A DNA stretch of 64,000 nucleotides from Polaribacter sp. Q13 (GTDB lineage: Bacteria; Bacteroidota; Bacteroidia; Flavobacteriales; Flavobacteriaceae), in NCBI RefSeq assembly GCF_016858305.2, contig NZ_CP074436.1, positions 2,190,001-2,254,000 of the forward strand, in the 5' to 3' direction. Below are positions 1-64,000 of this stretch, in pieces; positions within the stretch are counted from its first letter, which is position 1; every line of letters starts with the position of its first letter. The notes under the pieces were generated by a model. The model saw only the letters and a list, made by a program, of their open reading frames with translations. It was not told where the DNA came from and did no database searches. Made by a program: the position numbers and the translations under genes.

Positions 1-418
1 AATAATAGCCCAAAAGTAATCATCATACTAATGGTTAAGCGATTTTTTACTACTGATAATTTCATAAGTTAGATTAGTTTTAATAAGCACCAAAACTATA
101 CTTAGCAAGACAATCATTAATGTTAAGTATTAACATTGATTTAGATTTAATCTTAATTTAAACGTTTCTTAATATTGAAAAAAGCGATTATAGCCATCAT
201 CTTTTAGCATAAAACACTCATTAAACTTATACAAATCAACAAGTATTTATCAAATTTTAGAGTTGAAAACATTTCTTAATATTTAAACAATAGTATATGA
301 GTTAAAATCTAAATCTTATGCACTAAAGACAAAGCCTGTTGTTTTCTAATTTTGTACCAGATGTGAAACAATACACATCTTAAAATAATCTATTGAAATT
401 TAAAATGAAAACGATAGT
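1..418. other. AT-rich non-coding lead-in
   Basis: I see no gene in this stretch. It is extremely AT-rich and has stops in all frames. The only recognisable signal is a TAnnTTTG-type box at 347-354 that probably serves the gene starting at 419. The beginning may belong to the flank of a gene outside the window. Confidence 0.6.
347..354 (+). promoter_or_regulatory. Candidate -7 box (TAATTTTG)
   Basis: This matches the Bacteroidota primary-sigma -7 consensus TAnnTTTG and lies about 65 bases before the ATG at 419. No clear TTG -33 box is visible at the expected distance, so the call rests on the -7 box alone. Confidence 0.35.
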
Positions 419-868
419 ATGAAGTACACAGAAAAAATTTCGAACAAATTAAACGAATTATTAGAAAAAAATTATGATGCCGAAAAAGGGTATTTAAACG
501 CTGCAGAAAATGTAGATAACCCTAAATTAAAAATTTTCTTTAAAAAGAGAGCTAGCGAGAGAAGTCAGTTTGCAAAAGAACTTAGAACAGAAATTTTATC
601 TTATGGGCAAATACCAGAAGATAATGGCACATTAAAAGGAGCGGCGCATAGAAACTGGATGACATTAAAATCATTATTTAGCTCAAATGATGAAGAGGCA
701 ATTTTAGAAGAAACCATTAGAGGAGAAAGAACTAGTTTAGAAGAATATACTGAAATTCTAGATAAAGATAATGAATTTGCACCATCAACTAGAAAGATGA
801 TAGAAATGCAGAAACAGAAAATTCAAGGTGCCGTTAATTTATTAATGGTAAAAGAAGAATTAGCCTAA
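419..868 (+). CDS. PA2169-type ferritin-like four-helix protein (DUF2383)
   Basis: This is a soluble, highly charged, all-helical protein of 149 residues without signal peptide or membrane segment. It matches the PA2169/DUF2383 family by its N-terminal KISNKLNELLEKNYDAEKGY pattern, a RASERSQFAKEL segment near residue 44 and GAAHRNWM near 75. Family members form ferritin-like helical bundles and are often stress- or starvation-induced; the biochemical activity is not established. E and H residues sit on the helices as in ferritin-like folds, but I cannot confirm a di-metal site. The gene stands alone, with a promoter-like box upstream and a strong terminator directly downstream, so it is probably monocistronic. 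Confidence 0.8.
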   Translation: MKYTEKISNKLNELLEKNYDAEKGYLNAAENVDNPKLKIFFKKRASERSQFAKELRTEILSYGQIPEDNGTLKGAAHRNWMTLKSLFSSNDEEAILEETIRGERTSLEEYTEILDKDNEFAPSTRKMIEMQKQKIQGAVNLLMVKEELA

Positions 869-913
869 AATAAAACATTAGTAAACTTAAAACTAATTTC
901 ACATAACACTATA

Positions 914-945
914 AAAAGTCAATCCTTTATTGGATTGGCTTTTTA
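914..945 (+). terminator. Rho-independent terminator after the DUF2383 gene
   Basis: A hairpin with stem AGTCAATCC / GGATTGGCT and a short TTTATT-type loop is followed by a T-run. It lies 45 bases after the stop codon. Confidence 0.8.
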
Positions 946-1424
946 TTTAATTTTCAAAATCATCGATTACAAACGAGTACAATTATTAGCCGCATAATGC
1001 AATTAAAATAAACCTGAGCATCTATATGAGATTTCTCTCTACATTCAAAATGACAAACTAAATGATTCTTCCGCGTGAAGGATAGTAGCCTTTCGACTTC
1101 GCTCAAGATTAATTCCAAGCCCACAGTGAGGTACGAACGAGGACTTGCAACGGATAGCCTGACCATTTTTAAAACAAAAACTTAATGCTACTATCTAAAT
1201 GATTTTAAAAATGGGCACGCCCAAAAACATACGCAAGCTTACTTTCGTTTACGCTTAGTGTAATCAAATACTAATTTCTGGTATGATACTCGTTAACAAT
1301 CAGCACTAATCTAAGAGAAAATTTGTTGATAAAAGAAAACAACTCATCCATCATTTGTAAGAACAAATTTCTATTTTTACATGTTCTTTTAAACAGTTAA
1401 ACGCTTCAACATTTACACAGATTT
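946..1424. other. Intergenic region with decayed interspersed-repeat sequence
   Basis: No convincing gene is present. The minus-strand reading between 1260 and 1071 contains TTTGGGCGTGCCC, GTCAGGCTATCCGTTGC and CTATCCTTCACGCGG. From memory, this block recurs in non-coding DNA of many flavobacterial genomes. It is interrupted around 1088-1120 by a segment containing CTTTCGACTTCGCTCAAG, another commonly repeated flavobacterial string. A 68-codon minus-strand frame across it looks like translated repeat, not a gene. Confidence 0.5.
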
Positions 1425-4400
1425 ATGTACTTAATTTTTGATACTGAAACTACCGGTTTACCAAAAAGTTGGAATGCTCCAATGACAGACACAGACAACT
1501 GGCCAAGGTGTATACAGATTGCTTGGCAGCTGCATGATGAGATGGGGAAAGTGTTAGAACACAACGATTTTCTAATACAACCAGACAACTTTAATATTCC
1601 GTATGATGCAGAAAGAATTCACGGAATTTCTACGGAATTAGCCGCAGAACAAGGAATTTCTTTAAACGAAGGTTTGGTTTTGTTTAACGAAGCATTGGCA
1701 AAAACGAAGTTTATTGTTGGTCAGAATTTAAATTTCGATTTAAATATTATGGGATGTGAATTCCATAGATTAGGTATAGAAAGTAATTTAACCTCACTCC
1801 CTATTCTGGATACGTGTACCGAAAAAACGGCTACTATGTGTCAGATTCCTGGTGGTCGTGGTGGTAAATTTAAATTACCAACGTTAACGGAATTGCACAA
1901 TCATTTATTTGGAGTTGGTTTTGGCGAAGCACACAACGCAACTGCCGATGTGGAGGCAACCACTCGTTGTTTTCTAGAACTAATTCGTTTAAGAGAATAT
2001 ACCAAAGAGCAATTAGATGTAGATGATGATTATTTTAAAAATTATTCTGAAGCAAACCCAAAACCAATTGAGGTAATTGGTTTAAAACACATCAATCTAA
2101 AAAAGGAAAGCGAAATAATTCGTAAACGTTTAGAGAAATTAAAAGGCGTTAAAGAAACTAAATCTACTTCTGAAGGTTTAGCCGAATTAGAAAATGTTCA
2201 ATTTTCGCACTTACATAATCATACGCAATATTCTGTTTTACAAAGTACCATGCAATTGGGTAATATTGTAAAAGCCGCAGCAAAAGACAATATGCCTGCG
2301 GTTGCTATGACAGATACAGCGAATATGATGGGTGCTTTTCACTTTGTGAATGCTGTTTTAAGTCATAATAAAAACGCAGAAACTCCCATGAAGCCAATTA
2401 TTGGTTGTGAGTTTAATATCTGTGAAGATCATAAAAATAAATCGCAAAAAGACAACGGTTATCAGGTTGTTTTACTAGCAAAAAATAAAAACGGGTATCA
2501 CAATTTAGCAAAAATGTCTTCTGCTGCATTTGTAGATGGTTTTTACTATGTTCCTAGAATTGATAGAGCACTCGTAGAACAATACAAAGAAGACATTATT
2601 GTTTTAACAGGGAATTTATATGGTGAAGTACCTAGTAAAATTCTAAATTTAGGAGAGAAACAAGCTGAAGAAGCGTTAATTTGGTGGAAAGAACAATTTA
2701 ACGACGATTTGTATATCGAGTTGATGCGTCATGATCAGGAAGACGAAAGAATTGTAAACGAAACTTTGCTAAAGTTTTCTAAAAAGCATGAGGTAAAAAT
2801 TATTGCCACTAACAACACCTTCTATTTAGAGAAGAAAGATGCAAATGCACATGATATTTTATTGTGTGTAAAAGATGGCGAAAAGCAAGCTACTCCTATT
2901 GGTAAAGGACGTGGTTATAGATATGGTTTACCAAACCAAGAGTATTATTTTAAGTCTACCGACGAAATGAAAAAGTTGTTTGCTGATATTCCTGAAGCAA
3001 TTAGCAACATTCAAGAAATTGTAGATAAAATTGAAATTTTTACGCTTGCAAGAGATGTACTATTACCTGCTTTTAATATTGGTGATGAATTTAAAGATCC
3101 GGAAGATGAAAAAGATAACGGAAAACGTGGAGAGAATAACTTCCTAAAACATTTAACTTTTGAAGGTGCTAAAAAACGATATGGAGAAATTACAGAATCC
3201 ATTAAAGAACGTTTAGATTTTGAGTTAGAAGTTATTGAAAAAACAGGATATCCAGGATACTTCTTAATTGTAGAAGATTTTATTAGAGCAGCAAGAAAAA
3301 TGGATGTTGCCGTTGGTCCCGGGCGTGGTTCTGCGGCAGGTTCTGTAGTTGCCTACTGTCTGTGGATTACAAATATTGACCCAATTAAATACGATTTACT
3401 TTTTGAGCGTTTCTTAAATCCAGAACGTGTATCCATGCCCGATATTGATATTGATTTTGATGATGAAGGTCGTGGGCGTGTAATGGATTATGTAATTGAT
3501 AAATATGGTGCAAACCAAGTAGCACAAATTATTACGTACGGTACCATGGCTGCAAAATCTTCTATTAGAGATACTGCCAGAGTTTTAGATTTACCACTTT
3601 TTGAAGCCGATAGAATTGCCAAATTAATTCCGGGAATTAAGCTGAAAAATATTTTTGGCGATGATGCAAAAAGTAAAGGTAAAGTTGATGGTTTACGTGC
3701 AGAAGAAAAAGTACTTGTAGAAGAATTAAAACAAATGTCTTACGGAACCGATTTGGTTTCCGAAACGATAAATAAAGCAACAATATTAGAAGGTTCTGTT
3801 AGAAATACCGGAATTCATGCCTGTGGTGTAATTATTACTCCTGGAGATATTACCAACTACGTACCTGTTGCTTTGGCAAAGGATTCCGACATGTACGTTA
3901 CCCAATTTGATAACTCTGTAGTAGAAACTGCAGGTTTATTGAAAATGGATTTCTTGGGATTAAAAACGCTAACTTTAATTAAAGACACCGTTAAAATTGT
4001 AAAAGCAAGACATGGCATCACACTAGATCCAGAGAATTTTTCTTTAGAAGATGTAAAAACGTATGAATTATTCCAAAGAGGAGAAACCGTTGGTGTTTTC
4101 CAGTATGAATCTCCCGGAATGCAAAAACACATGCGCTCTTTAAAACCAACCGTATTTGCCGATTTAATAGCAATGAACGCCTTGTACAGACCTGGACCAA
4201 TGGAATACATTCCGTCTTTTATTAATAGAAAACATGGAACCGAAGATATAGAATACGATTTACCTGCCATGGAAGAATATTTGGCAGAGACCTACGGAAT
4301 TACAGTTTACCAAGAGCAGGTAATGCTTTTATCGCAAAAATTGGCAGATTTCACCAAAGGTGAAGCCGATGTTTTACGTAAAGCAATGGGTAAAAAACAG

Positions 4401-5765
4401 ATTGCGGTGCTAGATAAAATGAAACCAAAATTTGTGGAACAAGCTGCAGCTAAAGGTCATGATCCAGAAAAATTAGAGAAAATCTGGAAAGACTGGGAAG
4501 CCTTTGCAAGTTATGCCTTTAACAAATCTCACTCTACCTGTTATGCTTGGATAGCATATCAAACAGCGTATTTAAAAGCGCATTATCCGGCCGAGTATAT
4601 GGCTTCTGTACTTTCCAATAATATGAACGATATTAAATCGGTTTCTTTCTTTATGGAAGAATGTAAACGAATGGAATTACAAGTTTTTGGTCCGGATTTA
4701 AATGAATCATATTTAAAATTCTCCGTAAATAATGAAGGTGCTGTCCGTTTTGGAATGGCAGCCGTAAAAGGTGTTGGTGCCGGAGCCGTGAGAGCTATTA
4801 TTAAAGAACGAGAAGAAAATGGAAATTACAACTCAATTTTTGATTTATCTAAACGTGTAGATTTAAGAGCTGCCAATAAAAAATCTTTTGATAGTTTGAT
4901 AAAAGCAGGTGCTTTCGATTCTTTTACAGATACACACCGAGCTCAATATTTTGCCACAGATGAAAAAGGAATGACCTTTTTAGAGCGCGCCATGAAGTTT
5001 GGGCATAAATATCAAGAAAACGAAAACTCTGCGCAAGTTTCTATGTTTGGCGAAGCTTCTACCGTTCAATTTCCAGAACCCGATATTCCAGAATGTGAAA
5101 CTTGGGGAACCATGGAGTTATTACAACAAGAAAAAGAAGTTATTGGAATATATATTTCTGCACATCCTTTAGATGATTTTAAAAACGAAATAAAATTTTG
5201 CAACGCATCTTTAAAATACTTTAAAGCAGATCTTGCAAAGTTTGTAAACATGAATTTAGCTTTTGCAGGAATTGTTACCGATGTACAACACAGAGTTTCT
5301 AAAGCCGGTAAAGGTTGGGCAATGTTTACCGTTGAAGATTATGGAGATAGTAATGAATTTAGAATTTTTGGGGAAGATTACCTAAGAATGCAACATTTCT
5401 TAGTACCTAATCAGTTTTTATTTATACGTACAACCGTACAACCTGGTTGGACCAATAAAGAAACAGGAGTTGTTGGCGAACCAAGACTAAAGTTTCTAGA
5501 AATGAAATTGTTACATGATATTATGGATGAACTCTGTAAAAAAGTAACCATTCAACTTCCTTTAAGTGAAATTAAAGAAGAATCTATTTCCACTTTAGAA
5601 AACATATTAAAAAAGACACCTGGTAAACAAAATTTAAATTTCACTATTTGGGACGAAAAGGAAAAACTAGAAATTAGTTTACCTAGTAGAAATACAAAAG
5701 TTCATATTACCAACGAGTTGTTAGCTGATTTAGATAAACAACAAATTGCTTATAAATTGAATTGA
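1425..5765 (+). CDS. dnaE: DNA polymerase III alpha subunit with N-terminal proofreading exonuclease domain
   Basis: This is the replicative DNA polymerase catalytic subunit, 1446 residues long. Residues 1-190 form a DEDDh exonuclease: D6 and E8 in DTETTG, the NLNFD Exo II block, and HNATADVE as Exo III. A PHP domain begins near residue 260 (HLHNH, H262/H264/H266). The polymerase palm contains GPGRGSAAGS, the catalytic pair D673 and D675 in PDIDIDFD, and a third acidic residue D842 in KMDFLGLKT. The tail carries the HhH and OB-fold regions. The ATG at 1425 is required because the first exonuclease motif begins five residues later. Proofreading is normally a separate DnaQ subunit; the fused form seems usual in Flavobacteriaceae. 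The next gene follows after 81 bases on the same strand with its own promoter-like box. Confidence 0.95.
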   Translation: MYLIFDTETTGLPKSWNAPMTDTDNWPRCIQIAWQLHDEMGKVLEHNDFLIQPDNFNIPYDAERIHGISTELAAEQGISLNEGLVLFNEALAKTKFIVGQNLNFDLNIMGCEFHRLGIESNLTSLPILDTCTEKTATMCQIPGGRGGKFKLPTLTELHNHLFGVGFGEAHNATADVEATTRCFLELIRLREYTKEQLDVDDDYFKNYSEANPKPIEVIGLKHINLKKESEIIRKRLEKLKGVKETKSTSEGLAELENVQFSHLHNHTQYSVLQSTMQLGNIVKAAAKDNMPAVAMTDTANMMGAFHFVNAVLSHNKNAETPMKPIIGCEFNICEDHKNKSQKDNGYQVVLLAKNKNGYHNLAKMSSAAFVDGFYYVPRIDRALVEQYKEDIIVLTGNLYGEVPSKILNLGEKQAEEALIWWKEQFNDDLYIELMRHDQEDERIVNETLLKFSKKHEVKIIATNNTFYLEKKDANAHDILLCVKDGEKQATPIGKGRGYRYGLPNQEYYFKSTDEMKKLFADIPEAISNIQEIVDKIEIFTLARDVLLPAFNIGDEFKDPEDEKDNGKRGENNFLKHLTFEGAKKRYGEITESIKERLDFELEVIEKTGYPGYFLIVEDFIRAARKMDVAVGPGRGSAAGSVVAYCLWITNIDPIKYDLLFERFLNPERVSMPDIDIDFDDEGRGRVMDYVIDKYGANQVAQIITYGTMAAKSSIRDTARVLDLPLFEADRIAKLIPGIKLKNIFGDDAKSKGKVDGLRAEEKVLVEELKQMSYGTDLVSETINKATILEGSVRNTGIHACGVIITPGDITNYVPVALAKDSDMYVTQFDNSVVETAGLLKMDFLGLKTLTLIKDTVKIVKARHGITLDPENFSLEDVKTYELFQRGETVGVFQYESPGMQKHMRSLKPTVFADLIAMNALYRPGPMEYIPSFINRKHGTEDIEYDLPAMEEYLAETYGITVYQEQVMLLSQKLADFTKGEADVLRKAMGKKQIAVLDKMKPKFVEQAAAKGHDPEKLEKIWKDWEAFASYAFNKSHSTCYAWIAYQTAYLKAHYPAEYMASVLSNNMNDIKSVSFFMEECKRMELQVFGPDLNESYLKFSVNNEGAVRFGMAAVKGVGAGAVRAIIKEREENGNYNSIFDLSKRVDLRAANKKSFDSLIKAGAFDSFTDTHRAQYFATDEKGMTFLERAMKFGHKYQENENSAQVSMFGEASTVQFPEPDIPECETWGTMELLQQEKEVIGIYISAHPLDDFKNEIKFCNASLKYFKADLAKFVNMNLAFAGIVTDVQHRVSKAGKGWAMFTVEDYGDSNEFRIFGEDYLRMQHFLVPNQFLFIRTTVQPGWTNKETGVVGEPRLKFLEMKLLHDIMDELCKKVTIQLPLSEIKEESISTLENILKKTPGKQNLNFTIWDEKEKLEISLPSRNTKVHITNELLADLDKQQIAYKLN

Positions 5766-5818
5766 TTCTAATTAACAGAAAAAAACAAAAACAAGCACGA
5801 TAAAAAAATATTAATGCT

Positions 5819-5826
5819 TAATTTTG
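5819..5826 (+). promoter_or_regulatory. Candidate -7 box (TAATTTTG) for the FAD oxidase gene
   Basis: A perfect TAnnTTTG match lies 20 bases before the ATG at 5847. It suggests the oxidase/HAD pair is transcribed independently of dnaE. No convincing -33 TTG is seen. Confidence 0.45.
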
Positions 5827-5846
5827 TTTAATCTTTTAAAAAATAA

Positions 5847-7160
5847 ATGAAACAAAATAAAAATGGTACTTGGGTAAGTTGGAACGAGAATCTAACTCAC
5901 AATTACAAATCGCTTTATAAAATTACTTCTGAAAAAGAATTACAAGAAGTAATTGCTAATTCAGAAAAAATTAGAGTTTTTGGAAACAAACAATCCTCTG
6001 CAGATATTGCTTCTGGTGTAGCTACTTTAATTGATATTAGAACTTATAATAAAATTATATCTTCTAATGATACTGAACATACAATTACAGTTCAATCTGG
6101 TGTAATTCTAGGCGATTTATTAGAAGCCGTAGAAGCAAAAGGTTGGTGCATTCCTTGTTTACCAGATATTAACACCATTACTATTGGTGGTGCTTTGGCA
6201 ACAGGAACTCACGGAACAAGCGGAAAACTATTATCTGAATATATTACAAAATGTACTCTTATTTTGGCTGATGGTTCTGTGAAAACCATAACAGAAAAAG
6301 ACAAATTAATTGATGCCGTTAGAGTTTCTTTAGGAGTTTTAGGGGTACTTTCTGAAATCACTTTTCAATGTGAACCTATCTATACTTTACATGTAAAAGA
6401 AGCTCCGGAAGACGATAGTGTTTGGTTGCCTAAAATCAATGAACGCCTAAAAAAACATGATTTTCTAAGAATCTTATGGCTTCCTCATACCGATAAAGGG
6501 TATGTGATTACAGGTGACAAAATAGACCCAAACACAGAAATTATAGAAGATTTGGGTCCTAAATATTTAAAACATAGAAGAACTGCCTCTAAAATATTAT
6601 ACAAATACACACATGTTTTTCCTTGGATAACAGCCATTGCAAATAAACTTTTATACAGAGGTTTTTTTAGTTCAACAAAAGAACATAAAGGTTCTTTATA
6701 CCAAGCTACGGTTACAAAATCTAGAGGTTCTACTTTAGAATTGGCAGAATGGACCATTGGTTTAGATGTTTTTCCTACAGTTTTTGAAGAACTAAAAACA
6801 GAAATTAATAAATGGAGTAATAAATCTTTTATCCATATTCCTATGGATGTTCGTTTTGTTTATAAAGATAAAACCTGGTTGAGTTATGCATACGGTAAAG
6901 ATACGGTTACTATGGGATGTGTGTCTAGAAACGCCGCTACAGCAGATACCTATGAAGCTTTTAAAAGTATTGAAAAAATATTCTTAAAACACGGAGGAAA
7001 ACCGCATTGGGCAAAACGTTTTACAGCTAAAGATGCAGAGCTTTCTAAAGTATATTCCAAATGGGAAGATTTTAAATTTTTAAGAAGAGAATTAGATCCA
7101 ACAAATAAATTTTTAAACCCGTATTTAACGGAAATATTCAACGAAAAAACAACCAATTAA
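5847..7160 (+). CDS. FAD-binding oxidoreductase, D-arabinono-1,4-lactone oxidase family
   Basis: A VAO-type flavoprotein of 437 residues. The FAD-binding half (about 20-180) contains RVFGNKQSSADIA, the LIDIRTYNKI strand and the IGGALATGTHGTSGK loop near residues 113-127, typical of the L-gulonolactone/arabinono-lactone oxidase group. The C-terminal half fits the ALO domain, with HIPMDVRFV near 330 and a conserved ending of the type KVYSKWEDFKFLRRELDP. Family members oxidise sugar lactones or alditols at C1; the substrate here cannot be read from sequence. There is no signal peptide, so it is probably cytosolic. Its stop codon overlaps the start of the next gene in TAATG, indicating translational coupling to a HAD phosphatase and perhaps a shared sugar-acid pathway. 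Confidence 0.85.
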   Translation: MKQNKNGTWVSWNENLTHNYKSLYKITSEKELQEVIANSEKIRVFGNKQSSADIASGVATLIDIRTYNKIISSNDTEHTITVQSGVILGDLLEAVEAKGWCIPCLPDINTITIGGALATGTHGTSGKLLSEYITKCTLILADGSVKTITEKDKLIDAVRVSLGVLGVLSEITFQCEPIYTLHVKEAPEDDSVWLPKINERLKKHDFLRILWLPHTDKGYVITGDKIDPNTEIIEDLGPKYLKHRRTASKILYKYTHVFPWITAIANKLLYRGFFSSTKEHKGSLYQATVTKSRGSTLELAEWTIGLDVFPTVFEELKTEINKWSNKSFIHIPMDVRFVYKDKTWLSYAYGKDTVTMGCVSRNAATADTYEAFKSIEKIFLKHGGKPHWAKRFTAKDAELSKVYSKWEDFKFLRRELDPTNKFLNPYLTEIFNEKTTN

Positions 7161-7810
7161 TGGTATTACCTAAAGGATTTTTATTTGATTTTGATGGCGT
7201 AATTGTAGATAGTTTTGAGAGTCATTATTCTGCTTGGACTTCTGCTTTTAAAGAATTATTTAACCAAGAAATAGCTCCGTTTCCTAAATTCAACGCAGGA
7301 AAATCTCCCATGATTATTGCCGAATATTTTTGTGCTGTAATTGGTAAAGAGGCACAAACGGAAGAATTGTATTTTTTAAAAGACGAACACATAAAAACAC
7401 GTTTTAAAGTTCCTAAATTATTACCTGGAGTTAGAGAATTTACAACACTTTTAACCAAAGAAAAAATTCCTTACGGAATTGCTAGTAACGCAACAAAACA
7501 GTTTTTAAAAAATAGTGTTCATCATTTAGATTTAAACTTTACTACTGTTTTTGGCGTGCAAGACTATGTAAAACCAAAACCTGCACCAGAAGCTTATATT
7601 CTATTGGCAGAAACCTTAGGTTTTAAAGAAGAAGATTTTAAAGATATTTGGGTTTTTGAAGACAGCTTAACCGGCACAAAAGCGGCAAAAGCTGCAGGAA
7701 TGGTTGCAATTGGAATTACTACACAATATACAGAAGAGGAATTAAAAGAAGCAGGAAGTATTTTGGTTTTTCCTACTTTGTTAGAAGCTTTTCATTATTT
7801 AACAAATTAG
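7160..7810 (+). CDS. HAD-superfamily phosphatase, beta-phosphoglucomutase-like
   Basis: A 216-residue HAD subfamily IA enzyme. Motif I is DFDGVIVDS, with nucleophile D10 and general acid D12. Motif II is ASNATK near residue 110, motif III lies in VKPKPAPEAY near 140, and motif IV is VFEDSLTGTKAAKAAG near 170. The helical cap lies between residues 20 and 90. Such enzymes hydrolyse small phosphorylated metabolites, often sugar phosphates; the substrate is unknown. The start codon overlaps the upstream oxidase stop by one base, so the two are co-translated. The next gene is on the opposite strand, and I saw no clear terminator between them. Confidence 0.88.
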   Translation: MVLPKGFLFDFDGVIVDSFESHYSAWTSAFKELFNQEIAPFPKFNAGKSPMIIAEYFCAVIGKEAQTEELYFLKDEHIKTRFKVPKLLPGVREFTTLLTKEKIPYGIASNATKQFLKNSVHHLDLNFTTVFGVQDYVKPKPAPEAYILLAETLGFKEEDFKDIWVFEDSLTGTKAAKAAGMVAIGITTQYTEEELKEAGSILVFPTLLEAFHYLTN

Positions 7811-7869
7811 CCTTATTTTAATTTTAAAATCAGTGATAAAAATTCACACACTGTTCTTTATAAGTGAAA

Positions 7870-8469
7870 CTAGTTTTTAAGAAGTACAAGTGTTGTCATA
7901 GCTCTCAAATCATTAACATTAACCGTTTTTAGAGGAACTAAAAAGGATAAATTGTTAGTAGCCATTATATCTTCAAGTAATGTACGCGTTAATAAAAAAC
8001 GCTCTGATAAATCAGGTAATTTAGCAATTCCTGTAGGAGTCATTTTAACGAATTTTTCTATTCCAATATCTGAGGTCATTCTAATAAACAATGTCCCTTT
8101 TGGTTTTAAAACACGCACTAGTTCTGAAAACATATCCTCAAAATGTGCTGTATTCTTTGCAAAATGTAATACTGCATTACAAATTATATGTTGAAAAGAT
8201 TCCGATGTAAATGGTAAATTTTCTACATTAGAAACACTAAAGTTTTCTTTTTTATTTGGATATAATTCTTTTGCTACATTAAGTCTCTCTGCATCATTAT
8301 CGACACCATAAAAAGTATAAGCATTTTCATAAAACCATTTTAAATTTCTGCCGCTTCCACAACCTGCATCCAAAATTTTATCAGCCTTATTATAACGTCC
8401 TTTTGTAATTTGATCTAAAAGATAAATATCTATGTTTGCTATTTGATCTAAACAATTATTTGTTGACAT
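7870..8469 (-). CDS. Class I SAM-dependent methyltransferase
   Basis: A small methyltransferase of 199 residues. Motif I ILDAGCGSGRNLKWF lies at about residues 31-45. The acidic motif II end YGVDND is near 57, motif IV includes FQHIICNAVLHF near 115, and the post-motif region is RVLKPKGTLFIRM near 150. This fits the Methyltransf_11/25 group that acts on small molecules or quinone-like substrates; the substrate cannot be deduced. It lies 53 bases downstream of gldA on the same strand, so the two could be co-transcribed, although no functional tie is known to me. Confidence 0.85.
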   Translation of the reverse strand: MSTNNCLDQIANIDIYLLDQITKGRYNKADKILDAGCGSGRNLKWFYENAYTFYGVDNDAERLNVAKELYPNKKENFSVSNVENLPFTSESFQHIICNAVLHFAKNTAHFEDMFSELVRVLKPKGTLFIRMTSDIGIEKFVKMTPTGIAKLPDLSERFLLTRTLLEDIMATNNLSFLVPLKTVNVNDLRAMTTLVLLKN

Positions 8470-8522
8470 ATTTATTATGTTTTCCGTAAATCAATAAGTA
8501 TTATTATTTTTATAGAGAAAAA

Positions 8523-9416
8523 TTAAGCTGTAACTTCTCTAAAAAGCGTTTCTAAATTTTTATTCTGAGTATTTAAACTAAGGATTTTTAAACCATTTTC
8601 TTGGGCAAAATCGAATACTTTTGGTCGCATATCTTCTTCACTTTCAAAAGTGATAAACCAAGTATAGTCGTAATTATTTTTATAAGAAACCACGTTTGCT
8701 AATCTTTTTATAAATTGCTCTTCAACCTTATAATCAAAAGTAACTGCTATAATTTGTTGGTTATTTTCTTTGAGATCCTCTAGTTTTTTATCAATTAAAA
8801 GTTCTCCTTTTTTTATGATGATGACACGATCGCAAACGGCTTCTACTTCTTGCATAATATGTGTAGAAAACAAAACCGTTTTGTCTTTTCCTAATTCTTT
8901 AATCAACGCTCTTATTTCTACTAATTGATTAGGATCTAAACCTGTTGTTGGTTCATCTAAAATTAACACTTTTGGGTTGTGCAAAATAGCTGCGGCTAAA
9001 CCAACTCTTTGTTGATATCCTTTAGATAATTGACTTATTTTTTTGTGCGCCTCAGTTGTTAGTCCAACTTTTTCAATACACGCTTCTATTTGGCTTTTAT
9101 CAACCTTAAAAATAGCAGCATTAAATTGTAAATATTCACGCACATACATCTCTTTATACAAAGGGTTGTGCTCTGGCAAATACCCAATTGTTTTTTGTGC
9201 TTCTAATGGATTATCCAAAACATTTATTTCATCAACAAAAACTTCACCTTCATGGGGTTTTATAAACCCCGAAAGTATTTTCATCATAGTAGATTTCCCT
9301 GCTCCATTTGGACCTAAAAAACCAATTATCTGGCCTTTATCCGCAGAAAAAGAAACGTTATTTAATGCTTTTTGCGTTTTATAAATTTTAGAAACCGATG
9401 TTACTTTAATAGACAT
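8523..9416 (-). CDS. gldA: Gliding-motility ABC transporter ATP-binding subunit GldA
   Basis: An ABC ATPase of 297 residues. Walker A GPNGAGKST is at residues 35-43, the Q-loop region contains GYLPEHNPLY, the signature is LSKGYQQR, Walker B is VLILDEPTTGLDP, and the switch histidine is in STHIMQEVEAV. The LPEHNPLY block, the length and the roughly 70-residue C-terminal extension match the flavobacterial GldA group, which energises the GldF/GldG membrane complex needed for gliding in Flavobacterium johnsoniae. In that organism gldA is unlinked to gldFG, and no gldFG is seen here either. A generic ABC-2 exporter ATPase is the alternative. A TAGGTTCG near-match to the -7 box lies at 9448-9455 on the minus strand. 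Confidence 0.8.
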   Translation of the reverse strand: MSIKVTSVSKIYKTQKALNNVSFSADKGQIIGFLGPNGAGKSTMMKILSGFIKPHEGEVFVDEINVLDNPLEAQKTIGYLPEHNPLYKEMYVREYLQFNAAIFKVDKSQIEACIEKVGLTTEAHKKISQLSKGYQQRVGLAAAILHNPKVLILDEPTTGLDPNQLVEIRALIKELGKDKTVLFSTHIMQEVEAVCDRVIIIKKGELLIDKKLEDLKENNQQIIAVTFDYKVEEQFIKRLANVVSYKNNYDYTWFITFESEEDMRPKVFDFAQENGLKILSLNTQNKNLETLFREVTA

Positions 9417-9492
9417 TGTGTGCGTGTAGTTTACTTACTTTAAATAACGAACCTATTTTTAAATTAGTTTATAAAAAATAACAAGAGTATCT

Positions 9493-10635
9493 TTAGTTTT
9501 TAAAAATTACATTTTTTAACTTTTGTTTCAATTTTTTCTTTATATCTACAGGATAAGAACGTTCTCCCATAAATATATCTGTCATTGCTTCACAAAAACG
9601 ATCTCCATACTTTTTCATTAAAAAATGTCTTACTTTTTCATTTTCATAGAAAAGTTTAGATAAGTACACTCCTGTTTTTAATTCTGGAATTAAAACCTTG
9701 TTTAATTTTGTATCGTATAATTCTTCGGCCAACTTACTTTCTAATTTACTTTCTATGATTGCGTCTGCAGCAATAACACCAGAAAGAATTGCATTAGAGA
9801 TTCCTTCAGCGGTTATAGGATCTGCAAATCCTGCTGCATCCCCTACTAAAAAAACATTTTTTCTAAAAAACCCATCTGTTCTAGGTGAAACTGGTATTTG
9901 AAAACCATGAAAAGCTTCGCTAACCACTTCGTTAATTCCTAAAGTTACTAAGTATTCTTTATAATGCTTTTTTAAATCTAATTTTGTTCTTTTGGTAGAG
10001 GCTACACCAATAGACAAGTGGTTTTCTTTTGGAAAACTCCATCCATATCCTAAAGGAACCGCATCAAAATCGAAACGAACTTCTTTAGATAGTCTATCAA
10101 AATCTTCTTTACTAACCTCTACTTCATATTCTAAAGCAGGTATTAAATGTCTAGTTTCTTCCCAACCTGCTAACTTTGCGGTTGTACTTAACGCTCCGTC
10201 TGCAGCAATTACAAACTTAACTTCTACATCTTCTTTAGAAGTTTGTAATGTAATTTTATCTTCAAAAAGTATATTCTTTAATTTATGGTCTTGTAATAAT
10301 ACAATGCCTGCTTTTTTTGCTTTTTCAACAATAAAGTTATCAAAATCATCGCGCATGATCATGCTAATAATAGGTTCTTCTCTTTCTGATGTTAAATGAA
10401 TACCAGCTTTATCAAAATAAATGTCAATTTTCTTAAACTCTCTTTCTACAACAGAACTAATATCAAAAGGCATATTTCTTCTTCCTCTATAGACAAAACC
10501 TCCACCGCAAGTTTTATATCTTGGTAACACTTCTTTTTCTATTAAAACAACAGAAACTCCATTTTCTGCTAATTTTAAAGCTGCCGAAGCTCCAGAAGGT
10601 CCACTACCAATTACTGCTACATCAAATTTTCTCAT
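9493..10635 (-). CDS. Geranylgeranyl-reductase-family FAD-dependent oxidoreductase
   Basis: A flavoprotein of 380 residues. The N-terminal dinucleotide fold has VIGSGPSGASAA (residues 8-19) ending at E33. PRYKTCGGG (38-46) is the conserved block of the geranylgeranyl reductase group. The second FAD motif FLVGDAAGFADPITAEGI lies at about residues 258-275. Relatives saturate isoprenoid chains on quinones, chlorophylls or lipids, or act as general monooxygenase-like flavoenzymes; the product here is unknown. The end of the protein is basic and could contact membranes. A clear Shine-Dalgarno-like AAGGAG lies about 11 bases before the start, which is uncommon in this phylum. The gene is isolated by 76 and 188 bases. 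Confidence 0.82.
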   Translation of the reverse strand: MRKFDVAVIGSGPSGASAALKLAENGVSVVLIEKEVLPRYKTCGGGFVYRGRRNMPFDISSVVEREFKKIDIYFDKAGIHLTSEREEPIISMIMRDDFDNFIVEKAKKAGIVLLQDHKLKNILFEDKITLQTSKEDVEVKFVIAADGALSTTAKLAGWEETRHLIPALEYEVEVSKEDFDRLSKEVRFDFDAVPLGYGWSFPKENHLSIGVASTKRTKLDLKKHYKEYLVTLGINEVVSEAFHGFQIPVSPRTDGFFRKNVFLVGDAAGFADPITAEGISNAILSGVIAADAIIESKLESKLAEELYDTKLNKVLIPELKTGVYLSKLFYENEKVRHFLMKKYGDRFCEAMTDIFMGERSYPVDIKKKLKQKLKNVIFKN

Positions 10636-10780
10636 TATACTTAACTCCTTTTAAAATTTTATGAATACAAATAATAATAAATAACTCAGAATTATAATTT
10701 TGAATTTATTGACAAGATCACATAACTTCATTAATTATTATCTTGCAAAGATATTGTTTCTTATTTTAAATTTAGGCTAT

Positions 10781-10811
10781 AAAAAAAGCCCAATAAATTG
10801 AGCTTTTTTAT
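10781..10811 (-). terminator. Terminator of the GLPGLI/outer-membrane barrel operon
   Basis: The hairpin has paired arms AAAAAAGC / GCTTTTTT and an inner CAAT / ATTG. It lies 13 bases beyond the stop codon of the barrel gene on the minus strand. The A- and T-rich arms could make it work in both directions. Confidence 0.7.
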
Positions 10812-10823
10812 TTAAAGATTTAA

Positions 10824-13556
10824 TTACAATTGATATTTTACTCTAAGACTTACAAATCTTGGTAAAATAAAAGTTTCATTAATTGTAAAAGCAATATTAG
10901 TTGTATTTACAGATGCTCTAGAACCAGAAGCTAAAAGATTACTTCCTACTAACTCATATTCCCATTTTGCATCTTTACCTTTTCTGTATGAAAAAGAAGC
11001 ATCTAAACTTTTAAACGAATTTGCAACTACTCCATCTTGTTTTACTTCGTTGTAAGAAAAATCTGATCGAATAGTTAACGAGTTCCAAACATATGCATCA
11101 AAACTAATAGAAGGTGCATTTGTAATACCTTTTACAACGGCTTCTCTAGCACTATTATCTTGATCTGAAAAACTTAATTTATACCCCAATGATACATTTG
11201 GTGCTTTGTTAAAGTTTGTACTAACACTTGCGTTATAACCCTGAGAAAATAATTTATTGGTATTAAAAGCATTATTTAAAGACTGGTATGTTTTACTGTA
11301 ACCTAAATTAGCTCCTAAAGATGTTTTAATCTTATTAAACGTTTTACCAACTCTTGCAGAACCTGTAAAACTCTCATTATCAAAAGGTGAATTTAATGAA
11401 GTACTTGTAGAAACTACAGATCCTGGCTCAAAAATTATGTTTGAGTTAATTTGATCTATCGTTTTTTTGTAATTAAGCCTCGCAAATACGTTTGTGTAAT
11501 TAAATAAATTAAAGCTAGAATAATTTAAGTTCACATTATGCAAATGTGCATTGTCTAACTCGTGATTACCATAATAAAAAGAATTATAACTATTTGCTAC
11601 AATACCTCTAGCAAGTTTATTTACATCTGTAAAATTAACTTCTTGTTTATAAGAAAATTGTAAAGATTCACTTTGTTTAAATTGTGCTATTATAGATAAT
11701 TCTGGAAAGAATTTTTGAAATTGATCTTTAAAAATTTCTGTTTCGTATTGTGTATTTTTAACATCATACGCATGCAATGTAAAACCTGGAGTAAAAGTAA
11801 ATATACCTGCTTTTAAACGATACCTTAATCCTGCATAAAGATCAGAAAAACCGTACTCTGTATCGTTTGTAAACGCTCTAGCATCTTCCTCTGGAATAGT
11901 TCCGGTTGGAATAGATTCACTTCCATCATCTAAAATTTGGAAAAATTTAGAATCAAAATTTTGCTTACTTTGTATGGTACCAACTACAAAATTTAAGTTA
12001 CTCTTATCATTTAAAATATTATAATAATCTAATTTTACATCTAATTGATTCGATTTTACACGTCTGTCTTGTTCTAATGTGTACAATAAGTTACTTGAAC
12101 TTGGTTCTTTATCTAAACCTAAAGTTTCCGCTTCATCTACATAGCTATCTTTTTCTAAAGAAGCAACATAAAACGGATCTTCATCTTGTAATAAATGTTT
12201 CGCTTCTAAGGCAAAGATATTTTTTTCATTTGCCGTATAGAAATAACTAAAATTTTGATTGATGGTATAAGGTGTAGCGTTCTCTTTTTCTGTAATATTA
12301 CTTAAAACATCCGATGCAACATCATCTGTTCTATATTCGTTTGTAAAACGCCCGATTAAATCATAATTAAATTGCTTTCTTGCATTCTGCTTATAATCTG
12401 CACTAAATTTAAACAAACCTGTATTACTTGTTTGGTCTGTTGTACTCTCTGTATTCTCATCTGGTGTAAGAGGATCTATATAATCTGTAGCTACATTATT
12501 TTGTTGTCCGTTGCTATTACTAGAAAAAATTAAAAACCCACTTAAATCTAGTTTAGCATTTGGTGAATAACTAAAATTCATAGCCGTTAACTTAGTCTCT
12601 ATTCTGTTTGCATTTCTAGCATTTGCAGTTAAAAAACCAATACCAGCACTCGCTAAACTTAAATTTGTTCCGTTAGACGGACTTTGACTTCTAAAACCAC
12701 CGCTAAAACTTCTAATATCTCCTCTATCTAAAACAACTTCTCCCATATTGTTAACATCACCAATAACGTTAATGGTGTATTTTGGAGAGTAATAAAATAA
12801 TTTTGGTTGTAATAAATATAAGGTTTCATCTGGCGCATTTCCTGCTCCAGCAGTTATATCTCCAAACCAGAAATTCTTTTTCCCTTCTTTTAGTTTAATA
12901 TTTATAGCAACTCTATCTTCATTGTTTTGTACACCACTAAGCTGACTAACATCTGCGTAATTTCTTAAAACTTCTATTTTATCTAAAGCATTAGAAGGAA
13001 TATTTTTAGCAGCCAGTTTTGTATCTCCATCAAAGAAATCTTTACCGTCTATCATTACTTTTTCTACTGTTTTACCTTCTACTTCAATTTCTCCATTATC
13101 ATTAATTTCTACACCTGGTAATTTCTTTAAAACATCTTCTAGTTTTCTTTCTGAACCATTTTGAAAAGAATCTGCATTATAAACAATGGTATCTCCTTTT
13201 ACCGTAACAGGCATTTTAGAAACAATATTTATACCATCTAAAGCATTATCAAAAGCTAACATAACATTTGTAACAATTTCTGCTGACTTTGTTTCTATTG
13301 TAAAATCGGAAGATTTCATACCTACGTAACTAATTTTCAACAAAATAGTTGCGTTTTTATCTACATTTAATTTATAAAAACCCTTGGTATCTGTAAAACC
13401 ATAAGAAGCAATTTTATTAGTAACCTTATTAATAGCTAATACATTTGCCATTTCTAAAGGTTCTCCAACACTATCTTTAACAACTCCTGTTAATTTTACC
13501 TGAGCGTTGGTAAAAAGCGAAACCATAAAAACGGTTAGTAGTAGTAATTTTTTCAT
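10824..13556 (-). CDS. Outer-membrane beta-barrel protein with carboxypeptidase-like N-terminal domain and plug
   Basis: A protein of 910 residues with a signal peptide (MKKLLLLTVFMVSLFTNAQ). A carboxypeptidase-regulatory-like domain at about 20-105 begins KLTGVVKDSVGEPLEMANV. A TonB-receptor-type plug at about 120-230 includes LEDVLKKLPGVEI and VMIDGKDFF. The rest is a long C-terminal barrel of alternating aromatic strands ending KYQL. This matches the barrel family that, in Bacteroidota, is often encoded beside GLPGLI proteins. It probably sits in the outer membrane; ligand and TonB dependence are unknown. Its start lies 25 bases after the GLPGLI gene, so the two form one operon, with a terminator at 10781-10811. 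Confidence 0.85.
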   Translation of the reverse strand: MKKLLLLTVFMVSLFTNAQVKLTGVVKDSVGEPLEMANVLAINKVTNKIASYGFTDTKGFYKLNVDKNATILLKISYVGMKSSDFTIETKSAEIVTNVMLAFDNALDGINIVSKMPVTVKGDTIVYNADSFQNGSERKLEDVLKKLPGVEINDNGEIEVEGKTVEKVMIDGKDFFDGDTKLAAKNIPSNALDKIEVLRNYADVSQLSGVQNNEDRVAINIKLKEGKKNFWFGDITAGAGNAPDETLYLLQPKLFYYSPKYTINVIGDVNNMGEVVLDRGDIRSFSGGFRSQSPSNGTNLSLASAGIGFLTANARNANRIETKLTAMNFSYSPNAKLDLSGFLIFSSNSNGQQNNVATDYIDPLTPDENTESTTDQTSNTGLFKFSADYKQNARKQFNYDLIGRFTNEYRTDDVASDVLSNITEKENATPYTINQNFSYFYTANEKNIFALEAKHLLQDEDPFYVASLEKDSYVDEAETLGLDKEPSSSNLLYTLEQDRRVKSNQLDVKLDYYNILNDKSNLNFVVGTIQSKQNFDSKFFQILDDGSESIPTGTIPEEDARAFTNDTEYGFSDLYAGLRYRLKAGIFTFTPGFTLHAYDVKNTQYETEIFKDQFQKFFPELSIIAQFKQSESLQFSYKQEVNFTDVNKLARGIVANSYNSFYYGNHELDNAHLHNVNLNYSSFNLFNYTNVFARLNYKKTIDQINSNIIFEPGSVVSTSTSLNSPFDNESFTGSARVGKTFNKIKTSLGANLGYSKTYQSLNNAFNTNKLFSQGYNASVSTNFNKAPNVSLGYKLSFSDQDNSAREAVVKGITNAPSISFDAYVWNSLTIRSDFSYNEVKQDGVVANSFKSLDASFSYRKGKDAKWEYELVGSNLLASGSRASVNTTNIAFTINETFILPRFVSLRVKYQL

Positions 13557-13581
13557 TTTTGTGTAATTATTCCTTTATTGT

Positions 13582-14421
13582 TTAATGAAATCCGCCTCCA
13601 CGATTACCACCTCTACCTCTATTTTGAAAATTTTGTCTTAGCTCTTCCATTTTCTTTGTAACAGTTTTGGTATATTTTTCTCTAGTAATTTTTTTTCCTT
13701 TTGATGGAGCTTCAATAGAAGCCTTTTCTGAAGGATTTAATACTATTTCTGTACATAAAATAGTGGTAGCTCCTTCATTTATTTCTAAAATTAAACCCGG
13801 CAATCCCCAATATGCTCCAGGACCATTACTAACAGGAATCTGTGGTGTATACCAAGCTGTAACTAAAATTTGTTTTACTTCTTTTTCTTCTTTATTATCC
13901 TCAGAATTGGGTCTTCTAAAATTAGAAAAATCTAAAGGGTTTGCATCTTTAAGTAATGTTGCTTTATAACAAAGGTAACTACCTATTTGTTTAGTTTCTC
14001 CGCCTAACTCCCATTGTGGTTGCTCCATTTCGTCAGAAATTAAAAACTTTTTACCAAAAAATTCGGTAGACTCTAAAGCTTTTTTTTCTTTAGTATTTTT
14101 ATATTTTGTTCCTCCACTAGAAAAACCTCCAAACCTCGGACCTCTTCCTCCTCCACCTGCTGTTGGTGCCTCTAACTTTGCATCTTCTTTATAAAGAGAC
14201 GAGCTTTTATCAAAATTTAAAATAAAGGTTTTTTCTAATTGAGATTTCATTCTTTCTTGAAGCTGTTTTTTTCTTGCTTCAGAAAGTTGTTCTCCACCTC
14301 GTGCAAAGTTGTCTAAGTTTACAGAGGTTTTAGACATATAAATAGCCTTCCCTTGAAAATCTTTTTGCCCAAAAGTAATAATTGAAACAAGTGTTAGAAT
14401 AAGTGTAAATAATGATTTCAT
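13582..14421 (-). CDS. GLPGLI family secreted protein
   Basis: A 279-residue exported protein with signal peptide MKSLFTLILTLVSIITFGQ. The family signature GLPGLI lies at residues 206-211 inside AYWGLPGLILEI. A glycine- and arginine-rich stretch (GGGGRGPRFGGF, about residues 88-100) and a basic, Gly/Arg-rich C-terminus (NRGRGGNRGG) are notable. Between them lies the conserved beta-rich body with WYTPQIPVSNGPG. The function of GLPGLI proteins is unknown; they recur beside outer-membrane barrel genes, as here. The upstream region holds an ECF-type element at 14466-14492, so this gene may start an ECF-controlled operon. Confidence 0.88.
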   Translation of the reverse strand: MKSLFTLILTLVSIITFGQKDFQGKAIYMSKTSVNLDNFARGGEQLSEARKKQLQERMKSQLEKTFILNFDKSSSLYKEDAKLEAPTAGGGGRGPRFGGFSSGGTKYKNTKEKKALESTEFFGKKFLISDEMEQPQWELGGETKQIGSYLCYKATLLKDANPLDFSNFRRPNSEDNKEEKEVKQILVTAWYTPQIPVSNGPGAYWGLPGLILEINEGATTILCTEIVLNPSEKASIEAPSKGKKITREKYTKTVTKKMEELRQNFQNRGRGGNRGGGFH

Positions 14422-14465
14422 CTGTAAAATTTTAATTTTTGTAAAATAAATCCAATTATAATTAT

Positions 14466-14492
14466 TAAGACTTAAAAAAAACCTAAAAGTTT
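14466..14492 (-). promoter_or_regulatory. Weaker copy of the ECF-type promoter element (AAACTT-N15-GTCTTA)
   Basis: On the minus strand AAACTT (14492-14487) is followed by exactly 15 bases and GTCTTA (14471-14466), 44 bases before the GLPGLI start. It shares ACTT-N15-GTCTTA with the elements upstream of the giant surface genes but lacks the leading GTG. It could be chance in AT-rich DNA. Confidence 0.4.
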
Positions 14493-14616
14493 AATTGTAA
14501 TAATAAATGTTTTTTTATAGACATTAGAAATTTGGTTATAAATTAGATTGTTAACCTATTCTATTTATAATTTTTACTATTTTAGCATCACTTTTAATCT
14601 TATTAGAATATAATTT

Positions 14617-15231
14617 ATGCACGTTGCAATTGCAGGAAATATTGGCGCAGGTAAAACCACGCTAACCAAATTATTAGCCAAACATTATAAATGGAAACCT
14701 CATTTTGAGTCTGTGGATGAAAATCCGTATTTAGACGATTTTTATACAGAAATGGAACGTTGGTCTTTTAACCTTCAGGTCTATTTTTTAAATAGTCGTT
14801 TTCGTCAGATTTTAGAATTGAGAGAATCTGGTAAAAATATTATTCAGGATAGAACCATTTATGAAGATGCACATATTTTTGCTCCAAATTTACATGCAAT
14901 GGGTTTAATGACTAATAGAGACTATGGTAATTATAGTTCTTTATTTGAATTAATGGAAAACTTGGTAACACCACCAGACTTATTAATATACTTACGTGCA
15001 GATATTTCTACCTTAGTGGGTCAAATTCATAAACGTGGTAGAGATTATGAAAACTCTATAAGTATCGATTATTTAAGTAGGTTAAATGAGCGTTATGAAG
15101 CTTGGATATCTACCTATACAAAAGGAAAATTACTTATAATTGATGTTGATAATTTAGATTTTGTTGATAACCAAGAAGATTTAGGTTATATTATAGATAG
15201 GATAGATGCTCAAATAAATGGGCTATTTTAG
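14617..15231 (+). CDS. Deoxynucleoside kinase (dNK family)
   Basis: A salvage kinase of 204 residues that should phosphorylate deoxynucleosides with ATP. The P-loop is GNIGAGKTT (residues 7-15). E36 lies in the substrate-binding FESVDENPYLDDFY segment. QDRTIYED (about 86-93) is the ERS/DRT-type catalytic motif, and a lid with HKRGRDYE is near residue 144. Length and motifs match the dCK/dGK/dAK group. Substrate preference cannot be read reliably. The gene is alone on its strand; a strong terminator lies about 90 bases downstream. Confidence 0.9.
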   Translation: MHVAIAGNIGAGKTTLTKLLAKHYKWKPHFESVDENPYLDDFYTEMERWSFNLQVYFLNSRFRQILELRESGKNIIQDRTIYEDAHIFAPNLHAMGLMTNRDYGNYSSLFELMENLVTPPDLLIYLRADISTLVGQIHKRGRDYENSISIDYLSRLNERYEAWISTYTKGKLLIIDVDNLDFVDNQEDLGYIIDRIDAQINGLF

Positions 15232-15321
15232 AAATACAGAATTTCAGATTTCTTTTTTAAAAGGAATGTTAATTTAACAGAAACCCTAGCTAAAGAAAGC
15301 CTTGTAAAACTTATATAAATA

Positions 15322-15354
15322 GAAAAGAGACCGTTTTCACGGTCTCTTGTTTTT
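15322..15354. terminator. Bidirectional terminator between convergent genes
   Basis: A 10-bp perfect stem AAGAGACCGT / ACGGTCTCTT with loop TTTC, followed by a T-run on the plus strand and A-rich sequence on the other side. It sits between the plus-strand kinase and the minus-strand MscS gene and can serve both. Confidence 0.85.
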
Positions 15355-15413
15355 GTGATAAATCACAACTATGATAGTACGTCTCCCAACGTTCTATCAA
15401 ATCTTATAGAAAA

Positions 15414-16250
15414 TTAATCGATTACTTCAATTTGATTGTCTACTATATCTTTAATCGGAATAATTACTTTTCCTTTTTCGGTGATTAATACCACGCATAT
15501 ATTATCTATTAAACCAACAGTTCCTTCTAAACCATTAATAATAACTTTATCTCCTTCTTTAATATTTTTTCTAGTATAATAACCAAATAATAATCTTTTA
15601 ATTACATCTCTAGAACCTAGCCCAAATGCAATGGTAAATGATGCTAGAATTGCTCCTAGAATTATAGAAAGATTACTTGTAATTAAATCTGTATTAACAC
15701 CTGCTTGGTTTAATGCTGTTACGGTAACTACAATAGCAATTAAATAAAAGGCAATATTACCAACTAAATTACCTCCGGTTAACTCTAAAGATTTAAACAT
15801 AGCGGTTAAAGCTTTTTTAACCAAATTAGCTACATAAATACCCACTGCAAAAATAACAAGTGCACTAATTAGTCTTGGTAGGTACCCAATTAAATTACTT
15901 AATTGTTCAGAAACCATTCTTAAACCTAATAATTCTGAGCCAACTATTATAAAGATTAAAATTAAAACCCACTTAATAGCTGTAATAATTATTTTTGTTG
16001 GTTGAATTTTTAAAGAAGACTCTCCAAAAATTTCATCTACATGTAGTTTTTCTGGTAAGTTATCTATTTTGGTATAGCCTAAGGCTTTTTTTATAATATA
16101 TAACAGAAATTTTATTAATAACCAACCTATTATTAAAAAGCCAATTCCTTTTAATAATTGCGGTAAAAAATCAGTAAAATTAGTCCAAAGTGTTTCTAGA
16201 AAACTAAAATCTACATCAGATTTTAGCGCAAGTAGTAATTTATTTGTCAT
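15414..16250 (-). CDS. MscS-family small mechanosensitive ion channel
   Basis: An inner-membrane protein of 278 residues with about five hydrophobic segments (roughly 29-57, 87-110, 119-147, 161-184 and 188-215). A short soluble beta domain of about 225-275 follows (EGDKVIINGLEGTVGLIDN). The last helix ILGAILASFTIAFGLGSRDV and the following beta domain fit the pore helix and upper vestibule of MscS-like channels, which release solutes on hypo-osmotic shock. It lacks the long cytoplasmic cage of E. coli MscS and resembles the TM-repeat short form. It lies 5 bases after the 62-residue gene and is the third gene of an ECF sigma factor operon, pointing to an envelope-stress or osmotic role. Confidence 0.88.
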   Translation of the reverse strand: MTNKLLLALKSDVDFSFLETLWTNFTDFLPQLLKGIGFLIIGWLLIKFLLYIIKKALGYTKIDNLPEKLHVDEIFGESSLKIQPTKIIITAIKWVLILIFIIVGSELLGLRMVSEQLSNLIGYLPRLISALVIFAVGIYVANLVKKALTAMFKSLELTGGNLVGNIAFYLIAIVVTVTALNQAGVNTDLITSNLSIILGAILASFTIAFGLGSRDVIKRLLFGYYTRKNIKEGDKVIINGLEGTVGLIDNICVVLITEKGKVIIPIKDIVDNQIEVID

Positions 16251-16255
16251 TATTA

Positions 16256-16444
16256 TTAGCTTTTATAATTCGATTTATTGTTACCATTGTTTAACAAGTC
16301 TCCAATTGTATTCGGATATTTCACTAAAAATAAATCAGCGATATCTAGAGTGAGTTTAATCATCGAAATATCGCTTAAAACTTTTTCTTTTAGAACTTTA
16401 GGCACACTGTGGTGATGTATAATTCTCTTAAAAGGATTGCTCAT
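16256..16444 (-). CDS. Small conserved-looking protein between ECF sigma factor and MscS
   Basis: A 62-residue basic soluble protein with no signal peptide, membrane segment or cysteine. It contains the cluster KRIIHHHSVP near residue 6, a predicted helix VLKEKVLSDISMIKLTLDIADLF and a polar tail. It is packed 2 bases after the sigma gene and 5 bases before the channel gene, so it is translated as part of that operon. Most ECF sigma genes are followed by a membrane anti-sigma factor; this product lacks the membrane anchor expected of one. I do not recognise a domain. It could be a small cytosolic regulator of the sigma factor, but that is only a guess from position. Confidence 0.65.
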   Translation of the reverse strand: MSNPFKRIIHHHSVPKVLKEKVLSDISMIKLTLDIADLFLVKYPNTIGDLLNNGNNKSNYKS

Positions 16445-16446
16445 AT

Positions 16447-17016
16447 TTATAATTCTTCATATGTTCTTACAAGTTTTTGTTTCGCTCTTTTAATTCTCAT
16501 TTTAACAGCGCTTTCACCAATACTTAAAGATTCTTGAATCTCTTTAATCGTCATATCATCTTGATATTTCATTAAAAGAATCATCTTTTCTGTTGGATCA
16601 ATTAAAGTTAATGCTTTTGCCAATTTCTCTGATTTCAACTCAAACAGAGTTACATCATCAATTTCTTGAAAATCATCTTCTTCTTTTATATTATCTGTAA
16701 CAACCGTAACTTTTTCCTTCTTTTTAAAATCATTTCTTTGCACGTAATTTACACAGAAATTATAAGTAAAAGAATACAACCAAGTAGAAAACTTAGAATT
16801 ACCCTTAAAGGTTTTTATTTTTACAAATAACCTGATAAAAACGTCATGTGTTAAATCTTCTGCTTCTTCCTTGTTTTTGGAAAAACCATAACACTTATTA
16901 TAAACTACCTTAGAAAATCTATCATATAATACAGCAAACAATTGTGAGTTATTTGTTTCTACTATTTTAAAGACTAATTCTTCGTCGCTTAAAGCTTTAA
17001 CATCTATCGTTTTCAA
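16447..17016 (-). CDS. ECF-type RNA polymerase sigma factor (RpoE/SigW-like)
   Basis: A group-4 sigma factor of 189 residues. Region 2 spans about 20-90, with LYDRFSKVVYNKCYGF, the 2.2 block EAEDLTHDVFIRLF near 52-65, and FSTWLYSFTYNFCVNYVQR. A short acidic linker (EEDDFQEIDD) follows. Region 4 lies at about 130-189, with MTIKEIQESLSIGESAVKMR as the DNA-binding helix-turn-helix. It lacks regions 1 and 3. It heads an operon with a 62-residue protein and an MscS channel. A GTGACTT-N15-GTCAAA element (17056-17029, minus strand) just before its start matches those upstream of the three giant surface genes, suggesting autoregulation. The gap from that box to the ATG is only 12 bases, so the transcript would be nearly leaderless. 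Confidence 0.92.
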   Translation of the reverse strand: MKTIDVKALSDEELVFKIVETNNSQLFAVLYDRFSKVVYNKCYGFSKNKEEAEDLTHDVFIRLFVKIKTFKGNSKFSTWLYSFTYNFCVNYVQRNDFKKKEKVTVVTDNIKEEDDFQEIDDVTLFELKSEKLAKALTLIDPTEKMILLMKYQDDMTIKEIQESLSIGESAVKMRIKRAKQKLVRTYEEL

Positions 17017-17028
17017 TTCAGTTATTAT

Positions 17029-17056
17029 TTTGACACAAAGAAATAAAAGAAGTCAC
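17029..17056 (-). promoter_or_regulatory. ECF-type promoter element of the sigma factor gene (GTGACTT-N15-GTCAAA)
   Basis: On the minus strand GTGACTT occupies 17056-17050 and GTCAAA 17034-17029, separated by exactly 15 bases. This is the same 7-mer and spacing as upstream of the genes at 21579, 26732 and 39223. Layout and sequence resemble the E. coli sigma-E consensus (GGAACTT-N15-GTCTAA class). Placement directly before an ECF sigma gene fits autoregulation. Confidence 0.6.
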
Positions 17057-17218
17057 ATTTAAAATAAATAAAAAGTTTAAGCACCCTTTAATGTCGGTGA
17101 ATGGCAAGAAACCTACTTTTAAAAAAAAACATGAAACTTTTTGTAACATAAAGTTAGATTCATACGTATAATAAAATGTAGCAATACATTAATCCTTTAA
17201 AAAGCAATAGAGAATTAG

Positions 17219-18082
17219 ATGAGACAACTAAAAATTACCAAGCAGGTTACTAATAGAGAAACTGCATCGTTAGATAAATACTTACAAGAAATAGGTAAAG
17301 TAGACTTAATTACTGCTGATGAAGAAGTAGAATTGGCACAGCTTATTAAAGCTGGTGACCAAAGAGCATTAGAGAAATTAACAAAAGCAAATTTACGTTT
17401 CGTTGTATCTGTTGCAAAACAATACCAAAATCAAGGATTAACGTTACCAGATTTAATTAACGAAGGAAACTTAGGTTTAATTAAAGCAGCAAAACGTTTT
17501 GATGAAACAAGAGGTTTTAAATTTATATCATATGCCGTTTGGTGGATTCGTCAATCTATCTTACAAGCCTTAGCAGAACAATCTAGAATTGTACGTTTAC
17601 CGTTAAATAAAATTGGTTCTATCAATAAAATTAACAAAATGTACGCTTTCTTAGAGCAAGAAAACGAAAGACCTCCAAGTCCAGAAGAAATTGCTAAGAA
17701 ATTAGATATGACTGTGAATGACGTAAAAGAATCTATGAAAAATTCTGGTCGTCACGTATCTATGGATGCTCCTTTAATTGAAGGTGAAGATTCTAATTTA
17801 TACGACGTTTTAAACTCTGGAGAATCTCCAAATCCTGATAGAAAATTATTACACGAATCTCTAAGAATAGAAATTAATAGAGCTTTAGAAACATTAACTC
17901 CACGTGAAGCTGATGTTGTAAAATTATACTTTGGTTTAGGAGAACACCAACCAATGACTTTAGAAGAAATTGGTGAAACTTTCGATTTAACTCGTGAGCG
18001 TGTTCGTCAGATTAAAGAAAAAGCAATTAGAAGATTAAAACACACTTCTAGATCTAAAATCTTAATGACTTACTTAGGTTAG
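17219..18082 (+). CDS. rpoD: Primary RNA polymerase sigma factor RpoD/SigA
   Basis: The housekeeping sigma factor, 287 residues. It has region 1.2 ([20 protein letters not shown]), region 2 with the 2.3/2.4 block [19 protein letters not shown], region 3 and a complete region 4 ending in the helix-turn-helix [20 protein letters not shown]. It lacks region 1.1 and the non-conserved insert, as is normal for the short primary sigma of Bacteroidota, which reads TTG/TAnnTTTG promoters. It is divergent from the ECF sigma operon across a 202-base region that holds the ECF element, so both sigma genes share one regulatory interval. Confidence 0.95.
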
Positions 18083-18138
18083 CAATCGCAGATTGCATTA
18101 GGTATTTCACTTACAATCTTAAAAAGTATATAAAACTT

Positions 18139-18173
18139 AAAACTCTCAAATTCATTTTTGGGAGTTTTTTTTT
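18139..18173 (+). terminator. Terminator of rpoD
   Basis: The stem AAAACTCTC / GGGAGTTTT (one G-T pair) is followed by an unbroken run of T. It lies 57 bases after the stop codon. Confidence 0.85.
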
Positions 18174-18320
18174 GAAGCTATTTCCTGCTTTCACTACTCG
18201 CTTTTTTTATCCTAAAAAGGAATAAAAAAGAGCTCAAACAAACCGTTCAATCAGGGCTAAACCTATTAAAATTCAAATTTATTAAACACTAACATTTGCT
18301 TCTTTTTAAAAACCTTTTAC

Positions 18321-18370
18321 CACGTAGTCACATAGAAAACCCAACGCTATGTTTTCTATGTGACTATGTG
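18321..18370. repeat. 20-bp-stem inverted repeat (CACGTAGTCACATAGAAAAC type)
   Basis: Arms 18321-18340 and 18351-18370 pair over 20 bases with a single mismatch around a 10-base loop. There is no T-run directly after it, so it does not look like a terminator. It is probably an interspersed palindromic repeat or the end of a small mobile relic. Confidence 0.7.
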
Positions 18371-18444
18371 TTTAATTTATCAATCAGAAAATTTAAATAA
18401 TAAAAAGATTACTTCTTCATTCTTTATCGCATTAACGAATTAAT

Positions 18445-18452
18445 TACCTTTG
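18445..18452 (+). promoter_or_regulatory. Candidate -7 box (TACCTTTG) for rpe
   Basis: A perfect TAnnTTTG match 31 bases before the rpe ATG, in TTAATTACCTTTGC context. The -33 region (TTTATCG, about 20 bases upstream) is only a weak match to TTTG. Confidence 0.55.
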
Positions 18453-18483
18453 CAAAATAAAATAACAACACAACAACAAATAA

Positions 18484-19140
18484 ATGAGTAATTTACTTGC
18501 ACCTTCAATTTTAGCAGCAGATTTTGCAAACCTACAAAGAGACATCGAAATGGTAAACAATAGTGAGGCCGATTGGTTTCATATTGATATTATGGACGGT
18601 GTTTTTGTACCAAACATTTCTTTTGGAATGCCGGTTTTAAAAGCAATTACAAAACACGCTACAAAAACAATTGACGTACATTTAATGATTGTAAACCCAG
18701 ATCAGTACATACAAACATTTGCAGATTTAGGTGCAGATATTTTAACCGTACACTATGAAGCTTGTACTCATTTACACAGAACAATACAAGCCATAAAAGC
18801 AGCAGGAATGAAAGCCGGAGTTGCTTTAAACCCTCATACACCGATTGCCGTTTTAGAAGATGTAATTGAAGATTTAGATATGGTTTGTATAATGAGTGTA
18901 AACCCTGGTTTTGGCGGACAATCATTTATAGAAAACACGTTTAAAAAAGTAAGTCAATTAAAACACTTAATAGATTTTACAGAATCTGAATGTTTAATAG
19001 AGATTGATGGAGGCGTTACCTCTTATAATGCAAATGCATTAATTGAAGCTGGAGCAAATGTTTTAGTGGCAGGTAGCTTTGTTTTTGGAGCTGAAAACCC
19101 TACACAAACTATTGCCGACTTAAAAAAGACGATCGAATAA
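18484..19140 (+). CDS. rpe: Ribulose-phosphate 3-epimerase
   Basis: A TIM-barrel enzyme of 218 residues interconverting ribulose 5-phosphate and xylulose 5-phosphate in the pentose phosphate pathway. Diagnostic motifs are SILAADFANL near residue 8, HIDIMDGVFVPN near 33 (metal ligand and catalytic aspartate), DVHLMI near 65, MSVNPGFGGQSF near 138 and EIDGGV near 173 (second catalytic aspartate). The length matches the family. The stop codon is immediately followed by the TTG start of the next gene, so the two are translationally coupled although functionally unrelated. Confidence 0.97.
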   Translation: MSNLLAPSILAADFANLQRDIEMVNNSEADWFHIDIMDGVFVPNISFGMPVLKAITKHATKTIDVHLMIVNPDQYIQTFADLGADILTVHYEACTHLHRTIQAIKAAGMKAGVALNPHTPIAVLEDVIEDLDMVCIMSVNPGFGGQSFIENTFKKVSQLKHLIDFTESECLIEIDGGVTSYNANALIEAGANVLVAGSFVFGAENPTQTIADLKKTIE

Positions 19141-20517
19141 TTGTTATACACAGTAGTAGACATAGAAACCACAGGAAATGGATATAAAGGTTCTAAAATA
19201 ACCGAAATATCCATTTTAGTATTTGACGGAAAAGTGATTGTTGATGAGTTTACTACTTTGGTAAATCCAGAGCAAAACATTCCCGCTTTTATTACCAATC
19301 TTACAGGCATTACAAATGCAATGGTAAGAAATGCTCCTAAGTTTTATGAAATTGCAAAAAAGGTAGCAGAAATTACGGAAGACACCATTTTTGTAGCACA
19401 CAATGTCAACTTCGATTATAATATTATTCACGAAGAATTTAAAAATTTAGGATTCTCTTTTAAACGAAAAAAACTCTGTACCGTTCGTTTATCAAGAAAG
19501 ATAATTCCGGGTTTAAATTCTTATAGTCTAGGTAATATTTGTACTATTGAAAATATTCCTATTGTTGGCAGACACAGAGCAAAAGGAGATGCAGAAGCAA
19601 CCACAGAATTATTTAGAAGATTAATAGAAAGAGATGATAATTTTACCATCAATTCTTTTTTAAACCCAAAATCTAGACAAGCCACCTTACCGCCTCTTTT
19701 AGACAAAAAAGTTGTCGATAATTTACCCGAAACTTTTGGCGTTTACTACTTTAAAAACATTGATAAAGAAGTTATTTATGTGGGTAAAGCCAATAATATA
19801 AAGCAACGTGTCATCAGTCATTTTTATGACAAAAAGAAAAAAGAGCAAACCATGTGTATGGAAACTGCCGATATTTCTTATACAAAAACAGGTAGCGAAT
19901 TGCTGGCTCTTTTACATGAATCTGCAGAAATAAAACAAATTTACCCTAAATTTAATAGAACACAAAGACGGTCTGGAGAAGCTATTGGTTTATTTTCTTA
20001 CGAAGACCAAAAAGGCATTATGCATTTAGCTTACAATCGGTTAAAATTGGTACCCAATCCAATGATGAAATATTACACTGTTGCCGAAGCTAGAAACCAC
20101 TTAGAACTTCTTTGCAAAGAATATGTATTATGTCCAAAATATTGCCACCTGCAAACCAATGTTGCGAGTTGTTTCCATTATCAACTTAAAGAATGTAAAG
20201 GTATTTGTTGTGATAAAGAAGCCGTAGTTGATTATAATAAACGTGTAAAAGAAGCTATTAAATCTGTTGGCATTGGCGCAGAAAACATAGTTATTAAAGA
20301 AACTGGTAGAACGGAGAATGAAGTTGGTTTTGCCTTAATTTTAGATGGAATTTATCAAGGTTTTGGTTATGTAGATTTGCAGCAATCTGAACAATTAGAA
20401 AACCCAGAAGATTACCAGTTTTTTGTAGAACCTAAAAAAGACAATAGAGATATTCAGAGAATAATTGCTTCTTATTTAAAAAAACAAAGTACTGATAATA
20501 ATGATATTACTAAATAA
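19141..20517 (+). CDS. DEDDh exonuclease fused to GIY-YIG (UvrC-type) nuclease domain
   Basis: A two-nuclease protein of 458 residues. Residues 1-165 are a DnaQ-like exonuclease: D7 and E9 in VDIETTG, HNVNFDYNI as Exo II, and HRAKGDAEAT as Exo III. From about 195 a GIY-YIG domain follows (GVYYF at 200-204, VIYVGKA at 211-217), as in the N-terminus of UvrC and in Cho. A cysteine-bearing segment (about 325-365) follows. The start must be the TTG at 19141: the preceding codon is the in-frame rpe stop, and any internal ATG would remove the first exonuclease motif. Similar fusions exist in other phyla and are thought to act in DNA repair; this one is not experimentally defined to my knowledge. Confidence 0.85.
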   Translation: MLYTVVDIETTGNGYKGSKITEISILVFDGKVIVDEFTTLVNPEQNIPAFITNLTGITNAMVRNAPKFYEIAKKVAEITEDTIFVAHNVNFDYNIIHEEFKNLGFSFKRKKLCTVRLSRKIIPGLNSYSLGNICTIENIPIVGRHRAKGDAEATTELFRRLIERDDNFTINSFLNPKSRQATLPPLLDKKVVDNLPETFGVYYFKNIDKEVIYVGKANNIKQRVISHFYDKKKKEQTMCMETADISYTKTGSELLALLHESAEIKQIYPKFNRTQRRSGEAIGLFSYEDQKGIMHLAYNRLKLVPNPMMKYYTVAEARNHLELLCKEYVLCPKYCHLQTNVASCFHYQLKECKGICCDKEAVVDYNKRVKEAIKSVGIGAENIVIKETGRTENEVGFALILDGIYQGFGYVDLQQSEQLENPEDYQFFVEPKKDNRDIQRIIASYLKKQSTDNNDITK

Positions 20518-20581
20518 ATAACGATTATTATTAACCCTTCTTTTAACCCAAAATAATTATTTTTAGAATCTTTTAAATAAA

Positions 20582-20612
20582 AAAAGAGGCTTTAAAAAAG
20601 CCTCTTTCTTAC
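20582..20612. terminator. Bidirectional terminator
   Basis: The stem AAAGAGGCTT / AAGCCTCTTT around TAAA lies between the convergent exonuclease and CBS genes. A-rich and T-rich flanks on either side let it work in both directions. Confidence 0.85.
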
Positions 20613-20634
20613 TAACTAACCAATATAAAAACCA

Positions 20635-21051
20635 CTATAATTTCGCTACCAAATATTTTACTAAATCCCTTGTAGTAACTATTCCTACTAGTTCAGAATC
20701 TTCAACTACTGGTAAAGCGTGAAATCCTTTTGTTGTTAATAATTCTGCTGCATCTTTAATAGATGTATAAGGCGGAATTGCTGTAATATTTTTATCCATA
20801 ACCTGTTTTATTGTAAATGTATTATTTACAAAACTATTTACAGAAGTTCCATCTTCATTTAAACGAGATTCACTAACTTTTTGTATATCAGAGTAACTTA
20901 ACATCCCTATAATTTCCTTATCACGAACTACAGGAATATGTTTTATTTTATGTTCTATAAACATTTTTTCTGCGGTTACTAAATCTCCATCAACATTTAA
21001 TGTAACTAAATTTGTTGCCATTATAGTTGAAATAGGTTCGTCTCTTCTCAT
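20635..21051 (-). CDS. Two-CBS-domain protein
   Basis: A 138-residue cytosolic protein made of a Bateman pair. The first CBS is at about 8-60 (LVTLNVDGDLVTAEKMFIEHKI, then HIPVVRDKEIIGMLSYSDI). The second is at about 80-138 (ITAIPPYTSIKDAAELL, then HALPVVEDSELVGIVTTRDLV). There is no attached enzyme or transporter domain. Stand-alone CBS pairs usually bind adenine nucleotides or SAM and regulate partner proteins; the partner is not evident from the neighbours. The gene is separated from the surface-protein locus by 527 bases. Confidence 0.88.
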   Translation of the reverse strand: MRRDEPISTIMATNLVTLNVDGDLVTAEKMFIEHKIKHIPVVRDKEIIGMLSYSDIQKVSESRLNEDGTSVNSFVNNTFTIKQVMDKNITAIPPYTSIKDAAELLTTKGFHALPVVEDSELVGIVTTRDLVKYLVAKL

Positions 21052-21578
21052 AATTTCCCTTTTAAATATAAAAGCAAATTTCTGAATAAAACCAACCTTA
21101 AAAGATGATTTATATCAGTTTTAAAAAATTAATGAAATATTTAACTTCTGCTAATCAAATAGTATTAAGAAACACTTAAAGAAAAACACTTAAAACAATA
21201 ACCAAATCGTTAATTAACAAGTATCATTTCACAATAAAAATCACATCTATAACTCTGGTTTCCAAGGAATAAATGATATTTTAAAAAAAAATAGTATTTT
21301 AGTACTATTGAATACATACAATACACAGGCCCCCGATGTAAGTTGTAATAGATTTTAAAAAAAATTACTAATTAGGGCCTAAGATATACAAAGGTTAAAT
21401 ATCCGTATACTATGAAATCAATAACTACCTACAATAAATAGCAACAAGAAACGTTCACAAATGTGACTTACAAAATAAAAGTGTGTCTTATAAGTAGAAT
21501 CTGCTCATAGTTAAAACCCTAATTACAAGATAACTATTAAAAAAAAACATAATAATCATCCTCCAAAATAACTGAAAA
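21052..21578. other. Long 5' regulatory interval before the first giant surface gene
   Basis: I see no coding region. It contains a small hairpin at 21290-21309 (AATAGTA / TACTATT), a pair of AGGCCC / GGGCCT arms at 21327-21332 and 21375-21380 enclosing a structured-looking segment, and the ECF-type element at 21463-21490. The 88 bases between that element and the ATG would be the untranslated leader. Confidence 0.6.
21463..21490 (+). promoter_or_regulatory. ECF-type promoter element upstream of surface gene 1 (GTGACTT-N15-GTCTTA)
   Basis: GTGACTT at 21463-21469, 15 bases, then GTCTTA at 21485-21490. Sequence and spacing are identical to the elements upstream of surface genes 2 and 3, although the surrounding bases are not conserved, which argues for function over recent duplication. 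Confidence 0.6.
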
Positions 21579-24500
21579 ATGTTTAACTTAAAAAATAATA
21601 TTCTCTTTATAATAATATTATTTAGCTGTGTTATAAATAATACATATGCTCAATCTTCATATTGTACGCCTATAAATTCTAAGAGTAATAATACGTTTTT
21701 TATAAGTAAAGTAAGTTTTGGTGACATTTTTCAAAACTCAGATAATACGGCATCTGTTTACGAGTATTACAATACTTTATCCACACATACAGATGTTAAT
21801 TTAGGGCAAGATTATCCTGCTTCTATTAGTTATCGTGCACCAAACTATAATACAAGCACATTAAAAGTATGGATAGATTTCAATAAGGATGGTGATTTTT
21901 CTGACTCCGGAGAAGAAGTGTATACCAACACAGTAACCGAACCTTTTAGTGAAGACGGGGTTCAAAAAGATTTTCAAATAAATATCCCCACAACTGCAAC
22001 TACTGGAAAAACTAGAATGCGTGTAGCCATAAATAGAAAGAATATAAGTAATGCTTGTAATGCTGAACATCAAGCAGGTGAAATGGAAGATTATGATATT
22101 TACATAAAAGACGAGGTTGTAGCCCCCATTGCAAACTGTGTTGGTTCTATTAATATTAGTTTGGATGCACTAGGAAATGCATCTATAACAGCAGAAGATA
22201 TTAACAACGGTTCTTACGATGCTTACGACACTCCAAATGGACTAGATTTACATTTATCATTAGACAAGTATAACTTTAGTTGCCAAAATGTTTCAACTCC
22301 CACAACCGTTACTTTAACCGTTGTCGATTCCGATGGCTTATCATCCACCTGTACATCAACCGTAAACGTTACATCTTATACTGGTAATTTTGTAGCTCCA
22401 ACTTTAGAAGATATAAAAGAATATTGTTCATATACCGCTGCTACTCCCGTAATGAACCTTAATTGCACACAAGAAATTACAGCTACAACAACAGACGATA
22501 CAACTTTTAACTCCCCAGGTTCTTACACTATAGATTGGGTATTTGATAATGGAACAACCACAAAAACGAGTACACAAAACATTACAATACAAACACCTAC
22601 TTTACCTACTATTTCAATAACAAATATTAGTGAAACTACTGCAATAGTTCGTTGGGAATCTGAGGATACAGACTCTTTTATAGTACAATATCGTTTAAAC
22701 GGCACTACAGCGTGGAATGAAATAACTTCTACCTTAAAATATGTAAAAATAACAGGTTTAGACGACGGTTTAGAATATGATGTACAAGTTAAAACAGCAT
22801 CTACATGCGATGATAGTTATACTGGAACCGCTACTTTTAACACTGTAGACGTAGAATATTGTGATGACAATGTAGATATTGAGAAAAACAATAAATATTA
22901 TATTTCTAATGTTCATATTGGAAATATCAACAACTCTAGTGACAGTAATGCAGATGTCTACAAATATTATAAAAACGTTTCGACAAATATCGTAGCAGGA
23001 GAAACATTTTCTGGAGAATTAACTTATACTAGAGACACTTATAATAATACATTTGTAACTGTCTGGATAGATTATAATAACAACGGTGATTTCTCAGACC
23101 CGGAAGATGAAATTTTTAGTGCCGCCAATCCTGCGGATATAAATAGTGTTTTTAACATAGCACTTACAAATATTTTAGTACCAGAAACTGCTGCATTAGG
23201 AAAAACAAGATTGCGTGTTAGCATTAAACACAATGCTACTCCTTCAACTGCTTGTAATTTTGATAGTCAAATAGGAGAAATTGAAGATTATGACATATAT
23301 ATAGGCCCAATAGACAATACAGCTTTTGAGTCCGCAATGATTACACAAGTACTTAACTACAATGAAACAGACAGATGGATAGAAGTTACAAACACAAATC
23401 TAACAGAAACAATACCCGCTAATAAAGTTGCTTTGGCTTTATTTAAAAACGTGTCTGGAGATCAGACAGGAGTTACGCCTTCTTCAACTTTTTTTATAAA
23501 CTCAGAGATAGCACCTGGTGCAACTGTTTTAATTAAAAAACCAACTTCCACCTTTACTTCAACAGGTATAACCATAGAAGAAACTCAAATTACAGATTTT
23601 GGTGATGGTGATGACATCATTATAACTACAAAAAAAACAGATAACACAGCTTGGGAAAACAGGTATGACGTAGTTTCTTATATAAAAAACAACACTTCTC
23701 TAGTAAGAATAGATGAAACCATGGCTCCCAACAAAAATTATAATTCTGCAGAATGGGTAGAATTTATTGATGACGATATAACTCCATACCAAACAGTGGG
23801 GGAAACCGATGTTACTGGAACTAAAAGACACTCTCAAGACCCCTTAATTTCTGAAATTGAAGACTCTAATTCTGAAGCAAATACATTATTAGGACTACAT
23901 AAGTTAAAAGAAACAACTACAAATATTGATGGTACTTGGGATAATGGTTTCCCTGACAGATCTCGTTCTGTTGTAATTGATCAGAATTTTGAACATTCTG
24001 TAGATAGACTAAGTGCAAGAACACTAGAAATATCAACAAATAAAACATTAACAGTAACAGACCAATTGTTAGTGGTTACTAATAATATAACTTTAAATGG
24101 AAACATTCGTTTAAAAGGTCCTTTATCTCAATTAGTACAAACACACTCGAGTACGAGTATGATTTCTGGTACTGGTAAATTGCTTATAGACCAAAAATCT
24201 ATGGTACCTAGTTTGTATCGTTATAATTATATGAGTTCACCAGTTACTTCTGGGACTAACACCTATACTTTAAAAGACGTACTTAGAGATGGCACTGATA
24301 TAGACAACCCTAAAATAATTAATTTTAAGGAGGGTTATGATGGTGCCACTACAGACCCTATTTCTTTAGCAAAATACTGGATATACACCTACTCTCCTGC
24401 CACTAACGGAAGATCTAATTGGGAACATCAATATGATAATCTTCCTATTAAAAAAGGTGACGGTTATATTTTTAAAGGACCCGGAAAATTATTAGGTCAA

Positions 24501-25706
24501 AATTATACCTTTATAGGAACCCCAAATGATGGTGATTTTGACACTGCGCTTCCTATAGGTGCGGGACAAGATTATTTAATAGGAAACCCCTTTCCTTCTG
24601 CAATGAATGCTAGAAAATTTATTGAAGATAATAGCACCATCACCGGAACGCTTTATTTCTGGGAACATCATGAAAGTAAACTTGGTGAAGTAACGGGAAT
24701 AAACGGACATATATTTGGTGGCTATGTTGGTGGCTATGCAACCGTAAACTTATCTATGGGATTAAAAGCTGCAGACGCTACAATTTCTAGTAATGTAAAT
24801 AACGGAACTTCTGGCTTAGGCAATGATACTTATACAAAACCAGAAGCATATATAGCCGTTGGGCAAGGTTTCTTTATAGAAGGAGGTACAGGTGGTGCAA
24901 TTAACTTTAACAACAGCCAAAGAGCTTATGTTCCTTTAGCGGATGGTGAATCTGTGTTTTATAAAACAAATACAAAAAGCAGTAAGACAGCAACCGTAAA
25001 TACGAGTAATTTATTACCTATTATTAAATTAGGTTTGGATTATAAAAACAAGGACGACTTATTGCTACACCATCAAATTGGTATTTCTTTTGATAAAACA
25101 AATTCTTTTAATTTTGATAGAGGATATGACTCTGAACTTTATGAAACTAATGAAACAGCTGTATATTGGAAATTCCCTAATAATGACACCAAGTATGTAA
25201 TTGCTGGGGTACAAGCTATTTCAGATCATTTAGAAGTTCCTTTAGAAATTACAATGGGCTATTCTGGAACGGTAGATATAATGGTAGATGAAATTCAGAA
25301 TGTTTCTAATCACCTATTTCTTACAGATAAACTTACCAGTGAATCTTATAATATTACAGATGGTAAAATTACATTAACTCTAGATAAAGGAGTATATACA
25401 GATCGTTTTGTGCTTGCTTTTGCTACAAATAGTGCACTAAGTATAGAAGAAGATAGCTTATCTATGTACACCAATATTTATGCAGATAATGAGAATCATC
25501 AAATTGTAATTTCTAAAAACAACGAAGTAAACATTACCAATGTGGAGTTATTTGACATCCTTGGTAAAAAGGTAAATCTTTGGGAAATTACAGAACAAAA
25601 AAATACGTATCAATTAGAGATTAAAAATAAAATACTTACAGGTATTTATATTGTAAAAATAGATACAGACAAAGGTACAATGAATAAGAAAATTGTAATT
25701 GAGTAA
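21579..25706 (+). CDS. Large secreted surface protein 1: GEVED, fibronectin-III, shared C-terminal platform, T9SS sorting domain
   Basis: A 1375-residue exported protein. The signal peptide is at 1-25 (ending NNTYAQ). Two GEVED-type domains lie at about 40-177 and 430-577, each with a VWIDxNxxGDFSD block and ending GE(M/I)EDYDIYI. An HYR-like segment is at about 185-265 and a fibronectin type III domain at about 341-425. From about residue 585 it shares a platform of about 790 residues with the two giants downstream. This begins with a lamin-tail-like module (RWIEVTN) and continues through [25 protein letters not shown] and FGGYVGGYAT. It ends in a type A T9SS sorting domain ([15 protein letters not shown] near 1322). 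It is predicted to be exported by T9SS and kept at or released from the cell surface; adhesion or substrate binding is likely but unproven. Confidence 0.88.
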   Translation: MFNLKNNILFIIILFSCVINNTYAQSSYCTPINSKSNNTFFISKVSFGDIFQNSDNTASVYEYYNTLSTHTDVNLGQDYPASISYRAPNYNTSTLKVWIDFNKDGDFSDSGEEVYTNTVTEPFSEDGVQKDFQINIPTTATTGKTRMRVAINRKNISNACNAEHQAGEMEDYDIYIKDEVVAPIANCVGSINISLDALGNASITAEDINNGSYDAYDTPNGLDLHLSLDKYNFSCQNVSTPTTVTLTVVDSDGLSSTCTSTVNVTSYTGNFVAPTLEDIKEYCSYTAATPVMNLNCTQEITATTTDDTTFNSPGSYTIDWVFDNGTTTKTSTQNITIQTPTLPTISITNISETTAIVRWESEDTDSFIVQYRLNGTTAWNEITSTLKYVKITGLDDGLEYDVQVKTASTCDDSYTGTATFNTVDVEYCDDNVDIEKNNKYYISNVHIGNINNSSDSNADVYKYYKNVSTNIVAGETFSGELTYTRDTYNNTFVTVWIDYNNNGDFSDPEDEIFSAANPADINSVFNIALTNILVPETAALGKTRLRVSIKHNATPSTACNFDSQIGEIEDYDIYIGPIDNTAFESAMITQVLNYNETDRWIEVTNTNLTETIPANKVALALFKNVSGDQTGVTPSSTFFINSEIAPGATVLIKKPTSTFTSTGITIEETQITDFGDGDDIIITTKKTDNTAWENRYDVVSYIKNNTSLVRIDETMAPNKNYNSAEWVEFIDDDITPYQTVGETDVTGTKRHSQDPLISEIEDSNSEANTLLGLHKLKETTTNIDGTWDNGFPDRSRSVVIDQNFEHSVDRLSARTLEISTNKTLTVTDQLLVVTNNITLNGNIRLKGPLSQLVQTHSSTSMISGTGKLLIDQKSMVPSLYRYNYMSSPVTSGTNTYTLKDVLRDGTDIDNPKIINFKEGYDGATTDPISLAKYWIYTYSPATNGRSNWEHQYDNLPIKKGDGYIFKGPGKLLGQNYTFIGTPNDGDFDTALPIGAGQDYLIGNPFPSAMNARKFIEDNSTITGTLYFWEHHESKLGEVTGINGHIFGGYVGGYATVNLSMGLKAADATISSNVNNGTSGLGNDTYTKPEAYIAVGQGFFIEGGTGGAINFNNSQRAYVPLADGESVFYKTNTKSSKTATVNTSNLLPIIKLGLDYKNKDDLLLHHQIGISFDKTNSFNFDRGYDSELYETNETAVYWKFPNNDTKYVIAGVQAISDHLEVPLEITMGYSGTVDIMVDEIQNVSNHLFLTDKLTSESYNITDGKITLTLDKGVYTDRFVLAFATNSALSIEEDSLSMYTNIYADNENHQIVISKNNEVNITNVELFDILGKKVNLWEITEQKNTYQLEIKNKILTGIYIVKIDTDKGTMNKKIVIE

Positions 25707-26011
25707 TAATATGACTTCTTGCTTTTAAAGAACAAGAAGCCACATTATTATAAACACTTAAAATAGAAAGGATTGATAATAAGAAGTTTTTAAGAAAAAT
25801 GTTTCTTCTTTTATTGTAATTCTTAGTTACGTCCCCTAATAGCTAAACTCCTTTCTATCCTTTTTAAAAAGAGGATAGCTCCATATCCAAAGACTTTAAC
25901 ACTACAATAAGTTTAAAAAACATAATTATTTAGTATTTTATAAAATTTACCCCAACATAACTAACTAACTAACAAAAGAATAACGATATTTGTAATCTAA
26001 AATTTCTTATT
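25707..26011. other. Intergenic region after surface gene 1
   Basis: There is no gene. A weak hairpin directly after the stop (CTTCTTG / CAAGAAG, about 25714-25738) and a near-palindrome at 25855-25878 (CTATCC ... GGATAG) may end transcription, but neither has a good T-run. A 10-base inverted repeat (ATAGAAAGGA at about 25764; TCCTTTCTAT at about 25850) could form a larger stem. Confidence 0.45.
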
Positions 26012-26516
26012 ATGCTATTACATTTAAAAGATACGAATTTATTTGTGGTAATAATTCGTTCTATATTAAATGATTACTTCCTCTTCTTTCAAAGATTAAT
26101 AACAACAAAACATTTAAGTTCAATAAAGAATTATTGCTCTATAATTGAAAACAGTGTTATTAACATTGATAAAATAAAGAACATCAATCAATATACATCA
26201 AAGACAAATTAACGGGTACAACATAGCAAATAAATAAGTCTGGTGAAATTTATCTATTAAAAACAGACACATACACAGATAGATTTTAATTAGCTTTTAA
26301 GACTGAAGCCAATACTGTATTAAGTGTAAACGATGATGAATTTTCTGGTTTAGCTAGTTTTTACGAGAACTATGATAATCAGCGTATTATAATAGTTAAA
26401 AACAGCAAAGTAAACATAGAAACTGTAGAATTGTTTAACATTCTTGGTAAAAAACTAAGTTAATTAACAAAAAACTATGTACCCTTTAGAAATTAAAAAT
26501 GCTAATTCTAACTAAA
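26012..26516 (+). pseudogene. Relic of a fourth surface-protein paralogue, internally deleted
   Basis: The 5' part (26012-26080) resembles the start of surface gene 2: ACGAATTTATTTGTGGTAAT here aligns to ACGAAACTATTTGGGGGAAT there, both followed by AATTCGTT. From about 26145 the translation jumps to the C-terminal platform: INIDKIKNIN matches VDEIQNVS, then after a frame change IYIKDKLTGTT, TYTDRF, LAFK, and NIETVELFNILGKKLS match the ends of all three large proteins. The matching frame has stops at 26224, 26287 and 26461, plus a further shift before YPLEIKN. The whole middle of the gene is missing. This is a decayed copy, not a functional gene; the 66-codon open frame at 26012-26212 is a chance remnant. 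Confidence 0.8.
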
Positions 26517-26646
26517 ACTCTCATAGAGGCCCAATTGATGAACCAAACTCTATAAAAGAATACTGACATTTTAAAACTATATAAAACTGAAAAACTATAC
26601 GTATTTCTAAAATAGTTTGAAATAAAAAATTTAAATAATAATTAAA

Positions 26647-26674
26647 GTGACTTTTTAATTCTAAAAGGGTCTTA
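26647..26674 (+). promoter_or_regulatory. ECF-type promoter element upstream of surface gene 2 (GTGACTT-N15-GTCTTA)
   Basis: GTGACTT at 26647-26653, 15 bases, GTCTTA at 26669-26674; the ATG follows 57 bases later. TAACCTTG immediately overlapping the second box is also close to the -7 consensus, so a housekeeping-type promoter using the same bases cannot be excluded. Confidence 0.6.
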
Positions 26675-26731
26675 ACCTTGATGGCTTATTAATAATAACA
26701 TTTTTTTGCACTTTTTAAAAAATTTTCTTAC

Positions 26732-29700
26732 ATGATTAAATATCTACTAAAAACGAAACTATTTGGGGGAATAATTCGTTTTAAATTTAAAACTCCTTTA
26801 CATTTATTCATTGTATTTGTGTTGTTTTCTTTAATAAATACAAATGCACAATGTGATAGTCCTAATTTCACTCTAGATAGTGACCAAAGCAGTAACTATA
26901 CTTTTTTAGCAGGTGTTACTAAAATTGAAGGTGCAATTCGTATTTATAATTCAACTGCTACTTTTAATGATGGAGCAGTGATTTGTATTTCGGAAGGAAA
27001 TTCTTTAACAATTTCAAATTCTTCTTCTTCTGCAGGAAGTATCTCTTTTATAATAGAAGGTGGCGAATTGATTTTTAACCAAAACCCACAATTTGATGCT
27101 AATGTAAAAGTAAAAATAAGTAAAACAGGAACATTTACAGCTTTAAACACAATTAGTTTTAACGGTGGTAAAAATGAAATATATAATGAAGGAAAACTAA
27201 ATGTTAGTCAATCATTACAATTTGGATCAGGTTCTAAAAATGAAATTGACAATATAGGCACACTAACTGTTGGTGGTGAAATAAATGCTCAAGGTACTGG
27301 TTTAAGTCATTTTAGAAACCAGAATATAATGGTTGTTGGTAATAATTTTCAAATAAGTTCTGAAACAACTTTTGTTAACTGTGCAGAATTTACATCTGAT
27401 AACTCTTTTAACAACAAAGGATTGGTTGTTAATACAGGTACTTTTAATATTAATAATGGGTCAGTAGAAATAGGACAAAATACATCGGTATTTAAAAATT
27501 TTGGTAGTTTTTCTGTAAACGGAGATATAAATCTAACTGGAGAGTTTTATAACGAAGGGTTTGCAGATATTAAATCAAGGATACAAGGTGGTGGAAATGT
27601 AACAGGTCCTCCAACATCAGAATCTAAAACAGGTTATATTAAAATTGGTGGTCAATCAAATATTAGTGGAACAGTTGGCCCAAATCTAGATTTCTCATAC
27701 ACATTTACTACAGGTGTACCAATACAAAGTACAAAAATAGACCCATCAGTTACATATAATTGTGCTGATAATGGTAGTTGTAATAACCCAATGGATACCA
27801 CAGAAGTCTGTGCTAATTTAGACGGTACAATACCTTGTGCTTTAAATGATCCTGGCACACTAAATGGCTCTTGTATAAACGGTTCTGACTTACAATTTAC
27901 ATTAAATTTAACAGGAAACGGTAAAACAGGAGGATCATATACAATTTCAGACACTACAGTAAGTACAGGTTCATACGGTACATCTACTGTTTTTATTATA
28001 ACTGGCGGTGCAGATAGTAACGACAGAACTATTACTATTACAGATGTAGATGACCCAGATTGTAATTTAACATTTACAGTTACAGGAACGGTATCTTGTG
28101 ATAATGATAATGATGGTGTAGATGATTATTTAGACTTAGATGATGATAATGATGGTATTTTAGATACAACTGAATATAATTGTTCTCCTCAAAATTTAGT
28201 TTGGAGCGATCATTTTAATGAAGGAACTAGTCCAAGTACTGGAGATGATCCTACAACTGCTACCGCTAGTCCAACTTTAAGTTTTGATGGTGTAGATGTA
28301 ACTGTTTCAAGAACAACTAATACAACTGGAAATTGGAAAATTGAAAACTCTTATTCTACAACATACGCATACGTTTGGCGACAAGAATCGATATCATATG
28401 GAGAAACTATAAATACATTCCAATTTTCTAGATCGGTTAATGATTTGTCTTTTACGGTTTATGACGTAGATGCTGCTATATCGTTTATCGATGAAATTTA
28501 TTTTGAGGTTATATCACAAGGATCTTCTTATATAATGACACCCTCAGATTATACGTTCAGCGGAAGTATTACCAATTCTTCTGATAATACTTTTACAGGT
28601 GCAGGTACAGATGAAAATTTACAAATCAATTTTTCGGTTCCCGTAGATAAGTTAGTAATTCACTATAAACAAGTAGCAAACAGTGCTTCTGGAAACCAGG
28701 CAACTGCAATAGGAGATTTGTCTTTCTGTGTTCCTGCAGATACAGACAATGATGGCATACCAGATTATTTAGATACAGATAGTGATAATGATGGTTGTAG
28801 CGATGCTGATGAAGCATATTACGGTACCGTTAATAATGCAGACGGAGACAATAATGGTACTTATGGTACTGGTACTCCAACCGTTAACAGTAGTAATGGT
28901 AAGGTAACTTCTGCTTCATATAGCACTCCAAATACTTATTATTTAAATGCTACTGCAAATACTTGTGAAGATAACGATAATGATGGAATAGCAGATTTTG
29001 AAGATTTAGATGATGATAACGATGGTATTTTAGACACTGACGAATTAAATTGTCTTTCAGCTTCTACTGCTACAGATGGTATAACTGATTCTCAAGGTTT
29101 TGCTTCTACTACATCTATAAATGATGGGGATGTTGTTGCAGACGACGGGTTTGCTATGAATAATACTAGTCATTATTTTATTTTAGATTTAGGTCAAGTA
29201 TATGAATCAGGAACTACAATTAAGTTTGATATTTGGGGAAATAACACAAGTACAAGAACAGTCGTAACATCAGAAATCCCTTTAGGCACCTATTCAACTA
29301 CTAATTTAATAAATTCACAAACAAATGCTGTTGGTGTAGATACTTTAGCAGACTATAGTTATACTCTAGAAAGTGCTACACAATATGTACAAGTAGATAT
29401 GGTTGCTAGAAGTGGTGGTAGAACTGAATGGGTAGAAGCTACTATAACTTTAAATTGTAGTTCTCAAGATACAGACGGCGACGGAATTTCAAATCACTTA
29501 GATTTAGATAGTGATGGAGACGGTTGTTTTGATGCCTTAGAAGGTGCAGAAACAATTACAGCTTCTCAATTAACAAGCACAGGTGCAATAACCGGAACCG
29601 TAGATTCAGATGGAGTTCCTACTGCTGTAAGTGCCGGTGGTCAAGGCCAGGGTGCTGGTACTTCTACCGACAAAGACATTCAAAGTTCAGAATGTAATAC

Positions 29701-32700
29701 AGCTGTAAACACAGTAAATGACATCAATCAAACTCCCATAAATACATCTGTTGATGGCGCATTATTAACTAATGACGAAAATGTAACAAGTGTAACTTCG
29801 GTTATTATAAATGGTACTACAACTGCTGTTACTACTGCAGGAGTAACTATTAATAATATTCCTGGTGTAGATGAAAACAATGTTGCAGTTCCTAATGCTG
29901 GTACAATTACAATCAAAGAAGACGGAACGTATACCTTTACTCCTACTCCTGGTTTTACAGGAACTATCGATCCGATAACCTATACAGGTGAGGGAGCAGA
30001 TAATGAAACAGATACAGCTACTTTATCCATTGAAGTAATTCCAAACATTCAGCCAGTTGGAAATAATCCGCCAACAGCGCAAAACGATGTAAATACTACA
30101 GAGTTAAATACAACGGTAAACGGTACCGTACTTAATAATGATAGTGATCCAGATAGTAATCCTCTTACAGTAACATCTGCAACAGGTTTAACTATTGGTT
30201 CTGCTTCTTCTGTTAGCGGTGTAGATGAAAATGGAGCTACTGTAAATGCGGGTACTGTTCAATTAAATACCGATGGAACGTATACATTTATTCCGGCTAC
30301 AGGTTTTACAGGTACTGTAAATGATATTACCTACACTGTTTCTGATGGAAATGGTGGAACTGATACCGCAATTCTTAACTTAAATGTAATTGCTAATTTT
30401 GGCAACAATACTTTTACAAATGATGATGCAAACTCTGCGCCGCAAGGAACAGATATGACTGGAAACTTATTGGCGAACGATAATGACCCAGAAGGTAATG
30501 ACCAAGATATTACTAGTATTTTAGTAGACACAAATGGAGACGGAACAGCAACTTCGGTTACTCCAGTTGCTGGAACTCCAATAAATGTTTATGAAGATGG
30601 AGTGAAAGTTGGTACAATTGATGTAAATCCTGAAACAGGTGCATACACCTTTAAACCAGAATCTACTTTTGTTGGTACTTTGCCTGTTACTTACACAGCA
30701 TGTGATGACGCAACGACTCCTGCTTGTGACCAAGCTACTTTGTATTTGACTTCGATTCCTGTAGATATTACGGCAGAAAACGATATCAATCAAACGCCAC
30801 AAGACACACCTGTGGACGGTGCTTTATTAACAAATGATGAAGGTGTTGATAGCGTAACTACTGTAAAAGTAGGAACTACTGATTATACTGTTCCTGCAGG
30901 AACTACTGGAACTCCAGGAAGTGTAGTAATTACAAACGTACCCGGTGTAGATGAAAACGGAAATCTAGTTACAAATGCAGGTTCAATAACTATTAAATCT
31001 GACGGAACTTACTCTTTTGAACCTACCGCTGGTTTTACAGGAACTATCGATCCGATAACCTATACTGGTAAAGGTGATGGTACTGCTACAGATACAGCAA
31101 TATTATCTATTGAAGTAATTCTGAATGTGCAGCCAAATAGCAATCCGCCAACGGCGCAAAACGATGTTAATACTACGGAAGTTAATACAACAATTACAGG
31201 CTCAACTGTATTGGCTAATGATTCTGATACAGATAATACAAATGCTGAATTGACAGTTTCTTCTACGCAGGTTACTACCGGTACTGCAACTCAAGTTTCT
31301 GGAAAAGATAAAGACGGAAATGATGTTACAGATGCTGGTGATCTTACTTTAAATGCTGACGGAACCTATACGTTTGTTCCTTCTACAGACTTTACAGGTA
31401 CCATTAATGATATTACATACACCATAACTGATCCTGATGGTTTAAAAGATACCGCAATTCTTAGTATAGATGTAATTGCTAATTTTGGCAACAATACTTT
31501 TACAAATGATGATGCAAACTCTGCGCCGCAAGGAACAGATATGACTGGAAACTTATTGGCGAACGATAATGACCCAGAAGGTAATGACCAAGATATTACT
31601 AGTATTTTAGTAGACACAAATGGAGACGGAACAGCAACTTCGGTTACTCCAGTTGCTGGAACTCCAATAAATGTTTATGAAGATGGAGTGAAAGTTGGTA
31701 CAATTGATGTAAATCCTGAAACAGGTGCATACACCTTTAAACCAGAATCTACTTTTGTTGGTACTTTGCCTGTTACTTACACAGCATGTGATGACGCAAC
31801 GACTCCTGCTTGTGACCAAGCTACTTTGTATTTGACTTCGATTCCTGTAGATATTACGGCTGAAAATGATATCAATCAAACGCCACAAGACACACCTGTG
31901 GACGGTGCTTTATTAACAAATGATGAAGGTGTTGATAGTGTAACTACTGTAAAAGTAGGAACTACTGATTATACTGTTCCTACAGCAACTGGAGGAACTC
32001 CAGGTAGTATAGTAATTACAAACGTACCCGGTGTAGATGAAAACGGAAATCTAGTTACAAATGCTGGTACAATTACTATTAAATCTGACGGAACTTACTC
32101 TTTTGAACCTACCGCTGGTTTTACAGGAACTATCGATCCGATAACCTATACTGGTAAAGGTGATGGTACTGCTACGGATACAGCAATATTGTCTATTGAA
32201 GTAATTCCGAATGTGCAGCCAAATAGCAATCCGCCAACGGCGCAAAACGATGTTAATACTACGGAAGTTAATACAACAATTACAAACGCAACGGTACTTT
32301 CTAATGATTCTGATCTTGATGGAGATACTTTAACAGTAACCGCTGCTAATGGATTAACTATTGATACTGCAACACAAGTTACTGGTAAAGATAAAAATGG
32401 AGTTGTAGTTGCAAATGCAGGTACTCTTCAATTAAATACGAATGGAACTTATGAGTTTATTCCTGCTACTGATTTTACAGGAACTGTAGACGATATTACC
32501 TACACAATTTCTGATGGAAACGGTGGTACAGACACCGCAATTCTTAGCATAGATGTTATTGACAATTTAGGAAATAACACTTTTGCTAATGATGATGCCA
32601 ACTCTGCTCCACAAGGAACAGATATGACTGGAAACTTATTGGCGAACGATAATGACCCAGAAGGTAACGACCAAGATATTACAAGTATTTTAGTAGACAC

Positions 32701-35700
32701 AAATGGAGACGGAATAGCAACTTCGGTTACTCCAGTTGCTGGAACTCCAATAAATGTTTATGAAGATGGAGTGAAAGTTGGTACAATTGATGTAAATCCT
32801 GAAACAGGTGCATACACCTTTAAACCAGAATCTACTTTTGTTGGTACTTTGCCTGTTACTTACACAGCATGTGATGACGCAACGACTCCTGCTTGTGACC
32901 AAGCTACTTTGTATTTGACTTCGATTCCTGTAGATATTACGGCTGAAAATGATATCAATCAAACGCCACAAGACACACCTGTGGACGGTGCTTTATTAAC
33001 AAATGATGAAGGTGTTGATAGTGTAACTACTGTAAAAGTAGGAACTACTGATTATACTGTTCCTACAGCAACTGGAGGAACTCCAGGTAGTATAGTAATT
33101 ACAAACGTACCCGGTGTAGATGAAAACGGAAATCTAGTTACAAATGCTGGTACAATTACTATTAAATCTGACGGAACTTACTCTTTTGAACCTACCGCTG
33201 GTTTTACAGGAACTATCGATCCGATAACCTATACTGGTAAAGGTGATGGTACTGCTACGGATACAGCAATATTGTCTATTGAAGTAATTCCGAATGTGCA
33301 GCCAAATAGCAATCCGCCAACGGCGCAAAACGATGTTAATACTACGGAAGTTAATACAACAATTACAAACGCAACGGTACTTTCTAATGATTCTGATCTT
33401 GATGGAGATACTTTAACAGTAACCGCTGCTAATGGATTAACTATTGATACTGCAACACAAGTTACTGGTAAAGATAAAAATGGAGTTGTAGTTGCAAATG
33501 CAGGTACTCTTCAATTAAATACGAATGGAACTTATGAGTTTATTCCTGCTACTGATTTTACAGGAACTGTAGACGATATTACCTACACAATTTCTGATGG
33601 AAACGGTGGTACAGACACCGCAATTCTTAGCATAGATGTTATTGACAATTTAGGAAATAACACTTTTGCTAATGATGATGCCAACTCTGCTCCACAAGGA
33701 ACAGATATGACTGGAAACTTATTGGCGAACGATAATGACCCAGAAGGTAACGACCAAGATATTACAAGTATTTTAGTAGACACAAATGGAGACGGAATAG
33801 CAACTTCGGTTACTCCAGTTGCTGGAACTCCAATAAATGTTTATGAAGATGGAGTGAAAGTTGGTACAATTGATGTAAATCCTGAAACAGGTGCATACAC
33901 CTTTAAACCAGAATCTACTTTTGTTGGTACTTTGCCTGTTACTTACACAGCATGTGATGACGCAACGACTCCTGCTTGTGACCAAGCTACTTTGTATTTG
34001 ACTTCGATTCCTGTAGATATTACGGCTGAAAATGATATCAATCAAACGCCACAAGACACACCTGTGGACGGTGCTTTATTAACAAATGATGAAGGTGTTG
34101 ATAGTGTAACTACTGTAAAAGTAGGAACTACTGATTATACTGTTCCTACAGCAACTGGAGGAACTCCAGGTAGTATAGTAATTACAAACGTACCCGGTGT
34201 AGATGAAAACGGAAATCTAGTTACAAATGCTGGTACAATTACTATTAAATCTGACGGAACTTACTCTTTTGAACCTACCGCTGGTTTTACAGGAACTATC
34301 GATCCGATAACCTATACTGGTAAAGGTGATGGTACTGCTACGGATACAGCAATATTGTCTATTGAAGTAATTCCGAATGTGCAGCCAAATAGCAATCCGC
34401 CAACGGCGCAAAACGATGTTAATACTACGGAAGTTAATACAACAATTACAAACGCAACGGTACTTTCTAATGATTCTGATCTTGATGGAGATACTTTAAC
34501 AGTAACCGCTGCTAATGGATTAACTATTGATACTGCAACACAAGTTACTGGTAAAGATAAAAATGGAGTTGTAGTTGCAAATGCAGGTACTCTTCAATTA
34601 AATACGAATGGAACTTATGAGTTTATTCCTGCTACTGATTTTACAGGAACTGTAGACGATATTACCTACACAATTTCTGATGGAAACGGTGGTACAGACA
34701 CCGCAATTCTTAGCATAGATGTTATTGACAATTTAGGAAATAACACTTTTGCTAATGATGATGCCAACTCTGCTCCACAAGGAACAGATATGACTGGAAA
34801 CTTATTGGCGAACGATAATGACCCAGAAGGTAACGACCAAGATATTACAAGTATTTTAGTAGACACAAATGGAGACGGAATAGCAACTTCGGTTACTCCA
34901 GTTGCTGGAACTCCAATAAATGTTTATGAAGATGGAGTGAAAGTTGGTACAATTGATGTAAATCCTGAAACAGGTGCATACACCTTTAAACCAGAATCTA
35001 CTTTTGTTGGTACTTTGCCTGTTACTTACACAGCATGTGATGACGCAACGACTCCTGCTTGTGACCAAGCTACTTTGTATTTGACTTCGATTCCTGTAGA
35101 TATTACGGCTGAAAATGATATCAATCAAACGCCACAAGACACACCTGTGGACGGTGCTTTATTAACAAATGATGAAGGTGTTGATAGTGTAACTACTGTA
35201 AAAGTAGGAACTACTGATTATACTGTTCCTACAGCAACTGGAGGAACTCCAGGTAGTATAGTAATTACAAACGTACCCGGTGTAGATGAAAACGGAAATC
35301 TAGTTACAAATGCTGGTACAATTACTATTAAATCTGACGGAACTTACTCTTTTGAACCTACCGCTGGTTTTACAGGAACTATCGATCCGATAACCTATAC
35401 TGGTAAAGGTGATGGTACTGCTACGGATACAGCAATATTGTCTATTGAAGTAATTCCGAATGTGCAGCCAAATAGCAATCCGCCAACGGCGCAAAACGAT
35501 GTTAATACTACGGAAGTTAATACAACAATTACAAACGCAACGGTACTTTCTAATGATTCTGATCTTGATGGAGATACTTTAACAGTAACCGCTGCTAATG
35601 GATTAACTATTGATACTGCAACACAAGTTACTGGTAAAGATAAAAATGGAGTTGTAGTTGCAAATGCAGGTACTCTTCAATTAAATACGAATGGAACTTA

Positions 35701-38572
35701 TGAGTTTATTCCTGCTACTGATTTTACAGGAACTGTAGACGATATTACCTACACAATTTCTGATGGAAACGGTGGTACAGACACCGCAATTCTTAGCATA
35801 GATGTTATTGACAATTTAGGAAATAATACTTTTGCAAATGATGATGCCAACTCTGCTCCACAAGGAGAAGAAATCTCCGGTAATGTATTGAGTAACGATA
35901 ATGATCCTGAAGGAAATACGCAAACAGTTACAGCACAAACAAATGTTATTCCAAATATTGGTACAGTAACCATAGCAACCGATGGTTCTTATACTTTTGT
36001 TCCTGAATCTGATTTTGCTGGAACTGTTCCGGTAATATACAACGTATGTGATAATGCAACTCCACAAGCTTGTGACCAAGCTACTTTGTATTTGACTTCG
36101 ATTCCTAAAATAATTGCTGCAGATGCAATGATTACACAAGTATATCAAGTTGGTACAGAAAGATGGATTGAAATTACAAATATTGGGACAACAGATATTC
36201 TTGCAAATACTATTATAGTACAATTGTATAAAGATCAAACAACGGATCCTACAGAAGCGCCAAACGTTTCTTATACAATTACAACTTTATTAGAAGCTGG
36301 TGAATCTGTATTGTTTAAAAACTCTGCAAACGGAATTGTGAATTTAAGAAGTACGGCAACAGTTGTTGAAAAAGATGACTTAACAGATCTTGAAGGAGGA
36401 AATGATATAATTACACTTTCTACCGCTACAGGTACTACTTCATGGGCCAATAGATATGATGTTGTTAAAGACATCGCAAACAACACTTCAGTTGTAAGAA
36501 TTGATGACAGAGGTGATAATACATTTGGACCTATAAAAGACTATATAAGTTCTGATTGGGTAGTATTTATTGATGATGCAATTACTCCTTATCAACCGGT
36601 AGGTACTGAAACAGCTGACATAACAGCTATTGTAAGACATCCTCAAGATGCTTTAATCTCTGAAATAAAAAAGTCTAGTTTAGAGGCAAATACTTTGTTA
36701 GGTTTACATAGAGTTAATATTACAACTTCTAATTCTAGCAGTAACACTTGGACAAATGGATTCCCAGACAGATCTCGTCACGTAGTAATAGACCAAGATT
36801 TTGAACATACTGGTAATAGATTAAGTGCTAGAAAACTAGAAGTAGCTGCTACTTTCACGTTAACAGTAACAGATCAATTGTTAGTAGTTACTAATGATAT
36901 TATTTTAGATGGTAATATCCGTTTAGCTGGTACATCTCAATTAGTACAAACACACACAGGTACTAGTACAATTACAAGTACAACTGCAGGTGTTATGGGG
37001 AATCTTTTAGTAGATCAAAATTCTACAATACCAAGTTTATATAGATATGGGTACATGAGCTCCCCAGTTAATTCATCTGGCTCTACATACTCCATAGAAG
37101 ATGTTCTTAAAGATGGTACTATACCATTAGATGCTACCTCTGTAGTAGGAACTACCATAGCAAAAGATATTACTTTTGTTAGTGGATATGATGGTACTTA
37201 TGACGAAACTACAAATACCGTGGCTATTTCTTTAGCAGATTACTGGATATACACATACGCTCCAGGATCTACAGGAAGAGCTAATTGGGTACATAAGTGG
37301 AGAGCGGGAACAATAGATAGAGGTGATGGGTTTATTTTTAAAGGACCTGGAAAAGAACAAAATTATACTTTTATAGGTATTCCTAATGATGGTAACTTTA
37401 ATACAGCACTTCCTATTGGTGCTGGTGAAGATTATTTAGTTGGTAACCCTTTTCCTTCTGCTATGAATGCTAGAAAGTTTATGGAAGACAATGTTAGTTC
37501 TATTAATCAAACACTATATTTCTGGGAACATCACAAAAGTGCTATCGGTGAAGGAAACGGAATCGATGGACACATATTTGGTGGATACATTGGTGGATAT
37601 GCAACACTTAACTTAGCAACAGGAACAGCTGCAGATAGTTCTATCCCTAGTAATAAAGATAACGGAACTTCTGGTTTAGGTACTGCTAAATATAATGAAC
37701 CTAAACCATATATTGCTATGGCACAAGGTTTCTTTGTAGAAGGAAACGGAACTGGTGGAGTTATAAAATTTGATAATAGTCAAAGAGCTTATGTAACCGA
37801 AGAAGGTGGTATAAATGCAGAATCTGTATTCTTTAAAACAAATGCAAAAAGCAGTAAAACTGAAACTAAAAGCAATTTATTACCTATTATTAAATTAGGT
37901 TTCGAATATAAAAATGCTGAAGACTTATTCTTACACCATCAAATAGCAATTTCTTTTGATCAAGTAAATTCTTTTGATTTTGATAACGGATATGACTCTG
38001 AAGTATACGAAACTGGTAAAACAGACCTATACTGGAAATTCCCTTCAGATGATAACAATTATGTAATTGCAGGTGTACAAGAAATCTCTAATGAATTAGA
38101 AGTGCCTTTAGAACTTGCAATGGACTATACAGGTCAAGTAAATCTAATGGTAGATGAAATTCAGAATGTATCTAGAGACATTTACATTACAGATAAGCTT
38201 ACAGGAATTTCTTATAACATTACTAGTGATATAATTACTTTAGACCTAGAGAAAGGTACATATACAGATCGTTTTGTATTCGCTTTTAAAGAAACTTCTG
38301 TACTTGGTTTAGATGAAGATATCTTAGCTGCATATACTAATATCTATGCAGACAACGAAAACCATCAAATTGTAATTTCTAAAAACAATGAAGTAGCAAT
38401 TAATAAAGTTGAGTTGTATGACATACTTGGTAAAAAAGTGAGTCTTTGGAATATTAAAGAGCAAAAAACCACGTACCAATTAGACATCAACAAACAAATA
38501 CCAACAGGTGTCTACATTGTAAAAATGAATACCAATAAAGGTTCAATAAACAAGAAAGTAGTTATTGAATAA
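26732..38572 (+). CDS. Giant secreted surface protein 2: tandem Ig/cadherin-like array, type-3 repeats, T9SS sorting domain
   Basis: A 3946-residue exported protein. An unusually long signal segment at 1-40 has a basic KLFGGIIRFKFKTP stretch before the hydrophobic core and ends NTNAQ. A beta-rich region spans about 41-450. Thrombospondin type-3-like Asp-rich repeats lie near 457, 670, 748 and 912, separated by two jelly-roll-like modules. Ig/cadherin-like (tandem-95/VCBS type) domains begin near 990. Residues 1224-3029 are five tandem copies of a 361-residue unit, each holding three such domains. A last divergent Ig-like domain precedes the C-terminal platform (from about 3131) shared with the neighbouring giants, ending in a T9SS sorting domain ([15 protein letters not shown]). 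It is probably a calcium-stabilised, stalk-like adhesin. A paired terminator lies 45 bases downstream. Confidence 0.9.
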   Translation: MIKYLLKTKLFGGIIRFKFKTPLHLFIVFVLFSLINTNAQCDSPNFTLDSDQSSNYTFLAGVTKIEGAIRIYNSTATFNDGAVICISEGNSLTISNSSSSAGSISFIIEGGELIFNQNPQFDANVKVKISKTGTFTALNTISFNGGKNEIYNEGKLNVSQSLQFGSGSKNEIDNIGTLTVGGEINAQGTGLSHFRNQNIMVVGNNFQISSETTFVNCAEFTSDNSFNNKGLVVNTGTFNINNGSVEIGQNTSVFKNFGSFSVNGDINLTGEFYNEGFADIKSRIQGGGNVTGPPTSESKTGYIKIGGQSNISGTVGPNLDFSYTFTTGVPIQSTKIDPSVTYNCADNGSCNNPMDTTEVCANLDGTIPCALNDPGTLNGSCINGSDLQFTLNLTGNGKTGGSYTISDTTVSTGSYGTSTVFIITGGADSNDRTITITDVDDPDCNLTFTVTGTVSCDNDNDGVDDYLDLDDDNDGILDTTEYNCSPQNLVWSDHFNEGTSPSTGDDPTTATASPTLSFDGVDVTVSRTTNTTGNWKIENSYSTTYAYVWRQESISYGETINTFQFSRSVNDLSFTVYDVDAAISFIDEIYFEVISQGSSYIMTPSDYTFSGSITNSSDNTFTGAGTDENLQINFSVPVDKLVIHYKQVANSASGNQATAIGDLSFCVPADTDNDGIPDYLDTDSDNDGCSDADEAYYGTVNNADGDNNGTYGTGTPTVNSSNGKVTSASYSTPNTYYLNATANTCEDNDNDGIADFEDLDDDNDGILDTDELNCLSASTATDGITDSQGFASTTSINDGDVVADDGFAMNNTSHYFILDLGQVYESGTTIKFDIWGNNTSTRTVVTSEIPLGTYSTTNLINSQTNAVGVDTLADYSYTLESATQYVQVDMVARSGGRTEWVEATITLNCSSQDTDGDGISNHLDLDSDGDGCFDALEGAETITASQLTSTGAITGTVDSDGVPTAVSAGGQGQGAGTSTDKDIQSSECNTAVNTVNDINQTPINTSVDGALLTNDENVTSVTSVIINGTTTAVTTAGVTINNIPGVDENNVAVPNAGTITIKEDGTYTFTPTPGFTGTIDPITYTGEGADNETDTATLSIEVIPNIQPVGNNPPTAQNDVNTTELNTTVNGTVLNNDSDPDSNPLTVTSATGLTIGSASSVSGVDENGATVNAGTVQLNTDGTYTFIPATGFTGTVNDITYTVSDGNGGTDTAILNLNVIANFGNNTFTNDDANSAPQGTDMTGNLLANDNDPEGNDQDITSILVDTNGDGTATSVTPVAGTPINVYEDGVKVGTIDVNPETGAYTFKPESTFVGTLPVTYTACDDATTPACDQATLYLTSIPVDITAENDINQTPQDTPVDGALLTNDEGVDSVTTVKVGTTDYTVPAGTTGTPGSVVITNVPGVDENGNLVTNAGSITIKSDGTYSFEPTAGFTGTIDPITYTGKGDGTATDTAILSIEVILNVQPNSNPPTAQNDVNTTEVNTTITGSTVLANDSDTDNTNAELTVSSTQVTTGTATQVSGKDKDGNDVTDAGDLTLNADGTYTFVPSTDFTGTINDITYTITDPDGLKDTAILSIDVIANFGNNTFTNDDANSAPQGTDMTGNLLANDNDPEGNDQDITSILVDTNGDGTATSVTPVAGTPINVYEDGVKVGTIDVNPETGAYTFKPESTFVGTLPVTYTACDDATTPACDQATLYLTSIPVDITAENDINQTPQDTPVDGALLTNDEGVDSVTTVKVGTTDYTVPTATGGTPGSIVITNVPGVDENGNLVTNAGTITIKSDGTYSFEPTAGFTGTIDPITYTGKGDGTATDTAILSIEVIPNVQPNSNPPTAQNDVNTTEVNTTITNATVLSNDSDLDGDTLTVTAANGLTIDTATQVTGKDKNGVVVANAGTLQLNTNGTYEFIPATDFTGTVDDITYTISDGNGGTDTAILSIDVIDNLGNNTFANDDANSAPQGTDMTGNLLANDNDPEGNDQDITSILVDTNGDGIATSVTPVAGTPINVYEDGVKVGTIDVNPETGAYTFKPESTFVGTLPVTYTACDDATTPACDQATLYLTSIPVDITAENDINQTPQDTPVDGALLTNDEGVDSVTTVKVGTTDYTVPTATGGTPGSIVITNVPGVDENGNLVTNAGTITIKSDGTYSFEPTAGFTGTIDPITYTGKGDGTATDTAILSIEVIPNVQPNSNPPTAQNDVNTTEVNTTITNATVLSNDSDLDGDTLTVTAANGLTIDTATQVTGKDKNGVVVANAGTLQLNTNGTYEFIPATDFTGTVDDITYTISDGNGGTDTAILSIDVIDNLGNNTFANDDANSAPQGTDMTGNLLANDNDPEGNDQDITSILVDTNGDGIATSVTPVAGTPINVYEDGVKVGTIDVNPETGAYTFKPESTFVGTLPVTYTACDDATTPACDQATLYLTSIPVDITAENDINQTPQDTPVDGALLTNDEGVDSVTTVKVGTTDYTVPTATGGTPGSIVITNVPGVDENGNLVTNAGTITIKSDGTYSFEPTAGFTGTIDPITYTGKGDGTATDTAILSIEVIPNVQPNSNPPTAQNDVNTTEVNTTITNATVLSNDSDLDGDTLTVTAANGLTIDTATQVTGKDKNGVVVANAGTLQLNTNGTYEFIPATDFTGTVDDITYTISDGNGGTDTAILSIDVIDNLGNNTFANDDANSAPQGTDMTGNLLANDNDPEGNDQDITSILVDTNGDGIATSVTPVAGTPINVYEDGVKVGTIDVNPETGAYTFKPESTFVGTLPVTYTACDDATTPACDQATLYLTSIPVDITAENDINQTPQDTPVDGALLTNDEGVDSVTTVKVGTTDYTVPTATGGTPGSIVITNVPGVDENGNLVTNAGTITIKSDGTYSFEPTAGFTGTIDPITYTGKGDGTATDTAILSIEVIPNVQPNSNPPTAQNDVNTTEVNTTITNATVLSNDSDLDGDTLTVTAANGLTIDTATQVTGKDKNGVVVANAGTLQLNTNGTYEFIPATDFTGTVDDITYTISDGNGGTDTAILSIDVIDNLGNNTFANDDANSAPQGEEISGNVLSNDNDPEGNTQTVTAQTNVIPNIGTVTIATDGSYTFVPESDFAGTVPVIYNVCDNATPQACDQATLYLTSIPKIIAADAMITQVYQVGTERWIEITNIGTTDILANTIIVQLYKDQTTDPTEAPNVSYTITTLLEAGESVLFKNSANGIVNLRSTATVVEKDDLTDLEGGNDIITLSTATGTTSWANRYDVVKDIANNTSVVRIDDRGDNTFGPIKDYISSDWVVFIDDAITPYQPVGTETADITAIVRHPQDALISEIKKSSLEANTLLGLHRVNITTSNSSSNTWTNGFPDRSRHVVIDQDFEHTGNRLSARKLEVAATFTLTVTDQLLVVTNDIILDGNIRLAGTSQLVQTHTGTSTITSTTAGVMGNLLVDQNSTIPSLYRYGYMSSPVNSSGSTYSIEDVLKDGTIPLDATSVVGTTIAKDITFVSGYDGTYDETTNTVAISLADYWIYTYAPGSTGRANWVHKWRAGTIDRGDGFIFKGPGKEQNYTFIGIPNDGNFNTALPIGAGEDYLVGNPFPSAMNARKFMEDNVSSINQTLYFWEHHKSAIGEGNGIDGHIFGGYIGGYATLNLATGTAADSSIPSNKDNGTSGLGTAKYNEPKPYIAMAQGFFVEGNGTGGVIKFDNSQRAYVTEEGGINAESVFFKTNAKSSKTETKSNLLPIIKLGFEYKNAEDLFLHHQIAISFDQVNSFDFDNGYDSEVYETGKTDLYWKFPSDDNNYVIAGVQEISNELEVPLELAMDYTGQVNLMVDEIQNVSRDIYITDKLTGISYNITSDIITLDLEKGTYTDRFVFAFKETSVLGLDEDILAAYTNIYADNENHQIVISKNNEVAINKVELYDILGKKVSLWNIKEQKTTYQLDINKQIPTGVYIVKMNTNKGSINKKVVIE
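30401..35818 (+). repeat. Five-unit tandem repeat of about 1083 bp inside surface gene 2
   Basis: Units start at 30401, 31487, 32570, 33653 and 34736 (lengths 1086, 1083, 1083, 1083, 1083). A diverged partial sixth begins at 35819. Units 3, 4 and 5 look identical base for base by eye. Units 1 and 2 differ mainly in the third Ig-like domain. Each unit is a whole number of codons (361 or 362), so gain or loss of a unit keeps the reading frame. Confidence 0.92.
37472..38215 (+). repeat. Near-identical tract shared with surface gene 3 (copy A)
   Basis: About 740 bases here match 48271-49014 with only a handful of differences. The sequence just outside, both 5' and 3', is clearly more diverged. 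This is the pattern expected from recent gene conversion between the two paralogues. Confidence 0.85.
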
Positions 38573-38617
38573 TGCTTTAGAGAAGTACTTAAAATAGCAG
38601 AACAATTATTAAATTTA

Positions 38618-38649
38618 AACCAGCGAATTCATTTTCGCTGGTTTTTTTT
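38618..38649 (+). terminator. Terminator of surface gene 2
   Basis: The stem AACCAGCGAA / TTCGCTGGTT with loop TTCATT is followed by a T-run. The same hairpin with its 5' flank is repeated after surface gene 3. Confidence 0.9.
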
Positions 38650-38810
38650 GTGATCATAAATGCAACATAAATGGGTAAAATTTGTCATGCTAAAGTTATT
38701 TCTGAATCTAAAATTTAAAAAATAAATCGTAATTTTTTAAACTTAATCGTTTGCTGTACAAACTATATGATTAATAATTACTACTTTTGCAACTTAAAAA
38801 TTTCTTTTTA

Positions 38811-39035
38811 ATGACCAAGCTCATAATTGGAATGAAAATATTTGGGGGAATATTTCATTTTACAATACAGGTCCCCATCTATTTTGTTCAAAAAATAAAA
38901 AAAACTTTAAATCAAGTAGAAACTTCCTTGTTTTTAATACTTAAAAGTTTAAACAAGCCTATTCGTGCGCTCAAGCATGAAATAGCAATTGGACAAGAAT
39001 TAGCCACAAAAAAACAACTAATACTTATAAAATAA
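38811..39035 (+). CDS. Small open frame resembling the leader of surface gene 2 (relic or leader-type ORF)
   Basis: A 74-residue product starting MTKLIIGMKIFGGIFHF. The FGGI block and its DNA (ATATTTGGGGGAATA) match the first 20 codons of surface gene 2 and of the relic at 26012. After that point the sequence (basic, lysine-rich, no signal-peptide cleavage site) does not match either. An ATG at 38811 is a better start than the upstream TTG at 38787. A TACTTTTG box at 38782-38789 could drive it. I cannot tell whether it is expressed; a truncated duplication of a gene start is the simpler explanation. Confidence 0.35.
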   Translation: MTKLIIGMKIFGGIFHFTIQVPIYFVQKIKKTLNQVETSLFLILKSLNKPIRALKHEIAIGQELATKKQLILIK

Positions 39036-39063
39036 TAAATAACTTTAATCTTTAGAAATAAAA

Positions 39064-39091
39064 GTGACTTTTCTATTTTAAAAAGGTCTTA
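39064..39091 (+). promoter_or_regulatory. ECF-type promoter element upstream of surface gene 3 (GTGACTT-N15-GTCTTA)
   Basis: GTGACTT at 39064-39070, 15 bases, GTCTTA at 39086-39091. The following AACTTG continues to resemble the gene 2 upstream region. The leader to the ATG at 39223 would be about 125 bases, longer than for the other two genes. Confidence 0.6.
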
Positions 39092-39222
39092 AACTTGGTA
39101 CTCGTTCATAAAAACGATGCACAAGCTGCTAAAACTTTCTTAAATGATTAAATAAAGCAGTCTGCAATAAAATGCACTGTACATTAAAAACGTAAAAAAA
39201 ATATTTATCAAAGTAAAAAAAC

Positions 39223-42200
39223 ATGAGAAATAAATACTTATTTATAAAAGGATTAATTACCTGTAGTTTCCTTTTATTTTTTATTACAAATACTCAAGCA
39301 CAGACAAATGCAACGAGTATTAAAACAGGTGCAAGTTTTAAATGGACAGTTGATCAACCTACAAGAAAACATCCCGCTATTATAGAAAGTATTATTATAA
39401 ATGGTGAAGAATACGATTTATTCGTAGCTCCTTCTGGTTATCAATTAACGGAATTAGGTCCAGATGGTCATAGTAAAAATGCCATTAATCTAAATGGTGC
39501 CAAACAAATAAAGAATAGTGGTCCTACTCCTGCCTCTACAGTAAATGGTTACGGAAGTGCTGCTTGGAATACAGCAGCCTTAGCCGCTTTTCAAGATAAA
39601 AACTTAAACCATTATTTTACGGCCAAACCAAACGGAGCAGATATTTGTGATAATTTTACTCTGGAAGAAGATATAAATACAAAAACGCAAAGACAATCAT
39701 TATTATACAGTCCGGCAATTCCTTCTAACCAAGGAGCAATTGTAGCAATTACAGAACGAAACGCTAACAACTGTTATCATATTGAAGTTTTTGGTACAAC
39801 TAACACTAATAACACAGAGCACTCTTTAGGAGAAACTTTTGTAAAACCATATGGTTCTGCTAAATTTGGTCCAGGAGGAACAGGAGTTTCTGGAGCAGTA
39901 ACAAAACCAAGTGATGGTTCTGACTATTGGTTATCAGACCGTGTTGTAGATACAGGTGGAACTCTAGGTATCGCCTTATTTTATTTAAACGAAATAGCGC
40001 CTACGGGTTCTAAAATTACTAGAGTTCAATTAACTGCAGCATCAAGCGATCATGGTGATGGAAAGTTTTTTATTGTTCAATCTTACGCAACAAACTCACA
40101 GACAAAAATTATCTGGAACCAACCTTTTATAAATGGTAATGTTACAGATAATAATCAGGTACCAGTAGGTTCTACTTACAGCAATGTTGGTTCTGGCCCT
40201 AGTAATGGAGTTTTAGAGTTTAATGCAGACGGTACTTATACATATACACCAAATGATAATTTTACAGGAATTGATACTTTTGAATACCAAGTATGTTTAC
40301 CTGCGCCAAATACTTCTCTTTGTGATACAGCAACAGTAACAATTATTGTTAAACAAGGTGATTCTGATTATGATGGGGTTACAGATGACATAGATTTAGA
40401 TGATGATAATGATGGTATTCCAGACATTTTAGAAAGCGGAGGAAACAACCCTGATGGAGATGAAGATGGAGACGGAATTCCTAACTACAAAGACACTACA
40501 GACAATGGTAATACCGGAGATAGTAGTGCAACAAATTATACAGATGCTGATGGAAATGGTATTCCGGATGTATACGATACAGACGGAGACGGCATTGCTA
40601 ATCATTTAGATTTAGACGGAGACAACGATGGTATTGCAGATATTGTAGAAGCAGGTGGTGTAGATACTAATGGAGATGGTGTAATCGATAACCCAACTGA
40701 TGGAGATCCAACATCAATGGTAGATGCAGATAATGATGGTTTAGCAGATATCTATGATAACAATGTAACAGGTGGAACTAATGGAACACCTATTGCTAAT
40801 CCAGATTCAGATGGAGATGGTATTTCAGATGCACAAGACTTAGACTCAGACAACGATGGTATTCCAGATGTTGTAGAAGCTGGTGGTATAGATGCAAATG
40901 GAGATGGTAGAATAGATGGTAGAATAGATGATACAACAGACAATGATAACGACGGATTTGCAGATTCTGTAGATGGAGATGTAAATGGAACTACAGACGA
41001 TACAAAAGCACTAATTATTACAGGTGAAGATGGTAATAATGATGGTGTTCCAGACAGTTATCCGAATGGAGATACAGACGGAGACGGCTTATTAGACAGT
41101 AAAGACTTAGATGCAGACAACGATGGTATTCCAGATTTAATAGAAGCTGGCGGAGTAGATACTAATGGAGACGGACGTGTAGATGAAGATACAGATACAG
41201 ACAACGATGGTTTGGCAGACATTTATGATACAAATGCTTCAGACGGTCCAGGAACTAATGGTACAAACGGTAATGCACTTGTAAAAACAGATGCGACTGG
41301 TACTATGGTAGGTGGCAATAATAATACTATTGACACCGATGGTGATGGTATTCCGAATCATTTAGACTTAGACTCAGACAACGATGGTATTGTAGATATT
41401 ATTGAAGCCGGAGGAACCGATGCTAATAGAGACGGAAAAGTAGATAATATTGATGCTACAGGTAAATTAACAACAGACACAGATAATGATGGTTTTGATG
41501 ATGTTGTAGATGGTAATGTAAACGGAACAGACAACTCAAGTAATGCTTTAATTACAACAGGTACAGATACGAATACTGATGGAATAGCAGACACTTACAC
41601 AAAAGGTAATGCTGATACAGACAATCTACCTAACTTTTTAGACATCGATGCAGATAATGATGGTATTCCAGACAATATAGAAGCACAAACTACAGCAGAT
41701 TATATTGCTCCAAGTGGTGTTGGTACAGCTATGGCTGACGCAAATAATAATGGTATCGACGATAAATATGAAGTAGGTACCGTAGGTATTACTCCAACAA
41801 ATACAGACAATACAGATAGCCCAGATTATTTAGACTCAGATTCAGACAATGATGGTATTGCAGATATTGCCGAAAATGGAAATGAGAGTAACAGTTTGTC
41901 TGGTATAGATACCGATGGAGATGGTTTAGATGATAATTTTGAAGGTTCAAATAAGAATGATCCTTATGACGTAAATGATGAAATAGATACACCAAATGCA
42001 AGTAATTTAGGAGATGAAGATTCAGATTTAGATTCAGGTGGAGATGTAGATTATAGAGATTTTAAAGATAATGATGGTGATGGAGTATCAGACTTCTTTG
42101 ATTTAGATGATGATAATGACGGAATTTTAGATACAGATGAAGGCTGTGGTAACTTAATTATAAATGGTGATTTCGAACTTCAAGATTTTTCTAGTACATC

Positions 42201-45200
42201 TGAATTTCCAAACGGAGGAACAAATAGTTCTGGTACATTTATAGGAAAAACATTAAACACAAACACTTTAACAGGTTGGAATTATACACAGAACCTAGAC
42301 GGATGGGTTGGAGGACAATCTCCAAGTTGGTCTCCTAATACATATGCAAACGCTTATAATGGAAAGCAATACATAGACGTTCTTGGTAATAACGATAAAA
42401 GCGATGGAGGTGTAAGCAATATTCTTTCACAAACTTTTACTACAGTACCAGGAAATACATATACACTTTCTTTTTATTGGGGAGAAGATATTGGTCATGG
42501 AACAGGTCAAGATGTTACTTTAAATGTAAAAGTAAAAGATGCAGGTAGTTCTACTATTTATGATCAAACATTAAAAGCAAAAGCAGAAGGTACAATTAAC
42601 GGAATTGTTGGTCCAAAAAAATGGTATAGCTTTACTACTGTTTTTATAGCTACAACTACAGAAACTTCAATAGAGTTTCAAGCATCTCCTCCTGTACCTG
42701 GTTCTATAGGTATTGGTGCTTCACTAGATTTAGTAAGTGTTTTTGCAAATAATTGTGCAGATACAGATGGAGATGGTATTCCTAATTCTTTTGATTTAGA
42801 TTCAGACAATGATGGTATTCCAGATTTAGTAGAAGCTGGCGGAATTGACACAGACGGAAATGGAGTAATAGATAGTATTAATACAAATGGTACTCTTGTA
42901 AACGATAAAGATAAAGACGGTTTAGATGACCTTTACGATACAAATGTAACAGGTGGTACTAATGGAAATGCTATTACAAATCCAGATACAGATGGAGATG
43001 GCATACCAGACACATTAGATTTAGATGCAGATAATGATGGTATACCAGATGTTATAGAAGCAGGTGGTACAGATACAAATGGAGATGGTAAAGCAGATGG
43101 TTTTGTAGATACTGATAACGATGGTTTTAATGATAAAGTAGATGGTGATGTTGGACAAGACGGAACATCAGAAAATACAGCAAATGCTTTAATATTAACA
43201 GGTAGTGATACAGATCCTACAAATACTACACCAGACGGTAAACCAAACTCTTACATAAAAGGAGATTCAGATAAAGATAACATTCCTAATCACCTAGATT
43301 TAGATGCAGATAATGATGGCATACCAGATGTTATAGAAGCAGGTGGTACAGATGTTAATGGAGATGGTAAAGCAGATGGTTTTATAGATGTAGATAAAGA
43401 TGGTTTTAATGATAAAGTAGACGGAGATCCTACTAATACTTTAGTTTTTAACGACGATACTTTAGTAACAAATGCAAATCCTTTAATTATAACTGGGGCT
43501 GATAATGATAATGACGGAAAACCAAATAGTTATCCTAATGGAGATTCAGATGGAGACCAAATATTAGATTTACTAGATTTAGATGCAGATAATGATGGTA
43601 TACCAGATGTTATAGAAGCAGGTGGTACAGATTCTAATGGAGATGGTAGAGCAGATAACTTTAAAGATACAGATAAAGACGGTTTTAACGATGTTATAGA
43701 TGGAGACCCTACAAACTCATTAATTAACGGAATAGACACATTAGTTTCTGGTGCAAATCCATTGCTTACTACTGGTGTAGACAGCAACAATGACGGTAAA
43801 CCAGACACTATAACAACAGGAGATACTGACGGAGATGGAATAAGAGATTATTTAGACTTAGATTCAGACAACGATGGTATCACAGACGTTATAGAAGCAG
43901 GTGGTACAGACATCAATAGAGACGGAAAAGCAGATATTGACGCCAATGGCGATAATGTAGCAGATACTTTCTTAGATGTAGATAATGATGGTTTTTTAGA
44001 TGCAGTAGACGCAGATCCTACAAATGCATTGCCTTTAACAACTAATAAAGATGCTGATGGTACAAATACAGCAAATGCTTTAATAATTACAGGCTTAGAT
44101 AAAGACCCTACAAACCCAACTAGTCCAGATGGTAGACCAACTTCTTACCTTAGAGGTGATGCAGATAACGATGGTAAACCAACCTTTTTAGACATCGATG
44201 CAGATAACGATGGTATTCCAGATAATATAGAAGGACAAAGTACTGCTGGATATACTCCTCCAACAGGAACTACTATTGCAGATACAAACAACAATGGTAT
44301 AGATGATGTTTACGAAACTATCGGAGGATATGATGGCTTAGGTATCGTTCCAGAAAATACTGATGGTGCAGATACCCCAGATTATTTAGACAACGATTCT
44401 GACAATGATGGTGTTTTAGATATTGCAGAAAATGGTAATACAACACACAATGTAATTTCAGGAGCTGATACTGACGGTGATGGATTGTTTGATATTTTTG
44501 ATGATAATGACGACTCTAGTACAAACGGAGCAACTGTTAACGACGGAGCAAATGGTAATAATACAGTTACTACGCTAACTACTTTAGAAAACTCTTTTAA
44601 AGATGAAGATAATGACTTTGACCCAGCAAATCCTGCTACCGGTAATCTTGATTATAGAGATATAAAAGACAACGATAACGATGGTATTGCAGATGCTGTA
44701 GATTTAGATGATGATAATGATGGTATTCCAGATTTAGTAGAAAATGGAGGAAACAATCCTGATGGTGATGCCGACGGTGATGGTATTCCTAATTACAAAG
44801 ACACAGAAAATACCAAAGGTACTACTGGAGACGGAAGCACAACAGATTATACAGATACGGATAATAATGGTATTCCAGATGTATACGATACAGACGGAGA
44901 TGGTGTTCCAAATCATTTCGATTTAGATGCAGATAACGATGGTATAACAGATATTATTGAAGCTGGTGGTGTAGATACTAATAATGATGGTTTAGTAGAT
45001 AATATCAATACAGACGGTACACTAATAAACGATGTTGATAAAGATGGTTTAGATGACCTTTATGATGCGGACGTTACAGGTGGAACTAACGGAACTGCTA
45101 TTACAAACCCAGATACAGATGGTGATGGTATTGCAGATGCATTAGACCTAGACTCAGACAATGACGGTATTTCGGATATTGTAGAAGCTGGTGGAATTGA

Positions 45201-48200
45201 CACAGATGGAAATGGAAAAATAGACGATATTAATGCAGACGGTACACTTGTAAATGATTTAGACAGAGATGGTTTAGACGATTTTTATGATGTAAATAGT
45301 GGTACAAATACCAATACAATTACAAACCCAGATACTGACGGTGATGGTATTTCTGATGCAAAAGACTTAGATGCAGACAACGATGGTATTCCAGACGTTA
45401 TAGAAGCTGGTGGTACAGATGTTAATGGAGATGGTATTGCAGATAATTTTATTGACACAGACAATGACGGTTTTAATGATAATGTAGATGGAGACGTTGG
45501 TCAAGATGGTACCTCTGCAAATACAGCAAATGCTTTAGTAGTTACTGCTAATGATGGTAACAATGATGGTAAACCAGACTCATACACTAGTGGAGACACA
45601 GATAATGATGGTATTCCAAATCACTTAGATTTAGATGCAGACAATGATGGTATTGCAGATATAGTAGAAGCTGGTGGTGTAGATACAGACGGAAACGGAA
45701 AAGTAGACAACATAAACAAAGATGGTACACTTAAAAACGATACCGACAATGATGGTCTAGATGATACTGTAGATGGTGATATTGGAAACAACTTAACAAG
45801 TGGTACAGACACTATTGTTGTTAATACAAATCCACTAATAACTACAGGATCAGATAACAATAAAGATGGTAAACCAGACTCGTACCCTAATGGCGATAAA
45901 GATGAAGACGGAATATTAGATCTTTTAGATTTAGATGCAGACAACGATGGTATTCCAGATGTTATAGAAGCAGGTGGTACAGATACTAACGGAGATGGTA
46001 TTGCAGATGGTTTTATAGATACAGACAACGATGGTTTTAACGACAAAGTAGATGGAGATGTTGGTCAAGATGGTGTTTCAGAAAACACAGCAAATGTGCT
46101 AATTGTTACTGGTAGTGACACAGATAACAATGGTAAACCAAACTCTTACAAAACTGGTGATACAGACGGAGACGGAATACTTAATCATTTAGACCTAGAC
46201 TCAGACAACGATGGTATCGTAGATATTATTGAAGCCGGAGGAACCGATGCTAATAGAGACGGAAAAGTAGATAATATTGATGCTACAGGTAAATTAACAA
46301 CAGACACAGATAATGATGGTTTTGATGATGTTGTAGATGGTTCTTTAAGCTCAAGTACTCCTTTAATTATTACAGGAGGGGATACAGACAACAATGGTAA
46401 ACCAAATTCATATACTAAAGGAGATACAGACACAGACAATATCCCTAACTTCTTAGATATTGATGCAGACAATGATGGTATTCCAGATAATGTAGAAGGA
46501 CAAACAACTGCAGGCTATAAAGCACCTACAGGTATTGGTAGCGGAGTTTCTGGTATAACTGACACTAACAAAAATGGTGTAGATGATACCTATGAAACTA
46601 TAGGAGGACATGATGGTTTTGGTGTTATTCCAGAAAATACAGATGGTACAGATAATCCTGATTATTTAGATGATGATTCTGACAATGATGGTGTTTTAGA
46701 TATTGTAGAAAACGGAGATACTGATAATGTTGCTTCAGGTAATGACCTAGACAAAGACGGTTTAGACGATGCCTTTGATGATAATGATGATTCGGCTATT
46801 GCAGGATCTACAGTAAATGACGGTTTAGGTAATGAGGATAAAGTAACCAATACGGGTACTTTAGACACTTCTTTACAAGATGCCTTTGGAGATGCAGATC
46901 TAGACATTAATACGGGAGGAGATTTAGATTATAGAGATAAACCAGACGCAGCAAACGTTATGATTACGCAAGTGTATCAATTTGGTGCAGAAAGATGGAT
47001 AGAAATAACCAATATTGGTACAACTGATATTCCTGCAAACACTATTAAAATTCAATTGTACAAAGATAAAACTGGTGATCAAACAGGTGTAACTCCAGAT
47101 GCTTCTTATATTGTTGGTACAGTACTAAAAGCTGGTAAATCTGTATTATTCAAAAAGAGTACAAATAGTATTATTTCTACGAGTGAGATAGCAGCCGATG
47201 CAACAGTAATCATTAATAACGATTTAACGAAATTATATGGTGCTAATGATATTATTACACTTTCATCTGCCTCTGGTATTTATTCTTGGGCCAATAGATA
47301 TGATGTGATTTCCAATATTACTAATAAAACATCAGTGGTAAGAATAGATGAAACACTAACAACTAACACTACATACACACCAAGTGAATGGGTGGTATTT
47401 ATTGATGATGCAATTACTCCTTATCAACCGGTAGGTACTGAAAAAGAAGACATAACAGCTATTGTAAGACATCCTCAAGATCCTTTAATCTCAGAAATAA
47501 AAGAATCTAGTACAGATGCGAATACGTTATTAGGTTTACATAGAATTAAGAAAACCACAACAAAATCTGATGGTACTTGGGACAACGGTTTTCCAGACAG
47601 ATCTCGTTACGTAGTAGTTGATGAAGATTTTGAACATACAGGAAGTAGATTAAGCGCTAGAAAACTAGAAGTAGCCACAGCTAAAAAACTAGCAGTAACA
47701 AATCAGTTATTAGTAGTTACCAATGATATTACTTTAGAAGGAAATATTCGTTTAGTAGGTACTTCTCAACTAGTACAAACGCACACAAAAACAACTCAAA
47801 TATCTGGTGTTGGAAAACTATTAGTAGAGCAGAACTCAGAGATAGATAGTAAATATCGATATGGTTACATGAGTTCTCCTGTAAACCATACAGGTTTCAC
47901 TTATACCATAAAAGATGTTTTAAAAGATGGTACTACTCCATTAGATGCCACTTCTCCATTAGGAAAAACAGTAGCTAAAAACATTAAATTTGTTGCTGGG
48001 TATGATGGTGCTAAAACAGATCCTATTTCACTTGCAGATTACTGGATATACACCTATTCTCCTGCCTCTGACGGTAGATCTAATTGGACACATAAATATG
48101 AAGATAAAGCAATAAATCGTGGAGATGGCTTTATTTTTAAAGGGCCAGGTGCAGTGCAAAATTACACATTTATAGGTACACCTAATGATGGGGAATTTAA

Positions 48201-49371
48201 TACTGTAGCCGAAATTGGTGCTAATGACGATTATTTAATTGGAAACCCTTTCCCTTCTGCTATGAATGCCAGAAAGTTTATGGAAGACAATGTTAGTTCT
48301 ATTAATCAAACACTATATTTCTGGGAACATCACAAAAGTGCTATCGGTGAAGGAAAAGGAATCGATGGACACATATTTGGTGGATACATTGGTGGATATG
48401 CAACACTTAACTTAGCAACAGGAACAGCTGCAGATAGTTCTATCCCTAGTAATAAAGATAACGGAACTTCTGGTTTAGGTACTGCTAAATATAATGAACC
48501 TAAACCATATATTGCTATGGCACAAGGTTTCTTTGTAGAAGGAAACGGAACTGGTGGAGTTATAAAATTTGATAATAGTCAAAGAGCTTATGTAACCGAA
48601 GAAGGAGGTATAAATGCAGAATCTGTATTCTTTAAAACAAATGCAAAAAGCAGTAAAACTGAAACTAAAAGCAATTTATTACCTATTATCAAATTAGGTT
48701 TCGAATATAAAAATGCTGAAGACTTATTCTTACACCATCAAATAGCAATTTCTTTTGATAAAGTAAATTCTTTTGATTTTGATAACGGATATGATTCTAA
48801 AGTATATGAAACTGGTAAAACAGACCTTTACTGGAAATTCCCTTCAGATGATAACAATTATGTAATTGCAGGTGTACAAGAAATCTCTAATGAATTAGAA
48901 GTGCCTTTAGAACTTACAATGGACTATACAGGTCAAGTAAATCTAATGGTAGATCAAATTCAGAATGTTTCTAGAGACATTTACATTACAGATAAACTTA
49001 CAGGAACTTCTTATAACGTTAAAGATAAGAAAGCTACTTTAACTTTAGCTAAAGGTGTGTATACAGATCGTTTTGTACTTGCCTTTAAAGAAGCTACAGT
49101 ACTTGGTTTAAATGAAGATATTTTATCTGCACAAACAAGTATTTATGCAGACAATGATAATAACAATATTATCATCTCTAAAAATCAAGAAGTAAACATT
49201 CAAAAAGTAGAGTTATTCGATATCCTTGGTAAAAAAGTAAGTACTTGGAATATTAATGAACAAAAACCTACATACCAATTAGACATTAAAAAACAAATAA
49301 TAACGGGTGTCTATATTGTAAAAATGAATACCAATAAAGGTACCATAAGTAAAAAAGTTATTATTGAATAG
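39223..49371 (+). CDS. Giant secreted surface protein 3: Asp-rich thrombospondin type-3 repeats, T9SS sorting domain
   Basis: A 3382-residue exported protein. The signal peptide spans 1-27 (ending NTQAQ). A beta-rich N-terminal domain at about 28-300 is followed by one Ig/cadherin-like domain at about 304-380. Long arrays of calcium-binding type-3 repeats (DxDxDGxxD and DLDxDNDGIPD patterns) cover about 380-975 and 1180-2575. A jelly-roll or carbohydrate-binding-like module interrupts them at about 975-1180 ([12 protein letters not shown] ... [10 protein letters not shown]). The last 805 residues are the platform shared with the other two large genes, ending [15 protein letters not shown] and the T9SS signal. 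The very acidic stalk should be rigid only with bound calcium, as expected for a marine surface protein. Its terminator duplicates that of surface gene 2. Confidence 0.9.
41371..41514 (+). repeat. Internal duplicate segment in surface gene 3 (copy 1 of 2)
   Basis: About 144 bases are repeated at 46198-46341 with only one mismatch seen, almost 5 kb away. The unrelated type-3 repeats between are much more diverged, so this is a recent internal copy event. Confidence 0.85.
46198..46341 (+). repeat. Internal duplicate segment in surface gene 3 (copy 2 of 2)
   Basis: Partner of 41371-41514. It encodes the same [20 protein letters not shown] stretch and the residues after it. Confidence 0.85.
48271..49014 (+). 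repeat. Near-identical tract shared with surface gene 2 (copy B)
   Basis: Partner of 37472-38215. Differences are scattered single bases, while the flanking platform sequence has many substitutions. Confidence 0.85.
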
Positions 49372-49416
49372 TGCTTTAAAGAAGTACTAAAAATAGCAGA
49401 ACAATTATTAAATTTA

Positions 49417-49446
49417 AACCAGCGAATTCATTTTCGCTGGTTTTTT
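49417..49446 (+). terminator. Terminator of surface gene 3
   Basis: The same AACCAGCGAA / TTCGCTGGTT hairpin as after surface gene 2, again followed by T-rich sequence. The preceding 40 bases are also nearly identical between the two sites. Confidence 0.9.
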
Positions 49447-49598
49447 ATTATCATAAATTAAAAATAAATTATTGAAAATTGTCATCCTGAACTTGTTTAA
49501 AAACCTTAACCTTATGAAGTTAAACCTTCATAAGCATCTAAAATAAATTCGGAAAGACATGAAACTCCTTTATTAGAAAACCACTTTAATTCTATAAA

Positions 49599-49645
49599 TT
49601 AAAAAAGGCTAAGAATTACACAATGTAATTCTTAGCCTTTTTTTT
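49599..49645 (-). terminator. Strong terminator downstream of tRNA-Arg
   Basis: A long stem of about 20 bp (AAAAAAGGCTAAGAATTACA pairing with the complementary arm) around CAA, directly after the tRNA 3' end on the minus strand. The arms supply T-runs in both directions, so it may also insulate the surface locus. Confidence 0.85.
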
Positions 49646-49646
49646 G

Positions 49647-49720
49647 TGACCGCGAAGGGATTCGAACCCCCAACCCTCAGAGCCGAAATCTGATATTCTA
49701 TCCAGTTGAACTACGCAGCC
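49647..49720 (-). tRNA. tRNA-Arg (anticodon TCG)
   Basis: The minus strand folds as a 74-nt cloverleaf. The acceptor stem GGCTGCG / CGCGGTC has two G-T pairs and a discriminator A. The D-arm contains GTTCAACTGGATAGAAT. The anticodon arm TCAGA-TTTCGGC-TCTGA gives anticodon TCG (CGA codons, arginine), and the T-arm is GGGGGTTCGAATCCC. CCA is not encoded. The anticodon was read from loop positions 34-36. Confidence 0.93.
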
Positions 49721-49756
49721 ATTTTGTTTTCTATAAAGGAAAACAAAAAATATTTT

Positions 49757-50206
49757 TTACATTAAATTCTTTTTCACCAAAGTAGAAATAACTTTACCAT
49801 CTGCTTGTCCTGCTAATTCTTTAGAAACAACTCCCATAACTTTTCCCATATCTTTCATACCAGCAGCTCCTAATTTTTTAATAGCTGCAACCACCACTTC
49901 TTCTACCTTTTCTTCGGATAAAGCTTCTGGTAAAAACTGTTCTAAAACAGCAAGTTCTTCCAATTCAGGATCTGCCAAATCTTGTCTTCCTTGTTCTATA
50001 AAAATAGCAGCACTGTCTTTTCTTTGTTTAACTTGCTTCTGAATAATTTTAATTTCTTGCTCTTCTGTAATTTCTGCTTGAACACCTGTTTCTGTTTTCG
50101 CTAATAAAAAGGCAGATTTTACTGCTCTTAAAGCCTGTAAAGCAACAGTATCTTTTGCTTTCATTGCTTCTTTCATTTTATCCATTACTTGTTTTTGCAA
50201 ACTCAT
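49757..50206 (-). CDS. GatB/YqeY domain protein
   Basis: A cytosolic helical protein of 149 residues covering the whole YqeY family length. It starts LQKQVMDKMKEAMKAKD and includes ALQALRAVKSAFL near residue 24, KQVKQRKDSA near 75, LEQFLPEALSEEKV near 108 and GMKDMGKVMGVV near 132. The domain is related to the tRNA-binding tail of GatB amidotransferase; the role of the stand-alone form is uncertain but probably tRNA-linked. It lies 20 bases after the protease gene and 37 bases before the tRNA-Arg gene on the same strand, so the three may share a transcript. Confidence 0.9.
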   Translation of the reverse strand: MSLQKQVMDKMKEAMKAKDTVALQALRAVKSAFLLAKTETGVQAEITEEQEIKIIQKQVKQRKDSAAIFIEQGRQDLADPELEELAVLEQFLPEALSEEKVEEVVVAAIKKLGAAGMKDMGKVMGVVSKELAGQADGKVISTLVKKNLM

Positions 50207-50226
50207 TGTATTTTATTTTTAATTAA

Positions 50227-50676
50227 TTATTTTTTCGTTTTTTTTAAGTATAAAACTTTCTGATGATAATCTATAAATGCTTTTCCTTTTTGTAACACAT
50301 CTGCGCCAATAATACCGTGTACTTCTTTAGCCTTGTGCTGTGTTAAAGCCGTATTTACATGAGATAAATCAAACAATACCAAATGGCATTTCTTAGTTTT
50401 CCAATCTCCTATTTTTAGAGAATTGTTATCTGATTGCAAAGTTTCCATATCCGTTGCTCCTGCCCCAGCCGCTTTGGTTTCACTTTCTTCAGCTTCCAAA
50501 TTAAAATGAGTGATCATGTCTAATCCTACACAAGAGTTAGAAGCGCCTGTATCTAAAATAAAACGTCCTTTTACACCATTAATAATTGCTTTCAACTCTA
50601 AATGATTGGTGGCAATTCTCTTTAATTTTATTTTAACGAATTTCTTCTTCTTTAAAATTTTCTCAATACTACTCAT
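50227..50676 (-). CDS. Retropepsin-like (clan AA) aspartic protease
   Basis: A single-domain aspartyl protease-like protein of 149 residues. The catalytic motif FILDTGASNSCV has D42; a second hydrophobic-GIIGADVL block near residue 120 is the ILG-type motif closing the active site. As in retroviral proteases, two copies would have to dimerise. There is no signal peptide; the N-terminus is very basic (KKKKFVKIKLKR). Substrate unknown. A TATTTTTG box lies 20 bases before the start and the YqeY gene follows closely. Confidence 0.85.
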   Translation of the reverse strand: MSSIEKILKKKKFVKIKLKRIATNHLELKAIINGVKGRFILDTGASNSCVGLDMITHFNLEAEESETKAAGAGATDMETLQSDNNSLKIGDWKTKKCHLVLFDLSHVNTALTQHKAKEVHGIIGADVLQKGKAFIDYHQKVLYLKKTKK

Positions 50677-50696
50677 TTATTATTCTTTGAAGATAT

Positions 50697-50704
50697 CAAA
50701 AATA
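50697..50704 (-). promoter_or_regulatory. Candidate -7 box (TATTTTTG) for the protease/YqeY unit
   Basis: A minus-strand TAnnTTTG match 20 bases before the ATG at 50676. No strong -33 element is evident. Confidence 0.45.
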
Positions 50705-50727
50705 CGATTTATAAATTTTAAGAAGTA

Positions 50728-51516
50728 CTATCGTTCTAAAATTTCTTTCAGATTCTCTTTATATATTGTAAACTCCCTAAGGTTATGATGCGTTCCTCCA
50801 TCAATTTCAATATATTTATTTTGAGTTGATGCGTTGAGTTCCAATAACCTTCTAGATTGTATATAGGATGTGGTACTGTCTTTATTTCCATGAAAAATGG
50901 TAATAGGACAAGTTACTTTAGAAATGTCCTTATCAGACCTAAATTGATACTTTAATAAAAAAGTTGGAGCAAATATAGATTTATATTGAGCCGCCTTTTT
51001 AAAATTATAAAATGGAGCTTCTAAAATTAATTCCTTAGGCTTATTTAAAGAAGCTATTTTTGTTGCAAAAGTACCACCTATAGAAAAGCCATAAATTACA
51101 ATTTCATCCTCTTTAAAGAGCTCTTTTAGGTGCGTGTAAACAGACAAACCATCATTGTACATAGCGGTTTCATTATATCTACCTATACTCTTTCCATAAT
51201 TCCGATAATCATACACCAAAACTTCATAATTGTAATCTAAAAAGTAAGCAACTCTATCACCCCACTTTGTTAAATTCCCTTTGTTACCATGGCAAAACAA
51301 AACAACTCCTTTTGGGTTTGGTAATTGAAAGTGTAGTGCATTAATTTGAGTGTCCTTATCCGTTTTTATAAAGATTTCTTTAAACTTGTTAGTAAATTTA
51401 AATGGATAGTTTTGATCTAGTTGATCTCCATTTAAAAAAATAAATTTTTCTTGAAAGCTAAAAATGACAATAGCAACGAATACAAAAAGGCATCCTAAGA
51501 TTAATAATACATACAT
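50728..51516 (-). CDS. Membrane-anchored alpha/beta hydrolase
   Basis: A 262-residue hydrolase. An N-terminal membrane segment (about residues 2-22) is followed by the alpha/beta fold. VVLFCHGNKGN near 75 is the oxyanion strand, the nucleophile is S145 in YGFSIGG, ITIFHGNKDS near 207 supplies the acid, and GGTHHNL near 240 the histidine. This resembles the BEM46/YqkD-type serine hydrolases. The active site probably faces the periplasm or the cytosolic membrane face, depending on topology. Substrate unknown. It is monocistronic, with its own -7 box. Confidence 0.87.
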   Translation of the reverse strand: MYVLLILGCLFVFVAIVIFSFQEKFIFLNGDQLDQNYPFKFTNKFKEIFIKTDKDTQINALHFQLPNPKGVVLFCHGNKGNLTKWGDRVAYFLDYNYEVLVYDYRNYGKSIGRYNETAMYNDGLSVYTHLKELFKEDEIVIYGFSIGGTFATKIASLNKPKELILEAPFYNFKKAAQYKSIFAPTFLLKYQFRSDKDISKVTCPITIFHGNKDSTTSYIQSRRLLELNASTQNKYIEIDGGTHHNLREFTIYKENLKEILER

Positions 51517-51535
51517 TTTGTTTAGAAACTTTACA

Positions 51536-51543
51536 CAAAACTA
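51536..51543 (-). promoter_or_regulatory. Candidate -7 box (TAGTTTTG) for the hydrolase gene
   Basis: A minus-strand TAnnTTTG match 19 bases before the ATG at 51516. Confidence 0.45.
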
Positions 51544-51560
51544 CTTCTTTTAAGGGAATA

Positions 51561-51590
51561 AAAAAACCGATTCATTTCTGAATCGGTTTT
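51561..51590 (-). terminator. Terminator of the nqr operon
   Basis: The 12-bp perfect stem AAAACCGATTCA / TGAATCGGTTTT lies 59 bases after the nqrF stop, with a T-run on the minus strand. Confidence 0.88.
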
Positions 51591-51648
51591 AATAATACTA
51601 TTTATATTGATGAAAGATACTGAAACAAGTTCAGTATAACATTACTGT

Positions 51649-52959
51649 CTATCCTCCAAAGTCATCAAAACGAATATTTTCATCAGCAAGACCAAAGTCT
51701 TCACCCATTTTTTGAACTGCGTTGTTCATTAAAGGTGGGCCACAGAAATATAATTCTAAATCTTCTGGTGAATCATGGTGATTTAAGTAGTTTTCAATTA
51801 CACAGTTGTGAATAAAACCTACAAAACCATCTCCAGCTTCATCATTAATGTCTTTTTTCTTTGTCCAATTATCTGCTTCTGTTGGATCAGATAAAGCAAT
51901 ATAAAACTTAAAGTTTGGAAAATCTTTTTCTAAAGCTCTAAAGTGTTCGATATAGAATAATTCTGCTTTAGAACGACCACCATACCAATATGTTACTTTT
52001 CTTCCAGTTTTTAAAGTTCTGAATAAGTGATATAAGTGAGAACGCATAGGTGCCATACCTGCTCCACCACCTACATATAACATTTCTGCATCAGATTCAT
52101 TAATAAAGAATTCTCCATAAGGTCCAGAAATAACACATTTATCTCCTTTTTTAAGGTTAAAAATATATGATGACGCAATACCAGGATTTACATCCATCCA
52201 TCCACCTTTCACTCTATCAAAAGGAGGTGTTGCAATACGTACATTTAACATAATTTCTCTTCCCTCTGCAGGATAAGAAGCCATAGAATATGCTCTTTCT
52301 ACAGTTTCAGTATTTTTCATTACCAATGGTCTTAAGTTAAACTTATCCCATTCTGCTTCAAACTTATCTGGTGTATCGTGCTCTTCTGGATGTGCTGTAA
52401 TATCCATATCAGCATACTTTACTTCACAAGCTGGAATTTCAATTTGAATATACCCACCTGCTTTGTATCCCATATCTTCTGGAATTTCAACTACAAACTC
52501 CTTAATAAATGTAGCTACGTTGTAATTTCGAACAACAACGGCATCGAATTTCTTAATTCCAAAGATTTCTTCTGGAATAGAAATATCCATATCTTGTTTT
52601 ACTTTTACTTGACAAGCTAAACGAATTCCTTCTTTTAATTCTTTACGAGTAAAGTTAGGTATTTCTGTTGGCAAAGCTTCACCTCCACCAGAATTTACGT
52701 GACACTCACATTGAATACAAGTTCCACCACCACCACAAGCAGATGGTAAAAATATTTTCTCGTTACCTAATGTTGTTAAAAGTGAATTACCTGAACCAAC
52801 TTCTATTTTACGTTCACCATTAATAGTAATTGTTACCGGACCAGATGGCGATAATTTTTGCTTTACAAATAATAATAATGCCACTAATAACAGTGTTATT
52901 ATTAAAAAAGCTGTTACTGTCGCAATAATGGTTCCTGTTGTACCTGCTGCTAATATCAT
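51649..52959 (-). CDS. nqrF: Na+-translocating NADH:quinone reductase subunit F
   Basis: The NADH-entry subunit, 436 residues. One membrane helix (about 8-32) anchors a ferredoxin-like domain with 2Fe-2S ligands C75, C81, C84 and C116. A ferredoxin reductase module follows, with FAD-binding RAYSMASYP near 230 and NADH-binding motifs including GGGAGMAPMRSHL, and a C-terminal PLMNNAVQ segment. It oxidises NADH and passes electrons to the cluster and on to NqrC and NqrB. It is the last gene of the operon, 4 bases after nqrE. Confidence 0.96.
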   Translation of the reverse strand: MILAAGTTGTIIATVTAFLIITLLLVALLLFVKQKLSPSGPVTITINGERKIEVGSGNSLLTTLGNEKIFLPSACGGGGTCIQCECHVNSGGGEALPTEIPNFTRKELKEGIRLACQVKVKQDMDISIPEEIFGIKKFDAVVVRNYNVATFIKEFVVEIPEDMGYKAGGYIQIEIPACEVKYADMDITAHPEEHDTPDKFEAEWDKFNLRPLVMKNTETVERAYSMASYPAEGREIMLNVRIATPPFDRVKGGWMDVNPGIASSYIFNLKKGDKCVISGPYGEFFINESDAEMLYVGGGAGMAPMRSHLYHLFRTLKTGRKVTYWYGGRSKAELFYIEHFRALEKDFPNFKFYIALSDPTEADNWTKKKDINDEAGDGFVGFIHNCVIENYLNHHDSPEDLELYFCGPPLMNNAVQKMGEDFGLADENIRFDDFGG

Positions 52960-52963
52960 CTTA

Positions 52964-53710
52964 CTACTTATTTATTTTAGTATTTTCTGCTATAATTTCT
53001 TTAGCATCTTCTTTCTTTAAAAGGTCTTTTTTATCAGCTTTAGCTTCTACCTTCGGAGCCTCTTCTTTCTTTTCATCACCACCAGTTAACATACCTCCAA
53101 AACTCATAAACCCTATTGCCATTAAACCTGTAATGATAAAGGTAATTCCTAAGCCTCTTAATGCCGGTGGAACGCTTGAGTATCTAATTTTTTCACGAAT
53201 AGCAGCAATTGCCAAAATTGCTAAAAACCATCCTATTCCAGAACCTACACCGTACGTTAAAGCCAAACCTAAAGAAGGAATTTCTCTTGATTGCATAAAT
53301 AAACTTCCTCCTAAGATGGCACAGTTTACTGCTATCAACGGTAAGAAAATACCTAACGAGTTGTATAACGATGGTGAAAACTTCTCTACAATAATTTCTA
53401 CCAATTGTACCATGGTTGCAATAGTTGCAATAAACATAATAAATGATAAGAAACTTAAATCTAATGTTTCTGCTCCGTCTACTCCATATTTAGCATCTAA
53501 CCAAACTAAAGCACCTTCTTTTAAAATATACTGATCTAATAACCAGTTTAAAGGTACAGTTACCGCTAATACAAAAATTACAGCAGCTCCTAATCCTACG
53601 GCAGTGGATACTTTTTTAGATACGGCAAGGTAAGAACACATTCCTAAGAAGGTTGCAAATACCATGTTATCTATAAATATCGATTTGAAAAATAATTCTA
53701 AATGTTCCAT
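52964..53710 (-). CDS. nqrE: Na+-translocating NADH:quinone reductase subunit E with charged C-terminal tail
   Basis: An integral membrane subunit of 248 residues. The core of about 200 residues has six hydrophobic segments and the half-channel cysteines C25 ([10 protein letters not shown]) and one in AVNCAILGG, which with NqrD hold the intramembrane iron centre in studied Nqr complexes. After residue 205 there is an extra Lys/Glu/Ala-rich tail ([20 protein letters not shown]) that the usual subunit of about 200 residues lacks. A 78-base gap containing an inverted repeat separates it from nqrD, unlike the 2-4 base gaps at the other junctions. Confidence 0.95.
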
Positions 53711-53718
53711 ATTTTTTT

Positions 53719-53785
53719 CAATTATCAGTTATCAGTAATCAGTTTTCAATGTTTTTGTTCATTGATAAGTGAACACTGATAATTG
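53719..53785. repeat. Inverted repeat inside the nqr operon (nqrD/nqrE gap)
   Basis: Perfect 11-base arms CAATTATCAGT (53719-53729) and ACTGATAATTG (53775-53785), plus an inner TCAATG / CATTGA pair and three ATCAGT units. It is probably an inserted palindromic repeat; it has no T-run, so it should not stop transcription. Confidence 0.75.
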
Positions 53786-53788
53786 TGT

Positions 53789-54436
53789 TTAGTTCTCTTC
53801 TATTAATGATGTATTTCTACTACGTTGAATCCAGATAATGATACCTAAAACAATTAATGCCATTGGCGATAATAACATAAATCCGTTATTTTCATATCCT
53901 ATTGCATACAATCCTGTTTTTTCTATTGGATCTCCTAAAACTTTAAATCCTAATAAAGTACCAGAACCTAAAAGCTCTCTAAAGAAACCTACAATAACTA
54001 AGATTAAACCATAACCTGCTGCATTACCTAGTCCGTCTAAGAAAGATTTCCAAGGTCCGTTTGCTAAAGCAAAAGCTTCAAAACGTCCCATAATAATACA
54101 GTTTGTAATAATTAAACCTACAAAAACCGATAATGTTTTACTTAGTTCATAAGCAAATGCCTTTAACACTAAATCTACAATAATTACTAAAGCAGCAACA
54201 ACAACCAGTTGTACAATAATTCTAATTTTAGAAGGAATGATGTTACGCATTAAAGAAATAACAACGTTACCAATAGCTAAAACTGCCATTACTGATAATG
54301 CCATTACAATAGAAGCTTTTAACTCTGCTGTAATTGCCAGTGCAGAACAAATACCTAATACTTGAATAGTAATTGGGTTATTATCCAATAATGGATCTGT
54401 GATTAATGCTGCGTCTTTTTTTGATAAAAGTCCCAT
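53789..54436 (-). CDS. nqrD: Na+-translocating NADH:quinone reductase subunit D
   Basis: A hydrophobic subunit of 215 residues with about six membrane helices. The two cysteines of the NqrD/NqrE iron site are C30 (VLGICSALAIT) and the one in ITNCIIMGRFEAFA near residue 110. It is homologous to NqrE and to RnfA/RnfE; the gene order nqrC-D-E-F distinguishes Nqr from Rnf. It starts 3 bases after nqrC. Confidence 0.96.
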   Translation of the reverse strand: MGLLSKKDAALITDPLLDNNPITIQVLGICSALAITAELKASIVMALSVMAVLAIGNVVISLMRNIIPSKIRIIVQLVVVAALVIIVDLVLKAFAYELSKTLSVFVGLIITNCIIMGRFEAFALANGPWKSFLDGLGNAAGYGLILVIVGFFRELLGSGTLLGFKVLGDPIEKTGLYAIGYENNGFMLLSPMALIVLGIIIWIQRSRNTSLIEEN

Positions 54437-54439
54437 AAA

Positions 54440-55186
54440 TTATTTTTTTAAAGTTTTAAAATAAGGTACATAAAGATTTAAATCAGTTTTAATCATTGCA
54501 GATACTCCATTACCTGTAATGGTTGCTCCTGCAATTGCATCTACCTCATTATCTGTCTTATCTTCGTTCTTTGGATCGTTATTTCCTTTGGCTACAGTAA
54601 TTCCTGCAAAGCTTCCATCATCTTTTAATAAATGCTCTCCAATAAAATCGTCCATAAAAAAACGTTGTTTAATGTTTGCTCCTAAACCTGGTGTTTCTCC
54701 TTTATGATCAAAATAGGCACCTTGTACTACCATATTTTTATCCATAGAAACATACCCCCAAATGGCATCCCATAAACCTTTACCTCTAATTGGGGCAACG
54801 TAAAATGTTTTTCCATCTTTCTCTCCAATAAAAAGTGGCAAACGTCTAGTTTTCCCTTCTTTTGCTTTAGATTGTTCTTTTTTAACATCAATTAAATACG
54901 CTTTGTCATTTTCGGTAATTTTATCACCTTCTATAACAAGTTGTTTTTTGATGTATTTAGAAAATTCTGTTTGAGCAACTTTAGTTGAAACAAAGTTTGC
55001 ATTTGTTTCATCATTATCATTAACACCCATTGCATAAAGGATGTTTTGTTGCTTCTCTATCTTTTGGTTGGTTGTAATTGTTGGCTTGGTTAGTGAAAAA
55101 ACCGTAGCTAACAATGACCCCACAATTACTACCATTACAACAGCAAAAACTATTGTATATACATTACTATCTGTTCTCTTACTCAT
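54440..55186 (-). CDS. nqrC: Na+-translocating NADH:quinone reductase subunit C
   Basis: An FMN-carrying subunit of 248 residues. A single N-terminal membrane helix (about 10-33) precedes a periplasmic domain with the FMN-binding signature VDAIAGATITGNGV; T222 is the expected covalent flavin site. A GETPGLGANIKQRFF block near 155 is typical of the family. The flavin is normally attached by ApbE, which is not in this window. The gene lies 2 bases after nqrB. Confidence 0.96.
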   Translation of the reverse strand: MSKRTDSNVYTIVFAVVMVVIVGSLLATVFSLTKPTITTNQKIEKQQNILYAMGVNDNDETNANFVSTKVAQTEFSKYIKKQLVIEGDKITENDKAYLIDVKKEQSKAKEGKTRRLPLFIGEKDGKTFYVAPIRGKGLWDAIWGYVSMDKNMVVQGAYFDHKGETPGLGANIKQRFFMDDFIGEHLLKDDGSFAGITVAKGNNDPKNEDKTDNEVDAIAGATITGNGVSAMIKTDLNLYVPYFKTLKK

Positions 55187-55188
55187 AA

Positions 55189-56388
55189 TTAGGCAGTTTT
55201 AACTTTAGTACGTTTTAATCTTTTCTTTATGTTTCCTTGAACTACGTAGTGATCTATGGTTGGTGCAAAAACATTCATCAATAAGATGGCCAACATTACC
55301 CCTTCTGGATATGCCGGATTAAATACACGAATCATAATAGCCATAAAACCGGCTAAGAAACCGTAAATCCATTTTCCTTTGGTTGTTTGTGCTGCCGTAA
55401 CAGGATCTGTAGCCATAAACACAGCTCCAAATGCCAAACCTCCTATTAGTAATTGCTCATACCAAACAGTATTCATTAAACCGTAAAACTTACTAGAATC
55501 TGTAATAATCCCTGCTGCAACAATTTGATTAAAAATGAACCCCATTACCGCGGCTCCTAAAAATGTTGATACAATTATTCTCCAACTTCCAATTTTTGTA
55601 AAAATCAGAAAGGCTGCTCCTAAAAGAATTAAAAACGTTGATGTTTCTCCAATAGAACCGGGTATAAATCCGAAGAATTTATCCCAAATAGTATAGACTA
55701 CTTCATGATTTTGAGCATACGCTCCTAAAATAGTTTCTCCAGATATTGCATCTGCAGTTCCTGCTTTATTAACAGCGTCATATACCCAAACTTTATCTCC
55801 AGACATCCATGTAGGATATGCAAAGAATAAGAATGCTCTAATAGTTAATGCAGGGTTTAAGATATTCATCCCAGTTCCTCCAAAAACTTCTTTACCAATT
55901 ATAACTCCAAAAATTACAGCAATAGATAACATCCATAACGGAGTATCAATTGGCACAATTAAAGGAACTAACATTCCTGTTACTAAGTATCCTTCTTCTA
56001 CTTCATGACCTTTAATAATAGCAAAAATAAATTCTACTCCTAGACCAATTGCATAAGAAACAATTACTAATGGTAATACTTTTATAATTCCAATCCAAAG
56101 ATTATCAAACGTAAAAAAGTTAGCTAAGACATCTGTTCTTAAAGAACTATCTATAGCCGCGTAGTGTTGAAAACCTGCATTAAACATTCCAAAAATCAAA
56201 CAAGGAATTAAAGCCAATATTACCGTGTTCATGGTACGCTTTAAATCGTCTGCTGCTTTTATATGTGTTCCTCCGTGAGTAACATCATTTGGTAAATATA
56301 AAAAGGTATGGATTGCATTAAACGCAGGTGCCATTTTAGTTCCTTTATATTTCTCTTTTAAATTATGTAAATTTTGTTTTAAGCCCAT
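55189..56388 (-). CDS. nqrB: Na+-translocating NADH:quinone reductase subunit B
   Basis: The main membrane subunit, 399 residues, with about ten helices. It carries the second covalent FMN (candidate site T219 in DAISGETIL), riboflavin and the Na+ path in characterised enzymes. The N-terminal soluble segment contains FLYLPNDVTHGGTHI. GKEVFGGTGMNILNPAL and MATDPVTAAQTTKGKW are strongly conserved family blocks. It starts 4 bases after nqrA. Confidence 0.96.
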   Translation of the reverse strand: MGLKQNLHNLKEKYKGTKMAPAFNAIHTFLYLPNDVTHGGTHIKAADDLKRTMNTVILALIPCLIFGMFNAGFQHYAAIDSSLRTDVLANFFTFDNLWIGIIKVLPLVIVSYAIGLGVEFIFAIIKGHEVEEGYLVTGMLVPLIVPIDTPLWMLSIAVIFGVIIGKEVFGGTGMNILNPALTIRAFLFFAYPTWMSGDKVWVYDAVNKAGTADAISGETILGAYAQNHEVVYTIWDKFFGFIPGSIGETSTFLILLGAAFLIFTKIGSWRIIVSTFLGAAVMGFIFNQIVAAGIITDSSKFYGLMNTVWYEQLLIGGLAFGAVFMATDPVTAAQTTKGKWIYGFLAGFMAIMIRVFNPAYPEGVMLAILLMNVFAPTIDHYVVQGNIKKRLKRTKVKTA

Positions 56389-56392
56389 AATC

Positions 56393-57742
56393 TTATCCTA
56401 ATTCTTCTCTCATTAAATCTAAACCTTCACGTATTATACTTTGGTGAGGTTGTTTAGATACACAAATAAATTCTGTTAGTGCAAAATCTTCTGGAGCTAT
56501 TTCATAACCTCCTAAAGCTTCCATTTCATCTAAATCTTTATACATAAATGCTTTTAACAATTGCATTGGATAAATATCTAAAGGAAAAACCTCTTCGTAA
56601 GAACCAGTAACCACAAATGCTCTATGCTCTCCGTTTGTATTGGTATTTAAATCGTATTTTTTCTTTGGAGTTAACCAAGAAAAAGTCAACGCTCTTGAAG
56701 TTGAAATTTTATTAAAAACTGGCGCTGTCCATCCTAAAAACTCATAATCGTCTCCTTCTGGAATTGCCGTAATTTGATTGTCATAATACCCTAAGAATTC
56801 ATCTTCTTTTACTTGCTTTCCAGAAAGTACGTTTCCACTGATGATTCTTGTATTATCGTTTACTAAATTTTTAGCCGTTACATCTGCAATAATTGCTCCT
56901 GCAATAGCAGTTACATATTGCGGCTTGCTAAATTTAGAACCTGTTAAAGCTACCGTTCTTGTTGCATTAAACTTACCTGTTAAAAGTAACTCACCAATTA
57001 TAACTAAATCTTGTGGTGTAATTACCCAAACAACTTCTCCTTTATTAATAGGATCTATGTTTGCAATTTGAGTACTCACATTCCCTGATGGATGTGGGCC
57101 AGAAACTTTATGCAACTCTACGCCGCTTACTTTAGCTAAAGGCGAATTAGAATTTGCGCCAACAGAAACATGTACTTTACCTTCGGTAAGTTTAGAAACC
57201 GCTGTAATTGCTGCTTGCAATTCGGCTTCTTTACCTGCTAAAGTAAAATCTAGATCTGCTGCTAAAGGTGCACTTGCGTAAGCAGATACAAAAATTGCTT
57301 TTGGTGTTTGGTTAGGATTTGCAACCACGTCATACGGACGCTGTTTTACAAATGGCCAACAACCCGAAGCAAATAAATGATTCTTTACCTCTTCTGCAGA
57401 CATTTTTGCCGCATCTTTAGTGCCAAAATCTTTATATTCTTGTGTTGAATTTGCTGCAATTTTCATTGCTAACACCTTTCTTCTTGCTCCACGAATTATC
57501 TCTACAACTTTACCAGAAACCGGACTTGGAAATAAAATACGTTCGTCACTTTTTGAATAAAAAAGTGTATCTCCCGCTTTTACTTCTGCTCCTTCTTTGG
57601 CAACAAGTTTAGGTATAATTCCATGAAAATCTTCTGGCTTTATTGCATAAACACTACTAAGAACACTCCTTGTAGTTGTTTTTTCTGCAGCGCCAACAAG
57701 CTTAATATCTAAGCCTTTTTTAATACGAATGTCTTTTGACAT
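56393..57742 (-). CDS. nqrA: Na+-translocating NADH:quinone reductase subunit A
   Basis: The soluble subunit A, 449 residues, first gene of the operon. It contains KKGLDIKLVGA at the start, the barrel-sandwich segment GAEVKAGDTLFYSK near 52, HPSGNVSTQIANIDP near 215 and the Rnf/Nqr-type SLBB segment. It docks on NqrB and contributes to quinone binding. A TAAATTTG box lies 38 bases upstream. The complete six-gene set points to a sodium-based respiratory chain, normal for marine flavobacteria. Confidence 0.96.
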   Translation of the reverse strand: MSKDIRIKKGLDIKLVGAAEKTTTRSVLSSVYAIKPEDFHGIIPKLVAKEGAEVKAGDTLFYSKSDERILFPSPVSGKVVEIIRGARRKVLAMKIAANSTQEYKDFGTKDAAKMSAEEVKNHLFASGCWPFVKQRPYDVVANPNQTPKAIFVSAYASAPLAADLDFTLAGKEAELQAAITAVSKLTEGKVHVSVGANSNSPLAKVSGVELHKVSGPHPSGNVSTQIANIDPINKGEVVWVITPQDLVIIGELLLTGKFNATRTVALTGSKFSKPQYVTAIAGAIIADVTAKNLVNDNTRIISGNVLSGKQVKEDEFLGYYDNQITAIPEGDDYEFLGWTAPVFNKISTSRALTFSWLTPKKKYDLNTNTNGEHRAFVVTGSYEEVFPLDIYPMQLLKAFMYKDLDEMEALGGYEIAPEDFALTEFICVSKQPHQSIIREGLDLMREELG

Positions 57743-57779
57743 AGTAAATTGGAATTGTTAGTTATCTTAAAAAATCAAG

Positions 57780-57787
57780 CAAATTTA
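57780..57787 (-). promoter_or_regulatory. Candidate -7 box (TAAATTTG) for the nqr operon
   Basis: A minus-strand TAnnTTTG match 37 bases before the nqrA ATG; the expected -33 position is AT-rich without a clear TTG. Confidence 0.5.
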
Positions 57788-57910
57788 GGCTTTTTGCTAT
57801 GTATCATGGAAATATTTTAACTTTTATCTTAGATAAATATTCTTATTTATAACAACTCTAAATAGTAGAAATAAATGAAAACGTTGTAGTAATAAATTTT
57901 GGCTTAAATA

Positions 57911-57942
57911 TTGATAATTAAAATAAATGAACACTATTTTTG
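57911..57942 (+). promoter_or_regulatory. Promoter-like pair TTG-N21-TATTTTTG before the plug gene
   Basis: TTG at 57911-57913 and TATTTTTG at 57935-57942, spaced as in Bacteroidota primary promoters. The initiation point would fall within a few bases of the ATG at 57947, giving a leaderless or nearly leaderless transcript. Confidence 0.5.
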
Positions 57943-57946
57943 TAAT

Positions 57947-59164
57947 ATGTATAAAAAGCATCTAATTACTATTTCTATCCTGTTTTGCCTAAACTCTTTT
58001 TCGCAAAACTTAAAATCGATACAATTAAGACCTTTGCAAGAAAACAGCTTTTCTTCGATTGTTCCTTTAGGCACTGTTTTAGAGTTATCTTTTGATGATT
58101 TAGATGCAGATAGCAAAGATTATCAATATAAAATTGAACACATGACGCATGATTGGCAATCTAGCCGATTATCATCTAGCCAATACATAGATGGTTTTGA
58201 CCAAAACACTATTATTGAGGTCACCAATTCTTTTAACACATTACAAAGCTATTCTCATTATTCTGTTCAAATACCTAATATAAATACCGTAATTACCAAA
58301 AGCGGAAATTACCTTCTAACCGTTTTAAATAGTTATGATGAGCCTATGTTTACAAGGCGTTTTGTTTTGTATGAAAGAGCAACCACCATTGGCGTATCTG
58401 TAGAAAGAAGTAGAAATACAAAAACATTAAACACCCAACAAACGGTACAGTTTTCTGTAAATCATCCTAATATTACCATCAATAACCCTGGTCAAGAAAT
58501 AAATGTGGTTATCTTAAAAAACAATAATTGGAACGAGAAAATAACCAACTTACAACCAACTTTTTTTAAACCAAATCAGTTATTATATACGTATACCAAC
58601 AAAACCAACTTTTGGGGAGGAAACGAGTATCTATACTTCGATAATAAAATTGTCAGAAATAATAGTTTAAATATTGTAAAAGTGATTAAGGAAGATATCT
58701 ATCATAATTATTTATACCCTTTTACTTATAAACCCTACAGCGAATACAAATACAGCCCAGACATTAATGGTCAATTTGTTGTAAGAACTCTAGAAGCCAA
58801 TGATGCTGAAACGGAAGCCGATTACGCCATGATGCATTTTTCTGTTTTAGTTGATGAACCTTTTACAGATAAAGACCTATATGTTTATGGCGCCTTTAAT
58901 GATTTTGATATTAGCGATGAAAACAAAATGCAGTATAATGCCAAAGAAAAATACTACACCGCAAACATCCTTTTAAAACAAGGTTTTTACAATTATACAT
59001 TTGCTACTATAGGCACAGAAGGTAAAGTAAATACAAATGATGTATTGGGTACATTTTATGAAACAGAAAATGAATATACAGTTATTGTCTATTACAAACC
59101 TTTTGGCAGTTTTTATGAGCGTGTAATTGGTGTTGGATCAGGGTATTTTAATCAGAATAGGTAA
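57947..59164 (+). CDS. Type IX secretion system plug protein (DUF5103)
   Basis: A secreted protein of 405 residues from the ATG at 57947 (signal peptide MYKKHLITISILFCLNSFSQ). The possible earlier TTG at 57911 would put 12 extra residues before the signal and lies inside the promoter-like pair, so I prefer the ATG. The family signature is visible as LSFDDLDADSKDYQYKIEH near 46, DGFDQNTI near 75, and FGGNEYLYFD-like WGGNEYLYFDN near 220. LYVYGAFNDF near 305 starts an Ig-like C-terminal part. In F. johnsoniae the homologue plugs the SprA translocon on its periplasmic side. It fits the three T9SS cargo genes in this window, although no translocon genes are here. Confidence 0.85.
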   Translation: MYKKHLITISILFCLNSFSQNLKSIQLRPLQENSFSSIVPLGTVLELSFDDLDADSKDYQYKIEHMTHDWQSSRLSSSQYIDGFDQNTIIEVTNSFNTLQSYSHYSVQIPNINTVITKSGNYLLTVLNSYDEPMFTRRFVLYERATTIGVSVERSRNTKTLNTQQTVQFSVNHPNITINNPGQEINVVILKNNNWNEKITNLQPTFFKPNQLLYTYTNKTNFWGGNEYLYFDNKIVRNNSLNIVKVIKEDIYHNYLYPFTYKPYSEYKYSPDINGQFVVRTLEANDAETEADYAMMHFSVLVDEPFTDKDLYVYGAFNDFDISDENKMQYNAKEKYYTANILLKQGFYNYTFATIGTEGKVNTNDVLGTFYETENEYTVIVYYKPFGSFYERVIGVGSGYFNQNR

Positions 59165-59260
59165 ACAAACACTTGTTTATTTACTTAAAAATAAGCATCT
59201 TATTTATTATTTTCATCAACTTAAACCGCTAGGAAAAAAAATAATTATAGCCTTAATTTT

Positions 59261-61690
59261 ATGCAATCATTAAAAAATAAATTCACTTTTAAAGTTTTAA
59301 TAGGCTACATAATGCTGGGCCTTTTAGCTACCATTGCTGGTTTTTTAGTGCTATCTGAAGTAAAAACATTTACAGATTCACAAAAACAAGATGTATCAGA
59401 CAGGAATATAATTGTTAAAACAGGAACTTTAATAGCCAATATTTATAAAAATGAAAGCATGGCTAGAGCTGCGCTACAATTCAATTCGCCTACAAAATTT
59501 AAGGAATACCTAGATGAAAATAAAAAACTAATATCAAAAATAGATTCACTTAGTATTATTGTTGCTAAGAATTCTCAAGAATTTATTTTAGATAGTATTA
59601 AATTAATTATTGATAAAAAACTAAAAAACATTATCGATTTAAAAGAATTAAATACCAACTATGATTCTAACAAACCCATAAACGAAGCTATTAATAAACT
59701 AGGTTCTATAGATTCTCTTCTTTTAAAAATTACAATAAATGATTTTATTAAAAACCCCCTATATTTTGATAATGAATCTAGTTCTAAATTAGAAAATTTC
59801 GCATTAGCTCTAAGCCAATATGTACCCAAAGATTCTATTAATAATATTGAGCAAAAACAAATAGACTCGTTAGTCTCTATTTCTAGAAAAATGCTAAAAG
59901 AGGCTCAAAACAAAAACAATAGCCAACGTTTTTATCTTAGAAAAAAACAAAACGAACTTATTAAAAATGATTTAACCATTTCTAGAAAATTACAGGAGCT
60001 AATAGAAAACCTAGAAAAAGATATTCTCTTTTATACGAGTAATATGGATCAACAAAGAGAGGAAACCTTAAATCATAGTAGAACGATTATTATATTTGCT
60101 GCAGGTATTAGTTTTATAATCATTATCATTTTCTCTATCATTATTTTAAGTGATTTCTGGAAAACACAACGCTACCGTATGCAATTAGAAAAAGCGAATA
60201 GCACTACAAAGTCGCTTTTAAAAAGTAGAGAACAGCTAATTTCTATGGTAAGTCATGATTTAAGGACACCACTTAGTACTATTTCTGGCTTTAGTGAACT
60301 GCTTCAAAAATCTACAGAAAGCACAAAAGACAAAAATTACTTAGACCATATTAGAAGTGCATCCACTTATATGGGGCAATTGGTAGATGATCTTTTAGAG
60401 TTCTCTAAACTAGAAAATGGCAGTATAGCCATAGAATCGATTCCTTTTAATTTAGAAAATTATATTCATGAAATTATTCTAAATTCAAAAAATATTATTC
60501 AAGATAAACCTGTACGTTTTGTGGTGCAACAAGACGATTCCATTAACAGTCTTATTATTAGTGATCCGTTTAGAATTAAGCAAATTTTATACAATTTAAT
60601 TGTAAATGCATGTAAATTTACAAACGAAGGCACTATTACCATTAAAAGTTCTATAAAGCAACAAGACCACAAAAGCACCTTAGAAATTTTAATAACTGAT
60701 ACTGGAATCGGGATTAGTAAAGACCAAAAAGCCACTATTTTTAAAGCTTTTAATCAGGCAGAAAATGCAAGCGACAACAATTTAAAGGGTTTTGGCTTGG
60801 GTTTAACCATCTCTAAAAAACTAGCAGAACTTTTAGGAGGAAAACTAACTTTAGAGAGTAAACTAAACATAGGCAGTACTTTTACCTTAAAAATACCGGT
60901 AAAATTATCTGACAAACCAATTATAAAAATTGAAGAAATTAAAAACACCTCTACCGATTTTAACTTAACGGCTGTGGTTGTAGAAGACGACGCATCTGTC
61001 CGCTTACTTTTAAATGATTTTTTAAAACAATTTAATATTAAAGTATTCACCTTTGAGAATGCACAAAATGCCATTAAAGCTATTGATAAAATTTCATATA
61101 ATTTTGTGATAACAGACATTCAACTTCCAAAGATGAATGGTATCCATTTTATGGAAATCCTTAAAAACCATAAGCTTTACAAAAACCAACCGATTATTGC
61201 TATGACCGGGCGTGCAAATATTTCTAGAGAAGAGTATTTAAAAATTGGCTTTGCAGAAATATTGATAAAACCATTCAACTCCAACCAACTGCAAGATATT
61301 TTACAGCTATTTTTTAAGTCGAATAGCATACCTCTTAAATCTAAAAAAGCAAACAGTCCAGAAAAAGTAACTACAGGTTTTAGTATCAAATCTTTACAAT
61401 CTTTTTTAGGTAATGATATTGCTGCTATAGAAAACACCTTACATATTTTTTTAGAAGACACTAAAAAGAATCACTTAACATTAAAAAAGGCCAAAGAGGA
61501 CACTGATGTTAAGACCCTAAATAAGATAAGTCATAAAATGCTTAGCATGTTTAAGCAGCTAGAAGTAAAAGCCGTTATCCCTTATTTAGAGGTATTTGAA
61601 ACCACTAAATCTATTGATAATACAGATTTTATTAATTTTGAGAAACAGTTAAATATTTTTATAACAACTTTAAAAGAGTACCTTAATTAA
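59261..61690 (+). CDS. Hybrid sensor histidine kinase with receiver and Hpt domains
   Basis: An inner-membrane kinase of 809 residues. One membrane helix at about 14-34, a periplasmic helical sensor at about 35-270 and a second helix at about 275-298 are followed by a coiled linker. HisKA contains H332 in SHDLRTP. HATPase_c spans about 435-550 (N box NLIVNACKF, G boxes DTGIGIS and GFGLGL). A receiver domain follows with D619 (VITDIQLPKMNG), then a C-terminal Hpt with H758 (ISHKMLSMFK). All four phosphorelay stations His-Asp-His are in one chain, so the final acceptor should be a separate response regulator. The obvious candidate is the sigma-54 activator encoded convergently, with which it overlaps by 8 bases. 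The long helical sensor region suggests a chemoreceptor-like four-helix bundle; its signal is unknown. Confidence 0.92.
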   Translation: MQSLKNKFTFKVLIGYIMLGLLATIAGFLVLSEVKTFTDSQKQDVSDRNIIVKTGTLIANIYKNESMARAALQFNSPTKFKEYLDENKKLISKIDSLSIIVAKNSQEFILDSIKLIIDKKLKNIIDLKELNTNYDSNKPINEAINKLGSIDSLLLKITINDFIKNPLYFDNESSSKLENFALALSQYVPKDSINNIEQKQIDSLVSISRKMLKEAQNKNNSQRFYLRKKQNELIKNDLTISRKLQELIENLEKDILFYTSNMDQQREETLNHSRTIIIFAAGISFIIIIIFSIIILSDFWKTQRYRMQLEKANSTTKSLLKSREQLISMVSHDLRTPLSTISGFSELLQKSTESTKDKNYLDHIRSASTYMGQLVDDLLEFSKLENGSIAIESIPFNLENYIHEIILNSKNIIQDKPVRFVVQQDDSINSLIISDPFRIKQILYNLIVNACKFTNEGTITIKSSIKQQDHKSTLEILITDTGIGISKDQKATIFKAFNQAENASDNNLKGFGLGLTISKKLAELLGGKLTLESKLNIGSTFTLKIPVKLSDKPIIKIEEIKNTSTDFNLTAVVVEDDASVRLLLNDFLKQFNIKVFTFENAQNAIKAIDKISYNFVITDIQLPKMNGIHFMEILKNHKLYKNQPIIAMTGRANISREEYLKIGFAEILIKPFNSNQLQDILQLFFKSNSIPLKSKKANSPEKVTTGFSIKSLQSFLGNDIAAIENTLHIFLEDTKKNHLTLKKAKEDTDVKTLNKISHKMLSMFKQLEVKAVIPYLEVFETTKSIDNTDFINFEKQLNIFITTLKEYLN

Positions 61691-63032
61691 GGTCATACTC
61701 TTTCATCTTGTTATAAAGCGTTTTTCTAGTAATATTTAATAATTTTGCCGCTTGCGTTTTATTATTTCCTGCTTCTTCTAGCGCACTTATAATAAGTACT
61801 TTTTCGTTTTCTTTGGTAGAAAATTTATTTAATGAAATAGTATTTTCTTTTACTTTCATTAATTCGCTAGGTAACACATCTACATCAATAACTTCTGATT
61901 TTGTTAATAAACAAGCCCTTTTTATAACATTAGACAGCTCTCTTAAATTACCTGGCCACTGATAATTTTGAAAAATAGTTAATACTTTTTTGGAAAAACC
62001 AATTACAGATTTATTCAACTGTTGGTTTGCCTTGTTTAAAAAGAAATCGGCATATAAGATTAAATCGTCTTTTCTATCTTTTAGATTAGGCACTTTAATA
62101 GAAAACTCATTTAAACGATGATACAAATCTTCTCTAAAATCACCTTTTTCTACAGCCAAAAGTAAATCTTCATTGGTTGCTGTAATTAAACGAATATCAA
62201 CCTTAATTTCTTTGCTACTTCCAATAGGTTTAATTTTTCTTTCTTGTAAAGCTCGTAATAGTTGAATTTGGTTTTCATACGTTAAGTTACCAACTTCATC
62301 TAAAAAAAGTGTCCCTCCATTTGCAGCTTCAAAATGCCCTATTTTATCTTCATTAGCACCTGTAAAAGAACCTTTTTTATGACCAAAAAACTCACTCGAA
62401 GCAATTTCTCTAGGTATTGCACCGCAATCTACAGCAATAAATGGTTTATTGTGCCTAGGGCTTTGTAAGTGAATTGTTTTAGCTACTACTTCTTTTCCTG
62501 TACCACTTTCTCCAGTAATAAGTACAGACATATTTATGGGAGCCACTAAACAAATATATTCATCTAAAGTTTTTGAAGAATTACTTATTCCTTTTACAAA
62601 ATCTGTTGTAGTGGTGCTACTTTCTTGTGTTCCTTTTTTTTGTTTTTCTTGATGAACAATAATATCATCTTTTTTTTCTTCTAAAGCATTGCTAATAACT
62701 TCTAAAACTTCACTTGGGTTAAAAGGTTTCGAAATATAATCAAAAGCACCTTGTTTCATGGCCTGTACAGCCGTAGAAACCTCTGCGTAACTAGTCATTA
62801 AAACCACAGGAACAACTTGTTTACTCAGTTTTATTTTTTTTAGCAAGGCAATGCCATCTCCATCCGGAAGACGTAAGTCTGTAAAAACTAAATCATAGTT
62901 TTTCTTTTCTATTTGCTGCAAAGCATTTTTTAAATTATAACTTACCTCAACAACATAGTGATGTCGTTTAAGAAATTGCTTCAACATTTCTGAGAAAGCC
63001 ACATCGTCTTCAACTAATAAAATCTCCTTCAT
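61683..63032 (-). CDS. Sigma-54-dependent response regulator (NtrC/AtoC type)
   Basis: A 449-residue activator. The receiver domain spans 1-120 with phospho-acceptor D52 (FTDLRLPDGDG) and acidic pocket E8/D9/D10. The AAA+ domain spans about 145-375 with Walker A GESGTGKE, a GSFTGA loop where GAFTGA is usual, and Walker B GGTLFLDEVGNL. A Fis-type helix-turn-helix lies at the end (NNKTQAAKLLNITRKTLYNK). It should activate RNA polymerase with RpoN when phosphorylated. Its last 8 bases overlap the 3' end of the hybrid kinase on the opposite strand, suggesting they form a pair. A TATTTTTG box is 19 bases before the start. RpoN itself is not in the window. Confidence 0.93.
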   Translation of the reverse strand: MKEILLVEDDVAFSEMLKQFLKRHHYVVEVSYNLKNALQQIEKKNYDLVFTDLRLPDGDGIALLKKIKLSKQVVPVVLMTSYAEVSTAVQAMKQGAFDYISKPFNPSEVLEVISNALEEKKDDIIVHQEKQKKGTQESSTTTTDFVKGISNSSKTLDEYICLVAPINMSVLITGESGTGKEVVAKTIHLQSPRHNKPFIAVDCGAIPREIASSEFFGHKKGSFTGANEDKIGHFEAANGGTLFLDEVGNLTYENQIQLLRALQERKIKPIGSSKEIKVDIRLITATNEDLLLAVEKGDFREDLYHRLNEFSIKVPNLKDRKDDLILYADFFLNKANQQLNKSVIGFSKKVLTIFQNYQWPGNLRELSNVIKRACLLTKSEVIDVDVLPSELMKVKENTISLNKFSTKENEKVLIISALEEAGNNKTQAAKLLNITRKTLYNKMKEYDLN

Positions 63033-63051
63033 AAAGCTTACACATTTCTTA

Positions 63052-63059
63052 CAAAAATA
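63052..63059 (-). promoter_or_regulatory. Candidate -7 box (TATTTTTG) for the sigma-54 activator gene
   Basis: A minus-strand TAnnTTTG match 19 bases before the ATG at 63032. Confidence 0.45.
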
Positions 63060-63080
63060 TTAAGATAAATTGATTGTTAT

Positions 63081-63113
63081 AAAAAAAAAGACATTTTAAT
63101 TAAAAAATGTCTT
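63081..63113 (-). terminator. Terminator after the PepSY-like gene
   Basis: The stem AAGACATTTT / AAAATGTCTT ends in a T-run on the minus strand, 49 bases beyond the stop at 63162. Confidence 0.8.
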
Positions 63114-63161
63114 CCTATTGAAAAATTAGGGGATTAAAAATCTTTACATATTAGAACGAAT

Positions 63162-63518
63162 CTACTCCTCTTCACTAACGTTTTCTCCTTCTTTTACTGT
63201 AATAACAGCTGTTTCTTTTAACCAATTACCCTCTTTATCCGCATAAACTACATTTTCAGTGCCATTTGCAGTAAGTATAATTTTATACTGCTCACTTGTA
63301 TTTACATATACTTTAGTAATTGTAGCTTCTGTGTAATCTTTTACAATTGCGTTAGAAACTGCTTCTGGTAATTCCTTTGCTGTAATTTCTTTAAAATCAT
63401 CATTATTTACTACCACAACAATTTCATCTGCATTGTTAGTATTGATATTGTTTGCTGCAAATACGGATACTCCACTTGTTAAAAGCGCTACGGTTACTGT
63501 TAAAATTAATTTCTTCAT
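63162..63518 (-). CDS. Small secreted PepSY-like protein (copy 2)
   Basis: A 118-residue exported protein with signal peptide MKKLILTVTVALLTSGVSVFA. The mature part has an N-terminal helix (ELPEAVSNAIVKDYTEATI) followed by strands EQYKIILTANG and NVVYADKEGNWLKE, the helix-plus-sheet layout of PepSY/BLIP-like (DUF2874) periplasmic proteins. It is clearly homologous to the gene at 63591, most likely a tandem duplication. Such proteins are often regulated by neighbouring two-component systems; the activator at 61683-63032 is next door, but no sigma-54 site was recognised. Confidence 0.75.
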   Translation of the reverse strand: MKKLILTVTVALLTSGVSVFAANNINTNNADEIVVVVNNDDFKEITAKELPEAVSNAIVKDYTEATITKVYVNTSEQYKIILTANGTENVVYADKEGNWLKETAVITVKEGENVSEEE

Positions 63519-63590
63519 GATTATATGTTTTAATATTATTATTGTTTGGGGATTTTTAAAATTGAGTTAAAAAATACTTAGACCTAAAAT

Positions 63591-63926
63591 TTAGTCTACT
63601 TTTTTAGCAAGAACATCTTCTTCTTTTAACCAATTACCTTCTTTGTCTGCATAAACTACCGTTTCTGTTTCATCAATAGTAAGTTCAATTTTATATTGTT
63701 CACTTCCGTTTACATAGGCTTTACCAATAATAGCCGTTGCATAATCTTTTAAAATTGCATTACTTACTGCTTCTGGTAAATCTTCTAAAGCAACTTCTTT
63801 AAAGTCTTCATTAATTGTCATCACAATTACTTCGCCTGAATTGATGTTGTTGTTAATGTTTGCTGCAGAGATTGAAATTCCACTAGATAAGATTGCTACT
63901 GCTACTGTTAAAATTAATTTTTTCAT
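63591..63926 (-). CDS. Small secreted PepSY-like protein (copy 1)
   Basis: A 111-residue exported protein with signal peptide MKKLILTVAVAILSSGISISA. The body DLPEAVSNAILKDYATAII, then YKIELTIDE and VVYADKEGNWLKEEDV, aligns along its whole length with the product at 63162-63518. The signal peptides are nearly identical, whereas the segment after the cleavage site is more variable. The two genes are 72 bases apart on the same strand and there is no terminator between them, so they are probably co-transcribed. Function unknown; ligand-binding or protease-regulating roles are known for PepSY relatives. Confidence 0.75.
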   Translation of the reverse strand: MKKLILTVAVAILSSGISISAANINNNINSGEVIVMTINEDFKEVALEDLPEAVSNAILKDYATAIIGKAYVNGSEQYKIELTIDETETVVYADKEGNWLKEEDVLAKKVD

Positions 63927-64000
63927 AATTTAAGTTTTAAGGTTATTATTATTTACGATTAGTATATAGAAATAAATATGCCGCAAAGAACTAGCATTGC

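Follow-up and report, generated by a model that had tools for sequence, protein, structure and literature searches.

A candidate SigX-like ECF sigma factor with a conserved promoter motif and giant T9SS surface genes among its predicted targets in Polaribacter and other Flavobacteriaceae

The ECF sigma factor locus

In the 64-kb window (the whole stretch of Polaribacter sp. Q13 DNA that was analysed) a gene on the minus strand (coordinates 16447..17016, with a TTG start) codes for a 189-residue ECF sigma factor (Pfam Sigma70_r2, 6e-14; Sigma70_r4_2, 3e-11). Its model matches are confined to Sigma70_ECF and to regions 2 and 4, the ECF arrangement without regions 1.1 and 3. Among 85 NCBIfam models SigX (NF007222) scores best, at ~97–98 bits, although the score of 97.4–97.8 bits does not reach the cut-off of 194 for SigX membership. 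The genome also has a paralogue (C1:3910560), likewise followed by an MscS-like gene, that scores above the main sigma factor with the SigX model (109.4 bits). Because the paralogue has a near-match promoter upstream (GTGACTT-N13-GTGTT; see below), the two sigma factors may have common targets.

The next gene (16256..16444, minus strand) encodes a conserved helical protein of 62 residues, a candidate anti-sigma factor or CfrX-like partner, with an orthologue in 78 of the 79 named ECF loci and 11 invariant columns among 49 sequences. Its structure model is helical (pLDDT 77, pTM 0.44), and searches of Pfam and the PDB gave no match. Beyond it lies the gene (15414..16250, minus strand) for a 278-residue MscS-family membrane protein and candidate tension sensor (Pfam MS_channel_1st_1, 2.6e-17), which is composed of extra N-terminal helices, a pore helix, and a beta domain. 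Its profile matches MscS in the PDB (5e-8), as does its structure model (4e-8, with a low TM-score), such that an adjacent MscS homologue, a trait of SigX-type loci (ECF102), is present by both profile and fold. An MscS-like gene adjoins the sigma locus in 29 of 30 family loci and in 63 of the 79 named loci, and Pfam confirms it in all four scanned loci of other classes and phyla (L359, L362, L364, L366). In 14 Polaribacter loci it was not found in the 2.8–3 kb next to the sigma gene; all 14 keep the sigma gene and its promoter, and 13 keep the 62-residue gene.

A conserved promoter motif

The pattern GTGACTT-N15-GTC is found four times in the window against 0.07 expected from dinucleotide shuffles, and none of 100 shuffles had four or more sites. 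Measured to the GTC, one site lies at 17056–17032 on the minus strand before the ECF sigma gene, and three start at 21463, 26647, and 39064 on the plus strand before three giant T9SS genes, each exactly where the original prediction had placed it. Allowing one mismatch added no site in the window (2.45 expected), and a scan with some altered boxes and with spacings of 14–16 returned the same four. Genome-wide (4.42 Mb, one contig) there are 10 exact sites compared with a single site for the pattern read backwards, and four of these 10 fall inside one 64-kb window (binomial P ~1e-5). The shuffle rate scaled up gives ~5 chance sites per genome, and the loose pattern alone is therefore not proof genome-wide.

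The boxes GTGACTT and GTC proposed originally are present but too short, and the fuller consensus is GTGACTT-N13-GTGTC-TWAA. We predict four ECF-type promoters in the window: GTGACTT-N13-GTGTC-AAA (17029..17056, minus strand) before the sigma gene, presumably for autoregulation, and on the plus strand GTGACTT-N13-GTGTC-TTA (21463..21490), GTGACTT-N13-GGGTC-TTA (26647..26674), and GTGACTT-N13-AGGTC-TTA (39064..39091). The predicted TTG start codon of the sigma gene (17016) is only 15 bases past the GTC, and its leader would therefore be ~10 bases or less.

Alignment of 27 family promoters shows GTGAC in all 27 and G.GTC in nearly all, with little information in the spacer; A28 (27/27) and T26 (23/27) are also conserved, though neither was used for picking the sites. 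Of 30 family loci, each representing a separate genus, 29 carry a site with 10–12 of the 12 box positions before the sigma orthologue. At the named sigma loci 9–12 of the 12 positions are kept in 79/79 and 11–12 in 67/79, whereas the opposite strand reaches 11–12 positions in 0/79. By sequence, the locus therefore has the autoregulated promoter with conserved −35 and −10 boxes that is expected of an ECF factor, and across the family the motif behaves as the promoter of the ECF sigma factor gene.

Occurrence of the motif also depends on whether the sigma gene is present. Its sharp form occurs at 80 sites in 36 of 45 sigma-positive family genomes (reversed control, 2) and is absent from all 75 sigma-negative ones (control, 0; Fisher 1.6e-22), with nine of the 45 sigma-positive genomes lacking any sharp site. 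Within the genus, loose sites are present in 26/26 sigma-positive genomes (146 sites; control 23) versus 5/14 sigma-negative genomes (12 sites; control 16; positive versus negative, P 7e-6). A chance origin is ruled out by the window shuffles, the genome counts, the family genomes, and the opposite-strand control. The original prediction held that the ECF factor autoregulates and controls the giant surface genes, and asked for a genome scan and a test in related genomes; both were run with favourable outcomes, and the predicted autoregulation and surface targets are now well supported by phylogenetic footprinting and by this dependence on the sigma gene.

Could the boxes be bound by a transcription factor or a paralogous ECF factor instead? 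The paralogue, with its near-match site and higher SigX-model score, is a candidate, but a second copy (E<=1e-30) is present in only four of the 45 family and two of the 26 genus positive genomes, and it is the main orthologue that the motif follows across genomes and whose gene it precedes. Two boxes at a fixed spacing, in one orientation and near gene starts, also have the geometry of a promoter, and we consider binding by another protein very improbable.

Giant T9SS surface genes

The plus-strand site at 21463 precedes a gene (21579..25706) for a 1375-residue T9SS surface protein with GEVED, fn3, and C-terminal sorting domains, the site at 26647 precedes that for a 3946-residue T9SS adhesin-like protein with cadherin/CshA-type repeats and a sorting domain (26732..38572), and the site at 39064 that for a 3382-residue T9SS surface protein with a sorting domain (39223..49371; TIGR04183). 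All are T9SS substrates as judged by a C-terminal sorting domain over cut-off: the 3946- and 3382-residue proteins score 33.4 and 39.4 bits (cut-off 23), and the 1375-residue protein 27.3 bits (cut-off 27). In its C-terminal part the 1375-residue protein shares homology with both other giants. What seem to be remnants of decayed genes are present near the 26647/39064 region.

The spacers had been described as not conserved, which holds for the family promoters, where they carry little information, but not for the 26647 and 39064 sites, whose spacers are alike. Since the genes that follow these two sites also share a C-terminal module that is 77% identical, the sites are probably copies rather than independent events. 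This raises the alternative that true targets are limited to the sigma gene plus a few core genes, and that the three sites before giant genes are relics of copied upstream DNA, as the similar upstream regions at 26647 and 39064, the shared module, and the apparent gene remnants might suggest. We regard it as improbable. The 21463 site has a different spacer, and genome G156 (L306) has the boxes of the 26647 promoter, with a spacer that has diverged, ahead of an N-terminal homologue of the 3946-residue protein. In eight further genomes of the genus the motif stands before long secreted ORFs, and one of these ORFs is homologous to the 3946-residue protein at its N terminus. Three of these eight ORFs end within the available DNA and were scanned for sorting domains (the other five are cut); L327 scores 33.9 against a cut-off of 35, and none was found in L320 or L324. 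The 391-residue L312 protein passes (39.6 against 35).

A wider predicted regulon and a small RNA

The predicted regulon is wider than first proposed. In this genome the motif precedes the three T9SS giants and genes for MscS, an OmpA-domain protein (L003; ATG 60 bases from the motif start), a DUF3078 protein, and a 65-residue secreted membrane peptide, as well as a conserved small RNA of ~80 nt. Relatives add aquaporin, LysM/BON, M48, and RpoD genes, and targets recur. Pfam confirms OmpA at four genus loci (L287, L294, L296, L305); an OmpA/OprF-family target, a further trait of SigX-type loci (ECF102), is thus predicted here from sequence. The M48 target is related to BepA and LoiP, below the cut-offs of both. 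RuvX and MtaB are among the recurring targets and do not fit an osmotic theme. In three other genera the sharp motif stands before rpoD; before rpoD in the window the best candidate has 7/12 box positions, and there is no such promoter.

An RNA model built from the transcribed part alone gave 18 strong matches, 10 of them from outside the model's own sequences; all 18 have 11–12 of the 12 box positions, with the −35 box starting 29–33 nt upstream of the model's first base. An Rfam identity was sought at ten loci using gathering scores, and the only hits were a tRNA (L268) and C0465 (L308), which barely exceeds its threshold and is >1 kb away on the opposite strand.

These targets bear on a different account of the signal, in which the protein is a general sigma-E-type envelope-stress factor that senses damage to outer-membrane or T9SS proteins, with the MscS-like gene as no more than a co-regulated effector. 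E. coli sigma-E is an envelope sigma factor that autoregulates and has non-coding RNAs among its targets, as proposed here, and it differs in its membrane anti-sigma factor RseA, DegS proteolysis, and promoter consensus. The sigma-driven small RNA is reminiscent of the sigma-E RNAs; OmpA-domain, M48, and giant secreted proteins would suit such a role, and the MscS-like gene is sometimes missing where sigma, promoter, and usually the 62-residue gene are kept. However, neither the 62-residue nor the MscS-like ORF that follows sigma here is a usual membrane anti-sigma factor. The MscS-like gene is adjacent in 29 of the 30 family loci and in the four scanned loci of other classes and phyla, and turgor is suggested by the aquaporin, MscS, and LysM/BON targets. 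We find the damage-sensing account rather unlikely. The likeness to sigma-E noted originally holds for the promoter class only, and Pseudomonas SigX is the nearer parallel.

Comparison with known systems

SigX of Pseudomonas is described as the only studied case of ECF regulation by a mechanosensing complex (PMC8999054). The P. aeruginosa SigX/CfrX/CmpX/OprF system (ECF102) resembles ours in having an ECF factor beside a small soluble protein and an MscS homologue, in suspected autoregulation, and in an OmpA-family target. It differs in that cfrX-cmpX lie upstream of sigX, whereas the order here is sigma–small–MscS; CfrX has 84 residues, against 62 in its candidate counterpart here. The window's sigma factor is also far below the SigX model cut-off, and T9SS giants and a small RNA are among the predicted targets here, unlike SigX. 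The promoter is sharp here, whereas the SigX consensus is described as 'not precisely defined' (PMC7641640). Deletion of cmpX is reported to lower sigX transcription, and its overexpression to leave sigX and cfrX transcripts unchanged (PMC10965496).

Porphyromonas gingivalis SigP, with PorXY, is likewise a Bacteroidota ECF factor linked to T9SS, but is described as controlling secretion-machinery genes, rather than cargo-type genes as here, as scarcely detectable without PorX, and as having another proposed motif (PMC4800418). The SM6 promoters of Flavobacterium psychrophilum, from the same family, are also of ECF type, and what lies downstream of them includes T9SS genes, the regulatory RNA Rfp11, and an outer-membrane protein; they are reported to be induced in freshwater and low nutrients (PMC9723704). 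They differ by description in a CGT −10 box and a sigma/anti-sigma pair among their genes, and in a selection of the SM6 genes none is named MscS, aquaporin, OmpA-domain protein, or DUF2853 (PMC9723704). From the described box and gene list, not the logo, we think it unlikely that SM6 is the same motif. Searches of an open-access library listed no title or abstract opening in which this motif or its regulon is described, although an entry in the ECF reclassification is possible.

Discussion

The motif is probably the promoter of the ECF sigma factor, which would transcribe its own operon and an envelope regulon, and the best reading is a SigX-like membrane-tension or envelope sigma factor. Sequence comparisons support the promoter, autoregulation, the regulon, the gene order, and the MscS fold; an anti-sigma role, tension as the signal, the direction of the response, and any effect at the protein level are what we infer from them. 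The MscS, OmpA, aquaporin, LysM/BON, and M48 targets and the partner with an MscS fold lend support to envelope stress as the signal, whereas surface contact, the other signal named in the original prediction, gains no specific support.

In the mechanism we propose, the sigma factor would transcribe the operon for itself, the 62-residue protein, and the MscS-like protein, and the 62-residue protein would keep it inactive. Membrane tension or stiffness, as in hypo-osmotic shock or envelope damage, would alter the MscS-like protein and so free the sigma factor, and positive autoregulation would amplify the response, with valves built, the outer membrane anchored, and the cell surface recoated as output. 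A bolder version, possible if on the doubtful side, is a force-gated switch that extends well beyond the family in Bacteroidota, running from an MscS-like receptor through the soluble 62-residue anti-sigma factor to the ECF factor, in which turgor or load directly turns on valves, the small RNA, and giant T9SS adhesins, such that force remodels the cell surface.

The locus is a second, distant candidate, besides Pseudomonas, for an ECF factor run by a mechanosensing complex. Its promoter is sharp, its predicted regulon extends across many genera, and the small RNA might serve as a reporter of activity. Two questions become directly testable: whether an MscS-like protein signals to a sigma factor, and what switches on giant surface proteins in marine Flavobacteriaceae. 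Little is known about how giant T9SS surface proteins, part of the predicted output, are regulated, and a single switch may link membrane stress with the outer coat.

A probable promoter motif in the window and genome

The original prediction placed four GTGACTT-N15-GTC elements directly before genes, one before an ECF sigma gene (16447-17016, minus strand) and three before giant T9SS surface genes on the plus strand (21579-25706, 26732-38572 and 39223-49371). All four are present at the places claimed, against 0.07 expected from shuffling, and there are no one-mismatch neighbours of the pattern within the window, whose GC content is 32.3%. The whole genome contains 10 exact sites, and those outside the window lie upstream of genes for an MscS channel, an OmpA-domain protein, a DUF3078 protein, a 65-aa secreted peptide and a small RNA; one of the 10, at locus L008, is apparently a chance site. 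A sharper form, GTGACTT-N13-GTGTC-TWAA, has 18 genome sites with at most two mismatches compared with nine in the reversed control, and many of the two-mismatch sites are chance. The extra two-mismatch sites include ones upstream of an M48 lipoprotein, another lipoprotein-like ORF, and a paralogous ECF gene.

The motif accompanies the sigma gene

Orthologues of the sigma gene (E<=1e-30) are present in 45 of 120 family genomes. These contain 245 sites of the loose pattern (GTGACTT-N15-GTC) versus 101 in the reversed control, and 45 of the 75 sigma-negative genomes have 61 sites versus 96. The sharp pattern is found at 80 sites in 36 of the 45 positive genomes (control 2) and is absent from all 75 negative genomes (control 0), an association with a Fisher P value of 1.6e-22, although such values overstate independence because the genomes are related. 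Within the genus, all 26 positive genomes have loose sites (146, control 23) compared with five of 14 negative genomes (12, control 16); seven of these 12 come from a single assembly, G131, that is 67% complete.

The motif also recurs before the orthologues themselves. In the best 30 of 49 family matches, taken one per genus and including the window's genome, the best motif match starts 41-72 bases upstream of the aligned start and scores at least 10 of 12 box positions at 29 loci, with L040 scoring 9. A set of 79 named loci was chosen as the best among 450 relatives; all of them score 9-12, and 44 are exact with N15. The same best-of search on the opposite strand of these stretches reaches 7 (30 loci), 8 (40), 9 (seven) or 10 (two), and therefore only scores of 11-12 are telling; these are found at 67/79 loci in the forward direction and 0/79 in reverse. 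Alignment of 27 of the 30 family promoters (three were dropped for scoring below 10 with N15, or for length) shows A28 in 27/27 and T26 in 23/27 outside the boxes, and a spacer that is not conserved. Sequence alone could hardly make the predicted pairing of promoter and sigma factor firmer.

Organization of the sigma locus

The sigma gene is matched only by models of regions 2 and 4 and of ECF factors, and its divergent neighbour is rpoD. The named orthologues, at most 88% identical, belong to Polaribacter and related Flavobacteriaceae. Downstream are a 62-aa ORF (16256-16444, minus strand), helical by prediction, and a gene (15414-16250, minus strand) for a 278-aa protein with an MscS conserved transmembrane helix. 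The 62-aa protein is kept in 78 of the 79 named loci described above and in 13 of 14 loci with no MscS-like gene beside the sigma gene, a persistence that would fit an anti-sigma factor. The MscS-like protein aligns to MscS from the pore helix through the beta domain, with best-match TM-scores of only 0.25-0.4. Similar genes adjoin sigma relatives in other classes and phyla, as judged by eye, with PF05552 matches in all four scanned, and one adjoins the paralogous ECF gene of the window's genome.

This second ECF gene (locus L340, genome contig C1:3910560-3911108) is 49% identical, is followed by a 275-aa MscS-like gene and is preceded by a near-match, GTGACTT-N13-GTGTT; the locus is a duplicated module. 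Fourteen Polaribacter loci lack the MscS-like gene beside the sigma gene (e.g. L162, L165, L173, L207), and genomes G155 and G123 encode a 384-390-aa distant relative behind a motif elsewhere.

Recurring predicted targets

Putative targets were checked at 70 of the 80 sharp family sites, and an ORF of at least 60 aa starts within 330 bases at 55 of these (15 have none). Pfam matches among the 55 are Sigma70_r2 (14, three of them RpoD), DUF2853 (six), LysM (four), aquaporin family, M48 and RuvX (three each), and MscS, DUF3078 and radical SAM (two each). The one radical SAM protein scanned is MtaB, a LysM/BON protein exceeds the PRK11198 cut-off (198.5 vs 134), and an M48 protein reaches neither the BepA nor the LoiP cut-off. 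In the genus, the motif lies upstream of OmpA proteins (four Pfam-confirmed), MscS proteins (L304 confirmed, others by likeness), an aquaporin (L298, passing the AqpZ cut-off with 377 vs 256 bits), DUF3078-like proteins and small proline-rich secreted peptides.

In three other genera (L102, L111, L152) the primary sigma gene rpoD starts ~140 bases from a sharp motif, whereas the rpoD of the window is no more than the ECF gene's divergent neighbour. A family of secreted peptides of 61-65 aa, marked by a run of prolines, GLPID and a membrane stretch at the C terminus, follows the motif in several species (L010, L248, L255, L256, L344); that of L010 has no match in Pfam or NCBIfam.

Giant surface proteins

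The three window giants (1375, 3946 and 3382 aa) all have T9SS sorting domains and a common C-terminal module (811-877 aligned positions, 58-77% identity). Eight other genus genomes have one long ORF each, of 831 to >2104 aa, with the motif within 330 bases upstream (L295, L306, L310, L315, L320, L324, L326, L327) and signal-peptide-like starts as judged by eye. Several have modules in common with the window giants; L306, for example, aligns over residues 16-813 at 47% identity with the 3946-aa protein, beginning at the first residue of the latter. Five of the eight ORFs are truncated at the edge of the sequence analysed, and none of the three complete ones passes a sorting-domain cut-off, L327 narrowly falling short. 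The link between motif and giant secreted proteins thus recurs in the genus, with the T9SS tag shown in the window proteins only, and this slightly lowers our overall confidence, which stays high.

Seemingly decayed start and sorting-domain-end pieces of further T9SS giants are visible by eye at 26010-26480 and 38812-38990, and in L316 a short ORF behind the motif has a comparable EHEIAIGQE segment. Similar repeats recur every 361 aa in the 3946-aa protein (BLAST starts 1708, 2069, 2430 and 2791), and antisense ORFs are spaced ~1083 bases apart along its gene.

A small RNA behind the motif

At motif sites without ORFs lie several families of short, conserved non-coding sequences, each with a terminator-like hairpin at its end. 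The best of them, located in the window's genome (C1:147365-147282, minus strand), has double changes at three of 11 stem pairs among eight sequences. A covariance model built from the transcribed part alone gave 18 matches in 78 genomes (E up to 8e-6), 10 of which were not used in its construction. Each of the 18 is preceded by the boxes, which match at 11-12 of 12 positions, and the -35 box begins 29-33 nt before the first base of the model. Among 19 weaker matches (E 1.4e-4 to 0.0095) the 12 scored have 5-8 of 12 box positions, except L390 with 12. The RNA and the sigma gene were both scored in 40 genus genomes, and strong RNA matches occur in 11/26 sigma-positive versus 0/14 sigma-negative ones.

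Further families lie behind the motif (L308, L261 and L268; L120, L124, L291 and L323; L297 and L329; L140), with terminator-like hairpins and some tandem sites (three in L308, three sharp in L140); among the loci scanned, none matches Rfam.

Resemblance to SigX

The core of the original prediction, that the ECF factor autoregulates and controls the giant surface genes, is supported and extended by these comparisons, and control of the giant proteins by the sigma factor is likely. The locus layout and an OmpA-family target resemble SigX-CfrX-CmpX-OprF of Pseudomonas aeruginosa; membership of the SigX family is not claimed, as the sigma factor falls under the family model's cut-off. A mechanosensing complex has been proposed for that system (PMC8999054, PMC7641640). 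In P. aeruginosa, sigX transcription is lower in a cmpX deletion but sigX and cfrX transcripts are unchanged by cmpX overexpression (PMC10965496), so the sigma factor is not necessarily driven by the channel. Mechanosensing by the Polaribacter sigma locus is a good lead, one that may about equally well prove right or wrong.
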